A stretch of DNA of 64,000 nucleotides. It comes from Maribacter luteus. GTDB lineage: Bacteria; Bacteroidota; Bacteroidia; Flavobacteriales; Flavobacteriaceae. Below the pieces are notes generated by a model that did no database searches, was not told where the DNA came from, and saw nothing but the letters and a program-made list of their open reading frames with translations. The DNA is taken from positions 62,001 through 126,000 of the forward strand of contig NZ_WKJH01000006.1 of assembly GCF_009674825.1 (NCBI RefSeq). Reading direction: 5' to 3'. This document shows positions 1 to 64,000 of the stretch, piece by piece; position 1 is the first letter of the stretch; each line of letters begins with the position of its first letter. The position numbers and the translations under genes are program-made.

Positions 1-1927
1 CTGAAATCTCAACTGAAGTCGTACCGATCAATACAGGTCTACCTGATTGTGACAATTTAGTGACCTCCTCGATAATGGCATTATATTTTTCGCGCTTTGT
101 CTTATAGATCAAATCGTTTCGGTCATCTCGTGCAATGGGACGGTTTGTAGGTATCTCCATGACATCCAACTTGTAAATTTCCCAGAATTCCCCAGCTTCG
201 GTTATAGCGGTACCTGTCATACCTGAAAGCTTTTTGTACATCCTGAAATAGTTCTGAAGGGTAACCGTGGCAAAGGTCTGTGTCAAAGCTTCAATCTTTA
301 CATTTTCCTTGGCCTCAATGGCTTGGTGTAAACCATCTGAATAACGACGACCGTCCATAATACGACCGGTCTGCTCATCAACGATCATTACTTTGTTGTC
401 CATGACCACATATTCCACATCTTTTTCAAAAAGGGTATATGCCTTTAATAATTGGCTCATGGTATGTATACGCTCACTCTTGATCGTAAAGTCCTTAAAT
501 AGTTCTTCTTTGAGTTCGGCCTCTTTTTCAATCTCCAGGTTTTGTTTTTCGATCTTAGCTATTTCGCCGCCAATATCGGGCATTACGAAGAAATCCCTGT
601 TTTGTTCCCCTGAGATATAATCGACCCCTTTATCGGTCAATTCAATTTGATTGTTCTTTTCATCGATTACGAACAATAGGTCTTCATCTACCTTGGGCAT
701 TTCCCTATTGTTATCTTGCATATAGAAATTCTCGGTTTTCTGCAATAATTGCTTTATACCTTCTTCACTTAAATATTTTATCAATGCCTTATTTTTAGGC
801 AAACCTCTGTATACACGAAGTAAAAGGAATCCGCCTTCTTTGGTGTCACCTGCAGCAATAGCTTTTTTTGCCTCGGCCAATACACCGGTCAAATGTTGTC
901 TTTGTTTTTGTACAATATCGTTGACCTTTGGCTTAAGCTCGTTAAATTCATGACGGTCACCTTCCGGTACCGGTCCCGAAATGATCAAAGGGGTACGTGC
1001 ATCATCGACCAAAACTGAATCGACCTCATCGACAATGGCGTAATGATGCGGTCTTTGGACCAAGTCGGCGGGTGTATGCGCCATATTATCCCTTAGGTAA
1101 TCGAAACCGAATTCGTTATTGGTGCCGTAAGTGATATCCGCGTTGTACGCAGCCCTACGGCCTTCCGAATTAGGTTTATGGTGGTCTATACAATCTACTG
1201 AAAGACCATGGAATTCGAATATCGGGGCCATCCAGGCACTATCCCTTTTAGCCAGATAATCGTTCACCGTTACCAAGTGTGCACCATGGCCCGATAAGGC
1301 GTTTAGGTACATAGGTAGCGTAGCGACCAAAGTTTTACCTTCACCAGTCTGCATTTCAGCGATTTTGCCTTGGTGCAAGGCGATACCACCGATCAACTGT
1401 ACGTCGTAATGTACCATATCCCATGTGACTGCCTTCCCGGCGGCATCCCAAGAGTTTTTCCAAATGGCCTTATCGCCATCTAAAGTAACATAGTCCTTTG
1501 TGCCGGATATTTTTCTATCGAATTCTGAAGCGGTAACTTCCAAATTTTCGTTTGCAACGAACCGCTTTGCCGTTTCCTTCACTACGGCGAATGCTTCTGG
1601 CAGGATATCGTTCAATGTTTTTTCGGATATTTTATAGGCCTCGTCCTGCAGTTTGTCTATCTCGGCATAAATGTCCTCGTTTTTGTCAATATCGGTTGAG
1701 GCATGCACTTGCTCGGTTAGTTCGGCGATCTTATCATCCAACTCCTTGCGGTCGGCCTTGATCTTTGCTTTGAATTCATCTGTTTTCGCCCTTAGTTCAT
1801 CTAGGCTTAAACCTTCTAAAGCAGCTTCAAATGACTTTATTTGTTTAAGAATGGGTTGTAGTTCCTTTACGTCTTTTTTTGATTTGTCGCCGACAAATGC
1901 CTTAAGTACTGAATTTAATAAACTCAT
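1..1927 (-). CDS. secA: SecA preprotein translocase ATPase, N-terminal part (cut by window edge)
   Basis: Motor ATPase that drives secretory preproteins through SecYEG at the inner membrane. About 642 N-terminal residues are visible from the ATG at 1927; the C-terminal part lies beyond position 1. Reading the minus strand gives the family landmarks in order: the N-terminal helical segment, the nucleotide-binding stretch with the MQTGEGKT Walker A motif, the DEVDS Walker B region, the preprotein cross-linking domain, and the start of the second nucleotide-binding fold (GTTSVEISE at the edge). Bacteroidota SecA carries extra insertions and is usually over 1000 residues, which fits the open end. 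A DUF2795 gene follows upstream, a common neighbour in Flavobacteriia. Identification is certain; the end is not visible. Confidence 0.97.
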
Positions 1928-2235
1928 ATTTCTTCCTATTATGGTATTGAAAGTGACGGGAAGCGTCTGCTTTCTATATTTTTATCTCCTTTATTTTAAA
2001 AAATAACCTTTTAAAGGGTTGTTGCAGGGGTAGGGCAAAAGGTGTTCCAATCTTTTGAACTTATGGGTGAAGACCTATTTTACTGCCAAATTTACCGAGA
2101 AAAATCCCAATAGGTTTTATTTTTCTGCGAAGTTAACATTTTGAATGCTAATTTCTTCCTTTTTGTATGGCCAGTGATGATAATATATTCATAAAAAAAA
2201 GTCTCCGAAGAGACTTTTTGATACATTTAACTTGT
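1928..2235. other. Intergenic region between secA and the DUF2795 gene
   Basis: About 308 bases without a convincing gene. It must hold the secA promoter (reading leftwards) and the terminator of the DUF2795 gene, listed separately. Short reading frames here have no recognisable product and no good ribosome binding site. Nothing else was seen. Confidence 0.6.
2193..2219 (-). terminator. Rho-independent terminator after the DUF2795 gene
   Basis: Ten-base stem AAAAAGTCTC / GAGACTTTTT with the stable tetraloop CGAA on the plus strand (UUCG in the minus-strand transcript). The minus-strand transcript ends in a run of T. It begins 17 bases after the stop of the DUF2795 gene. Confidence 0.85.
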
Positions 2236-2460
2236 TTAATATTCATCCTCGTTCCAGAGGTAATCTTCTTCTGTAGGGTAATCTGGCCAAATTTCTTCGA
2301 TGGACTCGTAAATTTCACCACCCTCTTCTTCCATAGACTGCAAATTTTCTACGACCTCTAAAGGGGCACCCGTTCTAATTGAATAATCGATTAGTTCGTC
2401 TTTTGTTGCCGGCCAAGGTGCATCACTCAAATATGATGCTAGTTCTAAAGTCCAATACAT
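2236..2460 (-). CDS. DUF2795 family small acidic protein
   Basis: A 74-residue acidic, cytosolic-looking protein. The start MYWTLELASYLSDAPWPATK and the following short helical segments match the DUF2795 family, which in Flavobacteriia commonly sits next to secA. The C-terminal half is very rich in Glu and Asp (EEEGGE, EEDYLWNEDEY). No biochemical role is established; a nucleic-acid or translocase-related adaptor role would be speculation. It has its own terminator just downstream. Confidence in the gene is high and in function nil. Confidence 0.85.
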   Translation of the reverse strand: MYWTLELASYLSDAPWPATKDELIDYSIRTGAPLEVVENLQSMEEEGGEIYESIEEIWPDYPTEEDYLWNEDEY

Positions 2461-2572
2461 TTTAATAGATGATTTTAAATTTTTGCAAAAGTAATTTTTA
2501 TCTTGAAATAGCCAAGATTTTTTACAATTATTTATGCTATAATAGTTTGATAACGAAGAAAATCGGAAATTA

Positions 2573-3148
2573 TTAGTCCTTTTTTTCAGGAATCCATTTG
2601 ATTTCCTTCGCCTTTAAGTCATTGGTCAACTTTCGTGCCAAGACAAAAAGGTAGTCAGAAAGTCTATTTATGTAAGACATCACATTCTCATCAAAAGGTT
2701 CTTTTTCGAAAAGTTCGGTGGCCATACGTTCCGCTCTACGACAAACCGTTCGTGCTATATGACAGTATGACACTGTTGTATGTCCGCCAGGAAGTATAAA
2801 ATGGGTCATGGGTGGCAAGGATTCGTTCATTACGTCCATCTCGTTTTCCAAAAGTTCAATGTCCGAATCGTTTATTCTAGGAATGTTCAAGCGTTCTTTT
2901 CCGTTTTTTAAGAGGGCCTTATCTGGGTCGGTGGCCAAAATTGCCCCCAGTGTAAATAACTTATGCTGTATAAGGGTGAGTAGGTTTTTGGTGTAAGGGT
3001 CTATTTCCTGATCCCGGATAAGGCCTATCCACGCATTCAGTTCGTCGATGGTGCCATAACTATCTATCCTTATGTGGTTTTTAGAAACCCTAGTGCCCCC
3101 AAAAAGGGCCGTAGTTCCTTTGTCACCTGTTTTAGTGTATATTTTCAT
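2573..3148 (-). CDS. PduO-type cob(I)alamin adenosyltransferase
   Basis: 191 residues of the PduO/MMAB family, which transfers the 5'-deoxyadenosyl group of ATP to cob(I)alamin to make adenosylcobalamin. The N-terminal ATP-binding signature TGDKGTTALFGG is present, as are the conserved RTVCRRAER segment and the INRLSDYLF helix of the trimeric helical bundle. Length is typical for the family. The enzyme would supply AdoCbl to B12-dependent mutases and, in this genome, possibly to the CarH-like photoreceptor candidate at 30629-31531, which needs this cofactor form if it works like its family. No cobalamin riboswitch-like element was noticed upstream. A 49-codon membrane protein gene precedes it on the same strand. 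Confidence 0.95.
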   Translation of the reverse strand: MKIYTKTGDKGTTALFGGTRVSKNHIRIDSYGTIDELNAWIGLIRDQEIDPYTKNLLTLIQHKLFTLGAILATDPDKALLKNGKERLNIPRINDSDIELLENEMDVMNESLPPMTHFILPGGHTTVSYCHIARTVCRRAERMATELFEKEPFDENVMSYINRLSDYLFVLARKLTNDLKAKEIKWIPEKKD

Positions 3149-3171
3149 AATGTACAGTATTGTTCTTGGGG

Positions 3172-3321
3172 TTAATTTTCTTTTTCCTTTCTGTCTTCAC
3201 GGCGATAATCTTCCATGAATTTTTTTGATTTTCGCTTTTTTGATTTGTTCCTGTTCAACATCAAGAAAAACAAATAAATGATTACAAGAATCCCTAGAAC
3301 TGTATAAATCGGATATTCCAT
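3172..3321 (-). CDS. Small single-pass membrane protein with basic tail
   Basis: A 49-residue reading frame from the ATG at 3321 to the TAA at 3172. It starts MEYPIYTVLG and has one hydrophobic segment (about residues 5-21, rich in Ile, Leu, Phe), then a strongly basic stretch (NRNKSKKRKSKK) and an acidic/basic helix to the end. This N-out, basic-inside layout is that of small regulatory or scaffold membrane peptides. It lies 23 bases upstream of the adenosyltransferase gene on the same strand and is probably cotranscribed with it. I do not recognise a named family. The coding potential rests on the coherent TM plus charged-tail architecture and position. Confidence 0.6.
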   Translation of the reverse strand: MEYPIYTVLGILVIIYLFFLMLNRNKSKKRKSKKFMEDYRREDRKEKEN

Positions 3322-3416
3322 AATTTTTAACTTAGATAGCCTTTCAAAAGTGGATTGGAGGTTCTTTTCTCCACATTGTTCGGCAATAAGGTAATTTCAA
3401 TGATAAAGTTACGGGT

Positions 3417-3914
3417 TTAAATTCTAATCTTAAAATGTTCCTTTGCTTGTTCTTTCCTGAAAAATAGGGCGCCGCAGTTGAACATATCAACCGAAACCGT
3501 TACGTTTTCATTTTGTTTGAAAACTTCCCAGACCTGGGTATTTTTCTTGTTTTTATAGAGGTCCCTAATTAGGACCATCGTGTCGTTATGATATGTTTTT
3601 TCCTTAATGATCAGTGTAAATAATTCATTGTTAGGTGAATCCATGAAGATGAGGTCTTCCGGTTGGTTGAATTTGATTTGCGGGAATGACTTCATTATCA
3701 AATTTTCAAGGGAAGGATCTTTTGGGACAATTCGAATATTTTCAACCTTAAAATACGCAAGGCTCTTGAGTAATACTTTTATATGCTTAGGTCCTCTGAT
3801 TTTAGATTTTTTATACAGGCATTTCGTAACGAAGTTATAAATGAAAGGTGAATGTACACCATGTTGGTTCGTGGCACTAAAAAGAAATTTGATATAGCTG
3901 ATAAAACGGTACAA
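3417..3914 (-). CDS. Shortened methyltransferase-like protein (HGVHSPF family)
   Basis: 165 residues. The N-terminus carries the NQHGVHSPFIYNFVT signature and the C-terminus VTVSVDMFNCGALFFRK...KEHF, both typical of a Bacteroidota protein group annotated as class I SAM-dependent methyltransferases. Full members that I know are clearly longer and have a glycine-rich SAM-binding loop between the two ends. Here that glycine-rich segment is not visible: after YKKSKIRGPKHIKVLLKSLA the chain passes directly to a beta-alpha region (FKVENIRIVPKD). It may be a natural short branch or an internally deleted, non-catalytic form. It is followed by the ABC-F gene end on the opposite side (same strand, 25 bases apart). 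Confidence 0.6.
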   Translation of the reverse strand: MYRFISYIKFLFSATNQHGVHSPFIYNFVTKCLYKKSKIRGPKHIKVLLKSLAYFKVENIRIVPKDPSLENLIMKSFPQIKFNQPEDLIFMDSPNNELFTLIIKEKTYHNDTMVLIRDLYKNKKNTQVWEVFKQNENVTVSVDMFNCGALFFRKEQAKEHFKIRI

Positions 3915-3939
3915 GATATGTTTTTTGGGTGTTTCAGGA

Positions 3940-5817
3940 TTATTCCATCATGGCGGAAAGTTCAAACCAACGTTCGGTCTTTGTTTCTATGGCTTCCGAA
4001 ATTTCTTTCAGTTCTATGGATAACGCATCTATGTCTTCGCCCGTAAGACCGCTATCGGTGAATTTGTGTTGTACTTTTTCTTTCTTTTCCTCCAATCGTT
4101 GAATTTCTTTCTCAAGCGATTTATATTCTTTTTGTTCCAAATAGGAAAGTTTGCTACCGCTACTTTCCTCTTTCCATGAATTCTTAGGGCTATTGTTTTC
4201 AATGATCTTGTCTTTTTCCGATCTGCTTTCGGCCACTTGGCTATCCTCATAGGCTCTGTAATCAGAGTAGTTGCCTGGAAAGTCCTCGATAACCGTATCA
4301 CCTCTAAAAACAAATAAGTGGTCAACGATCTTATCCATGAAATAACGGTCATGGGATACTACCATAAGACACCCGGGAAAATCTAAAAGGAAACTTTCCA
4401 GAACATTCAGGGTCATGATGTCCAGATCGTTGGTAGGCTCGTCCAAAATCAGGAAGTTAGGGTTCTGTATGAGGACGGTACATAGGTATAATCGCTTACG
4501 TTCACCACCACTCAGTTTTTCGACAAAATCATATTGCTTCTTACGGTCGAACAGAAAACGTTCCAACAATTGTTGGGCAGATATTTGTTTTCCTTTTTTT
4601 AAGGGAATATAATCGCCGAACTCACGAATTACATCAATGACCTTTTGGCCCTGCTTAATCTCGATACCTTTTTGGGTGTAATATCCGATTTTAATGGTGT
4701 CTCCAATAACCACTTTACCACTGTCCGGCTGGTCTGCTCCCGAAAGAATATTAAGGAAAGTAGACTTTCCGGTACCGTTTTTCCCGATTATACCAACCCG
4801 TTCACCTTTAGTGAAAGTATATTCGAATTGGTCTAAAATTGGTTTTCCGGGAAAGGATTTTGATATTTTGTGAAGCTCCAGGATCTTACTCCCGATGCGC
4901 TCCATGTTTATTTCCAATTGTACCTCATGTTCAATGCGACGTTGATGGGCTTTTTCTTTTATGGCTTGGAAATCATCTATTCTCGACTTTGATTTTGTTG
5001 TACGGGCCTTAGGTTGCCTACGCATCCAAGTCAATTCTTTCTTAAAGAGCAACTTTGATTTATGCTGCTCAACAGCCTCTTGTTCCAATCGGGCTTCTTT
5101 TTTTTCTAGATAATAAGAATAATTACCCTTGTACGGGTATAGTTTTCCCCCGTCGAGTTCAATGATCTCATTACAAACACGTTCCAAGAAATATCGGTCA
5201 TGGGTAACCATGAACAGGGTTATGTTTTCCTTGGAAAAATATTGTTCCAACCATTCGATCATTTCCAAGTCTAAATGGTTGGTAGGTTCATCAAGAATCA
5301 AAAGGTCGGGTCTGTTGATAAGTGCATTGGCAAGTGCCAAGCGTTTTTTTTGTCCGCCGGAAAGGAGTCCCACTTTGGCATGTATATCTTCTAACTTGAG
5401 TTTAAAGAGAATCTGCTTGTATTGGGTCTCAAAGTCCCACGCATCATAGCGGTCCATAGCCTCAAAGGCCTTTTGGTAGGCTTCTGCCTCCTCAGGGTTT
5501 TCAAGTGCCTTTTCATAGGCCAGAATAACTTTTAGAATGTCATTGTCAGAAGCGAAAATAGTTTCCTCAATGGTTAGGTCAGGATTCATGTCAGGTTCCT
5601 GTTCAAGAAAGGAAACGCGGGTTCCCTTGCGGTAATTCACCAAACCGGAGTCAGGCACGTCCTTACCGGAAAGTATATTCAGAATCGAGGTTTTTCCGTC
5701 CCCGTTCTTGGCGATCAATGCAATTTTTTGATCCTTGTTTACCCCAAAGGATATGTCTTCAAAAAGGACTAGTTCACCATATGATTTTGCTATATTTTCA
5801 ACAGAGAGGAGGTTCAT
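3940..5817 (-). CDS. uup: ABC-F family ATPase, Uup-like
   Basis: 625 residues with two ABC ATPase domains and no membrane segment, the ABC-F layout. These proteins act on ribosomes or, for Uup, on DNA/ribosome assembly problems. Walker A of domain 1 is AKNGDGKT (Lys42; first glycine replaced by Ala) and of domain 2 GKNGTGKS; signature motifs are LSGGQKKR and LSGGERKR; Walker B regions end LILDEPTNHLD and LILDEPTNDLD. The linker between domains is rich in basic residues (MRRQPKARTTKSKSR), and a C-terminal coiled coil (about 555-625) as in Uup is present. The start overlaps the end of the upstream DUF4105 gene by 4 bases (ATGA type), indicating cotranscription. Confidence 0.92.
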   Translation of the reverse strand: MNLLSVENIAKSYGELVLFEDISFGVNKDQKIALIAKNGDGKTSILNILSGKDVPDSGLVNYRKGTRVSFLEQEPDMNPDLTIEETIFASDNDILKVILAYEKALENPEEAEAYQKAFEAMDRYDAWDFETQYKQILFKLKLEDIHAKVGLLSGGQKKRLALANALINRPDLLILDEPTNHLDLEMIEWLEQYFSKENITLFMVTHDRYFLERVCNEIIELDGGKLYPYKGNYSYYLEKKEARLEQEAVEQHKSKLLFKKELTWMRRQPKARTTKSKSRIDDFQAIKEKAHQRRIEHEVQLEINMERIGSKILELHKISKSFPGKPILDQFEYTFTKGERVGIIGKNGTGKSTFLNILSGADQPDSGKVVIGDTIKIGYYTQKGIEIKQGQKVIDVIREFGDYIPLKKGKQISAQQLLERFLFDRKKQYDFVEKLSGGERKRLYLCTVLIQNPNFLILDEPTNDLDIMTLNVLESFLLDFPGCLMVVSHDRYFMDKIVDHLFVFRGDTVIEDFPGNYSDYRAYEDSQVAESRSEKDKIIENNSPKNSWKEESSGSKLSYLEQKEYKSLEKEIQRLEEKKEKVQHKFTDSGLTGEDIDALSIELKEISEAIETKTERWFELSAMME

Positions 5818-7004
5818 ATTTTAGAAATGGGGTTTTGTTGGTTTTTATATCGGTATAGAAATGAATACCGGGTGCCCAAAGCCAATAAAATCGGAATAAG
5901 CACTGGTGAAAAAATCTGGACGTTCAACAGCCATAATATTATAACTGCCAAAATTAGTATTATTAAGAATAGGAAGTATTTGGAAGCCCATAATGGAAGT
6001 GGCTTTTTGCGACATACCATAAACGCGAATATCAAATTCAGGGGAAAGGCCCATAGGATGTTCAAATTATTGGCCGTTGCCGAATGGTCTGTTAAAAACC
6101 AAAGGAAGAAGATGACGATTCCAGCAATTCCAGTTAAAAGGAACAATACAAAGTCGATACTTTTGGTTCTACGGTTTTTCTTAAAATCCAAAACTGTTAA
6201 GGTAACCACGATAATCAGTAATGCCAGGGTCCAAAACAAGGGTGTACTTATAAAACTGCTTTTGTGTTCATGGGAACCGGGTTTGTAAATGCTTGTTTCT
6301 TTGGGTGCAATGGGCTTGTTATCCAATTGGGCACTGTTCAATTGTTGCATTATATATTGTGGCAAGAACATATGTTCTTTAGGTGTGGCAACATCATCGA
6401 TAACCGCACCGAGGGCTAAGTCAATACCGAAAGAGGACCATGAATTAAGTGGCATATTAAGGCGAATAAGCTCACGATGGGTGTACTGTTTATCTAAAAA
6501 ACCTTCATTGAACACCAACTTTTCATGGTAAACGGAATCTAGAACATCCCAAATTTTAGTTGCGCAGTTGTTATAAAAGAAATCATACGGGTAGGCCCTG
6601 TTTTCAGGAAGGTAATTGTTCTCCAAAAATTGGAACAGTTCATTCCTTTCAGATTGGCTGAGTTGTAAAACCTGTTCGTTTACCCAACGTTTATCATGTT
6701 TGTATTCCCGTATGAAATTGGAGAACTGTTGGCGGGCCAGCATGTAATCCAATTTACCTTGTGCGAACTTTACATAAAAATTATCCGAATAAAAATCGAA
6801 AACGCCATAGTTGTATACCACATCTATACCAATGGCTGGGTCCTTAACCCTAAAAGCACTATGGCCAAAGGTCGAGTATAATTGGTCGCCCGGCCCACAG
6901 GTCAGTACGCTAATTTTAGATAATGGGGTCAGTTCCGGAGTTTGGGAGTGTGCCACCAGTGATGTCAAAAGCAAAAGGAATGTAACGAACCTTTTAAACG
7001 GCAT
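5814..7004 (-). CDS. DUF4105 (Lnb-type) membrane protein
   Basis: 396 residues: signal peptide (about 1-20, ending VAHSQ), a periplasmic DUF4105 domain, then four to five C-terminal membrane segments (about 250-385). The domain has the papain-like pair seen in this family: STFGHSAFRV, containing the candidate catalytic His, and FYNNCATKIWDVL, with the candidate Cys. Members are widespread in Bacteroidota and often called Lnb N-terminal periplasmic domain proteins; an amidase or peptidase activity on envelope material is plausible but unproven. It overlaps the downstream ABC-F gene by 4 bases, so the two are translationally coupled. Confidence 0.88.
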   Translation of the reverse strand: MPFKRFVTFLLLLTSLVAHSQTPELTPLSKISVLTCGPGDQLYSTFGHSAFRVKDPAIGIDVVYNYGVFDFYSDNFYVKFAQGKLDYMLARQQFSNFIREYKHDKRWVNEQVLQLSQSERNELFQFLENNYLPENRAYPYDFFYNNCATKIWDVLDSVYHEKLVFNEGFLDKQYTHRELIRLNMPLNSWSSFGIDLALGAVIDDVATPKEHMFLPQYIMQQLNSAQLDNKPIAPKETSIYKPGSHEHKSSFISTPLFWTLALLIIVVTLTVLDFKKNRRTKSIDFVLFLLTGIAGIVIFFLWFLTDHSATANNLNILWAFPLNLIFAFMVCRKKPLPLWASKYFLFLIILILAVIILWLLNVQIFSPVLIPILLALGTRYSFLYRYKNQQNPISKI

Positions 7005-7241
7005 AATTTGTTATTAAGGATTTACGGTGGCAAATATCTGAATAAATTGTTTAGAAGTAGGTTTTATGTTAACGGTTCTTAATTGGTTGAATCGTCATTA
7101 CCGATTTCAAAGGGCAAATGCTTTTTTGTTATTTTGATAAGTGCTACAGATGTCTTATTTATTCCAAGGGGTTTATTATTTGAATGGGCCATCGGACAAG
7201 CTTTCATGAAATTTGTATTATTTTTACATAAACAACTTTTC

Positions 7242-7997
7242 ATGAAACGTCATATTCCGAATTTTATCACTTTAATGAATGTTTTTTGTGGAAGTGTGGC
7301 CGCTGTATTCGCTGTTTTAAACCAGTTGGAACTCGCCGCATTTTTTGTTTTCATGGGAATTGTACTTGATTTTTTCGATGGATTTGCAGCTCGTATCCTA
7401 AATGTAAAGAGTGAATTGGGATTACAGTTGGATTCGCTCGCCGATGTCATCACCAGCGGACTTGTACCCGGAATAGTAATGTTTCAGTTATTGGGAATGT
7501 CTATGAGTGGAGGTTGGAATGTGAACCTCTCTTCTGAAGCGGCTCATGATACTTTTTGGGTAGGCCTTAAAGTTGCCCCTTTACCTTTCTTGGGGTTTTT
7601 GATCACCCTGGCATCTGCCTATCGTTTGGCCAAATTCAATATAGATGAAAACCAAAAGGAGTCTTTCGTAGGATTGCCCACGCCGGCCAATGCTCTATTG
7701 ATTTTGTCCTTACCCTTGATATTGCTCTACCAGAACAATGATATTTTGAACGGTATCATCCTGAATCAATGGTTTTTAATAGGCATAACCCTGTTAAGTG
7801 CATATTTGTTGAATGCCAAGATCGAGTTGTTCGCCCTAAAATTCAAGACTTGGAATTTCAAGGATAATTCACAACGTTATATTTTCCTTATCGTGAGTCT
7901 TGTGCTATTAATGACCATGAAGTTTTTGGCCATACCCGCGATTATTGCCTTTTATGTTTTAAGCTCTGCAGTCGGAAATATTTCCAGCAAAATTTAA
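7242..7997 (+). CDS. pssA: CDP-diacylglycerol--serine O-phosphatidyltransferase
   Basis: Makes phosphatidylserine from CDP-diacylglycerol and serine, the precursor of phosphatidylethanolamine, at the inner membrane. The CDP-alcohol phosphatidyltransferase motif DG-x2-AR-x8-G-x3-D-x3-D is complete: DFFDGFAARILNVKSELG followed by LDSLADVITSG. Several membrane segments fit the family. I chose the ATG at 7242 (MKRHIPNFITLMN), giving 251 residues. An in-frame TTG at 7083 would add 53 residues unlike any family N-terminus. The gene converges on lptB, only five bases away, with no obvious terminator between them. Confidence 0.95.
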   Translation: MKRHIPNFITLMNVFCGSVAAVFAVLNQLELAAFFVFMGIVLDFFDGFAARILNVKSELGLQLDSLADVITSGLVPGIVMFQLLGMSMSGGWNVNLSSEAAHDTFWVGLKVAPLPFLGFLITLASAYRLAKFNIDENQKESFVGLPTPANALLILSLPLILLYQNNDILNGIILNQWFLIGITLLSAYLLNAKIELFALKFKTWNFKDNSQRYIFLIVSLVLLMTMKFLAIPAIIAFYVLSSAVGNISSKI

Positions 7998-8002
7998 ATG
8001 GA

Positions 8003-8743
8003 CTAAAAATCCAACTTCTTTTTACGTAGCTCAAAGTTTTGACCTAGGTATACTTTACGTACCATTTCGTCGGCTGCAAGGTCTTCGGGTACACCGGATT
8101 TTAAGATACCACCTTCGAACATCAAATAGGAACGTTCTGTAATGGCCAAGGTTTCCTGTACATTGTGGTCAGTAATCAATATTCCGATGTTCTTGTCTTT
8201 CAAATGGGCAACGATACGCTGAATATCCTCAACGGCGACAGGGTCTACCCCGGCAAAAGGTTCATCTAAAAGAATGAATTTTGGGTCGGTAGCCAAGGCC
8301 CTAGCGATTTCCGTTCTTCTGCGCTCCCCACCGGAAAGTAAATCGCCCCTGTTTTTTCGAATATGGCCAAGACCGAATTCCTCAATGAGCGATTCCATTT
8401 TCATTTGTTGTTCTTTTTTGCTCAAGTCTGTCAATTGCAAGACACTAAGGATGTTCTTTTCAATACTCAGTTTTCGAAAGACAGAAGCTTCTTGGGCCAA
8501 ATAACCAATACCGTTTTGCGCTCTTTTGTACATAGGGAAATTTGTAATCTCCATGTTATCTAGATAAATATTACCGCTATTGGGTTTTATAAGGCCTACG
8601 ATCATATAGAACGATGTTGTTTTTCCTGCACCATTGGGGCCGAGAAGACCAACGATCTCACCTTGGTTTACCTCAAGGGAAATACCTTTTACAACTTGTC
8701 GCCCACGATAGGCTTTCATTATATTATCTGCTCTGAGCTTCAT
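8003..8743 (-). CDS. lptB: LPS export ABC transporter ATP-binding protein LptB
   Basis: 246-residue ATPase that powers extraction of lipopolysaccharide from the inner membrane with LptFG. Walker A GPNGAGKT (about residue 35), a Q-loop region YLAQEASVF typical of LptB rather than other ABC ATPases, signature LSGGERRR, Walker B FILLDEPFAGVDP and the switch histidine in LITDHNVQE are all present. Length matches the family. It follows tatC on the same strand after an 80-base gap; the KpsF-TatC-LptB neighbourhood is common in Flavobacteriia. Confidence 0.96.
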   Translation of the reverse strand: MKLRADNIMKAYRGRQVVKGISLEVNQGEIVGLLGPNGAGKTTSFYMIVGLIKPNSGNIYLDNMEITNFPMYKRAQNGIGYLAQEASVFRKLSIEKNILSVLQLTDLSKKEQQMKMESLIEEFGLGHIRKNRGDLLSGGERRRTEIARALATDPKFILLDEPFAGVDPVAVEDIQRIVAHLKDKNIGILITDHNVQETLAITERSYLMFEGGILKSGVPEDLAADEMVRKVYLGQNFELRKKKLDF

Positions 8744-8823
8744 ATACGACTATGGATAAAATCAAACATTACTCCCCAAATCTAAATTTAAATACTGGGT
8801 GTTGGAATCTTCTTTACGGTTTT

Positions 8824-9678
8824 TTAACCTTTTTTATTTTTATTTGCGGCCAATTTGGCTTCCTTTTTTGCTTCGGACTTCAATACCATTTTAGATATAT
8901 AGATGCTTACTTGGTATAGTATAAGTACGGGTACAGCCACTATTATCTGGCTTGCTACGTCTGGTGGTGTGATTACTGCCGATACGATCAACACGATAAC
9001 CAAAGCGATCTTCCGGTATTTTTTCATGATTTCCGGAGTAACCAATCCTATTTTGGTCAAAAAGTAGATTAAAATGGGTAATTCGAAAAGTATACCACAG
9101 GCGATTACCGAAGATCGTACGGTGGCGATATAAGATCCTATATCGAATTCGTTCAGAACCAATTCACTTACTTGGTAGGTTCCCAGGAAGTTGATTGAAA
9201 GTGGTGCAACAACGTAGTAACCGAAAAGTACACCCAAGAAGAACAAAAACGAGGCGATAAGGATAAAACCTCTGGAGTTCTTACGTTCCTTTTCGTACAA
9301 TCCCGGACTGATGAATTTCCACATTTCATACAGTACATAAGGAAACCCAACTATGAAACCGGCCCAAATTGAGGTCCAAATATGTGCTGAAAATTGCCCC
9401 GCCATTAAACGGCTTTGAATGGTGAATGGCAGTTTTTCGGCACAAAAAGCCGAGTCTATGCCAAAGAAGGTTGCAATGTCGCAAAACAGGCGATAGGTTG
9501 GGAAATCCATTTTTGAAGGTCCAAAGATAACCGTATCAAAAATGAAACTCCTCATTACGAAAGCTACGATTCCTATTAGTACAATCGCAAAAGTACTTCG
9601 GATCAAATGCCACCTCAATTCTTCAAGATGGTCAAGAAAAGACATTTCGTTTGGACTCTTTGCAGCGGTTTTTGCCAT
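8824..9678 (-). CDS. tatC: Sec-independent protein translocase TatC
   Basis: 284 residues. TatC is the receptor that recognises twin-arginine signal peptides of folded cargo. The conserved N-terminal MSFLDHLEELRWHLIRS is present, followed by six hydrophobic segments and the LYEMWKFISPGLYEKERK cytoplasmic/periplasmic loop. A positively charged C-terminal tail (KSEAKKEAKLAANKNKKG) is typical of Bacteroidota TatC. The stop of the upstream sugar isomerase overlaps its start by one base (ATG/TAA junction at 9678), so the two are coupled. A candidate Tat substrate in the window is the LD-carboxypeptidase at 60154. Confidence 0.96.
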   Translation of the reverse strand: MAKTAAKSPNEMSFLDHLEELRWHLIRSTFAIVLIGIVAFVMRSFIFDTVIFGPSKMDFPTYRLFCDIATFFGIDSAFCAEKLPFTIQSRLMAGQFSAHIWTSIWAGFIVGFPYVLYEMWKFISPGLYEKERKNSRGFILIASFLFFLGVLFGYYVVAPLSINFLGTYQVSELVLNEFDIGSYIATVRSSVIACGILFELPILIYFLTKIGLVTPEIMKKYRKIALVIVLIVSAVITPPDVASQIIVAVPVLILYQVSIYISKMVLKSEAKKEAKLAANKNKKG

Positions 9679-10643
9679 TATAGTATGCCCTCGTTAATTA
9701 AATTATGTAAATGAACAACGCCTTTATAGTCACCATTGTCAACAGCCAATAATTGGGAAATTTCATTCTCCTGCATTAGCTCAAGAGCTGTAATGGCCAG
9801 CTTTTTGGTTTCTATGGTTTTAGGACCATGTGTCATGATATCCTTAGCTTTTAAACCGTTTATGTTCTCGTATTTGTTCAACATTCTACGAATATCCCCA
9901 TCTGTGACAACACCTACAAGTTTTCCGTTATCGATTACGGCCGAAACGCCCAACATTTTTTCTGAAATCTCCACAATGACCGTGCGAACGTCTGTTTCGA
10001 TGTCTACTTGAGGTTTCATATTGGTCTGTACAATATCGCCGACAGTAAGGTAAAGTCGCTTTCCTAATGAGCCGCCTGGGTGGTATTTGGCAAAATCTTT
10101 ACTGCTGAATCCCTTTAGCTCTAGCAAGGAAATGGCAAGGGCATCTCCCATGACCAATTGCGCCGTGGTACTTGTTGTCGGTGCCAAGTTGTTGGGACAG
10201 GCCTCTTTCTCTACATAGGTATTCAATATGTATTTGGCTTGTTGTGCCAGAAATGATTCGGTATTGCCGGTCATCCCGATCAATATGTTTTTACCTCTTT
10301 TTATCAAGGGAACAAGCATTTTGATCTCTGGTGTATTCCCGCTTTTGGAGATACAAATAACCACATCTTCATCTTGTATGGTGCCTAAATCCCCATGTAT
10401 CGCATCGCCGGCATGCATAAAGACGGCCGGTGTGCCCGTGGAGTTCAGGGTGGCTACGATTTTGGTCGCTATAATGGCACTTTTGCCAATGCCCGTAATA
10501 ATAACCCGGCCTTTCGAGTTCAAAATATGGTTTACCGCTAGTGCGAAATCCTCATTAAGCAAATGGGCCAAATTTCCAATGGCCTTACTTTCCGTCTCAA
10601 CGGTCTTTCTTGCTATACTAAGTATGGTGTCAGAATTGTTCAA
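9678..10643 (-). CDS. kdsD: Arabinose-5-phosphate isomerase, KpsF/GutQ family
   Basis: 321 residues that interconvert ribulose-5-phosphate and arabinose-5-phosphate, the first step toward KDO for lipopolysaccharide. An N-terminal SIS domain (about 30-170) has GIGKSAIIATKI and the ISKSGNTPE phosphosugar-binding loop; two CBS domains (about 205-321) follow, with VTDGDIRR in the first. The order SIS-CBS-CBS and the length are exact for KdsD/KpsF. Clustering with lptB and tatC supports an envelope role. The start ATG at 10643 is well placed; the divergent recQ starts 193 bases away. Confidence 0.95.
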   Translation of the reverse strand: MNNSDTILSIARKTVETESKAIGNLAHLLNEDFALAVNHILNSKGRVIITGIGKSAIIATKIVATLNSTGTPAVFMHAGDAIHGDLGTIQDEDVVICISKSGNTPEIKMLVPLIKRGKNILIGMTGNTESFLAQQAKYILNTYVEKEACPNNLAPTTSTTAQLVMGDALAISLLELKGFSSKDFAKYHPGGSLGKRLYLTVGDIVQTNMKPQVDIETDVRTVIVEISEKMLGVSAVIDNGKLVGVVTDGDIRRMLNKYENINGLKAKDIMTHGPKTIETKKLAITALELMQENEISQLLAVDNGDYKGVVHLHNLINEGIL

Positions 10644-10836
10644 GGTATATTTTAGGTTAAGGATTGTAATCCTAAAAGAATGTCATATATTTAAGTTTAC
10701 AAAATTACATAAACTATATTTTATAGAATAGTTATGTTTTAAAGGATGTTAGGTCATAATTTGTTTCATAGGCCAAAACACCTTATCTTGATTAAATATT
10801 GTATGATGACCTTAGGTCATTGAATTAAAAAAATAG

Positions 10837-13050
10837 ATGGCAAAACAGGCAATGGGGCTTAATGATATGGATATACACGCCTCGTTAAAAAAGTATTTTG
10901 GTTTTTCCCAATTCAAGGGACTCCAAGAAGATGTAATCAGTAATATCGTTCAAGGAAATAACACTTTTGTTATAATGCCGACAGGTGGAGGTAAATCGCT
11001 ATGTTACCAATTACCGGCTTTAATGCAAGAAGGTACCGCTATTATCGTCTCCCCTTTGATCGCTTTGATGAAAAACCAAGTCGATGCCATTCGTGGCATT
11101 TCCGATCACCATGGCGTAGCCCATGTACTTAACTCTTCCCTTAATAAAACAGAGGTTAAGCAAGTTAAGAGCGATATAGAAGAAGGTATTACCAAGCTAC
11201 TGTATGTGGCTCCGGAATCACTTACTAAAGAGGAATATGTAGATTTCTTAAAGTCGCAAAAAATTTCCTTTGTAGCGGTAGATGAGGCCCATTGTATTTC
11301 TGAATGGGGGCACGATTTTAGACCTGAATATAGGAACTTGAGGACCATTGTTAGTCGATTGGGGGAAAATATCCCCATTATTGGTCTTACGGCCACGGCT
11401 ACCCCTAAGGTCCAAGAAGATATTATCAAAAATTTGGGGATCAACGATGCCAAAGTTTTCAAAGCTTCGTTCAATAGGCCCAATCTTTTCTATGAAATAC
11501 GACCTAAAACGGCCAATGTGGATGCCGACATCATTAGGTTCGTAAAACAGAACGAAGGTAAATCCGGTATTATTTATTGTTTAAGTAGAAAACGGGTAGA
11601 AGAACTTGCCCAGGTGTTACAGGTTAACGGTATCAGTGCGGTTCCCTACCATGCAGGTTTTGATGCCAAGACAAGATCAAAATACCAGGATATGTTCCTT
11701 ATGGAAGATGTTGATGTGGTCGTTGCGACCATCGCATTCGGGATGGGTATAGACAAACCCGATGTACGTTTTGTTATACATCATGATATTCCTAAAAGTA
11801 TAGAGAGTTATTATCAGGAAACCGGCCGAGCCGGTAGGGATGACGGCGAGGGGCATTGTTTGGCATTCTATTCTTATAAGGATATTGAGAAGTTGGAAAA
11901 ATTCATGTCCGGTAAACCTGTTGCGGAACAGGAAATCGGGAATGCACTTTTGCAAGAAGTCGTTGCCTATGCGGAAACTTCCATGTCCCGAAGAAAATTC
12001 ATGCTCCATTATTTTGGGGAAGAGTTCGATGAGGTGAACGGGGATGGTGCCGATATGGATGATAATGCACGAAATCCGAAAGAGAAACAGGAAGCCCAGG
12101 ACGATGTGTTGAAAGTCTTGCGTACTGTTGAGGAAACAAGTGAAAAATTTAAATCCAAAGAGATCGTAAAAACTATAATTGGGCAGGTCAATGCCTTGAT
12201 CTCTTCACACAAGGCCAATGAAAAATCGGTTTTCGGTATTGGGGCAGACCAAAGCGAAAACCATTGGATGGCACTAATACGTCAAATGTTGGTCGCAGGA
12301 CTTATAAAGAAGGAAATAGAATTATACGGTATTCTTCATTTAACCGATAAAGGGAAAGAATTTCTGGCTAAGCCGGTTTCTTTCATGATGACCAAGGACC
12401 ACGAATATAGTAAGGAAAGGGATGAAGCCATTGTAAGTGCCTCTAAAGGTGGGGGAGTGGCCGATGAAAAGTTGTTGAAACTCCTAAAATCCTTACGCAA
12501 AAAACAAGCCGATTCATTAAGTGTACCTCCGTTTGTGGTGTTCCAAGATCCATCATTGCAAGATATGGCCTTGAAGTACCCTATTTCAATGGAGGAAATG
12601 TTGAATATTTATGGGGTTGGGGAAGGTAAGGCTAAAAAATACGGAAAGCCATTTATTAAGGCCATCGCGACCTATGTTGAAGAAAATGATATTATTCGAC
12701 CAGATGATCTTGTGGTAAAAAGTACCGGGGCAAACTCCGGTCTAAAACTTTATATTATCCAGAATGTGGACCGTAAATTGGATTTGGAGGATATTGCCTC
12801 TGCGAAAGGACTTGAGATTCCTGATCTTATAAAGGAAATGGAACAAATCGTTTATAGTGGAACTAAGTTGAATATAGGTTATTATATTGATGAGGTTTTG
12901 GATGAGGACCAACAGGAAGAGATCCATGATTATTTTCTTGAAGCGGAAACTGATAATCTTGAAGATGCCATGCAAGAGTTCGATGGCGAATACGAAGAAG
13001 AGGATTTGCGGTTATATAGACTCAAATTCATTAGTGAGGTTGCCAATTAA
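10837..13050 (+). CDS. recQ: RecQ family ATP-dependent DNA helicase lacking the zinc cysteines
   Basis: 737 residues of a 3'-5' DNA helicase for recombination and replication-fork repair. Walker A is TGGGKS (Lys53), the DEAH box is at 149-152 followed by the aromatic-rich loop CISEWGHDFRPEY, and motif VI QETGRAGRDD is intact. RQC, HRDC (about 535-610) and a C-terminal winged-helix/HTH segment follow. In the zinc-binding region after the helicase core (about 380-412) the usual four cysteines are missing; the stretch reads MSRRKFMLHYFGEEF...GDGADMDD. This replacement looks like a lineage feature. The start could also be the ATG at residue 6 or 11. A strong terminator follows. Confidence 0.95.
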   Translation: MAKQAMGLNDMDIHASLKKYFGFSQFKGLQEDVISNIVQGNNTFVIMPTGGGKSLCYQLPALMQEGTAIIVSPLIALMKNQVDAIRGISDHHGVAHVLNSSLNKTEVKQVKSDIEEGITKLLYVAPESLTKEEYVDFLKSQKISFVAVDEAHCISEWGHDFRPEYRNLRTIVSRLGENIPIIGLTATATPKVQEDIIKNLGINDAKVFKASFNRPNLFYEIRPKTANVDADIIRFVKQNEGKSGIIYCLSRKRVEELAQVLQVNGISAVPYHAGFDAKTRSKYQDMFLMEDVDVVVATIAFGMGIDKPDVRFVIHHDIPKSIESYYQETGRAGRDDGEGHCLAFYSYKDIEKLEKFMSGKPVAEQEIGNALLQEVVAYAETSMSRRKFMLHYFGEEFDEVNGDGADMDDNARNPKEKQEAQDDVLKVLRTVEETSEKFKSKEIVKTIIGQVNALISSHKANEKSVFGIGADQSENHWMALIRQMLVAGLIKKEIELYGILHLTDKGKEFLAKPVSFMMTKDHEYSKERDEAIVSASKGGGVADEKLLKLLKSLRKKQADSLSVPPFVVFQDPSLQDMALKYPISMEEMLNIYGVGEGKAKKYGKPFIKAIATYVEENDIIRPDDLVVKSTGANSGLKLYIIQNVDRKLDLEDIASAKGLEIPDLIKEMEQIVYSGTKLNIGYYIDEVLDEDQQEEIHDYFLEAETDNLEDAMQEFDGEYEEEDLRLYRLKFISEVAN

Positions 13051-13072
13051 ATAGTCCCTCACATTATAAAAT

Positions 13073-13107
13073 AAAAAACGCCCTGATATCTTCAGGGCGT
13101 TTTTTTA
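13073..13107. terminator. Bidirectional terminator between recQ and the convergent gene
   Basis: Stem CGCCCTGA / TCAGGGCG (13079-13086 and 13092-13099) with a 5-base loop, flanked by A and T runs, so it can stop transcripts from both sides. Confidence 0.95.
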
Positions 13108-13123
13108 TCCGTTCATATTTTAT

Positions 13124-14461
13124 TCAAGGAGCAGGGCTTCCAGCGGCTTTGTTCTTTGATTTTTTAAGCTGGCGTTGGATTTTCTTGATGGCAGATTCTA
13201 TAGATTTTTCTGGTTCAATAATGTTGTATTCGCCCCAGAAATCAGGGTCTGCAAAACCTACGGCCTCATCGCCCAAGATAATCGAGGTTTTAATTCTGTC
13301 CCTAGCCTTCGGCATTTCGTTGGTTAGGTTCTTTTCCCAATCGGTTACGGCCATTTCACAAGATAGGCTGTAAACTGAATTGAAGAGTTTTTTGTCCCAA
13401 TCTATTTTGAATTCCAATAGTACATTGCTGTAACCATAATACCATTTGCCGTTTTTTTCCCGATAATCGACCCTATAGGCTATTTTATTGGGCCATACCT
13501 TGGCGTTTGCGGGTTTTTTTCTAACGAATAGTTTGGCAGCCTCGTATTTGTCGGTGATATTCAAGGAGTAAATAGCGCTGGTAAGTATCTTACGTTCGGC
13601 ATCGATAAATAATTGGCCTTTATATAACTGTTCCGCAATACCCGGTTTTTGGGTAAAATTGATTACAAATATTCGGCGATCATCCACACGGGTTGAACGG
13701 TCAAAACTGAAATTGTACATACCAAGTGATTTTTCCTGGAAAATATATTCCGGATACTTCATTATATCCACATAAAGAGCGTTGAACGGTCCTCCTTGCA
13801 ATTTAAGGGCTACGGTGTCAAGTTTGTTGTAATCAGTGCTTTTACGGGCTTTGTATAGCTTAACCCCATCTTTTTTATTGGAGTTGTAAGGAGATTTGTA
13901 AATGTTTACTACAGCCTCGGAAAGGGAAACGTTTTTCTTTCTTTTTTTTATGGTCTCCCTATAAAAAGCGGTCATTAAAGTAGGGTCACTGAAGTAATTC
14001 TGTCCTCTACCTTTTAAGGTTTCCCGAACTAATTCCTCGGCATCCTTAGGTACGCTTAAGCTTACTTCCCCAAGCATTTCAACAAAAACATCCAAATAAA
14101 TCTTGTTGTTCTCTTCTTGGAATTGGGAAAGGGGTATAGATTTGTTTTTGTAACCTAAGAAAGCCACTATGACATTGCCCTCCTTCATTGATTCGGGGAC
14201 CTTTAGGGCAAATTCACCTTCGGTATTGGAAATTGTGCTAATATTGGTGTTTTCTACCGTTAATGTGGCAAAGACCAAAGGTTTTTTAGAGTCCGAATCC
14301 ATTATTTTGCCTTTGTATTGGTCAAAACCGATTTCTTGCTCTTGATCCTCTTGTTGAAAAAATGCCGATGCCTTTGGAGTGCCTAACGAACCTATAAAAA
14401 ACAGGGCGAAAAGGATATGTTTGAGTGTCTTCCTCGATATTTGATGTGAATGATTCCTCAT
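13124..14461 (-). CDS. Secreted carboxypeptidase-regulatory-like domain protein
   Basis: About 445 residues from the ATG at 14461 (MRNHSHQISRK); an upstream in-frame ATG at 14503 would add 14 residues before an otherwise good signal peptide. After the signal (hydrophobic to about residue 35, LGTPKASA) comes a carboxypeptidase-regulatory-like beta sandwich (KGKIMDSDSKKPLVFATLTVENTN...TNTEGEFALKVP type), as at the N-terminus of TonB-linked proteins. The rest is a long beta-rich region also found in flavobacterial outer-membrane-associated proteins, without catalytic motifs I recognise. No TonB box or barrel is seen. Localisation is probably periplasmic or at the outer membrane. Function unknown. 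Confidence 0.8.
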   Translation of the reverse strand: MRNHSHQISRKTLKHILFALFFIGSLGTPKASAFFQQEDQEQEIGFDQYKGKIMDSDSKKPLVFATLTVENTNISTISNTEGEFALKVPESMKEGNVIVAFLGYKNKSIPLSQFQEENNKIYLDVFVEMLGEVSLSVPKDAEELVRETLKGRGQNYFSDPTLMTAFYRETIKKRKKNVSLSEAVVNIYKSPYNSNKKDGVKLYKARKSTDYNKLDTVALKLQGGPFNALYVDIMKYPEYIFQEKSLGMYNFSFDRSTRVDDRRIFVINFTQKPGIAEQLYKGQLFIDAERKILTSAIYSLNITDKYEAAKLFVRKKPANAKVWPNKIAYRVDYREKNGKWYYGYSNVLLEFKIDWDKKLFNSVYSLSCEMAVTDWEKNLTNEMPKARDRIKTSIILGDEAVGFADPDFWGEYNIIEPEKSIESAIKKIQRQLKKSKNKAAGSPAP

Positions 14462-14538
14462 GATGGACAATTTTATGTTGAGTCGTTTATTGAACTTATA
14501 CAAGTTAGTGATATTTAGGTAAATAAGTTGTTAAAAAT

Positions 14539-14550
14539 TGATTATAATCA
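14539..14550. promoter_or_regulatory. FNR-consensus-like palindrome TTGATTATAATCAA
   Basis: TGAT-TATA-ATCA within a perfect 14-base palindrome, centred 83 bp before the start at 14461. Unlike the sites at 33-49 kb, no good -7 box lies 33 bp downstream on the minus strand, so it may be chance in AT-rich sequence. Confidence 0.25.
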
Positions 14551-14719
14551 ATGGGTTAAATGCGTGTTCGTTACTATTTTAAGACATTTGCCTAAAGATT
14601 CATAAATTAAATGTGGCCAGACAATGACTTTCGTCAGTATGTCTTAGCACTCAATATAAAATGAGTAGCAATAATCATGGGTTTTTCTGAGAAGTCCTAA
14701 TGGATTGTCTATTCTATGC

Positions 14720-15460
14720 TCAAGAAATGTCGTCATGCGTTTTAGAGGAAGAAGAAACAAGCCTGTTTATTTCCTTCAATTCTGCCTGGGTAAGATCTCT
14801 CCATTTTCCTACCGGAATATCCAACTTAACATTCATGATTCGAATGCGTTTGAGCTTTTTTACGTCGTATCCCAAATATTCGCACATGCGGCGAATTTGT
14901 CTGTTTAGACCTTGTGTAAGTATAATCTTGAATTGGTATTTGCCAAGACTTTCAACTTCACATTTACGCGTAACGGTATCCAGGATCGGTACGCCATTGC
15001 GCATTTTATTCAGAAAATCTTGTGTTATCGGTTTGTTGACGGTAACCAAATATTCTTTTTCATGATGGTTTCTCGCACGAAGTATCTTATTTACGATATC
15101 ACCGTCATTGGTTAAGAAAATAAGTCCTTCACTAGGTTTGTCCAGTCTGCCGATCGGAAAAATGCGTTTTGGGTAGTTGATAAAATCTATGATATTGTCT
15201 TTTTCGACCCTAGTGTCAGTGGTGCAAACAATTCCGATAGGTTTGTTAAAGGCGAGATATACCGGTTGCTCTTTCGGTTCCGATATTAGTTCCCCGTCTA
15301 CGCGCACTTCATCCCCAGGTACGATTTTAGTTCCCATTTCGGGGACCGAACCGTTAATGGTGACCCTGCCTTGGTCTATTAGTTTATCGGCCGCCCTTCG
15401 AGAACAATAGCCTACTTCACTTAAATATTTATTGATTCGTGTTTGTTTGGGTGCTGACAT
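14720..15460 (-). CDS. rluF: 23S rRNA pseudouridine synthase, RluF-like
   Basis: 246 residues. An N-terminal S4 RNA-binding domain (about 8-55, [21 protein letters not shown]) precedes the RsuA-family catalytic domain with [10 protein letters not shown], where Asp107 is the catalytic aspartate. The segment [21 protein letters not shown] and the following RIRIMNV are those of the RluF branch, which modifies U2604 of 23S rRNA (also U35 of tRNA-Tyr in E. coli). The C-terminus is short and serine-rich. It is transcribed alone on the minus strand, with DUF3999 upstream after 51 bases. Confidence 0.92.
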
Positions 15461-15511
15461 TTGTACCGTTATTATTTAACAATACAAATTTAGGCTTTTC
15501 AATCCCAAAAA

Positions 15512-16747
15512 TCAGGATTCCTTTTTCGACATCATTTTTAGGGTGAAGCCCCCTATTACCAATATAACGATTGCCATAACAGACCAAAGCCAGATTTTGT
15601 TTTCGAATAAGGGGGCTATTTGTTCTTTCCCGTTTTTTGGGATATGTATTTCGGGACCAAGGTCAACCCTGATCAATGAAGTGGGGATGCTTTTTGAAGT
15701 GTGCACAATATCATAGTTTGGTGTTTCGGCGTTTATATTGCCATAGACCAAAAAATAATCCCTTTTATCTGTAAACCTTGCCTTTAAATAATGCTTATAG
15801 CCTTTTACTGACATGTTGGTTATGTTCAAGGGCTGATTGTCATGGTCATCAATAATGATCCGTAGATTTTTGGCCATTACCGAATTAAAGTTGAATTCAT
15901 TTTTTTCGATTGAGTTCAGGGTTCCTCGGAAAAGTGTACGGTAGGTGAATTTTATTCCTTTGTCAGTGGGGACACTGTCTTGGGCATATTGAACCTGAAA
16001 AGAGCGATAATAGTCATAATCATTGGGGATGTCCAAGTTCAAAAAGCTGATAGGCTGTCGTTGTTTGAGGGCAATCTGAACTATGGTCTGCTTTTTTTCC
16101 TTGTTTCGGGAAATTTCATAATCCCCGATTTCGGCCATGTTATATTGGGCTTCAATTGTTTCGTGTAAATATATTTTGGCATCAAGTAATTTGGGGGCCA
16201 CATCGCTTTTGAATGAAATTCGGTAGTAACGGTATTTTGAATTAGGGAACTTTAAATGCGAAAAACGATAATCGGTCTGCTCATTTTTTATGGATAGTAT
16301 GCGGGAGTCCTCAAGAATCGTGAACCACTTAGATTGTTCTTGACTGCCTTCCAGCTTTACTTTCCAATCAAAATTTTCATTTTTGAAATTCAATAAGATT
16401 TCATTCAAGGTTTTCGTGGTAGGTACTTCGAAAGTGAAATAATGGGTATTGGCCCTACTGACTGTATTGATCAAAGAAAAAACAACTTCTTTTTGAACGT
16501 GCTTTTCCTTTTTTACATTTAATAGGTATGGGGCTTCTATGGTGTCTTTTGTTGATACACCATAAATTCGAAGATCCGATAAATTGTCAGATAACCCATT
16601 ATAAACAGAAGTTGGCAACTCTAGGGCGTGCCATTTTTCCGTAATACCTGAAATCTCCCTCTTTTCGCTATAATCCCCAATTTGGGCAAAGGTTGTACCG
16701 CTGATAGTGAGTAATATTGTAAGAAGAAGTTTAGTTCGTTTCTTCAT
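15512..16747 (-). CDS. DUF3999 family membrane-anchored protein
   Basis: 411 residues: signal peptide (about 1-21, ISGTTFAQ), a long periplasmic beta-rich region with discoidin-like sandwich character, and one C-terminal membrane segment (about 383-403) followed by KMMSKKES. The sequence and context match DUF3999, which is repeatedly encoded next to DUF2339 proteins, as here. Its start lies within the end of the upstream DUF2339 gene (17-base overlap), so translation is coupled and a physical complex is likely. No enzyme motif is visible; role unknown, presumably envelope related. Confidence 0.85.
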   Translation of the reverse strand: MKKRTKLLLTILLTISGTTFAQIGDYSEKREISGITEKWHALELPTSVYNGLSDNLSDLRIYGVSTKDTIEAPYLLNVKKEKHVQKEVVFSLINTVSRANTHYFTFEVPTTKTLNEILLNFKNENFDWKVKLEGSQEQSKWFTILEDSRILSIKNEQTDYRFSHLKFPNSKYRYYRISFKSDVAPKLLDAKIYLHETIEAQYNMAEIGDYEISRNKEKKQTIVQIALKQRQPISFLNLDIPNDYDYYRSFQVQYAQDSVPTDKGIKFTYRTLFRGTLNSIEKNEFNFNSVMAKNLRIIIDDHDNQPLNITNMSVKGYKHYLKARFTDKRDYFLVYGNINAETPNYDIVHTSKSIPTSLIRVDLGPEIHIPKNGKEQIAPLFENKIWLWSVMAIVILVIGGFTLKMMSKKES

Positions 16748-19097
16748 CGGATATTCTGTTTTTGTACTTGTTGTATAAAAATGATATGATCAACAACAAG
16801 ATACCCAAAGAAACAAAAACTATGGTTTTGGAAATGGTGTTGAGTGATGCGATATCGTAGAAAAATAATTTGATCAGGGTAAAACCGAAAAGGATCATGG
16901 CCACAAGGCGTAAGAATTTTTTGTTTTGCCAAATACCCAATATGACCATTAGTAAAGCGTATGATCCCCAGAGGATACTAAGACCTAGTTTATAACTCTG
17001 GTGTGATCCGGCCATATGCATCCAATGTAATAATTCACTACTGGCCACCCATAAGATGGTCATATGGAGTAAGATCTCGAATGGAATCTTAAAGTTTATT
17101 TTAAGGAAGGGCTCTCGAATCAATTTATAGAGGCTCACCAATAACAGGGTTAAAAAAGCAAAGGCAATATACCGTATCGTAATGTTGAAGAAACCTATTT
17201 CGTAGTATTCCGATAAGTTCTGATCAATATAACTTTCCCTTAATTCACTTAAAGTATACAAGCCCATGGTCAAGAACACAAAAATTGCGAATAGACCAGC
17301 AGTGAGCGAAACTATACCCAAAACTCGATTGTGGATTTTCTTAATATTCGCAAAAATCAAAATTGAAATGAATAATAGGGAGTAATTAATTAGCCAAATG
17401 TTTCCGGTATCCCTCAAGTCGGTATTGTGCTTAAGATAGTCGTACCCATTTTCCTCAACTATAGGTATTTCGGAGCCTATATACAAGGTTTCCCAATAAT
17501 ATTGTATTTCTAAATAGAAACCCATGAACAACACAAAAAGCAATATACTGGGTATGGCAAATGACATGATTTTTTGTATCGTATTATTTGGGGCTACTGT
17601 ATTTTCTTTCTTGGTGTTTGTGTTCAGCCAATTAATAAAGCTAAAAGCCCCAACGAACAATAAGGAGCTTAGAAAAGTCATATTTAGGACAGGTGACATC
17701 CCTTGGTCAAGGCCTATATTATCAAAATAGCCCAGTGTCCAATCATGGAATAAACTGAATAAGGCCAATATCATGAGTGGATAAGACAGGTTCTCATAAA
17801 CGATAACATTCTTCTTACGGCCTATCCAAAATAGTAAAGCGGCTTCAAAGGCCCATAAAAGGGTTACCCAGTTGCCGTCTAGTTGAATGGGGATGGCGAT
17901 GGTCAAGAAAACCAACACTAATCCCGAAACCAAATAATACAGGTTATTATCGGCCAATTTTTTCTTGTGGATAATCAAACTGACCATAAAATGTAATATG
18001 GCGTTGCCGAGTGCAAATACACCTAAAAGTTGTTCCCCTGTCTCGCTTTCTGAAAGCAGTCCGTAACCCAATCCAAAAAATATGAACGAGTTGGACAAGA
18101 GTAAGACAATATCCGATTTTTTGAATTTTTCGGACGCTTTCAGTTTATATGATAAAAATGTAGCATAGAAAATAAGAAAGAAAAGGAGGGAGAACATCAT
18201 TGCTATCGTACGTTGTTCGTTATAGGCATAGGAGAACGCCAGCCAGCTGCCAAAAATCAACCAAGTAATGATAAACGATGAATAATATAGGGGCTTCCAA
18301 TATTTTTTATAGGCTATGAAGAGGATTCCTATATTGATTATGGCCATATAGCTAAAAAGAATCTCTGGACTGCCAGAGTCGTTGCTTAAAAGAAAAGGTA
18401 CCGCATAAGCACCAACGAGCCCTATATGCGCTATGATCTGTTTGTTGTAATTCAGGGAGGCAACAACGCCGAAAACCGTAAAAATGAGCATGAGGATAAA
18501 AGTCATGATCTGCGGGAACAGCCCATAAAAACTATAGGCGGCAAAAGTTATGAAATATAGGATGGCAAGGGCTCCACTGACCAGAACGGCACTGTAATTT
18601 TCATATTTTACCTTTAGTTTAATGCCAAAACCGAGTAAGCATAAACCGGCCAAATAACCTAAAATGATTCGCGTCAACGGACTTATCAAATTATTGTCTA
18701 TTGAATATTTGGCGCCAATGGCCACCCCTAAAACAGTGATGATTATGCCTACTTTGTTTATCAGGTTCTCACCAATGAATTTTTCCCAATTCGATTTTGT
18801 CTTTGGCTGCTTGAAAATACTGATGGGTTCTTCTTGCTTTGGTCGTGGTGCATCAATAGGTTCTTGTAGGTATTCCTTAATAGGTTCGTTTGCAGGGGAG
18901 CTAGCCATTTGGGGCTGTTCTTCCTTGGTCGGCGATGGGTTGATCGTCCCAACCTCTTTTATGCCGCCACCGGCTTTTTTCAATGCCTCTATTTCCTGAT
19001 AAAGGGACATGAGTTCTTTGGCAAAACCTTCTTGCTTGCCCAGTAGTTTTTCTAATTTATTATTGAGCTCTTCAATGCGATTATTTTGGTCTGGCAT
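16731..19097 (-). CDS. DUF2339 polytopic membrane protein
   Basis: 788 residues. An N-terminal coiled coil (about 5-45, EELNNKLEKLLGKQ) and a Pro/Glu-rich linker lead to the conserved KSNWEKFIGENLINKVGIIITVLGV segment, then some 20 or more closely packed hydrophobic segments to the C-terminus. This is the DUF2339 architecture. The family has no established function; its size and helix number suggest a transporter-like or scaffold protein of the inner membrane. It is the first gene of a two-gene unit with the DUF3999 protein, whose start it overlaps. Length is within the family range. Confidence 0.88.
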   Translation of the reverse strand: MPDQNNRIEELNNKLEKLLGKQEGFAKELMSLYQEIEALKKAGGGIKEVGTINPSPTKEEQPQMASSPANEPIKEYLQEPIDAPRPKQEEPISIFKQPKTKSNWEKFIGENLINKVGIIITVLGVAIGAKYSIDNNLISPLTRIILGYLAGLCLLGFGIKLKVKYENYSAVLVSGALAILYFITFAAYSFYGLFPQIMTFILMLIFTVFGVVASLNYNKQIIAHIGLVGAYAVPFLLSNDSGSPEILFSYMAIINIGILFIAYKKYWKPLYYSSFIITWLIFGSWLAFSYAYNEQRTIAMMFSLLFFLIFYATFLSYKLKASEKFKKSDIVLLLSNSFIFFGLGYGLLSESETGEQLLGVFALGNAILHFMVSLIIHKKKLADNNLYYLVSGLVLVFLTIAIPIQLDGNWVTLLWAFEAALLFWIGRKKNVIVYENLSYPLMILALFSLFHDWTLGYFDNIGLDQGMSPVLNMTFLSSLLFVGAFSFINWLNTNTKKENTVAPNNTIQKIMSFAIPSILLFVLFMGFYLEIQYYWETLYIGSEIPIVEENGYDYLKHNTDLRDTGNIWLINYSLLFISILIFANIKKIHNRVLGIVSLTAGLFAIFVFLTMGLYTLSELRESYIDQNLSEYYEIGFFNITIRYIAFAFLTLLLVSLYKLIREPFLKINFKIPFEILLHMTILWVASSELLHWMHMAGSHQSYKLGLSILWGSYALLMVILGIWQNKKFLRLVAMILFGFTLIKLFFYDIASLNTISKTIVFVSLGILLLIISFLYNKYKNRISDEETN

Positions 19098-19225
19098 ATA
19101 GTGGATTTACTTACCCTAAAATACGTAAAATACTGGTTTCGGTTTTAGGCTAACAATCTAACGGTAATATCCTGGATTTATTGATAAAGTCTTAAGTAAT
19201 GCGACTAGGGTTTGTTTGGTGTAGC

Positions 19226-20368
19226 CTATTTATTTTTTGCAGATACTTCAAATGAATGGATTTCCTGGCCCAATGCCGCTAAGAAAGGAATGCCGATATG
19301 GTCATATTCATACGTGTTATCATTGAAAATCTGATTGCTGTTAACCAGTAGGGTAGCAGTGAGTAAAAATTCAACATTGTTTTTTCGGTCATTGATGTAT
19401 GCACAATCCGTCAATGTGCCATATGCATAACCAACCTTGTTGAGAATATTTATGTTTTCGGGCATTTTCGACTTCTTGTCACCGAACATGAAGAACTTTA
19501 CATAACTGTCATAGAATTCCTCGGAGTCATATCCGGCCTCTTTAGGCAACAATTGCATGGTTTTGAGTAAAAATTCCCGTTGATCGGAACTTAAATCGAA
19601 TCGTTCGTTTTCTTTGAAACAGTTAGGAAAAATAAGTCTTTTCAAAACGTTGTGTTGGGCATTGATCGGGTAATGGTTTTTTAAACCAAAATCAAAGGGT
19701 TCATGAATCAATTCGTTTTCTTCGTAATAACCGATTCCTTTTTTAATACCATTTAGTTTTAGAGGAATGGCAGACGTATTCACGGTTTTTTCCAACATGG
19801 TCGTAGTACTGTCATTCAAATATACGATTAATGGTTTGGTGGTGATTTCATAGGGTTCGTCAGTTGACAAACGGTGGGAAATACGAATGGAGTCCAATCC
19901 TTTTTCCTTCAAGGATTTGTTGATGAAATCCTGGCCTAAAAATTCGAATAAGCGATTATTGGCGGCATTGTCGCTTACCACGAATATTTTTGTGATATCA
20001 GCTGCGAATGTGGTTTCGATCGTATCCCCTTCTACATAATAGTGGGTGTCCCTACTGAGTGCGTCCAATTTGTTCAATTTCTCCAATGCTAAAACTGCTA
20101 TGGGTAATTTAACCGTACTGGCAGGATAGAAGTAGTTGTTGCTGTTCACTTGAAAACCATTGTCTTTAAAAATCACACTGTCCTTGGTCCTTTTTATTTT
20201 GGTGAATTTAATTTGGACCTCATATCGTTGTACGCTATCAATGATATTTTTTATTCTTGGGTCATTGGAATTCAATGCATAATCAAGGGCATTCTGGAAT
20301 TGAGGTTTTTTTTCACAGGCACTTATAAGGCTAAAAAGGCATAAAAGGGATAGTAATTTTTTTGTCAT
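19226..20368 (-). CDS. Class A beta-lactamase-like serine hydrolase lipoprotein
   Basis: 380 residues with a lipoprotein signal (LFSLISAC, Cys18). All serine beta-lactamase motifs are traceable: SxxK as Ser84-Thr-Val-Lys87, SDN as Ser132-Asp-Asn134, an RL....EP element placing Glu171 like the deacylating glutamate 166 of class A enzymes, and a K-x-G triad as Lys311-Val-Gly. The middle residue of that triad is Val rather than Thr/Ser, and the chain is about 90 residues longer than typical class A lactamases. It may be a true beta-lactamase, a PBP-like peptidase or another serine hydrolase anchored in the envelope. The substrate cannot be read from sequence. It sits 15 bases after the 79-residue conserved protein on the same strand. 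Confidence 0.82.
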   Translation of the reverse strand: MTKKLLSLLCLFSLISACEKKPQFQNALDYALNSNDPRIKNIIDSVQRYEVQIKFTKIKRTKDSVIFKDNGFQVNSNNYFYPASTVKLPIAVLALEKLNKLDALSRDTHYYVEGDTIETTFAADITKIFVVSDNAANNRLFEFLGQDFINKSLKEKGLDSIRISHRLSTDEPYEITTKPLIVYLNDSTTTMLEKTVNTSAIPLKLNGIKKGIGYYEENELIHEPFDFGLKNHYPINAQHNVLKRLIFPNCFKENERFDLSSDQREFLLKTMQLLPKEAGYDSEEFYDSYVKFFMFGDKKSKMPENINILNKVGYAYGTLTDCAYINDRKNNVEFLLTATLLVNSNQIFNDNTYEYDHIGIPFLAALGQEIHSFEVSAKNK

Positions 20369-20383
20369 TGTCGCCAGTGTTGT

Positions 20384-20623
20384 CTATTCTTGGAATACTT
20401 CTGCACGATGTGGTTTTAGGGAGTCCCGAACCTTGAGCATATCTGTTTCCTCTACAACCATATAGGCTAGGCTATGCATGTCATTGATTGTCTGGTGCCC
20501 AGTAATGTTAGGTTCAAATTTTTCCAGAATAATATATTCTTTTAAATGTATTTCATGGTGTTCTGCCGTTTTTGCGCCGGTTGGACCCCGAAAATCCCAG
20601 ATAAGTTTAATTTTTCTGTTCAT
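20384..20623 (-). CDS. Conserved small hypothetical protein (79 aa)
   Basis: A 79-residue soluble protein beginning MNRKIKLIWDFRGPTG. It has two predicted strand-helix units with a His-rich motif (AEHHEIHLKEY) and a second His in TGHQTINDMHS. I recall similar short proteins in other Bacteroidota but no named domain. It precedes the beta-lactamase-like gene with a 15-base gap, so both are probably one transcript. Function unknown; the histidines could bind metal, which is only a guess. Confidence 0.7.
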   Translation of the reverse strand: MNRKIKLIWDFRGPTGAKTAEHHEIHLKEYIILEKFEPNITGHQTINDMHSLAYMVVEETDMLKVRDSLKPHRAEVFQE

Positions 20624-20874
20624 AAAGCTTTGTGCTGGTAAAAGATTTATATGTTCATTGCTCTAAATTACTTCTTTTTGGATAGTTGGTCTAGCTTTTT
20701 GGTTTTTCTACATAGAAATTGGGTTTAAGGTCTTTTTCCTTGAAAACGATTGTTGGGGAGTAGAAGTTTTAGGAATTGATATTGGTTTTTTCGATTTGAC
20801 TGGTATTTATGGTTTTAGGTTTATAAAATGTGTTAATGAAAGCCTATATACCTTGTTTAACATATAGTATTTAT

Positions 20875-20882
20875 TATTTTTG
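20875..20882 (+). promoter_or_regulatory. Candidate -7 box TATTTTTG before the foldase gene
   Basis: A perfect TAnnTTTG box ends only four bases before the ATG at 20887. A CTTG lies 19 bases upstream of it (20852-20855). If used, the transcript would be nearly leaderless. Confidence 0.35.
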
Positions 20883-20886
20883 CAGG

Positions 20887-21774
20887 ATGCATTTTAATTT
20901 CAAAATTACTCGATTGGTCAAATTTTCATGGGTGCTTTTGGCCATTTTTATTGTGTCATGTAACTCTTTGTTCAAAGAAGGTCACGATGAAGAGCCAATT
21001 GCCAGAGTAGGGGAATTGTATTTGTACAAAGATGATATAGCTCCGCTTTTGACCGCCAATATGAGTAAGGCCGATAGCACTTCTTTTGTAACTGATTATA
21101 TCAATAATTGGGCATCTAAGCAATTGTTGCTTTCAAAGGCAAAGATCAACCTGTCTGAAGAGAAACTTGCCGAATTCGATGCTTTGGTGAATACTTATAG
21201 AACGGATTTGTATACCAGGGCGTATAAAGAGGCCTTGGTTCAACAAAGCAGTGATTCAGTTGTTAGCCAAGCGCAATTAGAGGCATTCTATGAGAAAGAA
21301 AAAGAGAATTTTAAACTAAAGGAAAAATTGATCAGCCTAAGGTTTGTACACTTGCCCCTTCAATTTATGGATAAGGAAACGGTTGTTGGTAAATTGAAGA
21401 ATTTCAAGAAAGATGATATTAAGTATCTTGATTCCATAGGTGTACAATTCAAAAAATTGAATTTCAACGATTCCATATGGGTCAGTGCCTCCAGGGTTCG
21501 AGAAGAAATACCCCCATTGACCCTTGAAAACCAAGATAGATACTTAAAAAAATCACAATTTTTTGAATTGCAGGATTCATTAGGGGTATATTTGGCAAAG
21601 ATTACGGGAGTGTTGGAAATCAATGATGTTGCTCCCTTATCCTATGTGGAACCGTCCATTCGACAAGTACTTCTCAATCGCAGGAAATTGGACTATATTC
21701 GAAAATTGGAAACAGAAATAATAGATGAAGCTATTAAAGAAAAAGAATTTGAAGTCTATGTACAAGACAACTAA
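20887..21774 (+). CDS. Peptidyl-prolyl isomerase-like foldase lipoprotein
   Basis: 295 residues from the ATG at 20887 (MHFNFKITRLVKF); upstream in-frame ATGs do not give a signal peptide. The lipobox FIVSC places the mature Cys near residue 25. The mature part resembles SurA/PpiC chaperones: an ARVGELYLYKDDI N-terminal motif, a long helical region, and a region after about 140 (FYEKEKENFKLKEKLISLRFVHL) like the start of a parvulin domain, although the parvulin fold looks incomplete. In Flavobacteriia such a gene usually sits just before surA, as here. It likely assists outer-membrane protein folding. Its end overlaps the next gene by 17 bases. Confidence 0.82.
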   Translation: MHFNFKITRLVKFSWVLLAIFIVSCNSLFKEGHDEEPIARVGELYLYKDDIAPLLTANMSKADSTSFVTDYINNWASKQLLLSKAKINLSEEKLAEFDALVNTYRTDLYTRAYKEALVQQSSDSVVSQAQLEAFYEKEKENFKLKEKLISLRFVHLPLQFMDKETVVGKLKNFKKDDIKYLDSIGVQFKKLNFNDSIWVSASRVREEIPPLTLENQDRYLKKSQFFELQDSLGVYLAKITGVLEINDVAPLSYVEPSIRQVLLNRRKLDYIRKLETEIIDEAIKEKEFEVYVQDN

Positions 21775-23209
21775 GATCACCCTTTTATTATTCGTATTGT
21801 TCATATCGGGAAATACCATAGCACAGGTTCCCGATGAAATCCCCGATACGCAAATAGAGCCACCACTTCCAGAATTACAGGCAGATAAGGGCGTTGTAAA
21901 AGATTCAACCTCCAGGTTCAAAAAGGTTAAATTAGATGGTATTGCAGCTGTTGTGGGGGATTATGTGATTTTGGAATCGGATATCGAAAAAACCTTGATC
22001 GATCTTAAGAATCAAGGAGCCATGTCAGAGGATATCACCCGTTGCGGTTTGTTGGGTAAATTAATGGAAGATCGTTTATATGCCCACCAAGCGGTCCAGG
22101 ATAGTTTGTTGGTTTCAGACGATGAAGTAAGTTTAACCACTGAAAGACAGATCCAATCCTTTGTGGCACAAATGGGTTCTATGGAGAAGTTGTTGAAATT
22201 CTATAAAAAGGAAAATGAGGCAAGTTTAAGGGAAGATATCAATAAGATCAATAAACTTCGTATGCTTTCGGAAAAAATGCAGAACAGTATCATTTCCGAA
22301 ATAGAGATCACCCCTGAAGAAGTACGTCAGTTCTTCAATAAGATACCAGAAGATGAACGGCCGGTTTTCGGTGCGGAAATGGAAATCTCCCAAATAATTA
22401 AACAGCCAAAGGCAACTGAGGTAGACAAGCAAAAGGTTATTGATAAACTGAACGCCATTAAGGCAGATGTAGAGGAGAATGATGCTAAGTTCAGCGTAAA
22501 GGCCATTTTGTACTCCCAAGATCCTGGGTCTAAATCAAAAGGTGGTTTTTATAGTATTACCAAGGATACTGGTTTTGATAAAACCTTCAAAGATGTTGCA
22601 TTTAGTCTTCAGGAAGGTGAAGTTTCCGAACCTTTTGAGACCATGTTCGGTTTTCACTTGATCTATATTGAAAAAATAAGGGGGCAAGAGTTGGATTTAC
22701 GCCATATCTTGATTACTCCGGAAATATCCCAAGAAGCCTTGGACAGTGCTAAGAAAGAATTGGATACCATTAGAAAGCAGATAATGGATGGTAAGTACTC
22801 TTTCGCGGATGCCGCTAGAAATTTCTCCGATGAAAAAGAGACGAAATTCGATGGTGGTTTGTTACGTAATCCGATTACTTATGATTCTAGGTTTGAATTA
22901 ACCAAAATGGACCCAACCCTTTATAATCAAGTCAGGAACTTAAAGGACAATGAAATTTCATATCCTATATTGGAACAGGATCCAAGAGGTGGTGGGCCCA
23001 AGTACAAAATCTTGAAGGTCACCAACAGATATGATGAACATGTCGCGGATTTTGCCAAGGATTATACAAGGATACAGCAACTGGCATTGACGGAAAAGCA
23101 ATATAATGCCATTAAAAAATGGATGGCCGAACACATAGAAGAAACCTACATTAGCGTAAATGAAGCCAATAAAGGTTGTGAATTCGCAAATAATTGGGTT
23201 AAGGAATAA
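21758..23209 (+). CDS. surA: SurA-like periplasmic peptidylprolyl isomerase
   Basis: 483 residues from the ATG at 21758, where a clean signal peptide begins (MYKTTKITLLLFVLFISGN, cleaved after IAQ). The N-terminal chaperone module starts LDGIAAVVGDYVILESDIEK, matching SurA. Two parvulin domains follow: the first about residues 210-315 (EISQIIKQP...GGFYSITKDTGFDKTF...FGFHLIYIEK) and the second about 318-425 (LRHILITPE...GGLLRNPITYDSRFEL). The protein chaperones outer-membrane proteins through the periplasm. It overlaps the preceding foldase gene and is followed 5 bases later by moxR, giving a three-gene operon. Confidence 0.9.
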   Translation: MYKTTKITLLLFVLFISGNTIAQVPDEIPDTQIEPPLPELQADKGVVKDSTSRFKKVKLDGIAAVVGDYVILESDIEKTLIDLKNQGAMSEDITRCGLLGKLMEDRLYAHQAVQDSLLVSDDEVSLTTERQIQSFVAQMGSMEKLLKFYKKENEASLREDINKINKLRMLSEKMQNSIISEIEITPEEVRQFFNKIPEDERPVFGAEMEISQIIKQPKATEVDKQKVIDKLNAIKADVEENDAKFSVKAILYSQDPGSKSKGGFYSITKDTGFDKTFKDVAFSLQEGEVSEPFETMFGFHLIYIEKIRGQELDLRHILITPEISQEALDSAKKELDTIRKQIMDGKYSFADAARNFSDEKETKFDGGLLRNPITYDSRFELTKMDPTLYNQVRNLKDNEISYPILEQDPRGGGPKYKILKVTNRYDEHVADFAKDYTRIQQLALTEKQYNAIKKWMAEHIEETYISVNEANKGCEFANNWVKE

Positions 23210-23214
23210 TTTGG

Positions 23215-24168
23215 ATGTCAGACGTAGCCGCAATTAATAATCTTGTACAAAAACATGCAGCCCTTAAAAAGGAAATAGCAAAGATTATTATTGGTCAACA
23301 GGAAGTGATCGATTTAATATTATTGTCCGTTTATACTGGTGGGCATTCTTTATTGATCGGTGTGCCCGGGTTGGCAAAGACCTTAATGGTAAATACGATT
23401 GCCCAGACTTTGGGACTCGATTTTAAAAGAATACAGTTTACGCCCGATTTAATGCCCAGCGATATCTTGGGGAGCGAGATCCTGGATCAGAACAGGAATT
23501 TCAAATTTATAAAAGGACCTGTTTTTTCCAATATCATACTTGCCGATGAAATTAACAGGACCCCTCCGAAAACACAGGCTGCATTGTTAGAGGCCATGCA
23601 AGAAAGAGCGGTTACCATTGCAGGTCATCAACATAAATTGGAATTACCCTATTTTGTATTGGCTACCCAGAATCCTATTGAGCAGGAAGGGACTTATCCT
23701 TTGCCAGAAGCCCAATTAGATCGTTTTATGTTCGCCATTGAACTAAAATATCCATCCATAGAAGAAGAGGTAGCTGTAGTTAAGGCGACCACTTCCGATG
23801 ATACGGTGGCGATAAATGCGCTATTTAACGCGGAAGAGATTCTAGAGGTCCAACATCTGATACGCCGAATACCTGTGCCTGACAATGTGGTTAATTATGC
23901 AGTTACCCTAGTGAACAAAACAAGGCCCAATCTGGATACGGCACCTGATTTCATAAAACAATACCTTGATTGGGGAGCAGGTCCAAGGGCTTCGCAGAAT
24001 TTGATTTTAGGAGCAAAGGCCCATGCGGCAGTTAATGGAAAATTTTCGCCCGATATAGAGGATGTACAAGCCGTTGCCATGGGAATTCTTCGTCATAGGA
24101 TCATAAAGAACTATAAGGCAGAAGCTGAAGGTATATCCGAAGAGGATATCATTAGGAAGCTTTTTTGA
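23215..24168 (+). CDS. MoxR family AAA+ ATPase
   Basis: 317 residues of the MoxR subfamily, AAA+ chaperones that mature or activate partner proteins, often those with VWA domains. Walker A is GVPGLAKT, Walker B is ILADEINRTPPKTQAALLEAMQE, sensor 1 is in LATQNPIEQEGTYPLPEAQLDRF, and the C-terminal lid carries GAGPRASQNLILGAKA. Length is standard. Usually DUF58 and VWA genes follow moxR; here the next gene is acnA, 174 bases away with its own promoter, so no obvious client is encoded nearby. It is the last gene of the foldase operon. Confidence 0.93.
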   Translation: MSDVAAINNLVQKHAALKKEIAKIIIGQQEVIDLILLSVYTGGHSLLIGVPGLAKTLMVNTIAQTLGLDFKRIQFTPDLMPSDILGSEILDQNRNFKFIKGPVFSNIILADEINRTPPKTQAALLEAMQERAVTIAGHQHKLELPYFVLATQNPIEQEGTYPLPEAQLDRFMFAIELKYPSIEEEVAVVKATTSDDTVAINALFNAEEILEVQHLIRRIPVPDNVVNYAVTLVNKTRPNLDTAPDFIKQYLDWGAGPRASQNLILGAKAHAAVNGKFSPDIEDVQAVAMGILRHRIIKNYKAEAEGISEEDIIRKLF

Positions 24169-24246
24169 TTTTGTTTCCTACATCGCTTATATCAATTGAA
24201 TACTTTTCAATGTTTTTTTATTTAAGTTGCCATTGTTATTGGCAAA

Positions 24247-24258
24247 TGATAAAAATCA
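24247..24258. promoter_or_regulatory. TGAT-N4-ATCA palindrome upstream of acnA
   Basis: TGAT-AAAA-ATCA centred 90 bp before the acnA start. The best -7-like box, TTTATTTG (24280-24287, one mismatch), is centred 31 bp downstream, two bases off the spacing of the 33-49 kb sites. Possible outlying member of that group. Confidence 0.35.
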
Positions 24259-24342
24259 TATTAATCCTTAAATAAAAATTTTATTTGCGAGGCGGATTTT
24301 ATTAATTTCGCTGAATTACTTTAATTCTAAATATTCAATATA

Positions 24343-26610
24343 ATGGCGTTTGACATCGAGATGATCAAAAGTGTTTACTCCAAAATGGCTGAGCGGGTTG
24401 ATAAGGCCCGTGAAATAGTCGGTAAACCACTTACCCTTTCTGAGAAAATTTTATACTCCCACCTTTGGGATGGTGAGCCTTCCACGGCTTTTGTTCGCGG
24501 TAAGGATTATGTAGACTTTGCCCCTGACCGTATTGCTTGCCAAGATGCGACCGCGCAGATGGCTTTATTACAGTTTATGCAAGCAGGGAAAGCCAAAGTT
24601 GCTGTACCTACTACGGTTCATTGTGATCACTTGATCCAAGCGAAGAGTGGTGCTACTGCAGATTTAAAGATTGCAAATTCAACCAGTGCAGAGGTATTTG
24701 ATTTTTTAGAATCCGTTTCAAATAAATATGGAATCGGTTTTTGGAAACCCGGAGCAGGGATTATTCACCAAGTAGTCTTGGAAAATTATGCCTTCCCTGG
24801 AGGAATGATGATCGGTACCGATTCACATACCGTTAATGCAGGTGGATTAGGAATGGTGGCCATTGGTGTCGGTGGTGCGGATGCTGTTGATGTAATGGCC
24901 GGTATGGCATGGGAATTGAAATTCCCAAAATTGATCGGGGTTAAATTGACAGGAAATATTTCCGGTTGGACGTCTGCCAAGGATGTCATTTTAAAAGTTG
25001 CCGGAATCCTAACGGTTAAAGGAGGAACGGGAGCAATTATCGAGTATTTTGGTGAAGGGGCGAAAAACCTATCTTGTACCGGTAAAGGCACCATCTGTAA
25101 TATGGGTGCTGAAGTAGGGGCTACCACCTCAACTTTTGGTTATGATGATTCAATGGAGCGTTACCTAAGGGCAACCGATAGAAACGATGTGGCCGATGCA
25201 GCTAATGCAGTTAGGGGTTATTTGACCGCTGATGATGAGGTTTATGCAAATCCCGAACAATATTTTGACGAGATCATAGAAATTAATCTTGATGAGTTAA
25301 GACCACATTTGAACGGACCTTTTACTCCCGATTTAGCTACGCCAGTAGGTGAATTAGGTAAAAAAGCCAGAGAGAACGATTGGCCACTTCAAGTAGATTG
25401 GGGATTGATCGGATCTTGTACCAACTCTTCTTATGAAGATTTGTCCCGTGCCGCATCAATAGCAAAACAAGCTGTTGATAAAAAAATAAAGCCTAAATCA
25501 GATTTTGGTATAAACCCAGGGTCTGAACAAATTAGATATACAGCTGAGCGTGACGGACTTCTTGAAACTTTCGAGAATCTAGGAGCCACTGTTTTTACGA
25601 ATGCCTGTGGACCATGTATCGGTCAATGGGATCGTAGTGATCTAAAGGGGGAAGAGAAAAACACGATCGTTCACTCGTTCAACCGTAACTTCTCAAAAAG
25701 GGCAGATGGTAATCCAAATACCCATGCATTCGTTGGTTCACCTGAAATGGTCGCTGCCATTGCAATTTCCGGAAGATTGGATTTTGATCCCATGCACGAT
25801 ACTTTGATCAACGAAGATGGTGAAGAAGTTAAATTAGATGAACCAATGGGTATAGAATTGCCACCTCAAGGTTTTGCTGTTGAGGATGCAGGTTATTTAG
25901 AGCCCGATGAGGATGGTTCAGGTGTTGAGGTAAAGGTAAGTCCTACTTCAGAAAGGTTGCAATTGTTGGATCCTTTCGTGCCAATTACTCCAGAACAGTT
26001 ACAAGGGGTTAAATTATTGATAAAGGCATTCGGTAAATGTACTACAGACCATATTTCCATGGCCGGACCATGGTTACGTTTCCGTGGGCATTTAGACAAT
26101 ATCGCAAATAATACCTTAATAGGCGCGGTCAATGCCTTCAATAAGAAAACCAATTTTGTCAAAAATCAATTGACCGGGGAATACGGTGGTGTACCCGATA
26201 CCCAAAGAGCTTATAAAGCCGCAGGTATTAAATCAATTGTTGTAGGTGACCATAACTATGGGGAAGGTTCCTCAAGGGAGCATGCAGCCATGCAACCTAG
26301 ACATTTGGGAGTTGCTGCTGTTTTGGTAAAATCATTTGCAAGAATCCATGAGACCAACCTTAAGAAACAAGGTATGTTGGGATTGACATTTGCCAATGAA
26401 AGTGATTATGATTTGATTCAAGAAGATGATACTTTCAACTTTGTGGATATTGCTGACTTTGCACCAGGAAAACCGTTGACCATTGAGGTGGTTCACGCAG
26501 ATGGTTCAAAAAACACAATCATGGCAAACCATACGTATAATGATTCCCAGATAGGATGGTTTAAAGAAGGTTCTGCCTTAAACGTTATAAAAAGGGAGAA
26601 TGCTGCCTAA
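24343..26610 (+). CDS. acnA: Aconitate hydratase
   Basis: 755 residues of the mitochondrial-type aconitase group common in Bacteroidota. It isomerises citrate to isocitrate in the TCA cycle. The three ligands of the [4Fe-4S] cluster are visible: Cys359 in [10 protein letters not shown] and Cys422 and Cys425 in ACGPCIGQW. The swivel domain contains [17 protein letters not shown], the substrate-binding serine/arginine motif. The protein is complete and of normal length. It is monocistronic, with a terminator 60 bases downstream. A palindrome resembling the island operators lies upstream. Confidence 0.97.
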
Positions 26611-26666
26611 TCAATATACCAACAAGGGATATTCGTTTTATTTCGAAAAATGACTTTTTAATTGAT

Positions 26667-26697
26667 AAAAACTCCCGATTTTCATCGGGAGTTTTTT
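26667..26697 (+). terminator. Rho-independent terminator of acnA
   Basis: Stem ACTCCCGAT / ATCGGGAGT (26671-26679 and 26684-26692), loop TTTC, followed by TTTTT. Confidence 0.93.
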
Positions 26698-26720
26698 AGT
26701 TTTGGATAAATCCCCATGTA

Positions 26721-27278
26721 ATGAAAATCAAAAGAAAAACTGTTCTTAACATTTTACTGTTTGCCATTGTCCTATCATTCTTCGTTACTCCTTTAGGGCA
26801 CTTTGGAAAGGTTTTTTTGAATCGTCTTTTCGCCTCTTCACCGGACATAATCAACAAAGATAACAGAGAGAAGATCCTATCGTACAACTGGAAACTTAAA
26901 GATGCCGATTGGGATTTCTTTGATTTTGGACAATCTAAGGGAAATGTGGTTTTCATCAATTTTTGGGCATCTTGGAAACTACCCTCTGAGGCAGAATTCG
27001 ATGGTATTCAGAAATTATATGATGAATATGGGGATCGTGTTGATTTTTATATGATCACCAATGAAGAAAGACAGCCCGTTGAAGAATTTATGCGGCTTAA
27101 AAATTTTACATTTCCCATTACCTACCAGATAATCGGTGAACCGGCCCCATTGTATATTTTGGAGCCGCCTGGTTCTTATATCATTGATAAAAACGGTTAT
27201 ATAGTTGTTAAGGAAAGCGATATAGCGGATTGGGATTCGAAAAAGGTAAGGGAATTGTTGAATGGCTTAATAAAGTAA
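26721..27278 (+). CDS. Membrane-anchored thioredoxin-like protein without CXXC
   Basis: 185 residues: an N-terminal membrane segment (about 8-25), a linker, then a TlpA/AhpC-type thioredoxin fold. The active-site line reads FWASWKLPSE, so the two redox cysteines are Lys86 and Ser89. There is no cysteine elsewhere that could replace them. The fold otherwise aligns column by column with the next gene, including the anchor, INFWA strand and IIDKNGYI strand. It cannot do dithiol chemistry and may bind a client, modulate its partner or be decaying; the intact frame argues against decay. It lies between the acnA terminator and its active paralog (7-base gap). Confidence 0.85.
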   Translation: MKIKRKTVLNILLFAIVLSFFVTPLGHFGKVFLNRLFASSPDIINKDNREKILSYNWKLKDADWDFFDFGQSKGNVVFINFWASWKLPSEAEFDGIQKLYDEYGDRVDFYMITNEERQPVEEFMRLKNFTFPITYQIIGEPAPLYILEPPGSYIIDKNGYIVVKESDIADWDSKKVRELLNGLIK

Positions 27279-27285
27279 GACTCCA

Positions 27286-27846
27286 ATGAAGTTCAAAAAA
27301 ATAAAATGGTTGAATATAATCATTATTTTAGGGATAGTCGTATTACTATTTACTCCCATTGGGCGTTATGCACGTGGTTTTGCAGGTAGATTATTGTCTT
27401 CCGGTTCGGCAGTTATGAAACGCGAATTGAATTTGGGTGTTGATGATTATAACTGGGAACTGACAGGTTTGGATGGTCAAAGTTTTAATCTAGAAGAAGC
27501 CAAAGGTAAGGTGGTTTTTATAAATTTTTGGGCAACTTGGTGTCCACCTTGTATTGCTGAGATGCCAAGCCTTCAAAAATTGAATGATCGTTATGGGAAC
27601 AAGGTCTTTTTTTTGTTTATTGCCCAAGATGATCGTGATAAGGTTTCCGAATTTATAAAGAAAAGAGGTTACGACTTGCCTGTTTATTATTCCAATTCCG
27701 ATGCTCCCAGTTTACTTTCTTCCAAGACATTGCCCACAACATATGTTTTGGATAAAAACGGTAAAATAATTGTAGCGCAATCCGGAGCTGCCGATTGGGA
27801 CAGCGAAGAAGTACATAAAGTCCTTGATGGGTTGTTAGGGCAATAA
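27286..27846 (+). CDS. TlpA-like membrane thioredoxin (active CXXC)
   Basis: 186 residues: N-terminal membrane anchor (about 8-24), then a periplasmic TlpA-family thioredoxin domain with the active site WATWCPPC, Cys86 and Cys89. The cis-proline loop is TLPTTYVLDKNG. Such proteins reduce or exchange disulfides in the periplasm, for instance during cytochrome c maturation. It is the second of a tandem pair and shares the anchor length and nearly all fold positions with the CXXC-less upstream copy, indicating duplication. It converges on crtZ with only one base between the stops. Confidence 0.93.
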   Translation: MKFKKIKWLNIIIILGIVVLLFTPIGRYARGFAGRLLSSGSAVMKRELNLGVDDYNWELTGLDGQSFNLEEAKGKVVFINFWATWCPPCIAEMPSLQKLNDRYGNKVFFLFIAQDDRDKVSEFIKKRGYDLPVYYSNSDAPSLLSSKTLPTTYVLDKNGKIIVAQSGAADWDSEEVHKVLDGLLGQ

Positions 27847-27847
27847 T

Positions 27848-28300
27848 TTATTTCTTTTTAAAATATTTAAAGGGTACGAATAACATTCCGAAACATTCTC
27901 CATGTTCTTTTCCTAAATGTTTGTGGTGCATTTTGTGCGCCCTTCGAACACCTCTTGAATACCAATTGTTCGCATTTCGGAACATTTTAAAGCGCTGGTG
28001 TATAAAAATATCATGGACCATAAAATAAGCAGCGCCATAGGCCATTATCCCAAAGCCAATAGGCCAACCATACCAGAAATCGGTATTCGCCCCTGCGTAG
28101 AAAAACGACATGCTCACTACGGCATAGAAAATGAAAAAGGCATCATTACGTTCAAACCAGGAATCATGGTCCTTTTTATGGTGGTCTTTGTGGAGACTCC
28201 ACAGAAAGCCGTGCATTATGTATTTATGGGTGAACCATGCCATGAACTCCATAAAACAGAAAACAGCTAAAAAAACACCTATGCCTATAATTATATTCAT
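27848..28300 (-). CDS. crtZ: Beta-carotene hydroxylase
   Basis: 150 residues of the fatty-acid-hydroxylase/CrtZ family, which converts beta-carotene to zeaxanthin with a di-iron centre in the membrane. The histidine clusters are complete: FTHKYIMHGFLW, HKDHHKKDH, and RRAHKMHHKHLGKEHGE. Membrane segments separate them. Length is typical for bacterial CrtZ. It is the last gene of the crt operon, one base after crtB, and is followed by the convergent TlpA-like gene. No lycopene cyclase gene is present in the window, so cyclisation must be encoded elsewhere. Confidence 0.95.
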   Translation of the reverse strand: MNIIIGIGVFLAVFCFMEFMAWFTHKYIMHGFLWSLHKDHHKKDHDSWFERNDAFFIFYAVVSMSFFYAGANTDFWYGWPIGFGIMAYGAAYFMVHDIFIHQRFKMFRNANNWYSRGVRRAHKMHHKHLGKEHGECFGMLFVPFKYFKKK

Positions 28301-28301
28301 C

Positions 28302-29141
28302 TTAAACCAAATTTAGTTTAAAATTGACATAAGACTTCGCTAAAAGTCCGAATTTTTGGTAATCAGGAACCCTGATGCGCACTTGACGAATTAAGGAGGA
28401 CGGAGTATTTTCCAACTTGCCCAATAATCTATTATAATATTTGTAAGCCGTATATACCCCTAATTTAGCTTCCCTAGGTAGCTGTTGGATGCCTGCATAG
28501 CTTTTTTGAAAATCTTGCTTTATTTCGTTTATGATTCTAGTTTTCGATTCTTCATCCAACTCATTTAAATTGGTGTTTGGAAAGTAAGAGCGGTGCAAGA
28601 CTTCGAAATCCGCCTTTAAATCTCTTAGAAAATTCACTTTTTGAAATGCCGAGCCCAAAGACATTGCCGCATCTTTGAGTTGTTCGTACTTCTCAGTGTC
28701 CCCCTTTACAAAAACCATTAAGCACATAAGTCCGACCACGTCGGCAGAACCATAAATATAATCTTTGTATTCCCTTTCACTGTAATAGGTGTTCTTGGTT
28801 AGGTCCATTCTCATACTTTTCATGAATGATGCCACCAAATGATGTGGAATGTCATATTTATGATAGGTATGTTGAAATGAATTTAAAATTGGGTTTAAAC
28901 TGATTTTGTTCGTTAGGGCAGCTTCAAGACTTTTTTCAAAATCATTTAAAAGTTCTTCACTGTTATATTCATGAAAGCTATCGACGATTTCATCTGCAAA
29001 CCGTACAAAACCATAAATATTGTAGATGTCGGGGCGTATCGATGCTCCTAACATTTTTGTGGCAAGTGCAAATGAAGTACTGTAAGTCTGGGTAACGATC
29101 TTACTGCAATCATAGGATACCTTATCGAATAATGCCTTCAT
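28302..29141 (-). CDS. crtB: Phytoene synthase
   Basis: 279 residues. Condenses two geranylgeranyl diphosphates to phytoene. Both aspartate-rich motifs that bind Mg-diphosphate are visible: Asp50-Glu-Ile-Val-Asp54 in FVRFADEIVDSFH and Asp174...Asp178 in FLRDLKADFE. The length and helical composition match the squalene/phytoene synthase family. It sits between crtI (8 bases) and crtZ (1 base) in an operon. Start ATG at 29141 is unambiguous. Confidence 0.96.
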   Translation of the reverse strand: MKALFDKVSYDCSKIVTQTYSTSFALATKMLGASIRPDIYNIYGFVRFADEIVDSFHEYNSEELLNDFEKSLEAALTNKISLNPILNSFQHTYHKYDIPHHLVASFMKSMRMDLTKNTYYSEREYKDYIYGSADVVGLMCLMVFVKGDTEKYEQLKDAAMSLGSAFQKVNFLRDLKADFEVLHRSYFPNTNLNELDEESKTRIINEIKQDFQKSYAGIQQLPREAKLGVYTAYKYYNRLLGKLENTPSSLIRQVRIRVPDYQKFGLLAKSYVNFKLNLV

Positions 29142-29149
29142 AATTTGCG

Positions 29150-30607
29150 TTATTTTTTATTTGTGATTAATTCAGAGACCAATTTACCAGAGATCAAGGA
29201 AGGTGGTACACCGGGTCCTGGAACGGTCAACTGACCTGTGAAATATAAATTTTCAACCTTTTTACTTTTTAATTTTGGGCGTAAAAAAGCAGTTTGGGTC
29301 AAAGTATTTGCCATGCCATAGGCATTGCCTTTATAAGAATTGTACTTTTCAATGAAATCATTGACGCAGAACGACTCATAAAACAAGATGCCGTCATTTA
29401 CCTTTTGCCCTGTCCTTGTTTCCAATCTGTCCATGATAAGGTCAAAATATTGTTTTCTCAGTTCCGGTGTGTCTTCCAAACCAGGAGCAATGGGTATCAG
29501 GAAGAAACCGGTCTCAGAGTTTGGTGGAGCCATGGTCGAATCGGTTATTGAAGGAAAATTTGCATAGAACAAAGGCTCCTTTGGCCATTTTGGTTTGTCG
29601 TAAATATCGTATGTATGTTGCTCAAAATCAGTGTCGAAAAATAAATTATGATGTTCTACGTTTTTCAATTTCTTATTAAAACCCACATAAAACAATAGAG
29701 AAGAGGGAGCAAATGTTCTTTTGTCCCAATAATTTTCACTGTATTGTCTGTATTTTTTATCTAGTAATGTTTCTGAATGATGGTAATCGGCTCCACTAAG
29801 AACAAAATCAGCATCAATATCAACTCCGTTGACCGTAATACCTATGGCTTTACCATTGTCGACGCGAATTTTTTCAACAGGATGGTTTAGATTGAAATCC
29901 ACTCCTAATTCTTCTGCCAAGGAATGCATGGCTTTAATGATTTCGTACATTCCGCCTTCTGGGTGCCATGTGCCCAAACCAAAATCGGCGAAATTCATAA
30001 AACTATAGAAAGATGGGGTGTTGCTCGGTTTTGCCCCCAAGAAAAGCACCGGAAATTCTAAAGTGGATATCAACTTAGGGTTCTTGAACTTTTTTCGGAC
30101 TTCCCCACTTATCGTTTTAAAAAACTGGTCTACTTTGGTAATGGTGTCCTTTGTAACTAATTCAAAGGGTGATAACCCAGGTTTCAATACGACCTTATTG
30201 ATTGCGATATCATAGTTTTCTTGGGCATTGGATATGAATTTCCTTAGATGAACGGAACTCCCTTTTTCTATTCTTTCAAATTCAGTACATATTTTATCCA
30301 TCGTATCCCCAATGGTTATCGTTTCGTCTTCGAAAAATATTTTATAAGCTGGACTTAATTTATGTAAGGTATAGTAGTCACTTGTTTTTTTTCCGAAATC
30401 GGAAAAGAACTTATCGAATATATCGGGCATCCAATACCAACTTGGTCCAAGATCGAAGGTGAATCCTTCCTTTGTCATTTGACTTGCCCTACCTCCTACG
30501 GATTTGTTTTTCTCGTAGACTGCAACATCAAAGCCCCACTTCGATAAATAGCAAGATGCAGATAAAGAGGAGAAGCCTGAACCGATAATGACAACTTTTT
30601 TGCTCAT
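29150..30607 (-). CDS. crtI: Phytoene desaturase
   Basis: 485 residues. FAD-dependent desaturase that converts phytoene to lycopene (four steps in most CrtI). The N-terminal dinucleotide fold starts VVIIGSGFSSLSAS, followed by GGRASQMTKEGFTFDLGPSWY. The C-terminal FAD signature is FTGQLTVPGPGVPPSLISG. Length is normal for CrtI. It is the second gene of the operon, 21 bases after the CarH-like regulator. The number of desaturations cannot be told from sequence. Confidence 0.95.
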   Translation of the reverse strand: MSKKVVIIGSGFSSLSASCYLSKWGFDVAVYEKNKSVGGRASQMTKEGFTFDLGPSWYWMPDIFDKFFSDFGKKTSDYYTLHKLSPAYKIFFEDETITIGDTMDKICTEFERIEKGSSVHLRKFISNAQENYDIAINKVVLKPGLSPFELVTKDTITKVDQFFKTISGEVRKKFKNPKLISTLEFPVLFLGAKPSNTPSFYSFMNFADFGLGTWHPEGGMYEIIKAMHSLAEELGVDFNLNHPVEKIRVDNGKAIGITVNGVDIDADFVLSGADYHHSETLLDKKYRQYSENYWDKRTFAPSSLLFYVGFNKKLKNVEHHNLFFDTDFEQHTYDIYDKPKWPKEPLFYANFPSITDSTMAPPNSETGFFLIPIAPGLEDTPELRKQYFDLIMDRLETRTGQKVNDGILFYESFCVNDFIEKYNSYKGNAYGMANTLTQTAFLRPKLKSKKVENLYFTGQLTVPGPGVPPSLISGKLVSELITNKK

Positions 30608-30628
30608 TTATATTAGTTTGTACTGTGG

Positions 30629-31531
30629 TTATTGTTCCTTTTTTATCAATTCCTCTATAGAATCGAATATTTTTATGTTCGGCGCCAAGCTCTCTGTATT
30701 CAAAAGCTGTGTTTGTCTACCCATTAACCAAACTTCACATGAGTTGTCTTTTAAAATGGTTTTGGACAGTTCATCAATGTATTTGTTTATTTTCTCCTTT
30801 GGGGGGGCAACTGTGAAGTAAGATATGAAATAAATGTTTTCAACGAAACCAAAAAGCTCTTCTAGATTGTCCAAAGGTATAGATTGTCCTAAGTAAATGG
30901 TTTTGTAACCATGTAAGATCAATTCGTAATTCAGGTATAGTAACCCTATTTCATGTATTTCTCCTTCAGGAAGGTATAATACGAAAGTTTTGTTGGTTTT
31001 TACAGGTAGATTCAGTTGTAATTTTTCGATATTGACCTGTATTTTTTGTTTGATCAAACCGGTAATAAAATGCTCATGGGCAGGGGTTATGGTATCGGTT
31101 TGCCAGAGCAGCCCTAATTCGGTCAATAAGGGAATAAAATAGTTTTTGAAAATATCCCGGAATGAATGGTCTGCCAATAAATTATTGAATGTGAGCGCGA
31201 ATTGGTTCTGATCAAAATTGATCATTGCCATTTTAAAGGTATTCAATACGTGGTTCTTACTATTTTGAACGGCTACTATTTCTTGAACCTTAACAGGTAT
31301 TTCGGATTCTTTCAGGTCTGCTATCTTAGAAATTTTATACCCGTTATTATACAAAAGTGTAATGTTCAATAACTTCTGTAGGCTAGCGAGACTATAGGTC
31401 CTTATGTTCGTAGATGTTCTTTCAGGCGAAAGTAATTCATATCTTTTTTCCCAGATTCGTATGGTATGGGCCTTTATTCCCGATAGGTTTTCTAAATCCC
31501 TAATGCTAAAATGTTTTTTTATATTGTTCAT
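30629..31531 (-). CDS. CarH/LitR-like MerR regulator with cobalamin-binding domain
   Basis: 300 residues from the ATG at 31531 (MNNIKKHFSIRDL); a longer start at 31555 is less likely because it overlaps the -7 box at 31553. The N-terminal MerR-type winged HTH is clear (FSIRDLENLSGIKAHTIRIWEKRY). The C-terminal part has the B12 signatures of CarH photoreceptors: W-x9-EH in the helical bundle (W in LLWQTD, EH in AHEHF) and E-x-H-x2-G (EIHEIG) in the Rossmann-like domain, whose His would ligate cobalt. By family, AdoCbl in the dark supports an operator-binding tetramer and light releases it. It heads the crtIBZ operon and so likely regulates its own transcript. Confidence 0.88.
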   Translation of the reverse strand: MNNIKKHFSIRDLENLSGIKAHTIRIWEKRYELLSPERTSTNIRTYSLASLQKLLNITLLYNNGYKISKIADLKESEIPVKVQEIVAVQNSKNHVLNTFKMAMINFDQNQFALTFNNLLADHSFRDIFKNYFIPLLTELGLLWQTDTITPAHEHFITGLIKQKIQVNIEKLQLNLPVKTNKTFVLYLPEGEIHEIGLLYLNYELILHGYKTIYLGQSIPLDNLEELFGFVENIYFISYFTVAPPKEKINKYIDELSKTILKDNSCEVWLMGRQTQLLNTESLAPNIKIFDSIEELIKKEQ

Positions 31532-31545
31532 CTTTATAGGAAAAA

Positions 31546-31608
31546 GTTTAAACAAATATATAATTTATTTAATACGAATGTTAAAAAGGAAAGTTAAATT
31601 GTTTAAAT
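31546..31608. promoter_or_regulatory. Candidate promoter and CarH-like operator of the crt operon
   Basis: On the minus strand a perfect -7 box TATATTTG lies at 31553-31560. On the plus strand GTT(T)AAA-type repeats occur at 31546 (GTTTAAAC), 31580 (GTTAAAA), 31593 (GTTAAAT) and 31601 (GTTTAAAT), flanking and overlapping that box. Repeated short operators at the promoter are typical of MerR/CarH proteins. The exact motif is an inference. Confidence 0.45.
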
Positions 31609-31841
31609 AGTGTTTTTTATAACCTTTAGTATCAAGAGTAAAATGGATTGTAAAAGTTATTGGCATTATTAAAAAAGAAAACTGGCAAAGTCTCTTTTTA
31701 TAAAAGATATAGAGTAGTTCGAACTTTTTCCTTTTTCGACCTTATGACGGTTTGATCTTTCTTTGATATTTTTTTGATTGTCCTTTGTAAAAAGTATCGA
31801 GATCCTCTGAATAAAGTATGAAAGTGAAGTATGTCAGACAT

Positions 31842-31872
31842 AAAAAAAGCTTCCCGTAGCTTGGGAAGCTTT
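31842..31872 (-). terminator. Rho-independent terminator of the tRNA-Leu gene
   Basis: Stem AAAGCTTCCC / GGGAAGCTTT (31846-31855 and 31863-31872), 7-base loop, followed by a T run on the minus strand. It begins directly after the tRNA 3' end. Confidence 0.95.
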
Positions 31873-31873
31873 G

Positions 31874-31957
31874 TGCCCACGACTGGAGTCGAACCAGCAC
31901 GTCCTTGCGAACACTACCCCCTCAAGGTAGCGTGTCTACCAATTCCACCACGTGGGC
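31874..31957 (-). tRNA. tRNA-Leu (anticodon GAG)
   Basis: 84 bases on the minus strand. The acceptor arms GCCCACG and CGTGGGC pair perfectly, with discriminator A. The anticodon stem-loop is CTACC-TTGAGGG-GGTAG, giving anticodon GAG for CUC/CUU. A long variable arm (GTGTTCGCAAGGACGT) marks a class II tRNA, and the T arm is CTGG-TTCGACT-CCAG. CCA is not encoded. It is a stand-alone gene with its own terminator. Confidence 0.97.
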
Positions 31958-32037
31958 ATAAAATTGGTCTGCAAATATAGGAAGGTGCAATAGAAGATAA
32001 AATTTATTGACGTTTTTATTTTATCCATCTGAAGAAT

Positions 32038-32982
32038 TCAAGAATCAAGATGGTAAATGTCCTTGAACAGTAGTAGGTTAGAATCTTTACTTTCCTTAGA
32101 CTTTAAATCATAGCGGATATGCAAAGGCGTTCCTATTGGACAATGATAGTAGATAATCCAAGCATCCCCTTCCTTAACACCTATGCAGCCATTTGAATAG
32201 GCCTTTTTCAAGGTTTTCGGGTTTGTGGTTGGGTGTATTAATTGCCCGTTTCTTACGCCGTTTACCTCTGTTTCTATCCATGGAATTTGTGGCATTAATG
32301 TGGTCTTCCCGTCATCCCTTCTGGTATATTCGAATTTTTTTCCGTCAACGGGGTTATAAAAGTCCGGGTTCCTTCTAAATCCTACAATATGTCCGTAACC
32401 GGTTTTTGTCCTAAGGTCTGTAACCCGATCACCCATTTTTAAGTATCTACTTCTGTTTTGGCCTATTCTGACCGGTAAAGAATGTAGCATAACCGAATCT
32501 TGATAGATCCGTAATTTAAACTCCGGTAGGTTAATGTCGATACTCGTACGGGCAAATGATGATAGAATAATTTCAGCTTTATGGGCATCAGGGACAATTA
32601 TTGTGTCGTAAGGCCTTAAAACCACCATCTTTCGTTGATCATAAACAAAAGAATCCTTTTCCTTCATATAATAATAATCGGTATGGGAAAGAGTGTCGAT
32701 AATCCATGGATTGGCCTTTACAAGCAGGTGTTCTGAAAGTGGGTAATCGGTAAGGCTGTCATAAGCCGTAACAAGGGAGTCCATAAAATTAAAATATCCG
32801 GCAATTTGAACAGTGTCGGTAATCGGAATGCGTGCTACGTATCTTGGTTTTTCGAATAAGGCTATGGCCTTAAAGGTAGATTCGACCTTTTTAACGGTTC
32901 TGATTTCCAGTATTTTCGCTATTGTTATGCTAATAAGAAGTAATAACAATAAGGAAAGGGTATATGTAAGTTTTTTGGTCAT
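32038..32982 (-). CDS. L,D-transpeptidase (YkuD family)
   Basis: 314 residues with an N-terminal signal anchor (about 5-22). The YkuD catalytic motif HxxxxxxxxxxxxSxGC is present with His250 and Cys266 (HPTTNPK...SNGCIGV). These enzymes make 3-3 peptidoglycan cross-links or attach proteins to peptidoglycan, or, in LdtF-type members, cleave such links. The region before the catalytic domain has no peptidoglycan-binding domain that I can see. The C-terminus after the active site is a normal strand pair plus a 20-residue tail. Monocistronic; the HMA-like gene upstream is 24 bases away on the same strand and may be cotranscribed with it. Confidence 0.9.
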   Translation of the reverse strand: MTKKLTYTLSLLLLLLISITIAKILEIRTVKKVESTFKAIALFEKPRYVARIPITDTVQIAGYFNFMDSLVTAYDSLTDYPLSEHLLVKANPWIIDTLSHTDYYYMKEKDSFVYDQRKMVVLRPYDTIIVPDAHKAEIILSSFARTSIDINLPEFKLRIYQDSVMLHSLPVRIGQNRSRYLKMGDRVTDLRTKTGYGHIVGFRRNPDFYNPVDGKKFEYTRRDDGKTTLMPQIPWIETEVNGVRNGQLIHPTTNPKTLKKAYSNGCIGVKEGDAWIIYYHCPIGTPLHIRYDLKSKESKDSNLLLFKDIYHLDS

Positions 32983-33006
32983 TTGGTCAATTTTGTTGGG
33001 GTTATT

Positions 33007-33243
33007 TTATGGTTTCATGTTTTTGTTCAAGTGTTGCGTATCATTGATCACATAAAATCCCATGTTCATGAGCTCTTTTCTTACCCTGTCAAGAACAGTA
33101 TGTTGGGTGTAATCAAATGATATCAGTCCATCATTTATATCAACCTCTACATTATAAATGTTTTTAAGGGTAAGAAGTCTTTCTACGATTTCCTTGGCAT
33201 TTAGTTCATGGGCCGTATGTTGAATTTCGAAAGTTGTTCTCAT
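33007..33243 (-). CDS. HMA-like ferredoxin-fold protein without metal cysteines
   Basis: 78 residues with a beta-alpha-beta-beta-alpha-beta pattern like heavy-metal-associated domains: TTFEIQH strand, helix AKEIVERLL, strands NVEVDIN and LISFDYT, helix VLDRVRKELMNMGF, strand YVIND. The usual MxCxxC loop is replaced (QHTAHELNAK), and the chain has no cysteine, so it is unlikely to carry Cu or Zn in the normal way. A near-consensus island operator (33293-33304) and a -7 box at 33262-33269 lie upstream, divergent from mlaE. It reads into the L,D-transpeptidase gene. Function unknown. Confidence 0.72.
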   Translation of the reverse strand: MRTTFEIQHTAHELNAKEIVERLLTLKNIYNVEVDINDGLISFDYTQHTVLDRVRKELMNMGFYVINDTQHLNKNMKP

Positions 33244-33261
33244 GGTTTCTGTATTCTGTAA

Positions 33262-33304
33262 CGAAGTTATTTTAAGTTAAAATTTCTTGAAATGAGCTAT
33301 ATCA
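33262..33304 (-). promoter_or_regulatory. Candidate promoter of the HMA-like gene: degenerate palindrome plus -7 box
   Basis: TGAG-CTAT-ATCA at 33293-33304 (one mismatch to TGAY-N4-RTCA), and minus-strand box TAACTTCG at 33262-33269 (one mismatch to TAnnTTTG). Centre-to-centre spacing is exactly 33 bp. The palindrome centre is 55 bp before the start codon. Confidence 0.55.
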
Positions 33305-33341
33305 TTAGTAGGCCGAAATTAATTCGACCTAAATAAAGGTA

Positions 33342-33384
33342 TGACCGTGGTCATTTAAGAAATGTATCATTACAAGTAAATTTG
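33342..33384 (+). promoter_or_regulatory. Island operator and -7 box of the mla operon
   Basis: Perfect palindrome ATGACCGTGGTCAT at 33341-33354 (core TGAC-CGTG-GTCA) and perfect -7 box TAAATTTG at 33377-33384, centre-to-centre 33 bp. The palindrome centre is 66 bp before the mlaE start. No -33 TTTG is needed if an activator occupies the palindrome. Confidence 0.7.
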
Positions 33385-33413
33385 ATAAGTTCCTTTTAAG
33401 AACATCAACTGAA

Positions 33414-34196
33414 ATGGCCTATGTACATCATACATCCGAAAAGCTAAAACAGTTCTTTATAGAAATAGGGGAGTTGTCCTATTTTGCCATTCGGTACTTT
33501 AAGGAATTTCTGAAACCGCCGTGGGAATTCAAAGAACTGCTGCGACAATGTTATCACATGGGAAACAGGTCGCTTGTTCTGGTTGGTGTAACCGGTTTTA
33601 TCATCGGTTTGGTGTTAACCTTGCAATCGAGGCCAACTTTAATGGAATTCGGTGCTGTTTCCTGGATGCCCAATATGGTGGGCATATCTATTGTTAGGGA
33701 AATAGGCCCGGTTATTACGGCCCTGATATGTGCCGGTCGAATTGCCTCTGGGATTGGGGCCGAATTAGGGTCAATGCGCGTAACAGAACAGATTGATGCC
33801 ATGGAAGTCTCAGGAACCAATCCCTTTAAATATTTGGTGGTAACACGAATAACGGCGACCACCTTGATGCTACCGTTATTGGTGATTTTTGGTGATATGG
33901 TTGCCCTATACGGTTCGGCTTTGGTAGAAAACCTTAAAGGTGACGTTTCTTTTCAGCTGTATTTCAATACGGTTTTCGATGCCTTGGAATTCGGGGATTT
34001 GATACCGGCAACCGTTAAGTCTTTTTTCTTTGGATTTACGATCGGTCTAGTGGGGTGTTACAAAGGGTATTATAGTAAAAAAGGAACGGCAGGGGTCGGT
34101 GTCGCGGCAAATACGGCAGTGGTGACCGCATCATTGTTGCTTTTCGTAGTGGATTTTATAGCAGTTTTCGTATCGGATATTTTTTATGATTTATGA
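33414..34196 (+). CDS. mlaE: MlaE-type ABC transporter permease
   Basis: 260 residues of the MlaE/TrnI permease family that moves phospholipids between the inner and outer membranes. An N-terminal amphipathic region is followed by five or so membrane segments. The family signature GPVITALICAGRIASGIGAELGSMRVTEQIDAMEVSG is present (about residues 99-135), as is the conserved C-terminal GCYKGYYSKKGTAGVGVAANTAVV. It is the first gene of an mlaE-mlaF-mlaD operon and follows a strong candidate activated promoter. Its end overlaps the ATPase gene by 11 bases. No mlaB or mlaC homolog is adjacent. Confidence 0.93.
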   Translation: MAYVHHTSEKLKQFFIEIGELSYFAIRYFKEFLKPPWEFKELLRQCYHMGNRSLVLVGVTGFIIGLVLTLQSRPTLMEFGAVSWMPNMVGISIVREIGPVITALICAGRIASGIGAELGSMRVTEQIDAMEVSGTNPFKYLVVTRITATTLMLPLLVIFGDMVALYGSALVENLKGDVSFQLYFNTVFDALEFGDLIPATVKSFFFGFTIGLVGCYKGYYSKKGTAGVGVAANTAVVTASLLLFVVDFIAVFVSDIFYDL

Positions 34197-34980
34197 TATG
34201 GACGAACAACATAACATTGCTAAGCAAAAAATGTCAAAGAATAAACTCGAAGCTGTCATAGAGATTCGGGATCTACGAAAGAGCTTTGGCGATAACCATG
34301 TCCTGAACGGGTTTTCAATGACGCTTTACAAGGGAGAGAACCTAGTGGTCATGGGAAAATCGGGGTCGGGAAAATCAGTGATGATCAAATGTTTGGTGGG
34401 GTTAATGTTGGCCGATAGCGGATTTCTTGCGGTTATGGGCAAGGAAATAAAAACTTTGGACCGAAAAACATTGGATGCCCTACGCTCGGATATCGGTTTT
34501 TTATTTCAAGGTAGTGCATTGTATGATTCCATGACCGTTCGGGAAAATTTGGAATTTCCGCTACGTAGGCATAAAGAAAAGTTGGGCAACATAAAAGATA
34601 CCCTGCCATTGGTGCATGAGGCTCTGGAAAATGTGGGGTTGGCGCATACTATGGATCTTATGCCATCTGAACTATCAGGAGGAATGAAAAGACGAGTGGC
34701 TTTGGCAAGGACATTGATCTTAAAACCAAAGATCATTTTGTATGATGAGCCAACCAGTGGGTTGGATCCCATAACCTCAAAAGAGATCATTCAACTGATG
34801 CGAAATATTCAGAAAATGTACGGCACTTCCTCATTGATCATTACACACGATGTGGATTGTGCTAGGGTAATATCGGAACGTATGGTGCTTTTGGTCGACG
34901 GGGTTAATTATGCGGAAGGTACTTTTGATGAATTATCAAAATCGACCGACCCAAAAGTAGAAGCGTTCTTTAAAAAGTAA
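34186..34980 (+). CDS. mlaF: MlaF-type ABC transporter ATPase
   Basis: Up to 264 residues. Walker A GKSGSGKS, Q-loop FLFQGSALYDSMTVRENL (the SALYDSMTV run is typical of Mla/Ttg2 ATPases), signature LSGGMKRR, Walker B IILYDEPTSGLDP and switch His in IITHDVD are all visible. The start is uncertain: ATG at 34186 overlaps mlaE, while ATGs at 34198 and 34231 are alternatives; the domain itself begins at about residue 22. It energises MlaE in lipid transport. Middle gene of the operon; mlaD begins 5 bases after its stop. Confidence 0.93.
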   Translation: MIYDMDEQHNIAKQKMSKNKLEAVIEIRDLRKSFGDNHVLNGFSMTLYKGENLVVMGKSGSGKSVMIKCLVGLMLADSGFLAVMGKEIKTLDRKTLDALRSDIGFLFQGSALYDSMTVRENLEFPLRRHKEKLGNIKDTLPLVHEALENVGLAHTMDLMPSELSGGMKRRVALARTLILKPKIILYDEPTSGLDPITSKEIIQLMRNIQKMYGTSSLIITHDVDCARVISERMVLLVDGVNYAEGTFDELSKSTDPKVEAFFKK

Positions 34981-34984
34981 AGTC

Positions 34985-35965
34985 ATGGCAAAAACAACGT
35001 TGGAAAATTTAAGATTGGGAATTTTTGTGGTAATAGGCACGGCCTTACTGGTTGTTGCTGCCTACTTAATCGGAAACCGACAAAATATGTTCGGTAAAAC
35101 CTTTACGATCAGTGCTGTTTTCAATAATGCAAACGGACTCCAAATAGGGAATAATGTTCGTTTTTCAGGTATTCAAGTTGGTACGGTAAAGGATATTGAA
35201 ATGTTGAACGATACGACCATACAGGTTTATATGGTCATTGATGAAAAGGTGCAACGTCATATTAAAAAAGATGCCGTGGCCACTATTGGTTCCGATGGGT
35301 TGGTGGGTAGTATGATCCTTAATATATTACCGGGAAAAGGTGTGGGGCCTTCCATTGTGGAAGGGGATGAACTAAGGTCTTACAGTCGAATTGCCACCCA
35401 GGACATGTTGAGTACTCTGAATACTACCAATGAGAATGCGGCAATATTAACCTCAAATCTGGTACATGTAACCCAAGCCTTGACCAAAGGAAAAGGTACA
35501 ATGGGGCTATTATTGAACGATACACTTTTGGCGACCGATTTAACACGAACTATTGCCCACTTAAAAAATGCCAGTCGTAATGCCGATCAAACTATTGGAA
35601 AATTGAACGTTTTATTAGATCAGGTCGATATGGAACATAGTGTGGCCGGTTTACTTTTAACCGATTCGATCCATGGGGGCAAAGTTCAAAATGCACTTAC
35701 CAATTTAGAAAAGTCCAGTGAGGAGATGGCCAAAATGATCAAGAATTTAAACCTGGTCGTTGATGATGTAAAAGATGGGAAAGGTACGGTGCATTATTTG
35801 GCCAATGATACCATTCTGGTAAATACTTTGGATAATACTATAAAGAATATAGAAGAAGGATCCATTAAATTCAATGAGAATATGGAGGCTTTGAAACATA
35901 ATTTCCTTACCAGAAGGTATTTTAAGAAGTTGGAGAGAAAAGAACAAGAGATTAAAAAAGACTAA
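34985..35965 (+). CDS. mlaD: MCE domain (MlaD-type) substrate-binding protein
   Basis: 326 residues: an N-terminal membrane anchor (about 9-28, LGIFVVIGTALLVVAAYL), then one MCE domain (about 38-118, FNNANGLQIGNNVRFSGIQVGTV), then a long helical C-terminal region with repeated LLxD/LLNDT elements. Such MCE proteins form hexameric rings that conduct lipids through the periplasm; the long helical tail can form a tunnel or needle. The tail here is longer than that of E. coli MlaD. Last gene of the mla operon; DUF302 follows after 44 bases on the same strand. Confidence 0.93.
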   Translation: MAKTTLENLRLGIFVVIGTALLVVAAYLIGNRQNMFGKTFTISAVFNNANGLQIGNNVRFSGIQVGTVKDIEMLNDTTIQVYMVIDEKVQRHIKKDAVATIGSDGLVGSMILNILPGKGVGPSIVEGDELRSYSRIATQDMLSTLNTTNENAAILTSNLVHVTQALTKGKGTMGLLLNDTLLATDLTRTIAHLKNASRNADQTIGKLNVLLDQVDMEHSVAGLLLTDSIHGGKVQNALTNLEKSSEEMAKMIKNLNLVVDDVKDGKGTVHYLANDTILVNTLDNTIKNIEEGSIKFNENMEALKHNFLTRRYFKKLERKEQEIKKD

Positions 35966-36008
35966 ATATCATGGAACAAAACCCATGAGTACATAAAAAC
36001 AAGGACAA

Positions 36009-36398
36009 ATGGACTATTACTTTTGTAAAACGCTATCTGATACTACTTTTGAGACTGCAATAGAAAAAATAACGAATGCTTTGAAAGAAGAAGGATTTGG
36101 TGTACTTACCGAAATTGATCTTAAAGCAACCTTTAAGAAGAAACTGAATGTTGATTTTCCGTATTATAGGATTTTGGGAGCTTGTAATCCCGAATTTGCC
36201 CATAAGGCCCTATTGGCTGAAAATAAAATAGGGACCATGCTCCCTTGCAATGTTATTGTACGGGAAACAGAGAAGGGGGACATAGAAGTTGCCGCGGTAG
36301 ATCCCATTGCTTCAATGACAGGGGTCGGAAATTTTGATTTGGCGACTATCGCAGAAGAGGTAAGGGGTAAACTTAAAAAAGCAGTAGAAGGTTTATAG
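36009..36398 (+). CDS. DUF302 domain protein
   Basis: 129 residues of the DUF302 family: TTFETAIEKITNALKEEGFGVLTEID is the N-terminal signature, and LGACNPEFAHKALLAENKIGTMLPCNVIV with two cysteines is the conserved middle. No signal peptide is seen, so it is probably cytosolic. The family is often encoded beside redox or stress genes, but its activity is unknown. It follows mlaD after 44 bases with no terminator between them and is likely part of the same transcript. No palindrome precedes it. Confidence 0.88.
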   Translation: MDYYFCKTLSDTTFETAIEKITNALKEEGFGVLTEIDLKATFKKKLNVDFPYYRILGACNPEFAHKALLAENKIGTMLPCNVIVRETEKGDIEVAAVDPIASMTGVGNFDLATIAEEVRGKLKKAVEGL

Positions 36399-36443
36399 TA
36401 CGCGTATTTCGGGAATTGCAGTTTTGCTGGTTTTGTTCTGCCC

Positions 36444-36486
36444 TGATTAAGATCATTACAGGGTTATGGTGTTGGTCGTATTTTTA
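36444..36486 (+). promoter_or_regulatory. Island operator and -7 box of the slipin gene
   Basis: TGAT-TAAG-ATCA at 36444-36455 and box TATTTTTA (one mismatch) at 36479-36486. Centre spacing 33 bp; the palindrome centre is 85 bp before the start. Confidence 0.6.
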
Positions 36487-36534
36487 GAGAATCGCAAGTT
36501 GATTGCGTACCTATCTTAACTTAAAACTAAAATC

Positions 36535-37278
36535 ATGAATCCACTGTATCTGTTTTCGATTATCATCATACTATTTCTATTGGCCGGTATCCGAATAGTC
36601 TATGAATACAAAAGGGCGTTGAAATTCCGATTCGGGAAGTATGTAAGAACGCTTCAACCTGGTTTTCGATGGATCATTCCACTTGTCGAGACCATTCAGG
36701 TGGTCGATGTCAGGGTCATAACCATTAATATCGTTTCTCAAGAAGTTATGACAGAGGACAATGTGCCATGTAGTATCGACGGAGTAGTGTTTTTTAAAAT
36801 AAGCGATCCCGAGAAAGCCGTTTTGGAAGTAGAGGAGTATAATTTTGCCATTACCCAACTTGCCCAAGCGGCATTGCGTGATGTATGTGGTAAGGTAGAA
36901 CTGGACACGATTCTCTCCAAAAGGGAAGAAATGGGCAAGAACATCAAATCTATCGTTGAGACCGAAACCCATCATTGGGGCATTGAAATCATAGATGTAA
37001 AGATCAAGGATATTCAATTACCCGAGAATATGAGACGAATGATGGCCAACCAGGCCGAGGCTGAACGATCCAGAAGGGCAAGGGTCATTTTGGCGGAAGC
37101 AGAAAACCAAGCGGCGGCAAAACTTTTGGAAGCCGGACTTCAAATCGATAAATCACCCTCAGCCATAAAACTAAGGTTGTACCAAACGTTATCGAATATT
37201 GCGGCGGAGAAAAATTCTACCATACTTTTTCCATTTCCTGAAGAAGTCTTACCTAGGCCAAAGAAAAATGAAAATTAA
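36535..37278 (+). CDS. Slipin (SPFH/band 7, stomatin-like) protein
   Basis: 247 residues: N-terminal membrane hairpin (about 3-20), then an SPFH/band 7 domain with YEYKRALKFRFGKYVRTLQPGFRWIIP, VDVRVITINIVSQEVMTEDNVPCSIDGVVFFKI and a coiled-coil AEAERSRRARVILAEAENQAAAKLLEA. These are the signatures of prokaryotic stomatins, which scaffold membrane microdomains; many pair with a NfeD protease, but no nfeD gene is adjacent. It is preceded by a candidate activated promoter of the island type and is monocistronic, facing the convergent lipoprotein gene. Confidence 0.92.
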   Translation: MNPLYLFSIIIILFLLAGIRIVYEYKRALKFRFGKYVRTLQPGFRWIIPLVETIQVVDVRVITINIVSQEVMTEDNVPCSIDGVVFFKISDPEKAVLEVEEYNFAITQLAQAALRDVCGKVELDTILSKREEMGKNIKSIVETETHHWGIEIIDVKIKDIQLPENMRRMMANQAEAERSRRARVILAEAENQAAAKLLEAGLQIDKSPSAIKLRLYQTLSNIAAEKNSTILFPFPEEVLPRPKKNEN

Positions 37279-37359
37279 GGTTTGGCCTTTTATTCCATTG
37301 GTTCATCCGATAGAAAGATTATAGGTCGTGGGTAAATTTTGGTCAATTGGTAACAAGAG

Positions 37360-37869
37360 CTATTCTTTTATACTAACGGTGATCGATGCCCCTTTTTCAT
37401 CCCCAAGAACCATGACCGAAACGTTTTCTTTTTGAGCGGCAAAATGAATTCCGGAGCCAGCTATTGTTGTGAACTTGATAGTGAAGTCTTTTTCTTCCAA
37501 TTTATCCTTGTACGCTTTAATATTGTCTTGGTTTACATCTTCAAATAGGATTGTCCAGCTTTTACCGCCAATCATTTCCTGGGTGTTTACTACTTCAATT
37601 TTGCCCGAGGTGAATTCGGGTACATGGCTAGGGATGTCATTTGGCCAATTTTGGGCAGTGGCATCGGTAGTGAAGGTTCCTTCATCGGTTTTAATTACGA
37701 TTTTTTCATCATCCAAATCTACATCTGCGTCATTGCCAATAGATTTTTCGATAAGCTTTTCCTGGGTTTTTTCCACAGCTTGCTTGCAGGAAAGGAATAG
37801 GACCATTGTTGATAAAAGAAAGGCCATGGATACCAATACCTTTGTTGAATTTGATAACGGATTTTTCAT
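37360..37869 (-). CDS. Hypothetical lipoprotein
   Basis: 169 residues with a lipoprotein signal (LLSTMVLFLSC, Cys28). The mature part has an acidic segment (DADVDLDDEKIVIKTDEG) followed by a small alpha/beta domain with PNDIPSHVPEFTSGKIE. No family is recognised. No island palindrome is seen upstream of its start at 37869. It converges on the slipin gene. Confidence 0.7.
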   Translation of the reverse strand: MKNPLSNSTKVLVSMAFLLSTMVLFLSCKQAVEKTQEKLIEKSIGNDADVDLDDEKIVIKTDEGTFTTDATAQNWPNDIPSHVPEFTSGKIEVVNTQEMIGGKSWTILFEDVNQDNIKAYKDKLEEKDFTIKFTTIAGSGIHFAAQKENVSVMVLGDEKGASITVSIKE

Positions 37870-38132
37870 GAATATGATTTTATATGAATGTGTGTTTTTT
37901 AAAGGAGATAATAGCTAAAGCGACTTTGTAGTTGGATCTTGCTTGTGTTCTTAAGTAATATTTTAAGGTATTCCAGGAAAAGCGGTTTTAAGAATTCATG
38001 ATTGGGTATGATCTGGTGTAAGCAATACACCCAAAAAACTTATTAGCTAAAATTAATTGGGTGCTTTGCTGTTTTTTTGTATACGTAAAAGCATGGTTTC
38101 AAAAGAATTAATGCTCTTGTTAAAGGGCTTGA

Positions 38133-38774
38133 CTACAAGTAGGAATTTAATTTTTTGGTTTCCCATTTGTTGTCTTTCGTTTTGAATATCAGAAGGTCAT
38201 CACCGAACAATTTGGCCCTTAATTCGGGAGTTTCATATCTTCTTTTGGCGGTCAAAATGTGTTCCCTTTCACATATGGGCCATATTATTTCACCGTTTGT
38301 ATTTACGACTACTTCTGTAAAGATATAATCGATCACACCTAGTTTAATTTCATTTTGACCTTGGAACGCCTCCCGAACATAGATACCGACCGCATTTTTA
38401 TGATCGAATTCCGTGATATTCAGGTACTCGGGTTCTATTACGGTTTTACCCGTTTTATCAATGAATCCATAGAAAGGGATATCGTTCACTTTTAGTTTTT
38501 GGATCATGCATAAGCCGTTTTTGAATTTCGGATATCTAATACCCAAAACACCCTCTTTGCTTGCGTCGGCATTGGTATTCCAGACCAAGTCATCCCTGAA
38601 GTCGATGACAAGTTTGGCACTTTCGTCGATAAAGCCCCATTGGTGGCCTATACGAACTGCTGCCATACCTTCACTAAATGGGGCTATTTCATCGTATGAG
38701 GTGTTTTCTGTCTGCGCGTGTACTGCTATGGGAAAGACCAATAGCAATATAAGAAGTGAGTTAATTATTTTCAT
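38133..38774 (-). CDS. WG-repeat protein with signal peptide
   Basis: 213 residues: signal peptide (about 1-20, LVFPIAVHAQ) and two recognisable WG repeats (HQWGFIDESAKLVIDF and FYGFIDKTGKTVIEPEY), the motif of the WG beta-propeller-like family. The C-terminal 70 residues are not repeat-like. Secreted or periplasmic; the repeats usually mediate binding. It starts 26 bases after the DUF2267 gene on the same strand, so it is likely transcribed from the palindrome-bearing promoter at 39307. Confidence 0.82.
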   Translation of the reverse strand: MKIINSLLILLLVFPIAVHAQTENTSYDEIAPFSEGMAAVRIGHQWGFIDESAKLVIDFRDDLVWNTNADASKEGVLGIRYPKFKNGLCMIQKLKVNDIPFYGFIDKTGKTVIEPEYLNITEFDHKNAVGIYVREAFQGQNEIKLGVIDYIFTEVVVNTNGEIIWPICEREHILTAKRRYETPELRAKLFGDDLLIFKTKDNKWETKKLNSYL

Positions 38775-38800
38775 GTTGTTATATTTTAAAATTCGAATTC

Positions 38801-39253
38801 TTAGAACATGATATTGGAATAGATCATGGTTTTCAAATCTTTGGGCAATCCGTCCCTAATATCTTCCATTTCACCTAGTGATATATATTTTCTCAGTAAG
38901 ATAAAAGTGGTGTCTATATACTGTTCCGCAACATCATCGCTATATTCAAAATCGTTGATGGCCGAAACACCATCATGTTTTCTGACCAAATCAATGAAAT
39001 CGGCCATTTTTTTTATTTTGGGACGTTCCTTTCTAATCGTCCACCCATTTACGTAGACGGCTTTTAGGAACATAGGGAATTGCGCTATAAGCTGTAAAGA
39101 TTCCTCGACAGGGATAATATCCCGTAAGGCATGTAAAATTGAAGATAGTATTCTACCTGCTTTATCGGTGTCTTGGCCAAGGTTCATTTCCTTGGTATAG
39201 TTTTTAAGGAAGGTGTTGCCTTCTACTGCGAATTGATTGAAATTTAGTGCCAT
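38801..39253 (-). CDS. DUF2267 family protein
   Basis: 150 residues from the ATG at 39253 (MALNFNQFA); ATG at 39259 is the alternative. The two halves are related: each contains a helix pair like GRILSSILHALRDIIPVEESLQLIAQFPMFL, the DUF2267 repeat. Family members are frequently found with universal stress proteins and Hsp20 in low-oxygen or stationary-phase clusters, which is the context here. No catalytic motif is visible. A perfect palindrome lies 59 bp upstream. Confidence 0.88.
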   Translation of the reverse strand: MALNFNQFAVEGNTFLKNYTKEMNLGQDTDKAGRILSSILHALRDIIPVEESLQLIAQFPMFLKAVYVNGWTIRKERPKIKKMADFIDLVRKHDGVSAINDFEYSDDVAEQYIDTTFILLRKYISLGEMEDIRDGLPKDLKTMIYSNIMF

Positions 39254-39306
39254 GATCATGCTTTTTAGGATTGCATAAAGTTGGCAACTAATAGATTAAT
39301 CGGAAA

Positions 39307-39318
39307 TGACCTAGGTCA
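39307..39318 (-). promoter_or_regulatory. Island operator upstream of DUF2267
   Basis: Palindrome AATGACCTAGGTCATT (core TGAC-CTAG-GTCA), centred 59 bp before the ATG at 39253. The -7 box at the expected position is weak (best: CAACTTTA at 39277-39284, two mismatches). Confidence 0.6.
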
Positions 39319-39364
39319 TTCCAGATGGGTTATTTTAAATCGGAATTATTTGGTTTTGTGGTGT

Positions 39365-40063
39365 TTAAGTAATGTTCAGGGCTATCTCTATCATTTCGTT
39401 GAATGAGGATTCCCTTTCTGCCGCCGTTGACTGCTCCCCGGTAACCAAGGAATCTGAAATGGTTAGTATCGCCAGGGCCTTTACATTGTGTTTTGCCGCA
39501 AGGGTATAAAGACCGGCCGCCTCCATTTCAACACAAAGAACACCATATTTGGCCCATAGTTTATAGGCTTCCTTGTCATCTTCATAAAACTCATCTGCAG
39601 ATAGGACATTACCTGCTTTGATCTGGATATTCTTTTTTCGGGCATATAAGCAGGCGTTCATGAATAGTTCAAAATCGGCAGTGGGTGAGTAATCGGCATT
39701 TACGAAACGGGAATTGTTTATGCCCGATGTGGTAGAAGCCGCCATGGCCAAAACGATGTCACGGATCTTGATGTCTTTTTGGTAAGAACCTGCAGAGCCT
39801 ACCCTGATCAAGTTTTTGGCTCCATATTCACTGATCAGTTCATTGTAATAGATCATGGCCGATGGTATGCCCATACCACTACCTTGAACAGAGATTTTCT
39901 TGCCTTTATATAAGCCGGTGTAACCTAACATTCCGCGCACTTGGTTATAGCATATCGCATCATCCAAGAACGTTTCCGCAATCCATTTGGCACGTAAGGG
40001 ATCGCCTGGCATTAATACTGTTTCTGCGATGTCTCCCTTTAATGCTTCGATGTGTACGCTCAT
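39365..40063 (-). CDS. deoD: Purine-nucleoside phosphorylase
   Basis: 232 residues of the hexameric DeoD family: phosphorolysis of purine (deoxy)nucleosides to base and (deoxy)ribose-1-phosphate. Recognisable are the N-terminal MSVHIEALKGDIAETVLMPGDPLRAKWIAE, the LIRVGSAGSYQ phosphate-site segment and the active-site CVEMEAAGLYTLAAKH with the Glu and Met that bind the ribose, plus the DSLVTGE loop. It lies 11 bases after deoC on the same strand, forming a nucleoside-salvage pair. Complete and of normal length. Confidence 0.95.
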   Translation of the reverse strand: MSVHIEALKGDIAETVLMPGDPLRAKWIAETFLDDAICYNQVRGMLGYTGLYKGKKISVQGSGMGIPSAMIYYNELISEYGAKNLIRVGSAGSYQKDIKIRDIVLAMAASTTSGINNSRFVNADYSPTADFELFMNACLYARKKNIQIKAGNVLSADEFYEDDKEAYKLWAKYGVLCVEMEAAGLYTLAAKHNVKALAILTISDSLVTGEQSTAAERESSFNEMIEIALNIT

Positions 40064-40074
40064 ATTCGATATTA

Positions 40075-40719
40075 TTAATTTGTTGCTGCGATTGCTATTC
40101 CGGATGAGGTGCCTATTCTGGAAACCCCCAAAGAAATATATTTCAGGGCAGTGGCCCTATCTTTTACTCCACCTGAGGCCTTTATTTTTGCCTTGTCACC
40201 AACTACTTCCTTCATCAACTTTACGTCTTCGAAAGTAGCTCCACCAGTACCGAAACCAGTAGAGGTCTTAACGTAATCCGCTTTTGCCTCAACGGCCAAT
40301 TCACAAGCCTTTCTCTTTTCCTCTTGGGTCAAATAACAGGTCTCGATGATCACCTTTAGGACTTTGTCCCCAATGGCTTGTTTTATTTTGGATATTTCCT
40401 GTTTTACCCATTCCGACTTACCTGATTTTAACCAGCCGACATTAATGACCATGTCAATTTCATCGGCCCCGTTCTTTATACCTTCTGAGGCCTCAAAGAC
40501 TTTTGCTTCAGTACTCATGGATCCTAGAGGAAAGCCGATGACTATGGCAAGTTGCACCTTGCTGTTCTTCAATTGTTCTTTTGCCAATTTGGTATAGCAG
40601 CCGTTTACGCAAACTGCTTTGAACCCATATTCTTTGGCCTCTTCGCATAATTTTTCAATATCGGATGGTTGTGCGGTCGCCTTTAATACGGTATGGTCTA
40701 TATAATCTTTGATTTGCAT
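40075..40719 (-). CDS. deoC: Deoxyribose-phosphate aldolase
   Basis: 214 residues. Cleaves 2-deoxyribose-5-phosphate to glyceraldehyde-3-phosphate and acetaldehyde, feeding DNA salvage into central metabolism. The conserved EIDMVINVGWLKSGK and the Schiff-base Lys in DYVKTSTGFGTGGAT are visible, as is IKASGGVKDRATALKYI near the C-terminus with the second conserved Lys. First gene of the deoC-deoD unit; a palindrome and a perfect -7 box precede it. Divergent from the first usp gene. Confidence 0.95.
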   Translation of the reverse strand: MQIKDYIDHTVLKATAQPSDIEKLCEEAKEYGFKAVCVNGCYTKLAKEQLKNSKVQLAIVIGFPLGSMSTEAKVFEASEGIKNGADEIDMVINVGWLKSGKSEWVKQEISKIKQAIGDKVLKVIIETCYLTQEEKRKACELAVEAKADYVKTSTGFGTGGATFEDVKLMKEVVGDKAKIKASGGVKDRATALKYISLGVSRIGTSSGIAIAATN

Positions 40720-40767
40720 GGGAATGAAATGTTTTTTTAATCTGATGGCTCAAATGGAATCCAACCC

Positions 40768-40811
40768 CAAAGATACAAATACAACCATGATGTTTTCTAT
40801 GATATTGGTCA
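40768..40811 (-). promoter_or_regulatory. Island operator and -7 box of deoC-deoD
   Basis: TGAT-ATTG-GTCA at 40800-40811 and a perfect minus-strand box TATCTTTG at 40768-40775; centre spacing 34 bp. The palindrome centre is 86 bp before the deoC start. Confidence 0.62.
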
Positions 40812-40834
40812 TTAAAATTCTTTATGTGATTGGC

Positions 40835-40877
40835 TGATTCATATCATGGACAAACTTTGATTTAGGCTTTACTTTTG
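40835..40877 (+). promoter_or_regulatory. Island operator and -7 box of the usp pair
   Basis: TGAT-TCAT-ATCA at 40835-40846 and a perfect box TACTTTTG at 40870-40877; centre spacing exactly 33 bp. The palindrome centre is 58 bp before the ATG at 40899. Confidence 0.7.
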
Positions 40878-40898
40878 GTTATAATAAAGGTGTTTTTT

Positions 40899-41765
40899 AT
40901 GAAAACAATACTCATACCTACCGATTTTTCAAAAAATGCATGGAACACTATTGCCTACGCAATGGAATTTTTGAAAGAGGAACGTTGTACCTTTTACTTT
41001 CTACATACCTATACACCAGCATTCTATCGAATGGATTATATAATCGGGGGACCTGAATTCAGTGCAATACCGGATAAGGGGGTAGATGATTCGGTACAGG
41101 GGTTGGAAAGGACCTTAGAGGCCGTAAAAGCAAAATTCAATAACCCCAAACATATATATAAAACCATTTCGGCATTCAACGAACTGACCGATGAGATCAG
41201 TGATCTGAACATAAAAAAAGATATAGACCTGATTATTATGGGTACCCAAGGGGCTTCGGGGGTTAAAGAGATTTTTTTGGGTACCAATACGGTTCATGTA
41301 ATAAGAAAAAGTAAGGTGCCGGTTCTTGTGATTCCTTCAGGATATTCGTATCAAGGAATTAAACATGTATTGTTCACAGCGGACTATATTTCGGATTATG
41401 ATAGGAACCAATTGTATGTAGCTATAGAAATCGCTAAGATGTACGATGCGGAAATCACCGTCTTACATATAAAAGAGGAATATGACCTAACAAAGGCCCA
41501 GGAAGAGAACAAAGCACTTCTAGGTCTTTATTTGGCCCAGATTCCCCATGTTTTCAAAGAAGAAAGGGGAACTTACATGCCAGAGGCCATTATTGATTAT
41601 TTAGACCGGAACGATTATGAACTGCTTGTCATGATGAACAGAAAACATTCCTTTTTTGAACGAATGATGAAAAGACAACATGTTGACCAAGTAGGTTTTC
41701 ATGTTCAGATACCGTTCTTGGTTATACCAGATGTTACGAAAAACACCAAAAAGTCCTTACAATGA
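40899..41765 (+). CDS. Universal stress protein, two UspA domains
   Basis: 288 residues from the ATG at 40899 (MKTILIPTDFSKNAW); an upstream in-frame ATG at 40875 would overlap the -7 box. Domain 1 (about 1-145) has the ATP-binding G-x2-G-x9-G-T pattern in MGTQGASGVKEIFLGTN. Domain 2 (about 150-285) is diverged and lacks that pattern. Tandem UspA proteins accompany growth arrest and low-oxygen adaptation in many bacteria. The stop overlaps the next usp start by four bases (ATGA), so the two are translationally coupled. Confidence 0.93.
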   Translation: MKTILIPTDFSKNAWNTIAYAMEFLKEERCTFYFLHTYTPAFYRMDYIIGGPEFSAIPDKGVDDSVQGLERTLEAVKAKFNNPKHIYKTISAFNELTDEISDLNIKKDIDLIIMGTQGASGVKEIFLGTNTVHVIRKSKVPVLVIPSGYSYQGIKHVLFTADYISDYDRNQLYVAIEIAKMYDAEITVLHIKEEYDLTKAQEENKALLGLYLAQIPHVFKEERGTYMPEAIIDYLDRNDYELLVMMNRKHSFFERMMKRQHVDQVGFHVQIPFLVIPDVTKNTKKSLQ

Positions 41766-42607
41766 AAACCGTTCTTTTACCCACCGATTTTTCAGACAAT
41801 GCATGGAATGCCATTTTCACGGCCCTTAAAATTTTCGAGACTGCGGATTGTAATTTTGTGTTATTGAATTCATATGAGCCCAAAATCACGAACCTCTTGG
41901 GGAATAAGAGCAAAGAACGGTTGGGTGTTATTTATGATTCCCTATCAAAAAATTCTAAGGCACAGCTTAAGAAGACCATCGAATATTTGAACACGCACCA
42001 CGAAAGAAACAACCATAGTTTTGAGTTCAAGTCCATCTCGAACAATTTGGAAAGTGCCATCAATGAAGTGGTAGGTGAAAAAGACGTGGACCTTATTGTC
42101 ATGGGTACAAAAGGTGCAACCGGTGCCAAGGAAGTTTTTTTGGGCAGTAATACGGTTCGGGTCATAAAAAAAGTACGTAAGTGCCCCATAATTGCCGTTC
42201 CTGAGGATTATGACTTCAAAAAACTTAAAAAGGTGGTCTTTCCTACAGATTTTACACACACTTACCTTAAGCGGGAACTTAGGCCTTTGGTTGATTTGGT
42301 CAGTTTATGGAAGGCTGAAATATACATTCTTCAAATCGCCCAAGAAAATCAATTGGATGAAGACCAAAGGGAACATATGAAAATGCTGTCCAAATATTTA
42401 AAAGGTGTGGATCATAGCTTCCATACCGTCGAGATGTGGAACAATGTCTCGGAAGCCACAGCGGAATTCGCTAAAAAAAACAATGCTGATTTTATCGCCC
42501 TAATACACTACCCACATACATTTATGGAAAAATTGACAAGGGAACCTGTTGTTCGAAAAATAGGTTTTCACACTAAAATACCTTTGCTCATATTACCGGA
42601 TATTTAG
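41762..42607 (+). CDS. Universal stress protein, two UspA domains (second copy)
   Basis: 281 residues, paralogous to the preceding protein over its full length: MKTVLLPTDFSDNAWNAIF at the start, MGTKGATGAKEVFLGSN as the ATP-binding G-x2-G-x9-G-S motif in domain 1, and a diverged domain 2. The two genes overlap by four bases and clearly arose by tandem duplication. Cytosolic. A 168-base gap with no visible terminator separates it from pta, so some read-through into pta-ackA is possible. Confidence 0.92.
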   Translation: MKTVLLPTDFSDNAWNAIFTALKIFETADCNFVLLNSYEPKITNLLGNKSKERLGVIYDSLSKNSKAQLKKTIEYLNTHHERNNHSFEFKSISNNLESAINEVVGEKDVDLIVMGTKGATGAKEVFLGSNTVRVIKKVRKCPIIAVPEDYDFKKLKKVVFPTDFTHTYLKRELRPLVDLVSLWKAEIYILQIAQENQLDEDQREHMKMLSKYLKGVDHSFHTVEMWNNVSEATAEFAKKNNADFIALIHYPHTFMEKLTREPVVRKIGFHTKIPLLILPDI

Positions 42608-42746
42608 AATTGTTGGTTTCATGTAGGTTTAATTTACTTCTTGTTAAAAAAGGTAATATTATTCTATTGATTTATGGGATAAAGTAATGAAATTCGTTAG
42701 TTTACATAATAAATAAGGTAAATTTCTTTAAAGGTTAGAGAAATCT

Positions 42747-42754
42747 TAAATTTG
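42747..42754 (+). promoter_or_regulatory. Candidate -7 box TAAATTTG of pta-ackA
   Basis: A perfect TAnnTTTG box 22 bases before the ATG at 42776. No TGAY-N4-RTCA palindrome sits 33 bp upstream of its centre, and no clear -33 TTTG is seen. Confidence 0.5.
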
Positions 42755-42775
42755 CCATAAATTTTATCATTGCTA

Positions 42776-44866
42776 ATGAGCAAAGCGATTTATATTGCCA
42801 CTACGGAGCCAAATAGTGGTAAATCAGTAGTTTCCTTAGGTTTAATGCAAATGCTTCTAGGGAAAGCGGCAAAAGTAGGTTATTTCAGACCTATTATAGA
42901 TGACTATCCCAACGGGGCCAAAGACAATCATATTACAACGGTGATTTCCTATTTTAATATTCCCATGGAATATGAGGATGCCTATGCCCTTACCCGGAGT
43001 CAGGTAAATGAAAAGAACAATAAGAACAAAGAAGACGAAGTTCTCGATACGATCATTGAGAAGTACAAGGCAATTGAAAAACGCTTTGATTTCGTTCTCG
43101 TTGAAGGTACCGATTTTTCCAGTGAAGGTTCGATCACCGAATGGGATATAAACGTTCTTATGGCCAAAAACCTTGGTATACCCACCATCATTTTGGCGAG
43201 CGGCGTTGGTAAGACCTTAGGTAAGTTGGTGAACAATCTTTATATGGCCTATGATTCTTTTAAGGATAAAGGTGTCGAGGTACTTATGGTGGTTGCCAAT
43301 AAGGTGCAACCAGAAAATATTGAGATCGTCAGAAAAGGCCTTAAAGCCCAATTGCCGGATAATGTTCTGATAGGAGTGGTTCCTATGAACCCTGTTTTAA
43401 GAAACCCGACCATAAAGGAAATTGTTGAGGTGTTGGATGGGGAAGTGCTTTTCGGCGAAGAATATTTAAATAACCAAGCCGGTCATTTTGGGGTCGGGGC
43501 CATGCAGCTTCGAAACTATTTGACCCATTTGAAAAAAGATGGACTGGTAATTACACCAGGGGATAGGGCAGATATAATCCTTGGGGCGCTACAGGCAAAC
43601 CTATCGGCGAATTATCCGAATGTTTCTGGTGTTATATTAACCGGAAACTTGGTGCCAGAGGATTCAATAATTAAATTGATCGAAGGTTTATCGGATATCG
43701 TTCCTATAGTTTCGGTAAACCAAGGTACATTTTCGATTACCAACAAGATAGGTGCCATTAAACCACGTATCTATGCGGAGAATTTACAGAAAATAACCGC
43801 TTCTATCAATGATTTTTCCAAACACGTTCCCGAAGAAGAGCTTGCTGAAAGGTTGATAACCTTTAAGGCAAAGGGTATTTCTCCCCGAATGTTCCAATAC
43901 AACTTGTTGAGCAGGGCAAAATCGGATATTAAACATATTGTACTGGCAGAAGGTCTTGATGAACGTATATTGAATGCCACAAAACTTTTGGTAGATTCAA
44001 ATGCCGTTAAGATCACCTTGATTGGGGATCCAGAAAAGATAAAAGAGAAGGTTTCCCAAATGGACCTGGATTTGGATTTAAAAAAGGTCAATATAGAAGA
44101 TCCGACTTCATCAGAACATTTTAATGAATATGCAGAAGAGCTTTATAGGCTTAGAAAGCATAAAGGGGTTAATTTGGCCATGGCAGAGGATTTAATGGAA
44201 GATGTTTCCCACTTTGGCACCATGATGGTGCATAAAGGCCATGCCGATGGTATGGTGTCAGGAGCCGTGCATACCACAAAACAAACCATTCTTCCTGCAT
44301 TGCAGTTGATCAAGACCCGCCCGGATGTATCGGTCGTTTCTTCGGTCTTTTTCATGTGTTTGGAGAATCGGGTAACAGTATATGGGGATTGCGCCATTAA
44401 CCCTAACCCTACCGCGGAACAATTGGCAGAGATTGCAATTTCCTCCGCAGAGACCAGTACTGCTTTCGGTATAGAACCGAAGATTGCCATGCTTTCATAT
44501 TCATCAGGGGATTCAGGTGTAGGGGAAGATGTGGATCGTGTGCGTAGGGCTACCAAAATAGCGAAAGAAAGACATCCTGAACTAATACTTGAAGGTCCTA
44601 TTCAGTATGATGCGGCAGTTGATGCCAAGGTAGGTAAGGTTAAATTACCGGACTCCAAGGTAGCAGGTGAAGCCACCGTATTTATTTTTCCAGATCTGAA
44701 TACAGGTAACAATACGTATAAAGCCGTTCAAAGGGAAACAGGGGCATTGGCCATTGGTCCGGTTTTACAAGGACTCAATAAACCTGTAAACGATTTGAGT
44801 AGGGGATGCACCGTAGACGATATTTTCAATACGGTGATCATAACGGCCATACAAGCACAAGATTAA
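42776..44866 (+). CDS. pta: Phosphate acetyltransferase
   Basis: 696 residues from the ATG at 42776 (MSKAIYIATTEPNSGKS); ATG at 42770 would add two residues. It is the long form: an N-terminal P-loop CobB/DUF-like domain (TEPNSGKS), a middle DRTGG domain (about 210-325) and a C-terminal phosphotransacetylase domain (about 370-690) with VHTTKQTILPALQLIKTRP and SYSSGDSGVGEDVDRV. It interconverts acetyl-CoA and acetyl phosphate. It forms an operon with ackA (17-base gap), giving substrate-level ATP and acetate. Confidence 0.95.
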   Translation: MSKAIYIATTEPNSGKSVVSLGLMQMLLGKAAKVGYFRPIIDDYPNGAKDNHITTVISYFNIPMEYEDAYALTRSQVNEKNNKNKEDEVLDTIIEKYKAIEKRFDFVLVEGTDFSSEGSITEWDINVLMAKNLGIPTIILASGVGKTLGKLVNNLYMAYDSFKDKGVEVLMVVANKVQPENIEIVRKGLKAQLPDNVLIGVVPMNPVLRNPTIKEIVEVLDGEVLFGEEYLNNQAGHFGVGAMQLRNYLTHLKKDGLVITPGDRADIILGALQANLSANYPNVSGVILTGNLVPEDSIIKLIEGLSDIVPIVSVNQGTFSITNKIGAIKPRIYAENLQKITASINDFSKHVPEEELAERLITFKAKGISPRMFQYNLLSRAKSDIKHIVLAEGLDERILNATKLLVDSNAVKITLIGDPEKIKEKVSQMDLDLDLKKVNIEDPTSSEHFNEYAEELYRLRKHKGVNLAMAEDLMEDVSHFGTMMVHKGHADGMVSGAVHTTKQTILPALQLIKTRPDVSVVSSVFFMCLENRVTVYGDCAINPNPTAEQLAEIAISSAETSTAFGIEPKIAMLSYSSGDSGVGEDVDRVRRATKIAKERHPELILEGPIQYDAAVDAKVGKVKLPDSKVAGEATVFIFPDLNTGNNTYKAVQRETGALAIGPVLQGLNKPVNDLSRGCTVDDIFNTVIITAIQAQD

Positions 44867-44883
44867 TCCAGTAAAAAATAATA

Positions 44884-46071
44884 ATGAAAGTTTTAATATT
44901 GAATTCGGGAAGTTCATCGATTAAATTTCAATTGATTGAAATGCCCGAAGAAAGAGTGATCTGTTCTGGACTTGTGGAAAGAATCGGGTTGAACGATGCC
45001 GTAATTACCTATAAAACGGATGTGGATAAATATACGCAGACCCTAGCCATTGAGAACCACCATGTTGGTTTGGAAATGGTCGCTGCATATATCATGGATC
45101 CAGAAAAAGGGGTTGTAAAGGATGCGAGTGAAATTGAAGCCGTAGGCCATAGGGTGGTTCACGGTGGCGATGCGTTCTCGGATACCACACTCATAACCTC
45201 AGAAGTAAAAGATAAAATAAAGCAATTCGAGAATTTGGCACCGTTGCACAATCCCCATAACTTAAAGGGTATTGAAATTGCAGAGGATATTTTTCCAAAA
45301 GCGAAACAGATTGCGGTTTTTGATACGGCCTTTTTCCAGACCATTCCCGTAATGGCCCGTAAATATGCCATACCAAATAAATTCTATTCGGAGCATGATA
45401 TAAAAATGTACGGCTTTCATGGTACCAGTCATAAGTATGTGAGTGAAAAAGCCAAAGAATATTTAAAATCTTCTACACGAAATATCATTTCCGTTCACCT
45501 CGGTAATGGCTGCAGTATTACCGCATTGAAAGATGGCAAAAGTATTGATCATAGCCTCGGATTCGCACCGAGTAACGGTCTGATCATGGGGTCACGAAGT
45601 GGTGATATAGACCATTCCTTGATTTTTTACTTGGTAAATGACCTAGGGTACGATTTAGATACGGTAAATAAAATGCTTATCAATGAGAGTGGTATGTTGG
45701 GCCTTACCGGTTATAGTGACCTAAGGGATATTGAAGCCGAGGCAGAGAAAGGAAATAAAGAATGTCAACTGGCACTGGATATGAATGTTTACCGAATCAA
45801 AAAATATATTGGTTCATATGTAGCGGCTCTTAACGGTTTGGATGCCATTATATTCACTGCTGGTATAGGTGAGAATTCTGACTATATCAGAGGCCATGTG
45901 TGTAAGGATATGGATTATTTCGGCATTGCGTTGGATGAAACCAAAAATGGGGTAAGATCAAAGGAAATTCGTGAAATAAACTTGCCTACTTCAAAGGTTA
46001 AGGTTTTGGTTATACCTACCAATGAAGAACTTGAGATTGCCAAACAGAGTTATGAACTACTCCATTCTTAA
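44884..46071 (+). CDS. ackA: Acetate kinase
   Basis: 395 residues. Converts acetyl phosphate and ADP to acetate and ATP. Signatures are the N-terminal VLILNSGSSSIKFQLIE, HRVVHGGDAF, the phosphate-binding VHLGNGCSITALKDGKSIDHSLGFAPSNGLIMGSRSGDID, and FTAGIGENS near the end. Length is standard for the ASKHA family enzyme. Cotranscribed with pta, and followed by a bidirectional terminator. Confidence 0.96.
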   Translation: MKVLILNSGSSSIKFQLIEMPEERVICSGLVERIGLNDAVITYKTDVDKYTQTLAIENHHVGLEMVAAYIMDPEKGVVKDASEIEAVGHRVVHGGDAFSDTTLITSEVKDKIKQFENLAPLHNPHNLKGIEIAEDIFPKAKQIAVFDTAFFQTIPVMARKYAIPNKFYSEHDIKMYGFHGTSHKYVSEKAKEYLKSSTRNIISVHLGNGCSITALKDGKSIDHSLGFAPSNGLIMGSRSGDIDHSLIFYLVNDLGYDLDTVNKMLINESGMLGLTGYSDLRDIEAEAEKGNKECQLALDMNVYRIKKYIGSYVAALNGLDAIIFTAGIGENSDYIRGHVCKDMDYFGIALDETKNGVRSKEIREINLPTSKVKVLVIPTNEELEIAKQSYELLHS

Positions 46072-46102
46072 GTAGCTTTATTTTTTATTCCGTAAAATAC
46101 CT

Positions 46103-46147
46103 AAATACCCCCATGAAGGTTCAATTACTTCCTTTGGGGGTATTTTT
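46103..46147. terminator. Bidirectional terminator overlapping a stop codon
   Basis: Stem AATACCCCC / GGGGGTATT (46104-46112 and 46136-46144) with inner pairs AAGG / CCTT, flanked by T and A runs. It ends ackA on the plus strand. For the minus-strand gene ending at 46121, the stop codon lies inside the hairpin. Confidence 0.85.
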
Positions 46148-46489
46148 ATTGCTTCTTCCACGGTTGGCATTGTGCTCTTCGTGATATTTACGAATATTCT
46201 CTTCTTGATAATTTTTTACGCGTTCGTACCTGTGACGTGTCAAGTCTATGTTCCTATATCTGGGAGGTAGTTCCCTACGCCTCACCCAGACTCCACCATC
46301 CAAGTACAGGTATGTTTGGGCCGATAGGTCATAATAAACGCTGAATTCAGGAAAATAAACATAACGTACGACCTCTAAACGATTGGGGTAAAACCAATTG
46401 GGGGGACGATAATTTGGCCTTGATGAAATTACTACAGGGCCACAACTGAACATAAACAACAGTCCTAACAAAATGCTTAACTTTTTCAT
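46121..46489 (-). CDS. Small hypothetical lipoprotein rich in Arg and Tyr
   Basis: 122 residues with a lipoprotein signal (LLGLLFMFSC, Cys16). The mature part is rich in Tyr, Arg and Pro (RPNYRPPNWFYPNRLEVVRYVYFPEFSVYYDL) and ends in a charged, low-complexity tail (KYHEEHNANRGRSNKN). I see no named domain. The 3' end of the gene is contained in the bidirectional terminator. A palindrome centred 56 bp before its start links it to the stress island. Function unknown. Confidence 0.75.
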   Translation of the reverse strand: MKKLSILLGLLFMFSCGPVVISSRPNYRPPNWFYPNRLEVVRYVYFPEFSVYYDLSAQTYLYLDGGVWVRRRELPPRYRNIDLTRHRYERVKNYQEENIRKYHEEHNANRGRSNKNTPKGSN

Positions 46490-46508
46490 GATATTTACTT
46501 TTCTACCT

Positions 46509-46551
46509 TAAAATAAATCCATGTAGGGTTAAGAAGTAATGATCTACATCA
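46509..46551 (-). promoter_or_regulatory. Island operator of the small lipoprotein gene
   Basis: TGAT-CTAC-ATCA at 46540-46551, palindromic outward as AATGAT..ATCATT. The candidate -7 box at the 33-bp spacing, TTATTTTA (46509-46516), has two mismatches. Confidence 0.55.
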
Positions 46552-46599
46552 TTTAGATGTAAAATCCCATGAGCAGTGGGCCAAAGAAGCCTGTCAGAA

Positions 46600-46642
46600 T
46601 GATTTAAATCATTCCGATTTGATAAATGGAGCCCTACATTCG
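46600..46642 (+). promoter_or_regulatory. Island operator and -7 box of the YtxH cassette
   Basis: Eighteen-base perfect palindrome GAATGATTTAAATCATTC around TGAT-TTAA-ATCA (46600-46611) and box TACATTCG (one mismatch) at 46635-46642; centre spacing exactly 33 bp. The palindrome centre is 74 bp before the ATG at 46680. Confidence 0.68.
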
Positions 46643-46679
46643 TTATCGTAATTCAATATTCACCTTAAATATTTTAATC

Positions 46680-47009
46680 ATGACAAACGATAGTGGAAAC
46701 ATCATGTTGGCCTTATTGACAGGAGCTGCGATAGGAGCAGGGTTTGGAATACTTTATGCACCTGATAAGGGTACTAAAACCCGTGAGAAAATAAGAGAAA
46801 AAGCTTTGGATACCACACACGAAATTACCGAACGTGTTACCCATGCCAAAGACGAACTGACTAAAACCGCCAACGAGAAAAAGGTTGAGTTCGAACAAAA
46901 GTTAGAGGACACTTTATCCAATATGAGTTATAAGGCCGATGATATCATCGCGACCTTGGAACGTAAGTTAGAAGAATTGAAAAAGAAAAATGCACAACTT
47001 CAGAAATAA
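46680..47009 (+). CDS. YtxH domain protein (copy 1)
   Basis: 109 residues from the ATG at 46680 (MTNDSGNIML); a frame beginning at 46626 would overlap the -7 box. A glycine-zipper-like hydrophobic segment (about 10-28, LALLTGAAIGAGFGILYAPDKG) with the YtxH signature APDKGTKTREKI is followed by a charged coiled coil (about 35-108). Membrane-associated; general-stress proteins of this family have no known activity. First of a three-gene cassette repeated at 58051-58936. Confidence 0.88.
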   Translation: MTNDSGNIMLALLTGAAIGAGFGILYAPDKGTKTREKIREKALDTTHEITERVTHAKDELTKTANEKKVEFEQKLEDTLSNMSYKADDIIATLERKLEELKKKNAQLQK

Positions 47010-47015
47010 CGCCAT

Positions 47016-47360
47016 ATGGGTTTTGATGATTTAAAGAAGGATCTAATAGAGGCCGATGTCGATATTAGGTCCTATCTAGAGAACAGCGAGGAATATTTTA
47101 AACTGAAAATATTCAAGGCCCTAATGCGGGCGGTAACTTCATTTACCCATTTTTTTCTTTTAGGGGCCCTTTTGGTAATGGGTCTGTTTTTTATTTCCCT
47201 GGCACTTTCTTATGTAATCGGTGATGCAATGGGAAATACACTTTACGGCTTTTTCATTGTTGGTGCTTTTTATCTGGTGGTTGCTGTGTTATGCTATATT
47301 TTCAGGGGAAGGTTGGATCGCCCCTTACTCCGAAAATTCTCTAGATATTATTTTGAATAA
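47016..47360 (+). CDS. Holin-like membrane protein of the YtxH cassette (copy 1)
   Basis: 114 residues: an N-terminal soluble helix (about 1-35), two membrane segments (about 45-66 and 72-95) and a short basic C-terminus. It resembles the phage-holin-3-6/DUF1469 family, typically found downstream of YtxH genes. The two segments lie in SFTHFFLLGALLVMGLFFISLAL and GFFIVGAFYLVVAVLCYIF. It follows the YtxH gene after 6 bases. The counterpart at 58257-58604 shares length and layout. Confidence 0.85.
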   Translation: MGFDDLKKDLIEADVDIRSYLENSEEYFKLKIFKALMRAVTSFTHFFLLGALLVMGLFFISLALSYVIGDAMGNTLYGFFIVGAFYLVVAVLCYIFRGRLDRPLLRKFSRYYFE

Positions 47361-47466
47361 AGTCAAAAGTACCCTATTTGGTATTCGATACCCAAGAAGG
47401 TTTCAATAGCAGTGAAATGGGTATATCGATACGTTGTGGTAAATCATGAATTAAGAGTTTGAACAG

Positions 47467-47676
47467 ATGAAGGAATACAGGTCTTTTACAGAAATAGATA
47501 GGCAATTGAAAATATTGAACCTTCAAAGGGAGATAGATTTGGAACACTTTAAATTAAGCCTGAATCGATTTAGAACCGATTTATATCCTACACAATTATT
47601 GGGAGGGTTCAAAGGGATAATACAAAAAACCGTGATTACATTTATTTTACAGAAGTTGCGAAAAATAAGGCGGTAG
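47467..47676 (+). CDS. Small protein of the YtxH cassette (copy 1)
   Basis: 69 residues, basic, starting MKEYRSFTEIDRQLKILNLQ, with a helical body and a C-terminal amphipathic helix ending KLRKIRR. It resembles the DUF6327-type small proteins of Flavobacteriia. It has clear similarity in layout to the 68-residue protein at 58051-58257 (start, LNLxRxIxxE helix, hydrophobic end). It sits 106 bases after the holin-like gene on the same strand. Function unknown. Confidence 0.75.
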   Translation: MKEYRSFTEIDRQLKILNLQREIDLEHFKLSLNRFRTDLYPTQLLGGFKGIIQKTVITFILQKLRKIRR

Positions 47677-47803
47677 AAATTCGTCGGTTATCCATATACT
47701 CCCGCACCTTTCACAATTTAGATTCAAATACAATTGTAAAACTATTGACTTTCAATTTTTACAGCCGTATATTTAGTCTCTTGGCTAAATAAATGGTTAT
47801 GAT

Positions 47804-48604
47804 ATGAATATTGGATTGGCGCTATCCGGAGGCGGTGTTCGAGGGATTGCCCACATCGGCGTAATAAAAGCACTGGAAGAACACGGTATTTCTCCCAATT
47901 ATATTGCCGGGACAAGTGCTGGGGCCATAGTGGGAGCTCTATATGCCAATGGTAATTCCTGTAAAGAGATACTCGATTTCTTTAAATTGACCGATGTTTT
48001 CAGCATCAACAAATTTGCCCTTGGTAAACCCGGGATCATAGATACCGAGAAGTTGTATGATAGTTTTAAGGTGATTTTAGGGACCGATGATTTCCATGTC
48101 CTGAAAAGACATTTATATATAACCGCAACCAATATTATCGACGGTACGTTACATATTTTCAATGAAGGTGAGCTTATTAGACCAATTTTGGCCTCAGCCG
48201 CATTTCCTGCAGTATTTACTCCAATTCAAATAGGGGAAGACCATTTTATAGATGGCGGAACTTTGAATAATTTTCCCGTTGATCTGATTACGGAACAATG
48301 TGACAAGATCATTGGGGTTTACGTGAATCCGTTCGAGAAGAAAAACATTAAAGACCTAAAACATTCTTTCAGCGTTCTGGACAGGGCCTACAAGATACGA
48401 TCGGCCCATGATTCCATATCAAAGTTCAAAGATTGCAGTGTGGTGATCAGTCCTAGGGAATTGAAGAAAGTAGGTACTTTTACCGTAAGGGATATGGATG
48501 CCGTATTCAATTTGGGTTATGAGGCGGCCATGGCCAAATTAACCAAGGAAAAGGTAGCTGAGATTCTTGGGGAATGGAAAGATCCCCGTGATGGTAAAAA
48601 ATAA
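47804..48604 (+). CDS. Patatin-like phospholipase
   Basis: 266 residues of the bacterial patatin family (lipid acyl hydrolase). The oxyanion motif LSGGGVRGIAHIG (residues 7-19), the nucleophile Ser38 in GTSAG and the catalytic Asp150 in IDGG form the complete Ser-Asp dyad. No signal peptide is seen, so it probably acts in the cytosol or at the inner leaflet. No island palindrome was found upstream; only a lone TGAC half site is present. It converges on hsp20. Confidence 0.93.
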   Translation: MNIGLALSGGGVRGIAHIGVIKALEEHGISPNYIAGTSAGAIVGALYANGNSCKEILDFFKLTDVFSINKFALGKPGIIDTEKLYDSFKVILGTDDFHVLKRHLYITATNIIDGTLHIFNEGELIRPILASAAFPAVFTPIQIGEDHFIDGGTLNNFPVDLITEQCDKIIGVYVNPFEKKNIKDLKHSFSVLDRAYKIRSAHDSISKFKDCSVVISPRELKKVGTFTVRDMDAVFNLGYEAAMAKLTKEKVAEILGEWKDPRDGKK

Positions 48605-48606
48605 AA

Positions 48607-48659
48607 CCCCTAATCCCATTTACTATAATACATGGACGCTTTTAGATTGGGAAAAGGGG
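48607..48659. terminator. Weak hairpin between patatin and hsp20 genes
   Basis: Interrupted stem CCCC-taa-TCCCA / TGGGA-aaa-GGGG (48607-48618 and 48648-48659) with a 29-base loop, placed between two convergent stops. No clear T tract follows. Confidence 0.3.
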
Positions 48660-48682
48660 CGTGATAGAAACAATCGTTGAAA

Positions 48683-49150
48683 CTATCCTATTTCAACAAC
48701 TTTAGGTTTGTGTTTTTTGGCAACCTCCTTTTTGTCGAGTTTAAAGCTTAAAATACCATCATTGTATTTCGCTTTAATTTCTTCATCCTTCACATTCTCT
48801 GGTAATTGTAGTGATCTTTCGAAGGCATTGTAACTAAATTCCCGACGGGTATAATTATCTTTTTCTTCTTCGTCTTCGGAAGTTTTTTCCGCAGAAATGT
48901 TCAAACAGCCATCATCAATGGTAATATTGAAATCTTTTTTGTCAAAACCGGGCGCTGCCAGTTCTATTTCATAATGGCCTTTATTTTCCTTTATGTTAAG
49001 GGCTGGTTCCCCTTTTCTTCCATTCCAAAAATCATCATTTATTAATCCTTGGTTCCAAAATCCCTTGTCGAAAAAATCCTCCATATCAAAGAAATCAGAG
49101 GTAACTAGATTTCGAAAAGGTCTCTTTTTGTTGAATTTTACTAGTGACAT
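48683..49150 (-). CDS. Small heat shock protein, Hsp20 family
   Basis: 155 residues: variable N-terminal region, then an alpha-crystallin domain (about 50-145) with GHYEIELAAPGFDKKDFNITIDDGCLNISAE, the AFERSLQLPENV loop, and a C-terminal extension ending KPKVVEIG with the IxV-like element VVEI. It is an ATP-independent holdase that forms oligomers and binds unfolding proteins. A palindrome plus perfect -7 box precede it. Divergent from the sigma-like gene at 49333. Confidence 0.95.
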   Translation of the reverse strand: MSLVKFNKKRPFRNLVTSDFFDMEDFFDKGFWNQGLINDDFWNGRKGEPALNIKENKGHYEIELAAPGFDKKDFNITIDDGCLNISAEKTSEDEEEKDNYTRREFSYNAFERSLQLPENVKDEEIKAKYNDGILSFKLDKKEVAKKHKPKVVEIG

Positions 49151-49183
49151 AATACTTTTTTAGGTTAAACATTCATTTGAACA

Positions 49184-49226
49184 CAAAATTAATGGTGATA
49201 GGGAAGGTAAGGAATGATGTGGGTCA
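49184..49226 (-). promoter_or_regulatory. Island operator and -7 box of hsp20
   Basis: TGAT-GTGG-GTCA at 49215-49226 and a perfect minus-strand box TAATTTTG at 49184-49191; centre spacing exactly 33 bp. The palindrome centre is 70 bp before the start. Confidence 0.68.
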
Positions 49227-49248
49227 GTCGCACAAGGTTTTTCAATAC

Positions 49249-49291
49249 TGATCTTTATCATTTTATTCGGTGATAAATGATGGTAGATTTA
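49249..49291 (+). promoter_or_regulatory. Island operator and -7 box of the sigma-like gene
   Basis: TGAT-CTTT-ATCA at 49249-49260 and box TAGATTTA (one mismatch) at 49284-49291; centre spacing 33 bp. The palindrome centre is 78 bp before the ATG at 49333. Confidence 0.62.
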
Positions 49292-49332
49292 AGAAAGTGA
49301 AAAATGATTGTTAATTTCTAAAACAGCACATC

Positions 49333-50034
49333 ATGATAGTAAAACAATTGGCCCAGCATAAAGAAGAGAACGATTTTGAGCAGTTCTATACTAAAATATC
49401 GACCTTGGAACCCGATTTAAAAAAATTTATGTCAAGAAGTTTAAAGGCTGCAGAGAACCAGGCCGCTGTTGACAGGGGGTTCTATAACGCAGATGAACTC
49501 TTAGATGAGATTTACCTTGAGGTTTTTAAGGAGTTCGCGGATTATATGGATGCAGATAAATTAAAAACCATTCTTTTCTCAAAAGCCATCCAGAAAATCG
49601 AGGAAAAAAAGATCATAGAACAGGAAACCCCAGAGTATGTAAGTACGGAGAAAATGCTTAAGGACGAGATGAATGCCTTGGATGAAAAATTTACCACACA
49701 GGCAGATGGAGATTTGATATTGAACACCGAACTTGATGACATCTCGTATAAGCAAACCATGGAGCGTCCGAATAAATTGATTTTGGATACTACCTTGGAA
49801 GAACAATTGATCAAGAAGTTGGATATTGACGATTCCCTTTTACCTTCAATGGAAAGACGTACCACTTTTGGTGCCCTATTCAATAATATTCCTCCAAGAA
49901 GTAAGTCCGTTTTAGAGCTGTTCGCCTTTGGTAACCGTAGTGAGCGTGAAATTTCTGAAATTTTGGAAGTGCCCGAAACCATTGTGATCAGTACGGTTAG
50001 GAAGCTTAAAGAACGATTTAGGCTTATAGAATAG
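49333..50034 (+). CDS. Sigma-70-like protein with a C-terminal region 4 HTH
   Basis: 233 residues. The last 55 residues look like sigma region 4: NIPPRSKSVLELFAFGNRSEREISEILEVPETIVISTVRKLKERF, with the typical helix-turn-helix spacing. The N-terminal 70 residues could be a diverged region 2, but the usual promoter-melting aromatic motif is not obvious. The middle (about 90-165) is acidic and low in hydrophobics, longer than the linker of ordinary ECF sigma factors. No anti-sigma gene is adjacent. Candidates are an unusual ECF-like factor or an RNA-polymerase-binding regulator. It is preceded by an island-type promoter. Confidence 0.7.
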   Translation: MIVKQLAQHKEENDFEQFYTKISTLEPDLKKFMSRSLKAAENQAAVDRGFYNADELLDEIYLEVFKEFADYMDADKLKTILFSKAIQKIEEKKIIEQETPEYVSTEKMLKDEMNALDEKFTTQADGDLILNTELDDISYKQTMERPNKLILDTTLEEQLIKKLDIDDSLLPSMERRTTFGALFNNIPPRSKSVLELFAFGNRSEREISEILEVPETIVISTVRKLKERFRLIE

Positions 50035-50083
50035 ATTTGTTGGGCCTTGTGCCAGGGTTTATAGATTTGACGTTCCGAAAATA

Positions 50084-50113
50084 AAAAAGGGAGGCCCCAC
50101 GCCTCCCTTTTTA
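50084..50113 (+). terminator. Rho-independent terminator of the sigma-like gene
   Basis: Stem AAAGGGAGGC / GCCTCCCTTT (50086-50095 and 50101-50110) with loop CCCAC, followed by TT. Confidence 0.9.
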
Positions 50114-50121
50114 ACTTTATA

Positions 50122-50143
50122 GATCCTCTTCCCCAAGAGGATC
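50122..50143. other. Perfect 9-bp hairpin after the terminator
   Basis: GATCCTCTT / AAGAGGATC (50122-50130 and 50135-50143) with loop CCCC and no T tract. It could be an operator, a processing site or a structured RNA element. Confidence 0.5.
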
Positions 50144-50379
50144 CTTATCACATACTCATAAGACAAATGTATAGGTCTTCCCAAGTTGGGGGTAACGTTA
50201 TAACATTGAAAATTGCCACAATCGATTAAAACGGTTTTTAAAATTATTCACAAGTGATAGCTATTCTTCTTTCCCTTCAATAATGAAAATTCAGGGTCGG
50301 TAAAATTTGGTGAATCCCATGGATTTTATTTAGGTCAATTATAAAATCCATAACGTCAATGGCTAAGGGAGTTTACTTC

Positions 50380-50387
50380 TAAATTTG
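50380..50387 (+). promoter_or_regulatory. Candidate -7 box TAAATTTG of dps
   Basis: A perfect TAnnTTTG box 25 bases before the ATG at 50412. No -33 TTTG and no full palindrome precede it; only a GTCA half site at 50355-50358. Confidence 0.5.
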
Positions 50388-50411
50388 GGTATAACCTTAA
50401 AAATAAATATT

Positions 50412-50903
50412 ATGCAAAGTACAGAAACCGCCATTGGCATTAAAAAAGACAATAGAAAAGAAGTAGTGAAAATGTTGAAGCAGCTACTTTCAGATGAGTA
50501 TATCATGTATACCAAGTATAGAAACGCTCATTGGAACGTTGAGGGTCATGATTTTCATAGTAAGCATGTCTTTTTTGAACAAGAATATGGCAAGTTAGAG
50601 AATACGATAGATGAAGTCGCTGAACGTATACGAATGCTGGGTTTTTATGCCCCAGGAAGTATGCAACAGTTTTTGGAGCTATCCGAACTAAAGGAAAACG
50701 GACCCACATCAAACGATAGTATAAGTTTTATGGAGGTGTTATTGGAAGATCATAATACTATTATCAAATTCATTAGGGAAAGTATAGGGGAGAATGCCGA
50801 AGCGCACAATGATGAAGGTACGGCAGATTTCATAACCGCTATAATGCAAATGCACGAGCAAATGGCCTGGATGCTGCGCTCTTCATTAAAAACCTTTTCA
50901 TAG
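50412..50903 (+). CDS. dps: Dps family DNA-protection ferritin
   Basis: 163 residues from the ATG at 50412 (MQSTETAIGIKK); a longer frame from 50385 overlaps the -7 box. Dps dodecamers oxidise Fe(II) with H2O2 and shield DNA in stationary phase. The ferroxidase signature is complete: AHWNVEGHDFHSKHVFFEQEYGKL, with His40 and His52 and the acidic residues behind it, then DEVAERIRMLG. Four-helix length is normal. Stand-alone gene with its own terminator. Confidence 0.95.
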   Translation: MQSTETAIGIKKDNRKEVVKMLKQLLSDEYIMYTKYRNAHWNVEGHDFHSKHVFFEQEYGKLENTIDEVAERIRMLGFYAPGSMQQFLELSELKENGPTSNDSISFMEVLLEDHNTIIKFIRESIGENAEAHNDEGTADFITAIMQMHEQMAWMLRSSLKTFS

Positions 50904-50921
50904 TCTAAAGCTTATCATTAC

Positions 50922-50965
50922 AAAAAAAAACAGCATCAAGGAATTTTCCTTGCTGCTGTTTTTTT
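50922..50965 (+). terminator. Rho-independent terminator of dps
   Basis: Stem CAGC..CAAGGA / TCCTTG..GCTG (50931-50958) with a two-base bulge, flanked by A9 and T7. Confidence 0.85.
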
Positions 50966-51121
50966 ACCCATACTCTTTTTAATTTATTATAGCCGTTAAG
51001 TTGATAATGGTATAGCGGTATATCCTAATTTCAATGGGCACTGGGCCTTTTAATCATGATGAACGCCTACTCAACCAGTATTCTTTTTCTGACCTTTGTG
51101 TTTAGATGTAGAACATGTATG

Positions 51122-51158
51122 TAAAAAAAAAATCCGTCGGTGAGACGGATTTTTTTTG
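51122..51158. terminator. Terminator between dps region and the AraC gene
   Basis: Stem AAATCCGTC / GACGGATTT (51130-51138 and 51144-51152), loop GGTGA, with A and T runs on both sides. It stops the minus-strand AraC transcript. Confidence 0.93.
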
Positions 51159-51177
51159 ATTTTGCTTGAATGATTTA

Positions 51178-52209
51178 TTATGCCGATAAAGCGATTTCGT
51201 TTTGATTGTCTTGATAGTATTTTGGACTACAATTATACTTTTCCTTGAATATTTTGGAAAAATAGCTTCTACTGGTCAATCCTATGGTGTAAACGATTTC
51301 CGAAATATTTAGGTCCGTAGTACGGATTAGGTTTTCGGCTGTTTCTATACGTACGTTTCTTATATAATCAGAAACGGTTCTATTGTGTAATAATTTAAAA
51401 CCTTCCTGCAACTTGGCGGGTGACATCCCTGCTTTTTTGCTCAATCCCTTCATACTGTATTTTCGCTCGGGATAGTTTTGGATAAAATCTGACAACTCTT
51501 TAACCATTTCCATTTCATTCTTACTTAATGACCCGGTCTCATTCGATAAACTTCTTACATCTTCTTTATGTTGTTGCACTTCCAGGGCCAGCATTAAGTG
51601 TACTATCCCTTTTACCAGAAGCCTCCTGACTATACCTCGTTGCTTTATGGCTTGTAACTTTTCCATTTTTTCGGTTATTTTTAAATTATAAGAACCGACG
51701 TAGGCAAAAATTTCTTTTCCATCTTTGGGCATAAAGGTTTCCAAAAGTTGTTTCTGCAAAAGGTTTATATTATGGTCCAGTCTTCCATTTTCATGGGTGT
51801 CAACGGAAATATATGAAAACCGGATGCGTTGCTCTTTCTTGAAGAACAATGCCGTATCCCTACTAGGGTCACAAGCAAAAATGCCGGTTTGAAATTGGTT
51901 AAGATTCCTTTTAGTCCCTTTTAGGTCAAAGCTATGTTGCATTTGCCCTTGGGCACAATACAGAAAATAAATAGGATTGGTATTTGGGGTATGGTTAAGA
52001 ATAGTGGTATCCTGATTAAAAGTAATATCGTATTCCAAGAAAGAAATGGTCTCGTTGACTTCGATCCCGGTAATCTCGCCCTGTACCAAGTCATTGTCAA
52101 GGCTCAAATTATATTCTTTAGGAAGACTTTTCAATTCTCCCCCAAAATCCGATTGTAACTGCTTAAAGGTTTCTTCAATGCTGTTTGTTTTGAGTTCTGT
52201 GATTTTCAT
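51178..52209 (-). CDS. AraC family transcriptional regulator
   Basis: 343 residues. The N-terminal half is a beta-rich effector-like domain; the C-terminal 100 residues form the double HTH of AraC/XylS proteins (YSMKGLSKKAGMSPAKLQEGFKLLHNRTVSDYIRN, then NLIRTTDLNISEIVYTIGLTSRSYFSKIFKEKYNCSPKYY). The long N-terminal domain and the moderate size are typical of Bacteroidota ligand-responsive AraC proteins. No signal peptide or receiver domain is seen. No target is evident nearby; the neighbouring gene on the same strand is the histidine kinase, 233 bases away. Confidence 0.9.
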   Translation of the reverse strand: MKITELKTNSIEETFKQLQSDFGGELKSLPKEYNLSLDNDLVQGEITGIEVNETISFLEYDITFNQDTTILNHTPNTNPIYFLYCAQGQMQHSFDLKGTKRNLNQFQTGIFACDPSRDTALFFKKEQRIRFSYISVDTHENGRLDHNINLLQKQLLETFMPKDGKEIFAYVGSYNLKITEKMEKLQAIKQRGIVRRLLVKGIVHLMLALEVQQHKEDVRSLSNETGSLSKNEMEMVKELSDFIQNYPERKYSMKGLSKKAGMSPAKLQEGFKLLHNRTVSDYIRNVRIETAENLIRTTDLNISEIVYTIGLTSRSYFSKIFKEKYNCSPKYYQDNQNEIALSA

Positions 52210-52442
52210 GGCGTTGTTTTTTAAGGGTTCCTGATTCTTTAATCAATTTGTTGATACAAAGTTCGTCATCGACCCCGCTTTTGCCGTTATACAATTATTG
52301 CATTCTGTTATATAATTATCGGAAATACCTAAACAAAAAGTTAAATTCTTTTCTTTTAGGCCTGTTTAAGGGGCAATATAAGGAGGCTTATAAAAGTCAA
52401 TAGAGGTAGGTGGAGTGTTGTTTTATATGAATTGCACCGGTT

Positions 52443-55007
52443 TCATGCAGGCAGATACACGCGAAAAGTAGTTCCTTTGCCCAATTCACTAGTAGCACCG
52501 ATATAACCATCGTGGTTTTCTGCGATTTTTTTGCAAATGGCCAGCCCTATTCCCGTACCCGAGTATTCATCACGTTGATGTAAGCGCTCAAAAAGCCCGA
52601 ATATTTTTTCGGCATGTGCATTGTCAAAACCAATCCCGTTGTCGGTCACTGAAAGTTTGTAGTAGTTTTTGCTTTTCTTATCAAAGTCTTCCCGAATTTT
52701 ATTTCGTGGTATTTTTTTACAGTCGATCAATATCTTCGCAGGTTCTGATGTGCTTCGGTATTTTATGGCATTTGATATAAGGTTGTTCAATAGTTGATCC
52801 ATTTGAAAAGGTATGGCATTTATCCTTGGAAGCTGGTTCACATTTATTTGCACCCCGGTTTCGTTAATGCGTTCTTCAAGATCGGCGAGTACTTCATTGG
52901 CTATATCATTTAAGGATACTTTTTTAAATTCGTCCTTGGTTTTGTTAAGACGGGAATAGGCCAATAAGTACTTAATCAGTGTTTGCATGCGGTTTGCGGC
53001 CTTGCTCACTTTTTCAAAATAGATCTTTCCTTTTTCCGAGAGGCGGTCTTGTTCAGCTTCTGAAATGCGTGAAACGAACAATTGTATTTTACGCATGGGT
53101 TCTTGAAGGTCATGGCTGGCCACTCGGTTGAACGATTGTAATTCTGCATTGGACCGTTCCAATGCCTCGTTTTTGTTCCTTAATTCCTGTTCGGCCAAAA
53201 TATTCTGGGTAACATCCTGGACTACACCGAGCGATACCGGTCTTCCCATTCGCTGGGTACTTCTTCCGTTCAATGACAAATGCTTAACCTTGCCATCTTT
53301 GGCGATGATCCTGTACGAATGCACATTGGAAGATCCTTTTTCGGTGGTTTCCGAACCTAACCGATCATAAGCTTCCAGGTCATCGGGATGAACAAAATCT
53401 CGATACCCTTTAAAAGTAACTTTGAACGAATCGGGTTCGTGGCCAAGAATACGATAAAAATTATCGGAAATTAACGCTTCTCCCGTGTCTAGATACCAGA
53501 CATAACTACCGATGTCCGCCACACCTTCCGCATCTTTGAATATGGAGTTCTGAACGGATAGTTGATCGTTCAAAAACTGTAGTCGTTCCGATTTGGATTT
53601 TTCTTCTGTAATGTCCCGGGTAGTTACGGTAACCCCATCATTCAACTTCCTTGCGGTTGCTTGGAACCACTTGGTCGTTCCGTCTTTTTCAAAATGGGTC
53701 TCATAATCTACCTGTTCCCCTTTCTCGATACAGGCGACCAGATTTTCAAAGACCTTGTTCTTGAAGATAGTGGGGAATATTTCCGATGCCTTCTTATGTT
53801 TTATTTCAACAGGAATGTCCCCTGTAACATTGTTAATGGCATCATTTACGAACAAAAGCTCAAAATCTATGATGGCCCCTTTGTCATCACGTACAGATTT
53901 TAAGTGCATCACCACATTGGATATACTTTTTAAGATGTTACCCAAAAAGGCACGGTTCTCCATTAACTCAAGGTTTCGTTTTTCTAGAAGTTTTTTTGAA
54001 ATGGATAGGTTGTCCAGAGCGATCTTTTCCGCTGTGGTATCGCGTGAGGTGATCAATATACCCTTGTTCAGTTTTGTTGTAGTGGTATCGTACCAAAACC
54101 TTTTATCCCCAAAATCGTACTGTTTTTCAAAATTTTGGTTCTCGTCTTTTTCTATACATGTAACAAAATGCTCAAAAACACCATTTTCAAAATGTTGGGG
54201 GAAAGCTTTTGATAACAATTCGGTATCTCTTGGGCGTGTTGATTTCTCTAACACATCTTTTATGTTCTTATGATGATAGGCCATATTAAAATCAATGATC
54301 TTGCCCGATTGATCACGAACAGGCTCAAAATAACTGATGACATTTTTTGAAGTCTCCAAAATACTCTCCAAAAAATTCTGTGTTCTTTGGGTTTCTTTAC
54401 GTTCATTGTTTAGTCGCCAAAACGCGATTAAAAAGATGCATAGGGCGAAAATCCCTAATAAAAGAGACATTAAAGGGGTAAGGAAGGCATTTGATTCGTA
54501 TGTTTCCTTATGTTTTTTCAATAAGAGTTCTTCTTCATTCAACATCATCATTTTAACCTTTCTCAGTTCTTTCATCCTTTTACTAAAATCGTTCACGAGT
54601 GAACTTTCTATGCTGAGGTTGTCCGGGGAGTATGTTATTTTAGGTAGAAGGTCGTACAGTTCTGTTTGGATCACTTTTACCTTTTGAAGGTTTTGTTGGT
54701 TGATCGGGCTTGCGGAAGTTAATTCGGTCAATCGCTCAAAAGTGTTCGCAATACTGTCTTTTTGATTATCAAGATAACCTTCGGCAAGAGGGGTTTTACG
54801 AAGGTTGGTCTCGTATGCCATGGACTGCATTGCCGTGTATTGGGAGAACAAGGTGTTTATCTCATTCTCAAGATCAAGGGTGCGGGCTACCATTTCGGAA
54901 GATTCCCCCAATTGAATTATTTGGCGATACGTAGTGCTCCCGATGAACGTAAGAATGGCCACGGAAAAAATTAAGAGTGCAATGAAAACTTTGGATGACT
55001 TGCCCAA
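52443..55007 (-). CDS. PAS-domain sensor histidine kinase
   Basis: 854 residues. An N-terminal membrane segment (about 7-25), a helical CHASE3-like extracytoplasmic region (about 30-175) and a second membrane segment (about 178-198) precede three PAS-type domains (roughly 215-320, 345-470 and 480-600). The kinase core follows: phosphoacceptor His632 in VASHDLQEP, N box NNLISNAIKY (about 741-750), G1 DNGIGFD and G2 GTGIGLAI. The H-box sequence is of the phytochrome-like HWE-neighbouring group common in Bacteroidota. A receiver and an AraC protein are encoded just upstream on the same strand, so these three may form one signalling unit. Confidence 0.92.
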   Translation of the reverse strand: MGKSSKVFIALLIFSVAILTFIGSTTYRQIIQLGESSEMVARTLDLENEINTLFSQYTAMQSMAYETNLRKTPLAEGYLDNQKDSIANTFERLTELTSASPINQQNLQKVKVIQTELYDLLPKITYSPDNLSIESSLVNDFSKRMKELRKVKMMMLNEEELLLKKHKETYESNAFLTPLMSLLLGIFALCIFLIAFWRLNNERKETQRTQNFLESILETSKNVISYFEPVRDQSGKIIDFNMAYHHKNIKDVLEKSTRPRDTELLSKAFPQHFENGVFEHFVTCIEKDENQNFEKQYDFGDKRFWYDTTTTKLNKGILITSRDTTAEKIALDNLSISKKLLEKRNLELMENRAFLGNILKSISNVVMHLKSVRDDKGAIIDFELLFVNDAINNVTGDIPVEIKHKKASEIFPTIFKNKVFENLVACIEKGEQVDYETHFEKDGTTKWFQATARKLNDGVTVTTRDITEEKSKSERLQFLNDQLSVQNSIFKDAEGVADIGSYVWYLDTGEALISDNFYRILGHEPDSFKVTFKGYRDFVHPDDLEAYDRLGSETTEKGSSNVHSYRIIAKDGKVKHLSLNGRSTQRMGRPVSLGVVQDVTQNILAEQELRNKNEALERSNAELQSFNRVASHDLQEPMRKIQLFVSRISEAEQDRLSEKGKIYFEKVSKAANRMQTLIKYLLAYSRLNKTKDEFKKVSLNDIANEVLADLEERINETGVQINVNQLPRINAIPFQMDQLLNNLISNAIKYRSTSEPAKILIDCKKIPRNKIREDFDKKSKNYYKLSVTDNGIGFDNAHAEKIFGLFERLHQRDEYSGTGIGLAICKKIAENHDGYIGATSELGKGTTFRVYLPA

Positions 55008-55162
55008 ACCTTGATGTATTTTTAATGATTCGATACCTTAACTGCTAAGTTACGTAATGTTAGGGGCTTCTGGTAAACATTGTCTTTCATCAAAAGCAAT
55101 CGGGGTAAGGATTTAATCTTTAGCGTTAAAAATTGATGTGATTCTATAATTAAGGATAAGGT

Positions 55163-55609
55163 TTATAGGCGAAGTAGAAAATTATCCCTGTTCAAGGCAG
55201 AAGTATGGTATTGCCAATTTAATCGTAGTACTTTGTCCACGGCTTTTTTCAATGCCCCGAAACTATTCGGCTTATTGATATAAATATTGGCACCATTTAT
55301 AAAAGTTTCCTCAATATCCTGTTCTGAGGATGAGGTTGAGTAAATAGCAACGCAAAGGTGTGAAAGTGCTTTGTGCTGGCGAATTTCCTGTAAACACTGC
55401 ATACCGTTTTTAACCGGCATGTTCAAATCTAAAAAAATGATCTCAGGAAGTTTGGTACTTGGATGGCCAAGATAATCCATCAATTGTTTTCCATCGGGAA
55501 AAAGGGAAAGTTCGGTCTTTATTTCTATTTCGTTAATAGCCTCTTCAAAAAGCATTCTGTCATCGGCATCGTCATCGGCCAACACTATGTTCATTTTGTT
55601 CAACGCCAT
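55163..55609 (-). CDS. Stand-alone response regulator receiver (CheY-like)
   Basis: 148 residues comprising only a receiver domain. The acid pocket is ADDDADD (residues 11-17), the phosphoacceptor Asp61 lies in FLDLNMPVKNG and the conserved Lys113 in INKP. No output domain follows. It belongs to the Rcp1-like group that pairs with PAS/phytochrome-type kinases, and it sits 155 bases upstream of such a kinase here. It ends with a short Leu-rich tail. Confidence 0.92.
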   Translation of the reverse strand: MALNKMNIVLADDDADDRMLFEEAINEIEIKTELSLFPDGKQLMDYLGHPSTKLPEIIFLDLNMPVKNGMQCLQEIRQHKALSHLCVAIYSTSSSEQDIEETFINGANIYINKPNSFGALKKAVDKVLRLNWQYHTSALNRDNFLLRL

Positions 55610-55624
55610 TTTAGCAATGCATGA

Positions 55625-56185
55625 TTATGGTGTAATTCCCTTTTCTTTCCGTTTTTTTATTATTCTCTGAAAAGATGAAGGGGTTAGACCAGTTGTTTTT
55701 TTGAATTGTGCGGACAGATGGGCTACACTGCTGTAATTTAACCTATGCGCAATTTCGGTCAAGGTAAGGTTTTTATCCATAATCAAATGCTTTACCACAT
55801 CGATTTTTTTAAGGATGATGAAATTCTCAATCGAGGAATGGGTTACCTCCGAAAAAACGGAGGATAAGTGTGCGTAAGAATAGTTCAAGGTCTCTGATAA
55901 ATAGGTAGATATGTTATATTTTCCAGCCTTGTCACTATCGTTTACCAACGTGGTGATGGCGTCTTTGATTCGTTGTACTAGGACATTTTGGGGGTTGTCC
56001 AATATTTCAATACCGTATTTTTCCAAAGCCTTCCGAAGTTCGTTTTTATGGTCGGCGCTAAGGTTGTCGCTGAACTTTATCTCACCTAAGGAATGTATGG
56101 TATATGCTACGCCCAATTTATCCAATTGCTCTTTTAGAATGGTCTTACAGATCGTATGGTAGTCGAATTTTATATTCAGTGTCAT
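55625..56185 (-). CDS. Short AraC-type HTH protein
   Basis: 186 residues. An N-terminal alpha/beta domain of about 80 residues (MTLNIKFDYHTICKTILKEQLDKLG...SLGEIKF), then an AraC HTH (about 85-186) with LSETLNYSYAHLSSVFSEVTHSSIENFIILKKI and the second helix pair LTLTEIAHRLNYSSVAHLSAQFKKTTGLTPSSF. The small N-terminal domain recurs in a Bacteroidota group of AraC proteins often linked to stress or biofilm regulators. It is 15 bases from the receiver gene on the same strand, so the two are likely cotranscribed. Confidence 0.88.
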   Translation of the reverse strand: MTLNIKFDYHTICKTILKEQLDKLGVAYTIHSLGEIKFSDNLSADHKNELRKALEKYGIEILDNPQNVLVQRIKDAITTLVNDSDKAGKYNISTYLSETLNYSYAHLSSVFSEVTHSSIENFIILKKIDVVKHLIMDKNLTLTEIAHRLNYSSVAHLSAQFKKTTGLTPSSFQRIIKKRKEKGITP

Positions 56186-56400
56186 AGCTCAACGATATTT
56201 CATTTCAATTTCCATAATGCTCCGAGCTTTATTTGTTGCAATTTCCGGTTTCTGATCAATAGGGGGCTTTTGACCTCGAATACCCGTAAAGAAATAAAAA
56301 ATATAATATTTTCCGCAATTATAAGGTAATAAACGTAATATCAAAACACCAGATACAGTTCAAAAAGGTGAAAAGGATGGCTTGGGTGGATGTTTTGCAT

Positions 56401-56434
56401 AAAAAAAGGATGCCAACAGGCATCCTTTTTCTTT
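56401..56434 (-). terminator. Rho-independent terminator of the DUF2383 gene
   Basis: Stem AAAAAGGATGCC / GGCATCCTTTTT (56403-56414 and 56419-56430) with loop AACA and a T run on the minus strand. Confidence 0.93.
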
Positions 56435-56449
56435 ATTCGCGGGGGAATC

Positions 56450-56899
56450 TTAACTTAAATCCTCCAAGGTTTTAATATTGTTCAGGTCAAAGATGATCTG
56501 ACTCAATTGTTTTCTAAGCAATATGGCCGTGGTAGGCGGTAAGCTGGTGTCTTCCAAAACTTCCTTGTAATCGGATACAGCCGCTTTTTCGCCACGTATC
56601 GATTCTTCTAGCATGGCTTCGGCATCGTCTGTAGAAAAGAAGGCCTTAGTGTCCATCCACGCCCGGTGTATGGCTCCGGTGATACTTCCGCTATTTTCGG
56701 CATCTTCCCCGAATTGCTCTATTTCTGATTTTAAGGTAAGGCCAAAATCATGGCGCTCTTTACTCCTTTTTTGAAAATAAGGTTTAAGCAATGGATGGTT
56801 CGTGTTTTCTGCCGCTTTTTTATATCCTTTTTCGGCATCGTTTAATTTTTCTAAAAGATCGTTCAGTTTTTCTGAAATAGTTTCTGTGTAAGTACTCAT
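56450..56899 (-). CDS. DUF2383 (PA2169-type) four-helix ferritin-like protein
   Basis: 149 residues from the ATG at 56899 (MSTYTETISEKLNDLLEKL); a longer frame upstream to 57019 has no family similarity. DUF2383 proteins form a ferritin-like four-helix bundle. Conserved landmarks are LNDAEKGYKKAAEN, RSKERHDFGLTLKSEIEQFG and GAIHRAWMDTKAFFS, then AMLEESIRGEKAAVSDYKEVL. The metal ligands Glu and His expected for a di-iron site are partly present. Often associated with YtxH and osmotic-stress genes, as here. A terminator follows. Confidence 0.88.
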   Translation of the reverse strand: MSTYTETISEKLNDLLEKLNDAEKGYKKAAENTNHPLLKPYFQKRSKERHDFGLTLKSEIEQFGEDAENSGSITGAIHRAWMDTKAFFSTDDAEAMLEESIRGEKAAVSDYKEVLEDTSLPPTTAILLRKQLSQIIFDLNNIKTLEDLS

Positions 56900-57077
56900 A
56901 TTTTGTTTTTTTAGATTATCAAGGTATTTTTTGAGATGGGTCCTATGTAACATCTTTGGTTTGCCATTGTTATAGTCTTGTTCTGGTAATGTGACTATAG
57001 TATTAAGATTCTTTTTCAATTAACTTCTTCTTGTTCCGTTATCCAGGAAGAAAGAAGAAATGAAGGATTTTAACCCT

Positions 57078-57953
57078 TTATTCGGCCGTGATTTCAATAG
57101 GTTTAGGGAAATCCAAAGTGCGAATGGGGAAAGGTATGTTTATATCGTTGGCATCAAAAGCCTTCTTAATTGCGATAATGGCATTAGTCTTCGCCTTAAG
57201 GACTTCAAGTCCGGAGGTGGAATTGATCCAAAACCGTGTTTGAAAGTTGATGGAACTGTCACCAAATCCGGTATACAGGAAAATAACCTCATTCGTGGTC
57301 TCAACCGCCTCAAAATTTTCAACTATTGTTTTGATAACAAGTTCCCGAACAAATTCAAGGTCTGAGGAATAGCCCACACCACACTCTAGTATAACCCTGG
57401 ATTGTGCGGTGGAGGAAAAGTTCTTAATGGGGTTTTCCAATACCAATTTATTGGGAATATAGACCAGATTGTTATCGATTTCCTTAATGGTCACCGAGCG
57501 AAGGTCAATATCCACGATTTCACCAGAGTAGTTGTTGGTTTGTATCCAATCCCCGAATTTCAAGTGTTTTATATAGGATAAGACGATTCCGGAATAGGTG
57601 TTTGCCAAAGCACCTTGTAAAGCTAGTCCCACTGCTAACCCGGCCACTCCGGCACCGGTAAGGATGGTGTTCAAGGTTTTGCTCAGATCCAGGATTCCCA
57701 AAATCAAAAACAGCCCCAATAAAATTACGAATACCGAAACCAACCTCGATATAACCTGCCTCATAGAAGGTTGTAATTTGCTTTTGCCCAATAATTTGAG
57801 CGTTAGTTTGCTAATATATTTAGATAGGATTATGGCCATAATGAACACCATGATCGCGATGATGATATTCGGTAGATTAATTATCAATTGGTCTACCCAT
57901 CCTTCAATACGGTCGATCATTTTTTTCCAGGCTTCACCTATTTTTAAATTCAT
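57078..57953 (-). CDS. MscS family mechanosensitive channel
   Basis: 291 residues: three membrane segments (about 24-46, 65-85 and 92-115), the third being the pore-lining helix with GAGVAGLAVGLALQGALANTYSGI, then the beta domain (FGDWIQTNNYSGEIVDIDLRSVTIK) and the C-terminal alpha/beta cage. This is the compact MscS type. It releases small solutes during hypo-osmotic shock. It follows the second YtxH cassette on the same strand (97 bases from the small gene). Confidence 0.93.
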   Translation of the reverse strand: MNLKIGEAWKKMIDRIEGWVDQLIINLPNIIIAIMVFIMAIILSKYISKLTLKLLGKSKLQPSMRQVISRLVSVFVILLGLFLILGILDLSKTLNTILTGAGVAGLAVGLALQGALANTYSGIVLSYIKHLKFGDWIQTNNYSGEIVDIDLRSVTIKEIDNNLVYIPNKLVLENPIKNFSSTAQSRVILECGVGYSSDLEFVRELVIKTIVENFEAVETTNEVIFLYTGFGDSSINFQTRFWINSTSGLEVLKAKTNAIIAIKKAFDANDINIPFPIRTLDFPKPIEITAE

Positions 57954-58050
57954 GGGTTGTATTTGTTTGTTTTATTATGAAGTATTTTTTTTAATAGTAG
58001 GATGACATTATCCCATATTCATGGGCATTCCGGCAATTGGTAATCTATAT

Positions 58051-58257
58051 TCAGCGCAACATCTTTTTCAGTAGTAATAGGGCTCCGTATTTTTTCACCC
58101 CCTTGAATAGGGTCGCGATCCAATTGATCGGTTGCAGGTCTTCTTTGATCTGATGTTTGGTCAGCTTCAACTCTTCCATTTGTATTTTTCGCTCTAGATT
58201 CAAAGTTTGGAGTTCCAATTTAATTTCCTTTAAGGAGTTGTAGGGTCTTTTGTCCAT
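58051..58257 (-). CDS. Small protein of the YtxH cassette (copy 2)
   Basis: 68 residues starting MDKRPYNSLKEIKLELQTLN. The layout matches the protein at 47467-47676: an N-terminal S-x-x-EI/EID motif, an LNLERKIQMEELKL helix, and a hydrophobic C-terminal helix ending LLLKKMLR. The start codon touches the end of the holin-like gene (58257). Probably membrane-associated. Function unknown. Confidence 0.75.
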   Translation of the reverse strand: MDKRPYNSLKEIKLELQTLNLERKIQMEELKLTKHQIKEDLQPINWIATLFKGVKKYGALLLLKKMLR

Positions 58258-58604
58258 TAGTCAAAAAAGTTTTCTGAGAGTTTAACGATTATCAATTTTT
58301 CAATTCGTTTCCTTGCCAAGTAAATTATACCGATTAGGGCAAAGAACACTACGGAGACTACGAGGTATCCTAAGGCTGCGTTATCAAAATAATCACCGAT
58401 CGCCGATGCGCCTGCAACCGCTAAGAAGATGAGGCCCAAGATGCAAAGGCCAAAATAGACGGCCAGTTTGCACCCTGTAACCGAAAGGAGCGCCAGTTGC
58501 TGAAATACTTTAAGTTCGTAGTATTTCTTGGTGGTCTTTATATAGGCCTCTCCTTTATCCACGGCGGCAGTACTGGTGTTGTCCAATGCTTCGATAATAC
58601 CCAT
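58257..58604 (-). CDS. Holin-like membrane protein of the YtxH cassette (copy 2)
   Basis: 115 residues with an N-terminal soluble helix and two membrane segments (about 45-68 and 76-95). It resembles the copy at 47016-47360 in length, hydrophobicity and gene position, and the DUF1469-like holin family. Its start and stop touch its neighbours (58604 and 58257), so the three genes form a tight operon. The charged tail after the second segment (RKRIEKLIIVKL) is close to the first copy in pattern. Confidence 0.83.
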   Translation of the reverse strand: MGIIEALDNTSTAAVDKGEAYIKTTKKYYELKVFQQLALLSVTGCKLAVYFGLCILGLIFLAVAGASAIGDYFDNAALGYLVVSVVFFALIGIIYLARKRIEKLIIVKLSENFFD

Positions 58605-58936
58605 TACGATGTTTTCTGTAATTTTTTGTTCTTTGTTTTAAGGTCTGCCAATTTTTTTTCCAAGGTGGTAATGACATCCTCGGTCTTATGGCTTACGTCT
58701 GAGACGATGTTTTCCAATTGGTGGTCTAGGGTCTCGCGTTTAGAGGCCACCGTACTGGCTGCTTTGTCCCTAAGATCCATGGTAGATTCCGCGATAGAAT
58801 CCCTAGTGGCTTCCGCTTGTTCCGCTATTCTTTTTCGTGTTACCGAGCCTTTGTCGGGAGCAAAAAGAATTCCTAATGCGGCTCCTATTGCTGTTCCGGC
58901 CAAGACGCCCAATAATGTATTTCCATTGTCGTTCAT
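58604..58936 (-). CDS. YtxH domain protein (copy 2)
   Basis: 110 residues starting MNDNGNTLLGVLAG. The hydrophobic glycine-rich segment (LGVLAGTAIGAALGILFAPDKG) carries the YtxH signature APDKGSVTRKRI, followed by a charged coiled coil. It is a paralog of the protein at 46680-47009, sharing residue order in the hydrophobic segment and the YKADDII/HKTEDVI-type end. First gene of the second cassette. No TGAY-N4-RTCA palindrome lies upstream, unlike copy 1. Confidence 0.88.
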   Translation of the reverse strand: MNDNGNTLLGVLAGTAIGAALGILFAPDKGSVTRKRIAEQAEATRDSIAESTMDLRDKAASTVASKRETLDHQLENIVSDVSHKTEDVITTLEKKLADLKTKNKKLQKTS

Positions 58937-59177
58937 ATGATAATTTTTAAAGGTTAATACTCGATTTTCTTACTGCAAATATCCCCCGACATGCTGGATT
59001 CGATTGACGCAATACGACAAATTGTTGCCGTGGAAAATTGAGGCCTGCTAAAAAAAGAAAGGAAGCGGGATGTTTTTTATGGGTTTTCGGAGTCGAAAAT
59101 TTTAAGAACGGATTACTTCTAAAAGGGAATTGTAGTAACTTGTAGCAACATATAATTGTGGTTAAACATTTAGAAAT

Positions 59178-60050
59178 TTGAGTTCTGCCGGACATATTTT
59201 AGACATGATTAAGCGTTTAGGGCAAAACAGGTCTTTACGCGCATCTAACCGGCTAAAATTTAAAGGAGATAATAGAGAAACCATCTATAGCGGAACTGAC
59301 AAGCATAATAAAGCGATATTTAAAGAGTTTCCAAAAGAACAAGTTGAGCAAGCTGTCAATCAAATAAAACAAGATTCAAAAGTAAAACGTAGAAAGGAAT
59401 TAACTTTCTTAATTTCCATCATTAGTGTTACAAGTATCTTAATGATTTATTGGATCATATCTTCAACGGATTATTCAAAAAAGCCACAAGTTAAAGATAT
59501 TGTCTTAAGTCCACCAAAAATATGGAGTGGTAAACAGTCCGATCCACTCAAAGTGCCGTTTTCAAATTATTTTTATTCTCCATTTACAGTGAATATGGAA
59601 TTTGAAGTTCAAATAGACAAAAGTTATACCATGTATGATAATGACATGGTGGTTGACAATACAATAAATATCCTTTTTTTTGATAACGAGTGTAATTTTA
59701 TTGGAAAACTTCTTCCAAAAAATGGATATATTTCATGGATGTTCGTCGGGCCAACTAAAGAGGGCTTAGGTCCAAAAAAAGTTCTCTATTCTTTATCAGA
59801 AATGGACACTAACAATGATGGATTTATCAATGAAAATGACCGTCCTAATTTATATATGTCAGAATTGAACGGTAAGAACTTGACAAGAATAACGGAACTA
59901 GGATTGAGCAGCATTCAATGGGTGGGCAAAGGGAATGAGATTCAAATAAAATTCAACCACGCAAAAGAAAGTAATGATAGTCTGTATGGTATCTTTAACA
60001 CGGAAACGAAGGAAATAAAATTTACTAATACCCCATTTCAATCGGAATAA
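59178..60050 (+). CDS. Membrane-anchored protein with SAGHILDMI start and EF-hand-like loop
   Basis: 290 residues beginning with a TTG at 59178 (MSSAGHILDMIKRLGQNRSL); the next ATG at 59205 would lose the conserved SAGHILDM head, which I recall from several flavobacterial proteins. Soluble N-terminal basic region (1-70), one membrane segment (about 75-95), then an external beta-rich domain. At about 210-235 DTNNDGFINENDRP is an EF-hand-like Ca loop with a C-terminal LYMSELNGKNLTRIT that resembles beta-propeller blade ends. No named domain is identified. Monocistronic between the YtxH cassette and the LD-carboxypeptidase. Confidence 0.65.
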   Translation: MSSAGHILDMIKRLGQNRSLRASNRLKFKGDNRETIYSGTDKHNKAIFKEFPKEQVEQAVNQIKQDSKVKRRKELTFLISIISVTSILMIYWIISSTDYSKKPQVKDIVLSPPKIWSGKQSDPLKVPFSNYFYSPFTVNMEFEVQIDKSYTMYDNDMVVDNTINILFFDNECNFIGKLLPKNGYISWMFVGPTKEGLGPKKVLYSLSEMDTNNDGFINENDRPNLYMSELNGKNLTRITELGLSSIQWVGKGNEIQIKFNHAKESNDSLYGIFNTETKEIKFTNTPFQSE

Positions 60051-60153
60051 ATCGTAGCCTATTAAAACCCGAGTCCAGTTCATTATGGTAAATCCATATT
60101 TTTTTGTTTACTTGAATCATTTTTTAGGTTAACCGGTTTCAAAATATATCCTC

Positions 60154-61170
60154 ATGAAAAGAAGACCCTTTATCAAAAGCATTGCAATAGGCACAACGGC
60201 CATTTTTGCTACTTCCAATCTTAAAGCCAATACAACAAATACAGATAGAAAAGAGAAAACGATCAAACCTGAAAGACTTACTAAAGGCGATACCGTAACC
60301 TTAATCGCCCCAGGAGGTCCGGTGAATGACGAAAAGATAGAATTATCAGTAAAGAATCTTGAGGCTTTAGGGCTTAAAGTAAAACTCGCGAAAAATGTTA
60401 GGGCCAAAAGAGGCTATATGGCCGGGACCGATGCACAAAGGCTTGCAGACCTGCACAATGCCTTTCGGGACACAGACACAAAGGCCATTTGGTGTGTTCG
60501 GGGAGGTGATGGTTGCAATAGGTTGTTACCTCTTATCGATTATGGCTTGGTTAAGGAAAACCCGAAAATCTTGATCGGTTTTAGTGATATTACGGCCTTA
60601 TTGAACGCCATATACCGTAAAACCGGATTGGTTGGTCTTCATGGCCCTATCGGCGCCTGGGATTTTACCGATTTTAATAAAGAACATGTCAATGCGATCG
60701 TGTTCGATGGAGGGGCGGGCCATAGCATTGACGGTACCGAAAAAACGATAACCCTTGCTGAAGGGAAGGCAACCGGAAAATTAATCGGCGGTAACCTTAG
60801 TTTGTTGGCTGCCTTGGCCGGAACGGGTTATGATAACGACTTTAAGGATAAAATAGTTTTTATTGAGGATGTTGGAGAAAAACCACGCAAGGTCGATAGA
60901 ATGTTGACCCAACTTCGGCAAGCGAATAACCTTAAAAAGGCGAGTGGTATCATTTTGGGTGAATTTGCCGATTGTAATCCAGGGGAAGGCGATGTTTCTC
61001 TGAGCTTGATAGAGACATTGAAAGATCGGTTGTTAGACTTGAACATTCCTATTTTATATGATTTTCCATTTGGTCACGACAATAATTTATGCACATTGCC
61101 CGTGGGTATCGAAATAGAACTCGATGCTTCCAATAAAAGGGTAACGCTGAAAGAAAACGCTACCCTATAA
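60154..61170 (+). CDS. Muramoyltetrapeptide LD-carboxypeptidase, peptidase family S66
   Basis: 338 residues. It removes the terminal D-Ala from peptidoglycan tetrapeptides during recycling. The N-terminus is KRRPFIKSIAIGTTAIFA, a twin-arginine-like signal (R3-R4), so export by Tat is likely. The S66 triad is visible: nucleophile Ser144 in GFSDIT, Glu238 in VFIEDVGEKP, and His308 in PFGHDNN. The start ATG at 60154 is well placed; the gene is single and complete. No terminator was noted. Confidence 0.93.
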   Translation: MKRRPFIKSIAIGTTAIFATSNLKANTTNTDRKEKTIKPERLTKGDTVTLIAPGGPVNDEKIELSVKNLEALGLKVKLAKNVRAKRGYMAGTDAQRLADLHNAFRDTDTKAIWCVRGGDGCNRLLPLIDYGLVKENPKILIGFSDITALLNAIYRKTGLVGLHGPIGAWDFTDFNKEHVNAIVFDGGAGHSIDGTEKTITLAEGKATGKLIGGNLSLLAALAGTGYDNDFKDKIVFIEDVGEKPRKVDRMLTQLRQANNLKKASGIILGEFADCNPGEGDVSLSLIETLKDRLLDLNIPILYDFPFGHDNNLCTLPVGIEIELDASNKRVTLKENATL

Positions 61171-61330
61171 TTTTTCCCATACGATTTAGGGCGTAGTTCC
61201 CCAACCTTTGATAACCTTTCGCTGTTTTGTTAAACTGTATGGTTTGTGAAGGGGTAAAGGGAATAATTGGTTATATTTAAGTACATGTTCTTTTTTGTGG
61301 CATGCAAAAGTAAAGCACATTCTTCCCCCA

Positions 61331-61338
61331 TATGTTTG
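61331..61338 (+). promoter_or_regulatory. Candidate -7 box TATGTTTG
   Basis: A perfect TAnnTTTG box, 52 bases before the ATG at 61391. A TACGTAATACGT repeat (61353-61364) follows. No clear -33 TTTG is seen at the usual distance. Confidence 0.35.
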
Positions 61339-61390
61339 ATAGGTTGGCATTGTACGTAATACGTCATACCCTAAATTTAAATTGCACATT

Positions 61391-61876
61391 ATGAAAAATC
61401 TGATTTTTGTCATTATGTTGGTTTTAAGTAGTCATACATATGCACAAAGTGCTTCGGAAAACACAAATATTTATCTGCGGGTATTTGATATGGAAGGCAA
61501 AAAGATAGGAAAAGGGAAAATGCTTTCTATGTTGAAAACATCCCTAATATTGAGCCGGAACGGGGAACCTGTGGAAATTCCGGTCAGTAATATCGGGTCT
61601 ATTAAGACGAAACGTTCAGGTGGGAACAATATGCTTATTGGGGCATCGGTCGGTGCAGGGGCAATGGCAATCATAGGTGCGGCTACCGCAGATCCAGATG
61701 CCGCATTATTTGCATATAACGCCGGAGAAGGTGCAGCGATTGGGACTCTTTTTGGAGGAACTGTAGGGGCAATGGTCGGTGGGGTCACTACCCTATTTAA
61801 AAAATCCAAATCTTATGAAATAAACGGGAATCAGGAAAAATGGAAAGCCTTTTCAGAAATAATTATAAATGATTGA
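61391..61876 (+). CDS. Secreted protein with glycine-zipper-like segment
   Basis: 161 residues from the ATG at 61391 (MKNLIFVIMLVLSSHTYAQ), with a clear signal peptide cleaved after Ala; the in-frame ATG at 61382 is less suitable. A beta-rich part (about 25-70) is followed by two Gly/Ala-rich hydrophobic stretches (LIGASVGAGAMAIIGAATA and AAIGTLFGGTVGAMVGGVTTL) of glycine-zipper type that could insert in the outer membrane. The C-terminus is soluble. Function unknown. Confidence 0.8.
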   Translation: MKNLIFVIMLVLSSHTYAQSASENTNIYLRVFDMEGKKIGKGKMLSMLKTSLILSRNGEPVEIPVSNIGSIKTKRSGGNNMLIGASVGAGAMAIIGAATADPDAALFAYNAGEGAAIGTLFGGTVGAMVGGVTTLFKKSKSYEINGNQEKWKAFSEIIIND

Positions 61877-62008
61877 TTTTGTAAATCATCCCTTATATAC
61901 CACCTCCTGTATCGTTCGCCACTCATGATTTTCCTCGGGAAAAACCCTTGTTCCGGAACACTATTTTTAACTTTATGTGTTAACTTGGTCTTTGCGTAAA
62001 AACCAACC

Positions 62009-62908
62009 ATGAATACGTTCAGATTCCTATTGAACCTAAGGTTATTAGTGAAAATAACGCAATCAAAAATCGATAAATTGAAAAAGCCTTTATTAATTTT
62101 TACTGCTATTCTTTTGTTGTTTTCCTGCAAGGAGCAAAACGGCACAGAACAGGAGATCGGGTTGGCAAGTAATAAGGATAAGTCCTTAATGGTCATATTT
62201 GCCCATCCGGATGACGAGATCGTTATTTCTCCCATTCTGTCAAAATATGCCAACGAAGATGTAACTATCCACTCGGTCATTGTAACAGACGGTTCTAAGG
62301 GAGCAACCCCACATGCCAATATCCCTGCGGGGGATGCACTGGCTAAGGTGCGATCAAAAGAGGCCTTGTGCGTTACAAAAAACTTGGGTATTGCTCCCCC
62401 GATTTTTTTGAATTATATGGATGGCGATTTAGCACTAAAGGAAAACATCTATACGTTGGATGACAAAATCGATAGCTTGTTTACAAAATACCAGCCCGAT
62501 GTTGTAATTACCTTTGGACCCGGAGGGCAATATGGACATCCGGACCATCGTATTGTCAGTAATATCGTTACCGAAGTTTTTCAGAGGAAAGCATCCGAGT
62601 CCTTGCAACAACTCCTTTATTATGGCTTTCCCAATGAGGCTGTGGACAAGGGGCTGGATTTGAAAACGGATTTGGTCAAGTGGATGAATGATAATCTGAA
62701 AACTACACAAAAGAGATTTCTTACTTATAGAATACCTTTTGATGCGCAAAATTTGAAATTGGGAAAGGAAGCATCAAGTTGTCATAAATCCCAATACACC
62801 CCAGATGATATCGACGATCTATTCGCTATCATGGGGCAAACAGGCGGATTGATCTATTTTAGGCCTTGGAATGGATCCAGTGCTATCAAAGACAATATTT
62901 TTGATTGA
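62009..62908 (+). CDS. PIG-L family deacetylase lipoprotein
   Basis: 299 residues (or 276 if the in-frame TTG at 62078 is used, which starts directly at a lipoprotein signal, KKPLLIFTAILLLFSC). PIG-L/LmbE enzymes remove acetyl from GlcNAc derivatives with a Zn site. The metal motif AHPDDE is present (residues about 69-74), and the later HPDH (GQYGHPDHRIV) supplies the third ligand. The lipobox places it in the periplasm, attached to a membrane. Family substrate in this genome is unknown. Confidence 0.9.
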   Translation: MNTFRFLLNLRLLVKITQSKIDKLKKPLLIFTAILLLFSCKEQNGTEQEIGLASNKDKSLMVIFAHPDDEIVISPILSKYANEDVTIHSVIVTDGSKGATPHANIPAGDALAKVRSKEALCVTKNLGIAPPIFLNYMDGDLALKENIYTLDDKIDSLFTKYQPDVVITFGPGGQYGHPDHRIVSNIVTEVFQRKASESLQQLLYYGFPNEAVDKGLDLKTDLVKWMNDNLKTTQKRFLTYRIPFDAQNLKLGKEASSCHKSQYTPDDIDDLFAIMGQTGGLIYFRPWNGSSAIKDNIFD

Positions 62909-63047
62909 TAAAAAGGGCATTTGGAGAATTGTTCTAAATGAGGTTTTGGTTGGTTATGTGCTAATTGTTTCATTGTTCGGTATATTGTATTTTCGGTGGA
63001 AGAAAATAGAGGTTATGTCCAAGTCCCATCTTTTTAAATTTCTATAA
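62901..63047 (+). CDS. Possible 48-residue membrane peptide (TTG start)
   Basis: A frame from the TTG at 62901 to the TAA at 63047, overlapping the end of the PIG-L gene. It has one hydrophobic stretch (EVLVGYVLIVSLFGILYF) followed by a basic RWKK and a charged tail. No ATG start and no named family. It may be a real small membrane protein or chance. Confidence 0.25.
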   Translation: MIDKKGIWRIVLNEVLVGYVLIVSLFGILYFRWKKIEVMSKSHLFKFL

Positions 63048-63114
63048 TTTGTTAATTTAAATACCAAAAGGGGAGTCGTAACCTTATACCTTTGTGGGTG
63101 TTAATCGAACAAAA

Positions 63115-64000
63115 ATGAGAACCGACCCTATTAAGAACATTGCTGGCCTTATAATCTTGGCCTATACTTTAATGGCTTGTAATTCCCCATCGTATATATC
63201 AGGGAAATTGGAAGGCGTTCCAGAAGGGGACGCGAAGATTTATCTTATTCAACCCAATAACCTACGGGAGGTCGCTGCTTCCTATTTTGGTAAGGTCATA
63301 GATTCGGCAGTGGTAAATCCTGATGGTACATTTGAATTTGAGAACTTGCCAGAAGATGAAGAGCCCGTATTGTTGGAAATGGCCATACAACAACCCGGGA
63401 AGTTCCCTAATTATTTAAATACCGATGACCCTACCAGGTCAAACTTCATGCCTGTATTATGGCAATCGGGAGAACCTCTTAAAATCACGGCCAGCTTTGA
63501 TGAATTCCAGAAAAGCTTTGTAATTGAAAACCCTTCAGAAATCAATAGGGCTCTGATAAGACTTAGGGATGTAAACCTTAAGGCTTATAAGACCTATCTG
63601 GAAGGTAAACAATGGCATGTAGAGGATGGGAAACAATTGATGGATAAAGAACATGCTGTTTTACAATATAGGAAAGAACTGATGAAGTACGCCGATAGTG
63701 CAAGGGATCTTATTCCTGCATTGGTAGCGTTACGTTTGGTGAGCCCCGAAGATGATTATGAACGTGTACCTGAATTCTTGGTGGACCAATGCCGAACATG
63801 GAAAAAAGAACAACCCGGACACCCGTGGGTAGAACAACTTTGTAAACAAAGTGAACCCTCCAATTTACCCGTATTGGTTGGGGATGAATTTCCAGATTTA
63901 CAGTTACCCATGATAACAAAGGATACACTTTTACTCAAAGACCAATTGGGCCACAAACTTACGATTGTAGACTTATGGGCATCTTGGTGTGCTCCCTGTA
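63115..64000 (+). CDS. TlpA-like thioredoxin lipoprotein with DUF4369-type N-terminus (cut by window edge)
   Basis: The first 295 residues from the ATG at 63115 (MRTDPIKNIAG). A lipoprotein signal (LAYTLMAC, Cys22) precedes a beta-rich DUF4369-like domain (SGKLEGVPEGDAKIYLIQP...VVNPDGTFEFENLPEDEEPVLLEM), a helical middle and the beginning of a thioredoxin domain. The window ends at WASWCAPC, the CXXC active site, so the redox centre is intact as far as seen. The rest lies outside. Bacteroidota proteins of this type are periplasmic disulfide reductases of unknown specificity. Confidence 0.9.
   Translation, partial: MRTDPIKNIAGLIILAYTLMACNSPSYISGKLEGVPEGDAKIYLIQPNNLREVAASYFGKVIDSAVVNPDGTFEFENLPEDEEPVLLEMAIQQPGKFPNYLNTDDPTRSNFMPVLWQSGEPLKITASFDEFQKSFVIENPSEINRALIRLRDVNLKAYKTYLEGKQWHVEDGKQLMDKEHAVLQYRKELMKYADSARDLIPALVALRLVSPEDDYERVPEFLVDQCRTWKKEQPGHPWVEQLCKQSEPSNLPVLVGDEFPDLQLPMITKDTLLLKDQLGHKLTIVDLWASWCAPC

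Follow-up and report, generated by a model that had tools for sequence, protein, structure and literature searches.

Ten transcription units in a 64,000-nt stretch of Maribacter luteus DNA (the window) are preceded by the same palindrome, which raises the question of whether they form one regulon and which protein activates them.

Operator and promoter geometry

Matches to TGAYN4RTCA number 14 in the window, whereas 100 shuffles gave an expectation of 4.69 (shuffle maximum, 10). Nine of these matches are exact sites that the original prediction had assigned to nine of the ten promoters; the tenth, on the minus strand at 33293, has one mismatch to the pattern, as had been noted (Table 1). Each of the ten promoters carries one dyad in the proper place, whose center lies about 55.5 to 86.5 bp from the start codon, and a −7-like box (TAnnTTTG) is found 33 bp from that center at all ten (34 bp at deoC). 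The earlier box counts hold, with 6/6 matches at mla, usp, and hsp20 (33 bp) and at deoC (34 bp) and 5/6 matches at 33 bp upstream of the 78-aa gene starting at 33243, slipin, YtxH, and the sigma-like gene. The boxes of DUF2267 and the lipoprotein gene had been set apart as weak and do match at only four of six positions, yet their spacing is also exactly 33 bp. With the background taken from how often boxes occur in these intergenic stretches, the probability that at least 8 of 10 promoters would have a box matching 5/6 or better at 33 or 34 bp is ~1e-11, which bears out the earlier view that chance poorly explains the spacing.

Table 1. Operators and −7-like boxes at the ten window promoters, with conservation in orthologues
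Gene or operon	Operator	Position	Strand	Box	Box position	Spacing (bp)	Orthologues
78-aa gene (33007-33243)	TGATATAGCTCA (one mismatch)	33293..33304	-	TAACTTCG	33262-33269	33	palindrome + box in 1/3
mla operon	TGACCGTGGTCA	33342..33353	+	TAAATTTG	33377-33384	33	kept 3/3
slipin (Band 7)	TGATTAAGATCA	36444..36455	+	TATTTTTA	36479-36486	33	palindrome within 400 bp in only 3/6
DUF2267 gene	TGACCTAGGTCA	39307..39318	-	CAACTTTA (weak, 4/6)	39276-39283	33	palindrome + 4/6 box kept 5/5
deoC-deoD (names from the original prediction)	TGACCAATATCA	40800..40811	-	TATCTTTG	40768-40775	34	palindrome 7/7, box at 33 or 34 in 6
usp pair	TGATTCATATCA	40835..40846	+	TACTTTTG	40870-40877	33	kept 5/5
small lipoprotein gene	TGATGTAGATCA	46540..46551	-	TTATTTTA (weak, 4/6)	46509-46516	33	3/3
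YtxH cassette	TGATTTAAATCA	46600..46611	+	TACATTCG	46635-46642	33	5/5
hsp20	TGACCCACATCA	49215..49226	-	TAATTTTG	49184-49191	33	3/3
sigma-like gene (49333-50034)	TGATCTTTATCA	49249..49260	+	TAGATTTA	49284-49291	33	5/5

The least secure of the ten operators is that of the 78-aa gene (ATG at 33243, 55.5 bp from the palindrome center), on account of its mismatch and its poor retention in congeneric orthologues. The label "HMA-like" previously given to this gene is not supported, as it has no Pfam match. The small lipoprotein gene has no Pfam match, and in the mla operon MlaE is named by NCBIfam and MlaD by Pfam.

The same arrangement recurs throughout the genome, which has 375 palindromes versus 141 matches to the reversed pattern. 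When perfect boxes were paired with palindromes at spacings of 18 to 48 bp, 25 of the 45 genomic pairs fell at exactly 33 bp (3 of them the window's own), with 3 at 34, 2 at 32, and 0 to 3 at each other spacing. Related genomes had been expected to be enriched in this pairing, and among 198 genomes from the phylum, 84 contain one or more perfect pairs at 33 bp (range, 0 to 25 per genome), with the top counts in Flavobacteriaceae. In 54 named neighborhoods of the REC-Crp genes described below, 131 perfect-box pairs are at 33 bp, and no other spacing between 18 and 48 bp has more than 5. Eight other congeners have Pta; in the seven compared (the eighth, on a short contig, was left out), 39 of 42 orthologous promoters retain the palindrome.

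In both the window and the genome, the dyad is TGA-N6-TCA, the half-site spacing of FNR and CRP, as proposed. The flavobacterial −7 box is placed at −12 to −5 in a published study (PMC9723704); combined with the 33-bp distance between dyad and box centers, this would put the dyad center at −41.5 from the transcription start, consistent with the class II geometry originally suggested. Chance palindromes in AT-rich intergenic DNA would account for single sites, about five of which are expected per 64 kb, but the spacing fixed here and in relatives, the conservation in orthologous promoters, and the lower reversed-pattern controls leave this explanation with practically no weight, and we rejected it on the spacing histograms of the genome and of the 54 REC-Crp neighborhoods. 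The common operator and the fixed spacing in the genome and its relatives instead agree with a single palindromic regulon, as first proposed.

Candidate regulators and their neighborhoods

A single CRP/FNR-family gene had been anticipated. An FNR-like protein indeed exists, encoded on contig C15 at 367618-368316 beside cbb3 oxidase genes, but so do two REC-Crp fusions (receiver-cNMP-HTH; REC-Crp1 and REC-Crp2), which adjoin PAS histidine kinases (PAS/GAF in one case). The cNMP-like domain (PF00027) and the HTH_Crp domain (PF13545) of REC-Crp both score above the Pfam cut-off, and E and R are the two recognition-helix residues in all three proteins. HTH residues E318 and R322 are conserved in all 19 rows of our alignment, and receiver residues D9, D52, and K104 are conserved in at least 90% of these rows, which take in the FNR-like protein, itself lacking a receiver. 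At 70 of 88 REC-Crp loci a kinase gene precedes REC-Crp on its strand, at a distance of no more than 2.5 kb. With the Asp, the acidic residue, the Lys, and a nearby kinase, REC-Crp qualifies as a two-component response regulator, whose phosphorylation is predicted.

Contacts of CRP with cAMP are made by the Glu and Arg of a GE...R segment. Alignment of REC-Crp1 with the CRP of Mycobacterium tuberculosis (3h3u) revealed that the Glu is replaced by Gln and that the Arg is not kept, and a cAMP-type CRP was rejected on this basis. In 9 of the 11 sequences aligned, the FNR-like protein has a CxxC at its N terminus, and C58 and C111 are conserved in at least 90%; these cysteines could carry an Fe-S cluster, in an arrangement that differs from that of E. 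coli FNR. Its best curated NCBIfam match is Fnr, at 103.7 bits, below the cut-off of 228.

The two types of regulator genes keep different company. CcoI is found near 18 of 26 FNR-like loci versus 4 of 34 REC-Crp loci, Usp near 15 of 34 REC-Crp versus 3 of 26 FNR-like loci, and Hsp20 near 7 of 34 versus none of 26. The same comparison of 34 and 26 loci gave no enrichment for HemN, YtxH, PfkB, FtsH, slipin, Dps, and others, slipin being near neither type of gene. The REC-Crp1 cluster itself contains several Usp genes, Hsp20/alpha-crystallin, PfkB, an M50-CBS peptidase, and a cation P-type ATPase, and around REC-Crp in the 54 named loci of relatives, the operator is found at Hsp20 in 34 loci, YtxH in 29, patatin in 19, and Usp in 14.

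Core bases, regulator distribution, and the choice of activator

The four central bases of the operator tend to differ with the regulator. An AWWT core is present in 10 of 14 sites in FNR-only loci, which are 13 of the 26 FNR-like loci and come from genomes without a full-length REC-Crp (the 14 sites are from seven of these loci, all in Flavobacteriaceae). The corresponding figures are 42 of 337 operators of REC-Crp loci within Flavobacteriaceae and 2 of 32 outside that family, the outside set being 30 of 88 loci, including four (L146, L148, L152, and L153) without a stated family. None of the nine exact window operators has the AWWT core, and only three have NTAN. A clean division between NTAN and AWWT was rejected, since cores drift between orthologous promoters: the CTTT of the sigma-like promoter becomes AATT or ATAT in 4 of 5 orthologues. 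The core preference is statistical.

Regulator presence was compared across 49 class genomes out of the 198, an FNR-like protein being counted as present at an E value of 1e-40 or less (hence absent from G088, at 1e-35). All p-values from this comparison are rough because the genomes are related by descent. Within Flavobacteriaceae, NTAN sites average 9.9 per genome with REC-Crp (n = 12) versus 2.0 without it (n = 7; p = 0.008), and all seven of the latter have the FNR-like protein; among the class genomes outside the family, the averages are 1.95 and 1.10 (p = 0.22). Across the class, AWWT sites average 5.3 with the FNR-like protein versus 0.83 without it (p = 2e-5). An operator is present at the Hsp20 promoter in 5 of 8 genomes with REC-Crp and in none of 7 Hsp20-bearing genomes without it (five Flavobacteriaceae and two from another family of the order). 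The eight come from ten REC-Crp genomes searched, of which G088 and G154 gave no Hsp20 match; G025, G053, and G130 have Hsp20 without an operator with a box there, the last two being genomes that lack the FNR-like protein.

For the window genes, core bases, neighborhoods, and distribution agree better with the REC-Crp fusions than with the FNR-like protein, with overlap between them. We lean, with some confidence, toward a joint reading of the comparative data, in which all ten promoters are controlled in class II fashion by the Crp/Fnr superfamily and a REC-Crp fusion is probably the main activator, with the FNR-like protein sharing part of the regulon. REC-Crp1 alone was rejected as the activator: orthologous operators persist in three congeners without it (G202, G207, and G134), and it is thus not the sole activator. 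REC-Crp2 is present in all 11 congeners searched.

That the FNR-like protein is the principal activator of all ten promoters, with REC-Crp minor or confined to its own operon, would accommodate this persistence, and it draws further strength from the identical half-sites and recognition residues, the possible Fe-S cysteines, the clustering of sites at the FNR-like gene and cbb3 genes, and the Fnr family match, subthreshold as it is. We nevertheless consider it unlikely, for the core that this protein prefers is missing from the exact window operators, NTAN sites number just 2.0 per genome on average where it occurs without REC-Crp in Flavobacteriaceae, and the Hsp20 operator is missing from all seven Hsp20-bearing genomes without REC-Crp. 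Less probable still is that two or three regulators act about equally on these operators, so that the cores merely tune affinity and assignment to one protein is meaningless. The identical half-sites and the drift of the sigma-like cores are compatible with such sharing, as are the strict-site totals, which peak where both regulators are present (mean of 12.9 per genome, n = 11, versus 4.8 with the FNR-like protein alone, n = 14, and 3.7 with REC-Crp alone, n = 21), but the sharply unlike neighborhoods (cbb3 genes versus kinase, Usp, and Hsp20) and the confinement of Hsp20 operators to genomes with REC-Crp speak against it.

Predicted mechanism, known systems, and tandem dyads

Under the preferred reading, with REC-Crp as main activator, a dimer would bind AATGAY-N4-RTCATT centered at −41.5, in the place that the −33 element takes in ordinary Bacteroidota promoters, and would recruit RNA polymerase to the TAnnTTTG −7 box, whose position is given by the sequence. 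REC-Crp would be fed by the PAS (or PAS/GAF) kinase encoded alongside it, and the conserved receiver residues together with the lost cAMP-contact residues suggest that its DNA binding is set by D52 phosphorylation and not by cAMP or an Fe-S cluster. The FNR-like protein may bind the same half-sites, preferably those with an AWWT core, and have part of the regulon in common. Acting jointly, the two kinds of regulator would move cells into a low-oxygen, low-growth state by turning on cbb3 oxidase, anaerobic heme synthesis, pyruvate-formate lyase, universal stress proteins, Hsp20, a ribosome hibernation-type protein, and envelope maintenance; the predicted regulon targets include cbb3 oxidase, HemN, and pyruvate-formate lyase. 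The kinase-fed program would thus be hypoxia- or dormancy-like and overlap that of FNR, the nature of the signal being a prediction. In Flavobacterium psychrophilum, cbb3 oxidase is upregulated under oxygen limitation (PMC9723704).

This scheme resembles class II activation by FNR/Anr/FixK in its dyad, its probable center at −41.5, its recognition residues, and its predicted targets just named. It differs in the Bacteroidota −7 box, the window cores that are not FNR-like, the receiver domain of the likely activator, and the 22-bp tandem dyads outside Flavobacteriaceae. As in the scheme proposed here, the FixLJ-FixK system of rhizobia relies on a PAS kinase and a Crp/Fnr protein to express cbb3-type genes when oxygen is low; in REC-Crp, by contrast, the receiver and the Crp/Fnr DNA-binding parts are in one polypeptide. 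The gene list of the mycobacterial DosS/DosR dormancy regulon resembles the content of the REC-Crp1 cluster listed above, but DosR has a NarL-type HTH and an operator unlike the present one, whereas the HTH here is of the Crp type. Within the phylum, Bacteroides BT4338 (Cur/MalR) is likewise a Crp-superfamily regulator, set apart by its link to carbohydrate use (PMC8510549). No title or abstract opening in the literature searched, which took in few subscription journals, describes this operator or REC-Crp in Bacteroidota, and this is weak evidence for the novelty of both.

Low-oxygen sensing and survival are poorly mapped in aerobic flavobacteria, which are major marine bacteria. The present analysis yields a sharp operator model (a dyad at −41.5 plus TAnnTTTG) and a predicted regulon, along with two rival regulator families that can be told apart by core preference. 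It also provides some genomes carrying one regulator without the other, and a case of a receiver domain placed in front of a Crp-type activator.

Outside Flavobacteriaceae, the regulator would often occupy two dyads. Pairs of dyads 22 bp apart number 35, versus 4 at 23 bp and at most 2 at other spacings, and this tandem, corresponding to −41.5/−63.5, is common outside the family; the window has none. As a more tentative proposal, which we judge possible at best, Bacteroidota may possess a family of Crp activators gated by phosphorylation, each a REC-Crp fusion with its kinase, running a DosR-like dormancy program parallel to FNR; across much of the class, a pair of adjacent dimers would occupy −41.5/−63.5, two helical turns apart and joined via their receivers, and in Flavobacteriaceae this arrangement would mostly have shrunk to one dyad. 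If true, this would be a two-component system with a class II/III Crp activator as its output stage. Among the class genomes sampled outside Flavobacteriaceae, tandem dyads occur in all 20 with REC-Crp and in 3 of 10 without it. These three (G017, G111, and G150) lack a full-length REC-Crp, and the tandem was rejected as an exclusive mark of REC-Crp on their account. In G150 the dyads lie beside the FNR-like gene, and two 22-bp dyad pairs are present in the FNR-only loci.

Promoter geometry and its conservation

Nine exact copies of the palindrome TGAY-N4-RTCA and one with a mismatch lie in the window where the original prediction had placed them, upstream of the 33243 gene (78 aa), mla, slipin, DUF2267, deoC-deoD, usp, lipoprotein, YtxH, hsp20, and sigma-like genes. 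Scored over the six fixed bases of TAnnTTTG, the earlier tally of -7 boxes also holds: three perfect matches with 33 bp between palindrome and box centers, one perfect match at 34 bp, and four 5/6 matches at 33 bp. The last two promoters have 4/6 boxes, with a spacing that is likewise exactly 33 bp. The palindrome occurs 375 times in the whole genome versus 141 times for the reversed pattern, and 25 of the 45 pairs with a perfect box found between 18 and 48 bp have a spacing of exactly 33 bp. CRP and FNR at class II promoters are centered at -41.5. With the box at -12 to -5, as placed in a flavobacterial start-site study (PMC9723704), a dyad centered 33 bp upstream of the box center is predicted to occupy this same position, and the class II reading of the window promoters is well supported. 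The regulator binding there would activate rather than repress.

Orthologues of nine of the window genes, 42 in all, were compared in seven congeners. An exact palindrome is present in the 400 bp upstream of 39 of them; at a spacing of 33 or 34 bp, 38 have a box matching at 4/6 or better, and 28 have one matching at 5/6 or better. All three orthologues without a palindrome are those of slipin; in the slipin orthologues that have one, the palindrome is more distant from the start codon than its window counterpart, and the box matches at 4/6. The tenth gene, 33243, has palindrome and box in one of three orthologues. Across the phylum, 84 of 198 genomes possess one or more perfect pairs with the 33-bp spacing, with 25 in this genome, 16 in one congener, and 20, 19, and 17 in three other members of the Flavobacteriaceae; outside the class there is mostly none or one per genome.

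Candidate regulators

HTH_Crp_2 matches were found at seven places in the genome, five of them above the cut-off. Recognition residues E and R are common to an FNR-like protein, encoded beside cbb3 oxidase genes, and two REC-Crp fusions, each with a PAS histidine kinase gene nearby. REC-Crp relatives with up to 85% identity are found in Maribacter, Arenibacter, and others. Because the receiver Asp is kept and the cAMP contacts are lost, REC-Crp is probably controlled by phosphorylation; the signal may be oxygen or redox.

Locations of candidate regulators and associated features (C, contig of this genome; L, locus)
Feature	Location	Remarks
FNR-like protein	C15, near 368 kb	
REC-Crp1	C15, 445 kb	Receiver, cNMP-like domain, Crp HTH
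REC-Crp2	C6, 346 kb	Receiver, cNMP-like domain, Crp HTH; receiver and Crp parts assigned by alignment with REC-Crp1
REC-Crp2 operator island	C6:340000-352000 (L041)	Small; two Usp look-alikes, thioredoxin, PAS kinase, small genes
Kinase-promoter operator	L039:13147 and relatives	Cores mostly NRAT-like, unlike the CTAn cores before Hsp20
FG-GAP/ASPIC-UnbV gene	L044, 16214-18022; site at C27:142073	Downstream of window; perfect operator and box
Protein encoded after YtxH	Window 47016-47360	Holin-X family match (PF07332)
Sigma-like protein	Window 49333-50034	Region 4 match only, weak, below cut-off
Dps-type ferritin-like gene	Window 50412-50903	Adjoins cluster; exact operator absent upstream
AraC-type regulator genes	Window 51178-52209, 55625-56185	Flank PAS histidine kinase
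PAS histidine kinase	Window 52443-55007	Exact operator absent nearby in palindrome scan of window

The spacing is common to both kinds of regulator. Perfect boxes form 131 pairs at 33 bp in 54 named REC-Crp neighborhoods and at most 5 at every other spacing (347 versus at most 16 for boxes of at least 5/6), and the 26 FNR-like neighborhoods have 15 and at most 4, respectively. The central N4 core differs between them: AWWT is found in 10 of 14 sites of FNR-only loci and in 2 of 32 sites of REC-Crp loci outside the family, and the 337 sites of REC-Crp loci within it include 42 AWWT and 153 NTAN. None of the nine exact window operators is AWWT, and three are NTAN. Within the family, NTAN sites number 9.9 per genome with REC-Crp versus 2.0 without (P = 0.008), and across the class, AWWT sites number 5.28 with the FNR-like protein versus 0.83 without (P = 2e-5); NTAN counts outside the family but within the class do not track REC-Crp (P = 0.22), and AWWT counts within the family are not significantly related to the FNR-like protein (P = 0.08; only three genomes lack it), all four P values being rough, as the sampled genomes share descent.

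Labor is divided between the neighborhoods: CcoI occurs in 18/26 FNR-like versus 4/34 REC-Crp loci, and a kinase gene in 0/26 versus 31/34. Near REC-Crp in relatives, the operator precedes members of window gene families, namely, Hsp20 (34), YtxH (29), patatin (19), and Usp (14 of 54 named loci). Hsp20, present in 15 of 19 genomes searched, is preceded by the operator and a box matching at 5/6 or better in 5/8 genomes with REC-Crp (6/17 genes) versus 0/7 without (P = 0.026, again rough given relatedness by descent). The kinase promoter has its own operator in 20 of the 54 loci, most commonly with GGAT, CGAT, CAAT, or AAAT cores, which suggests feedback or FNR input. The dyad, its spacing and conservation, the protein domains, and the gene neighborhoods are directly seen in the sequences. 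The window operators are most likely REC-Crp targets shared with the FNR-like protein; the Crp/Fnr class II part of the original prediction stands, and the regulator is revised from an FNR to this probable pair. That REC-Crp is the main regulator, with the FNR-like protein overlapping, we favor with some reserve: this reading is weakened by the operators kept in three congeners without REC-Crp1 and by the core type of the sigma-like gene promoter, which varies among congeners. REC-Crp2 was found in 11/11 congeners searched.

Tandem dyads

When TGA-N6-TCA pairs were scanned from 8 to 60 bp in the 30 REC-Crp loci from outside the family, 35 pairs had a spacing of 22 bp, 4 had one of 23 bp, and no other distance occurred more than twice; 13 of 32 sites there boxed at 33 bp have a second exact dyad 22 bp upstream, and 3 have it at 23 bp. 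Such doubled operators (e.g., L058, L059, and L054) are predicted to lie at -41.5 and -63.5. Tandem dyads with a box fragment occur in 30 of the 198 genomes, versus 2 for a reversed control. In the class outside the family, they are found in 20/20 genomes with REC-Crp and in 3/10 without (G017, G111, and G150), two of the ten belonging to a different family in the same order. Only two of 19 sampled family genomes, G025 and G174, both REC-Crp positive, have them, no more than roughly 10 kb from the REC-Crp gene; on contig C28 of each they adjoin REC-Crp and Hsp20, an arrangement that looks like an island acquired from another family. Outside the class, 5/149 genomes have one each, and the dyad pair scan found none in the window.

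Operators elsewhere in the genome

A second operator cluster surrounds the REC-Crp1 gene. Its members precede the kinase gene itself, Hsp20, Usp genes, hemN, PfkB, and an M50-CBS peptidase gene, as well as the start of the FtsH cassette. At other places, an operator lies before the genes for cbb3 oxidase subunit I/II, for a heavy-metal P-type ATPase in the cbb3 cluster, and for pyruvate-formate lyase, pyruvate phosphate dikinase, NadA, and an old-yellow-enzyme-type reductase. One is likewise found before genes encoding ScdA, a TonB protein, an ArsR-type regulator, and an S30AE ribosome-hibernation-type protein.
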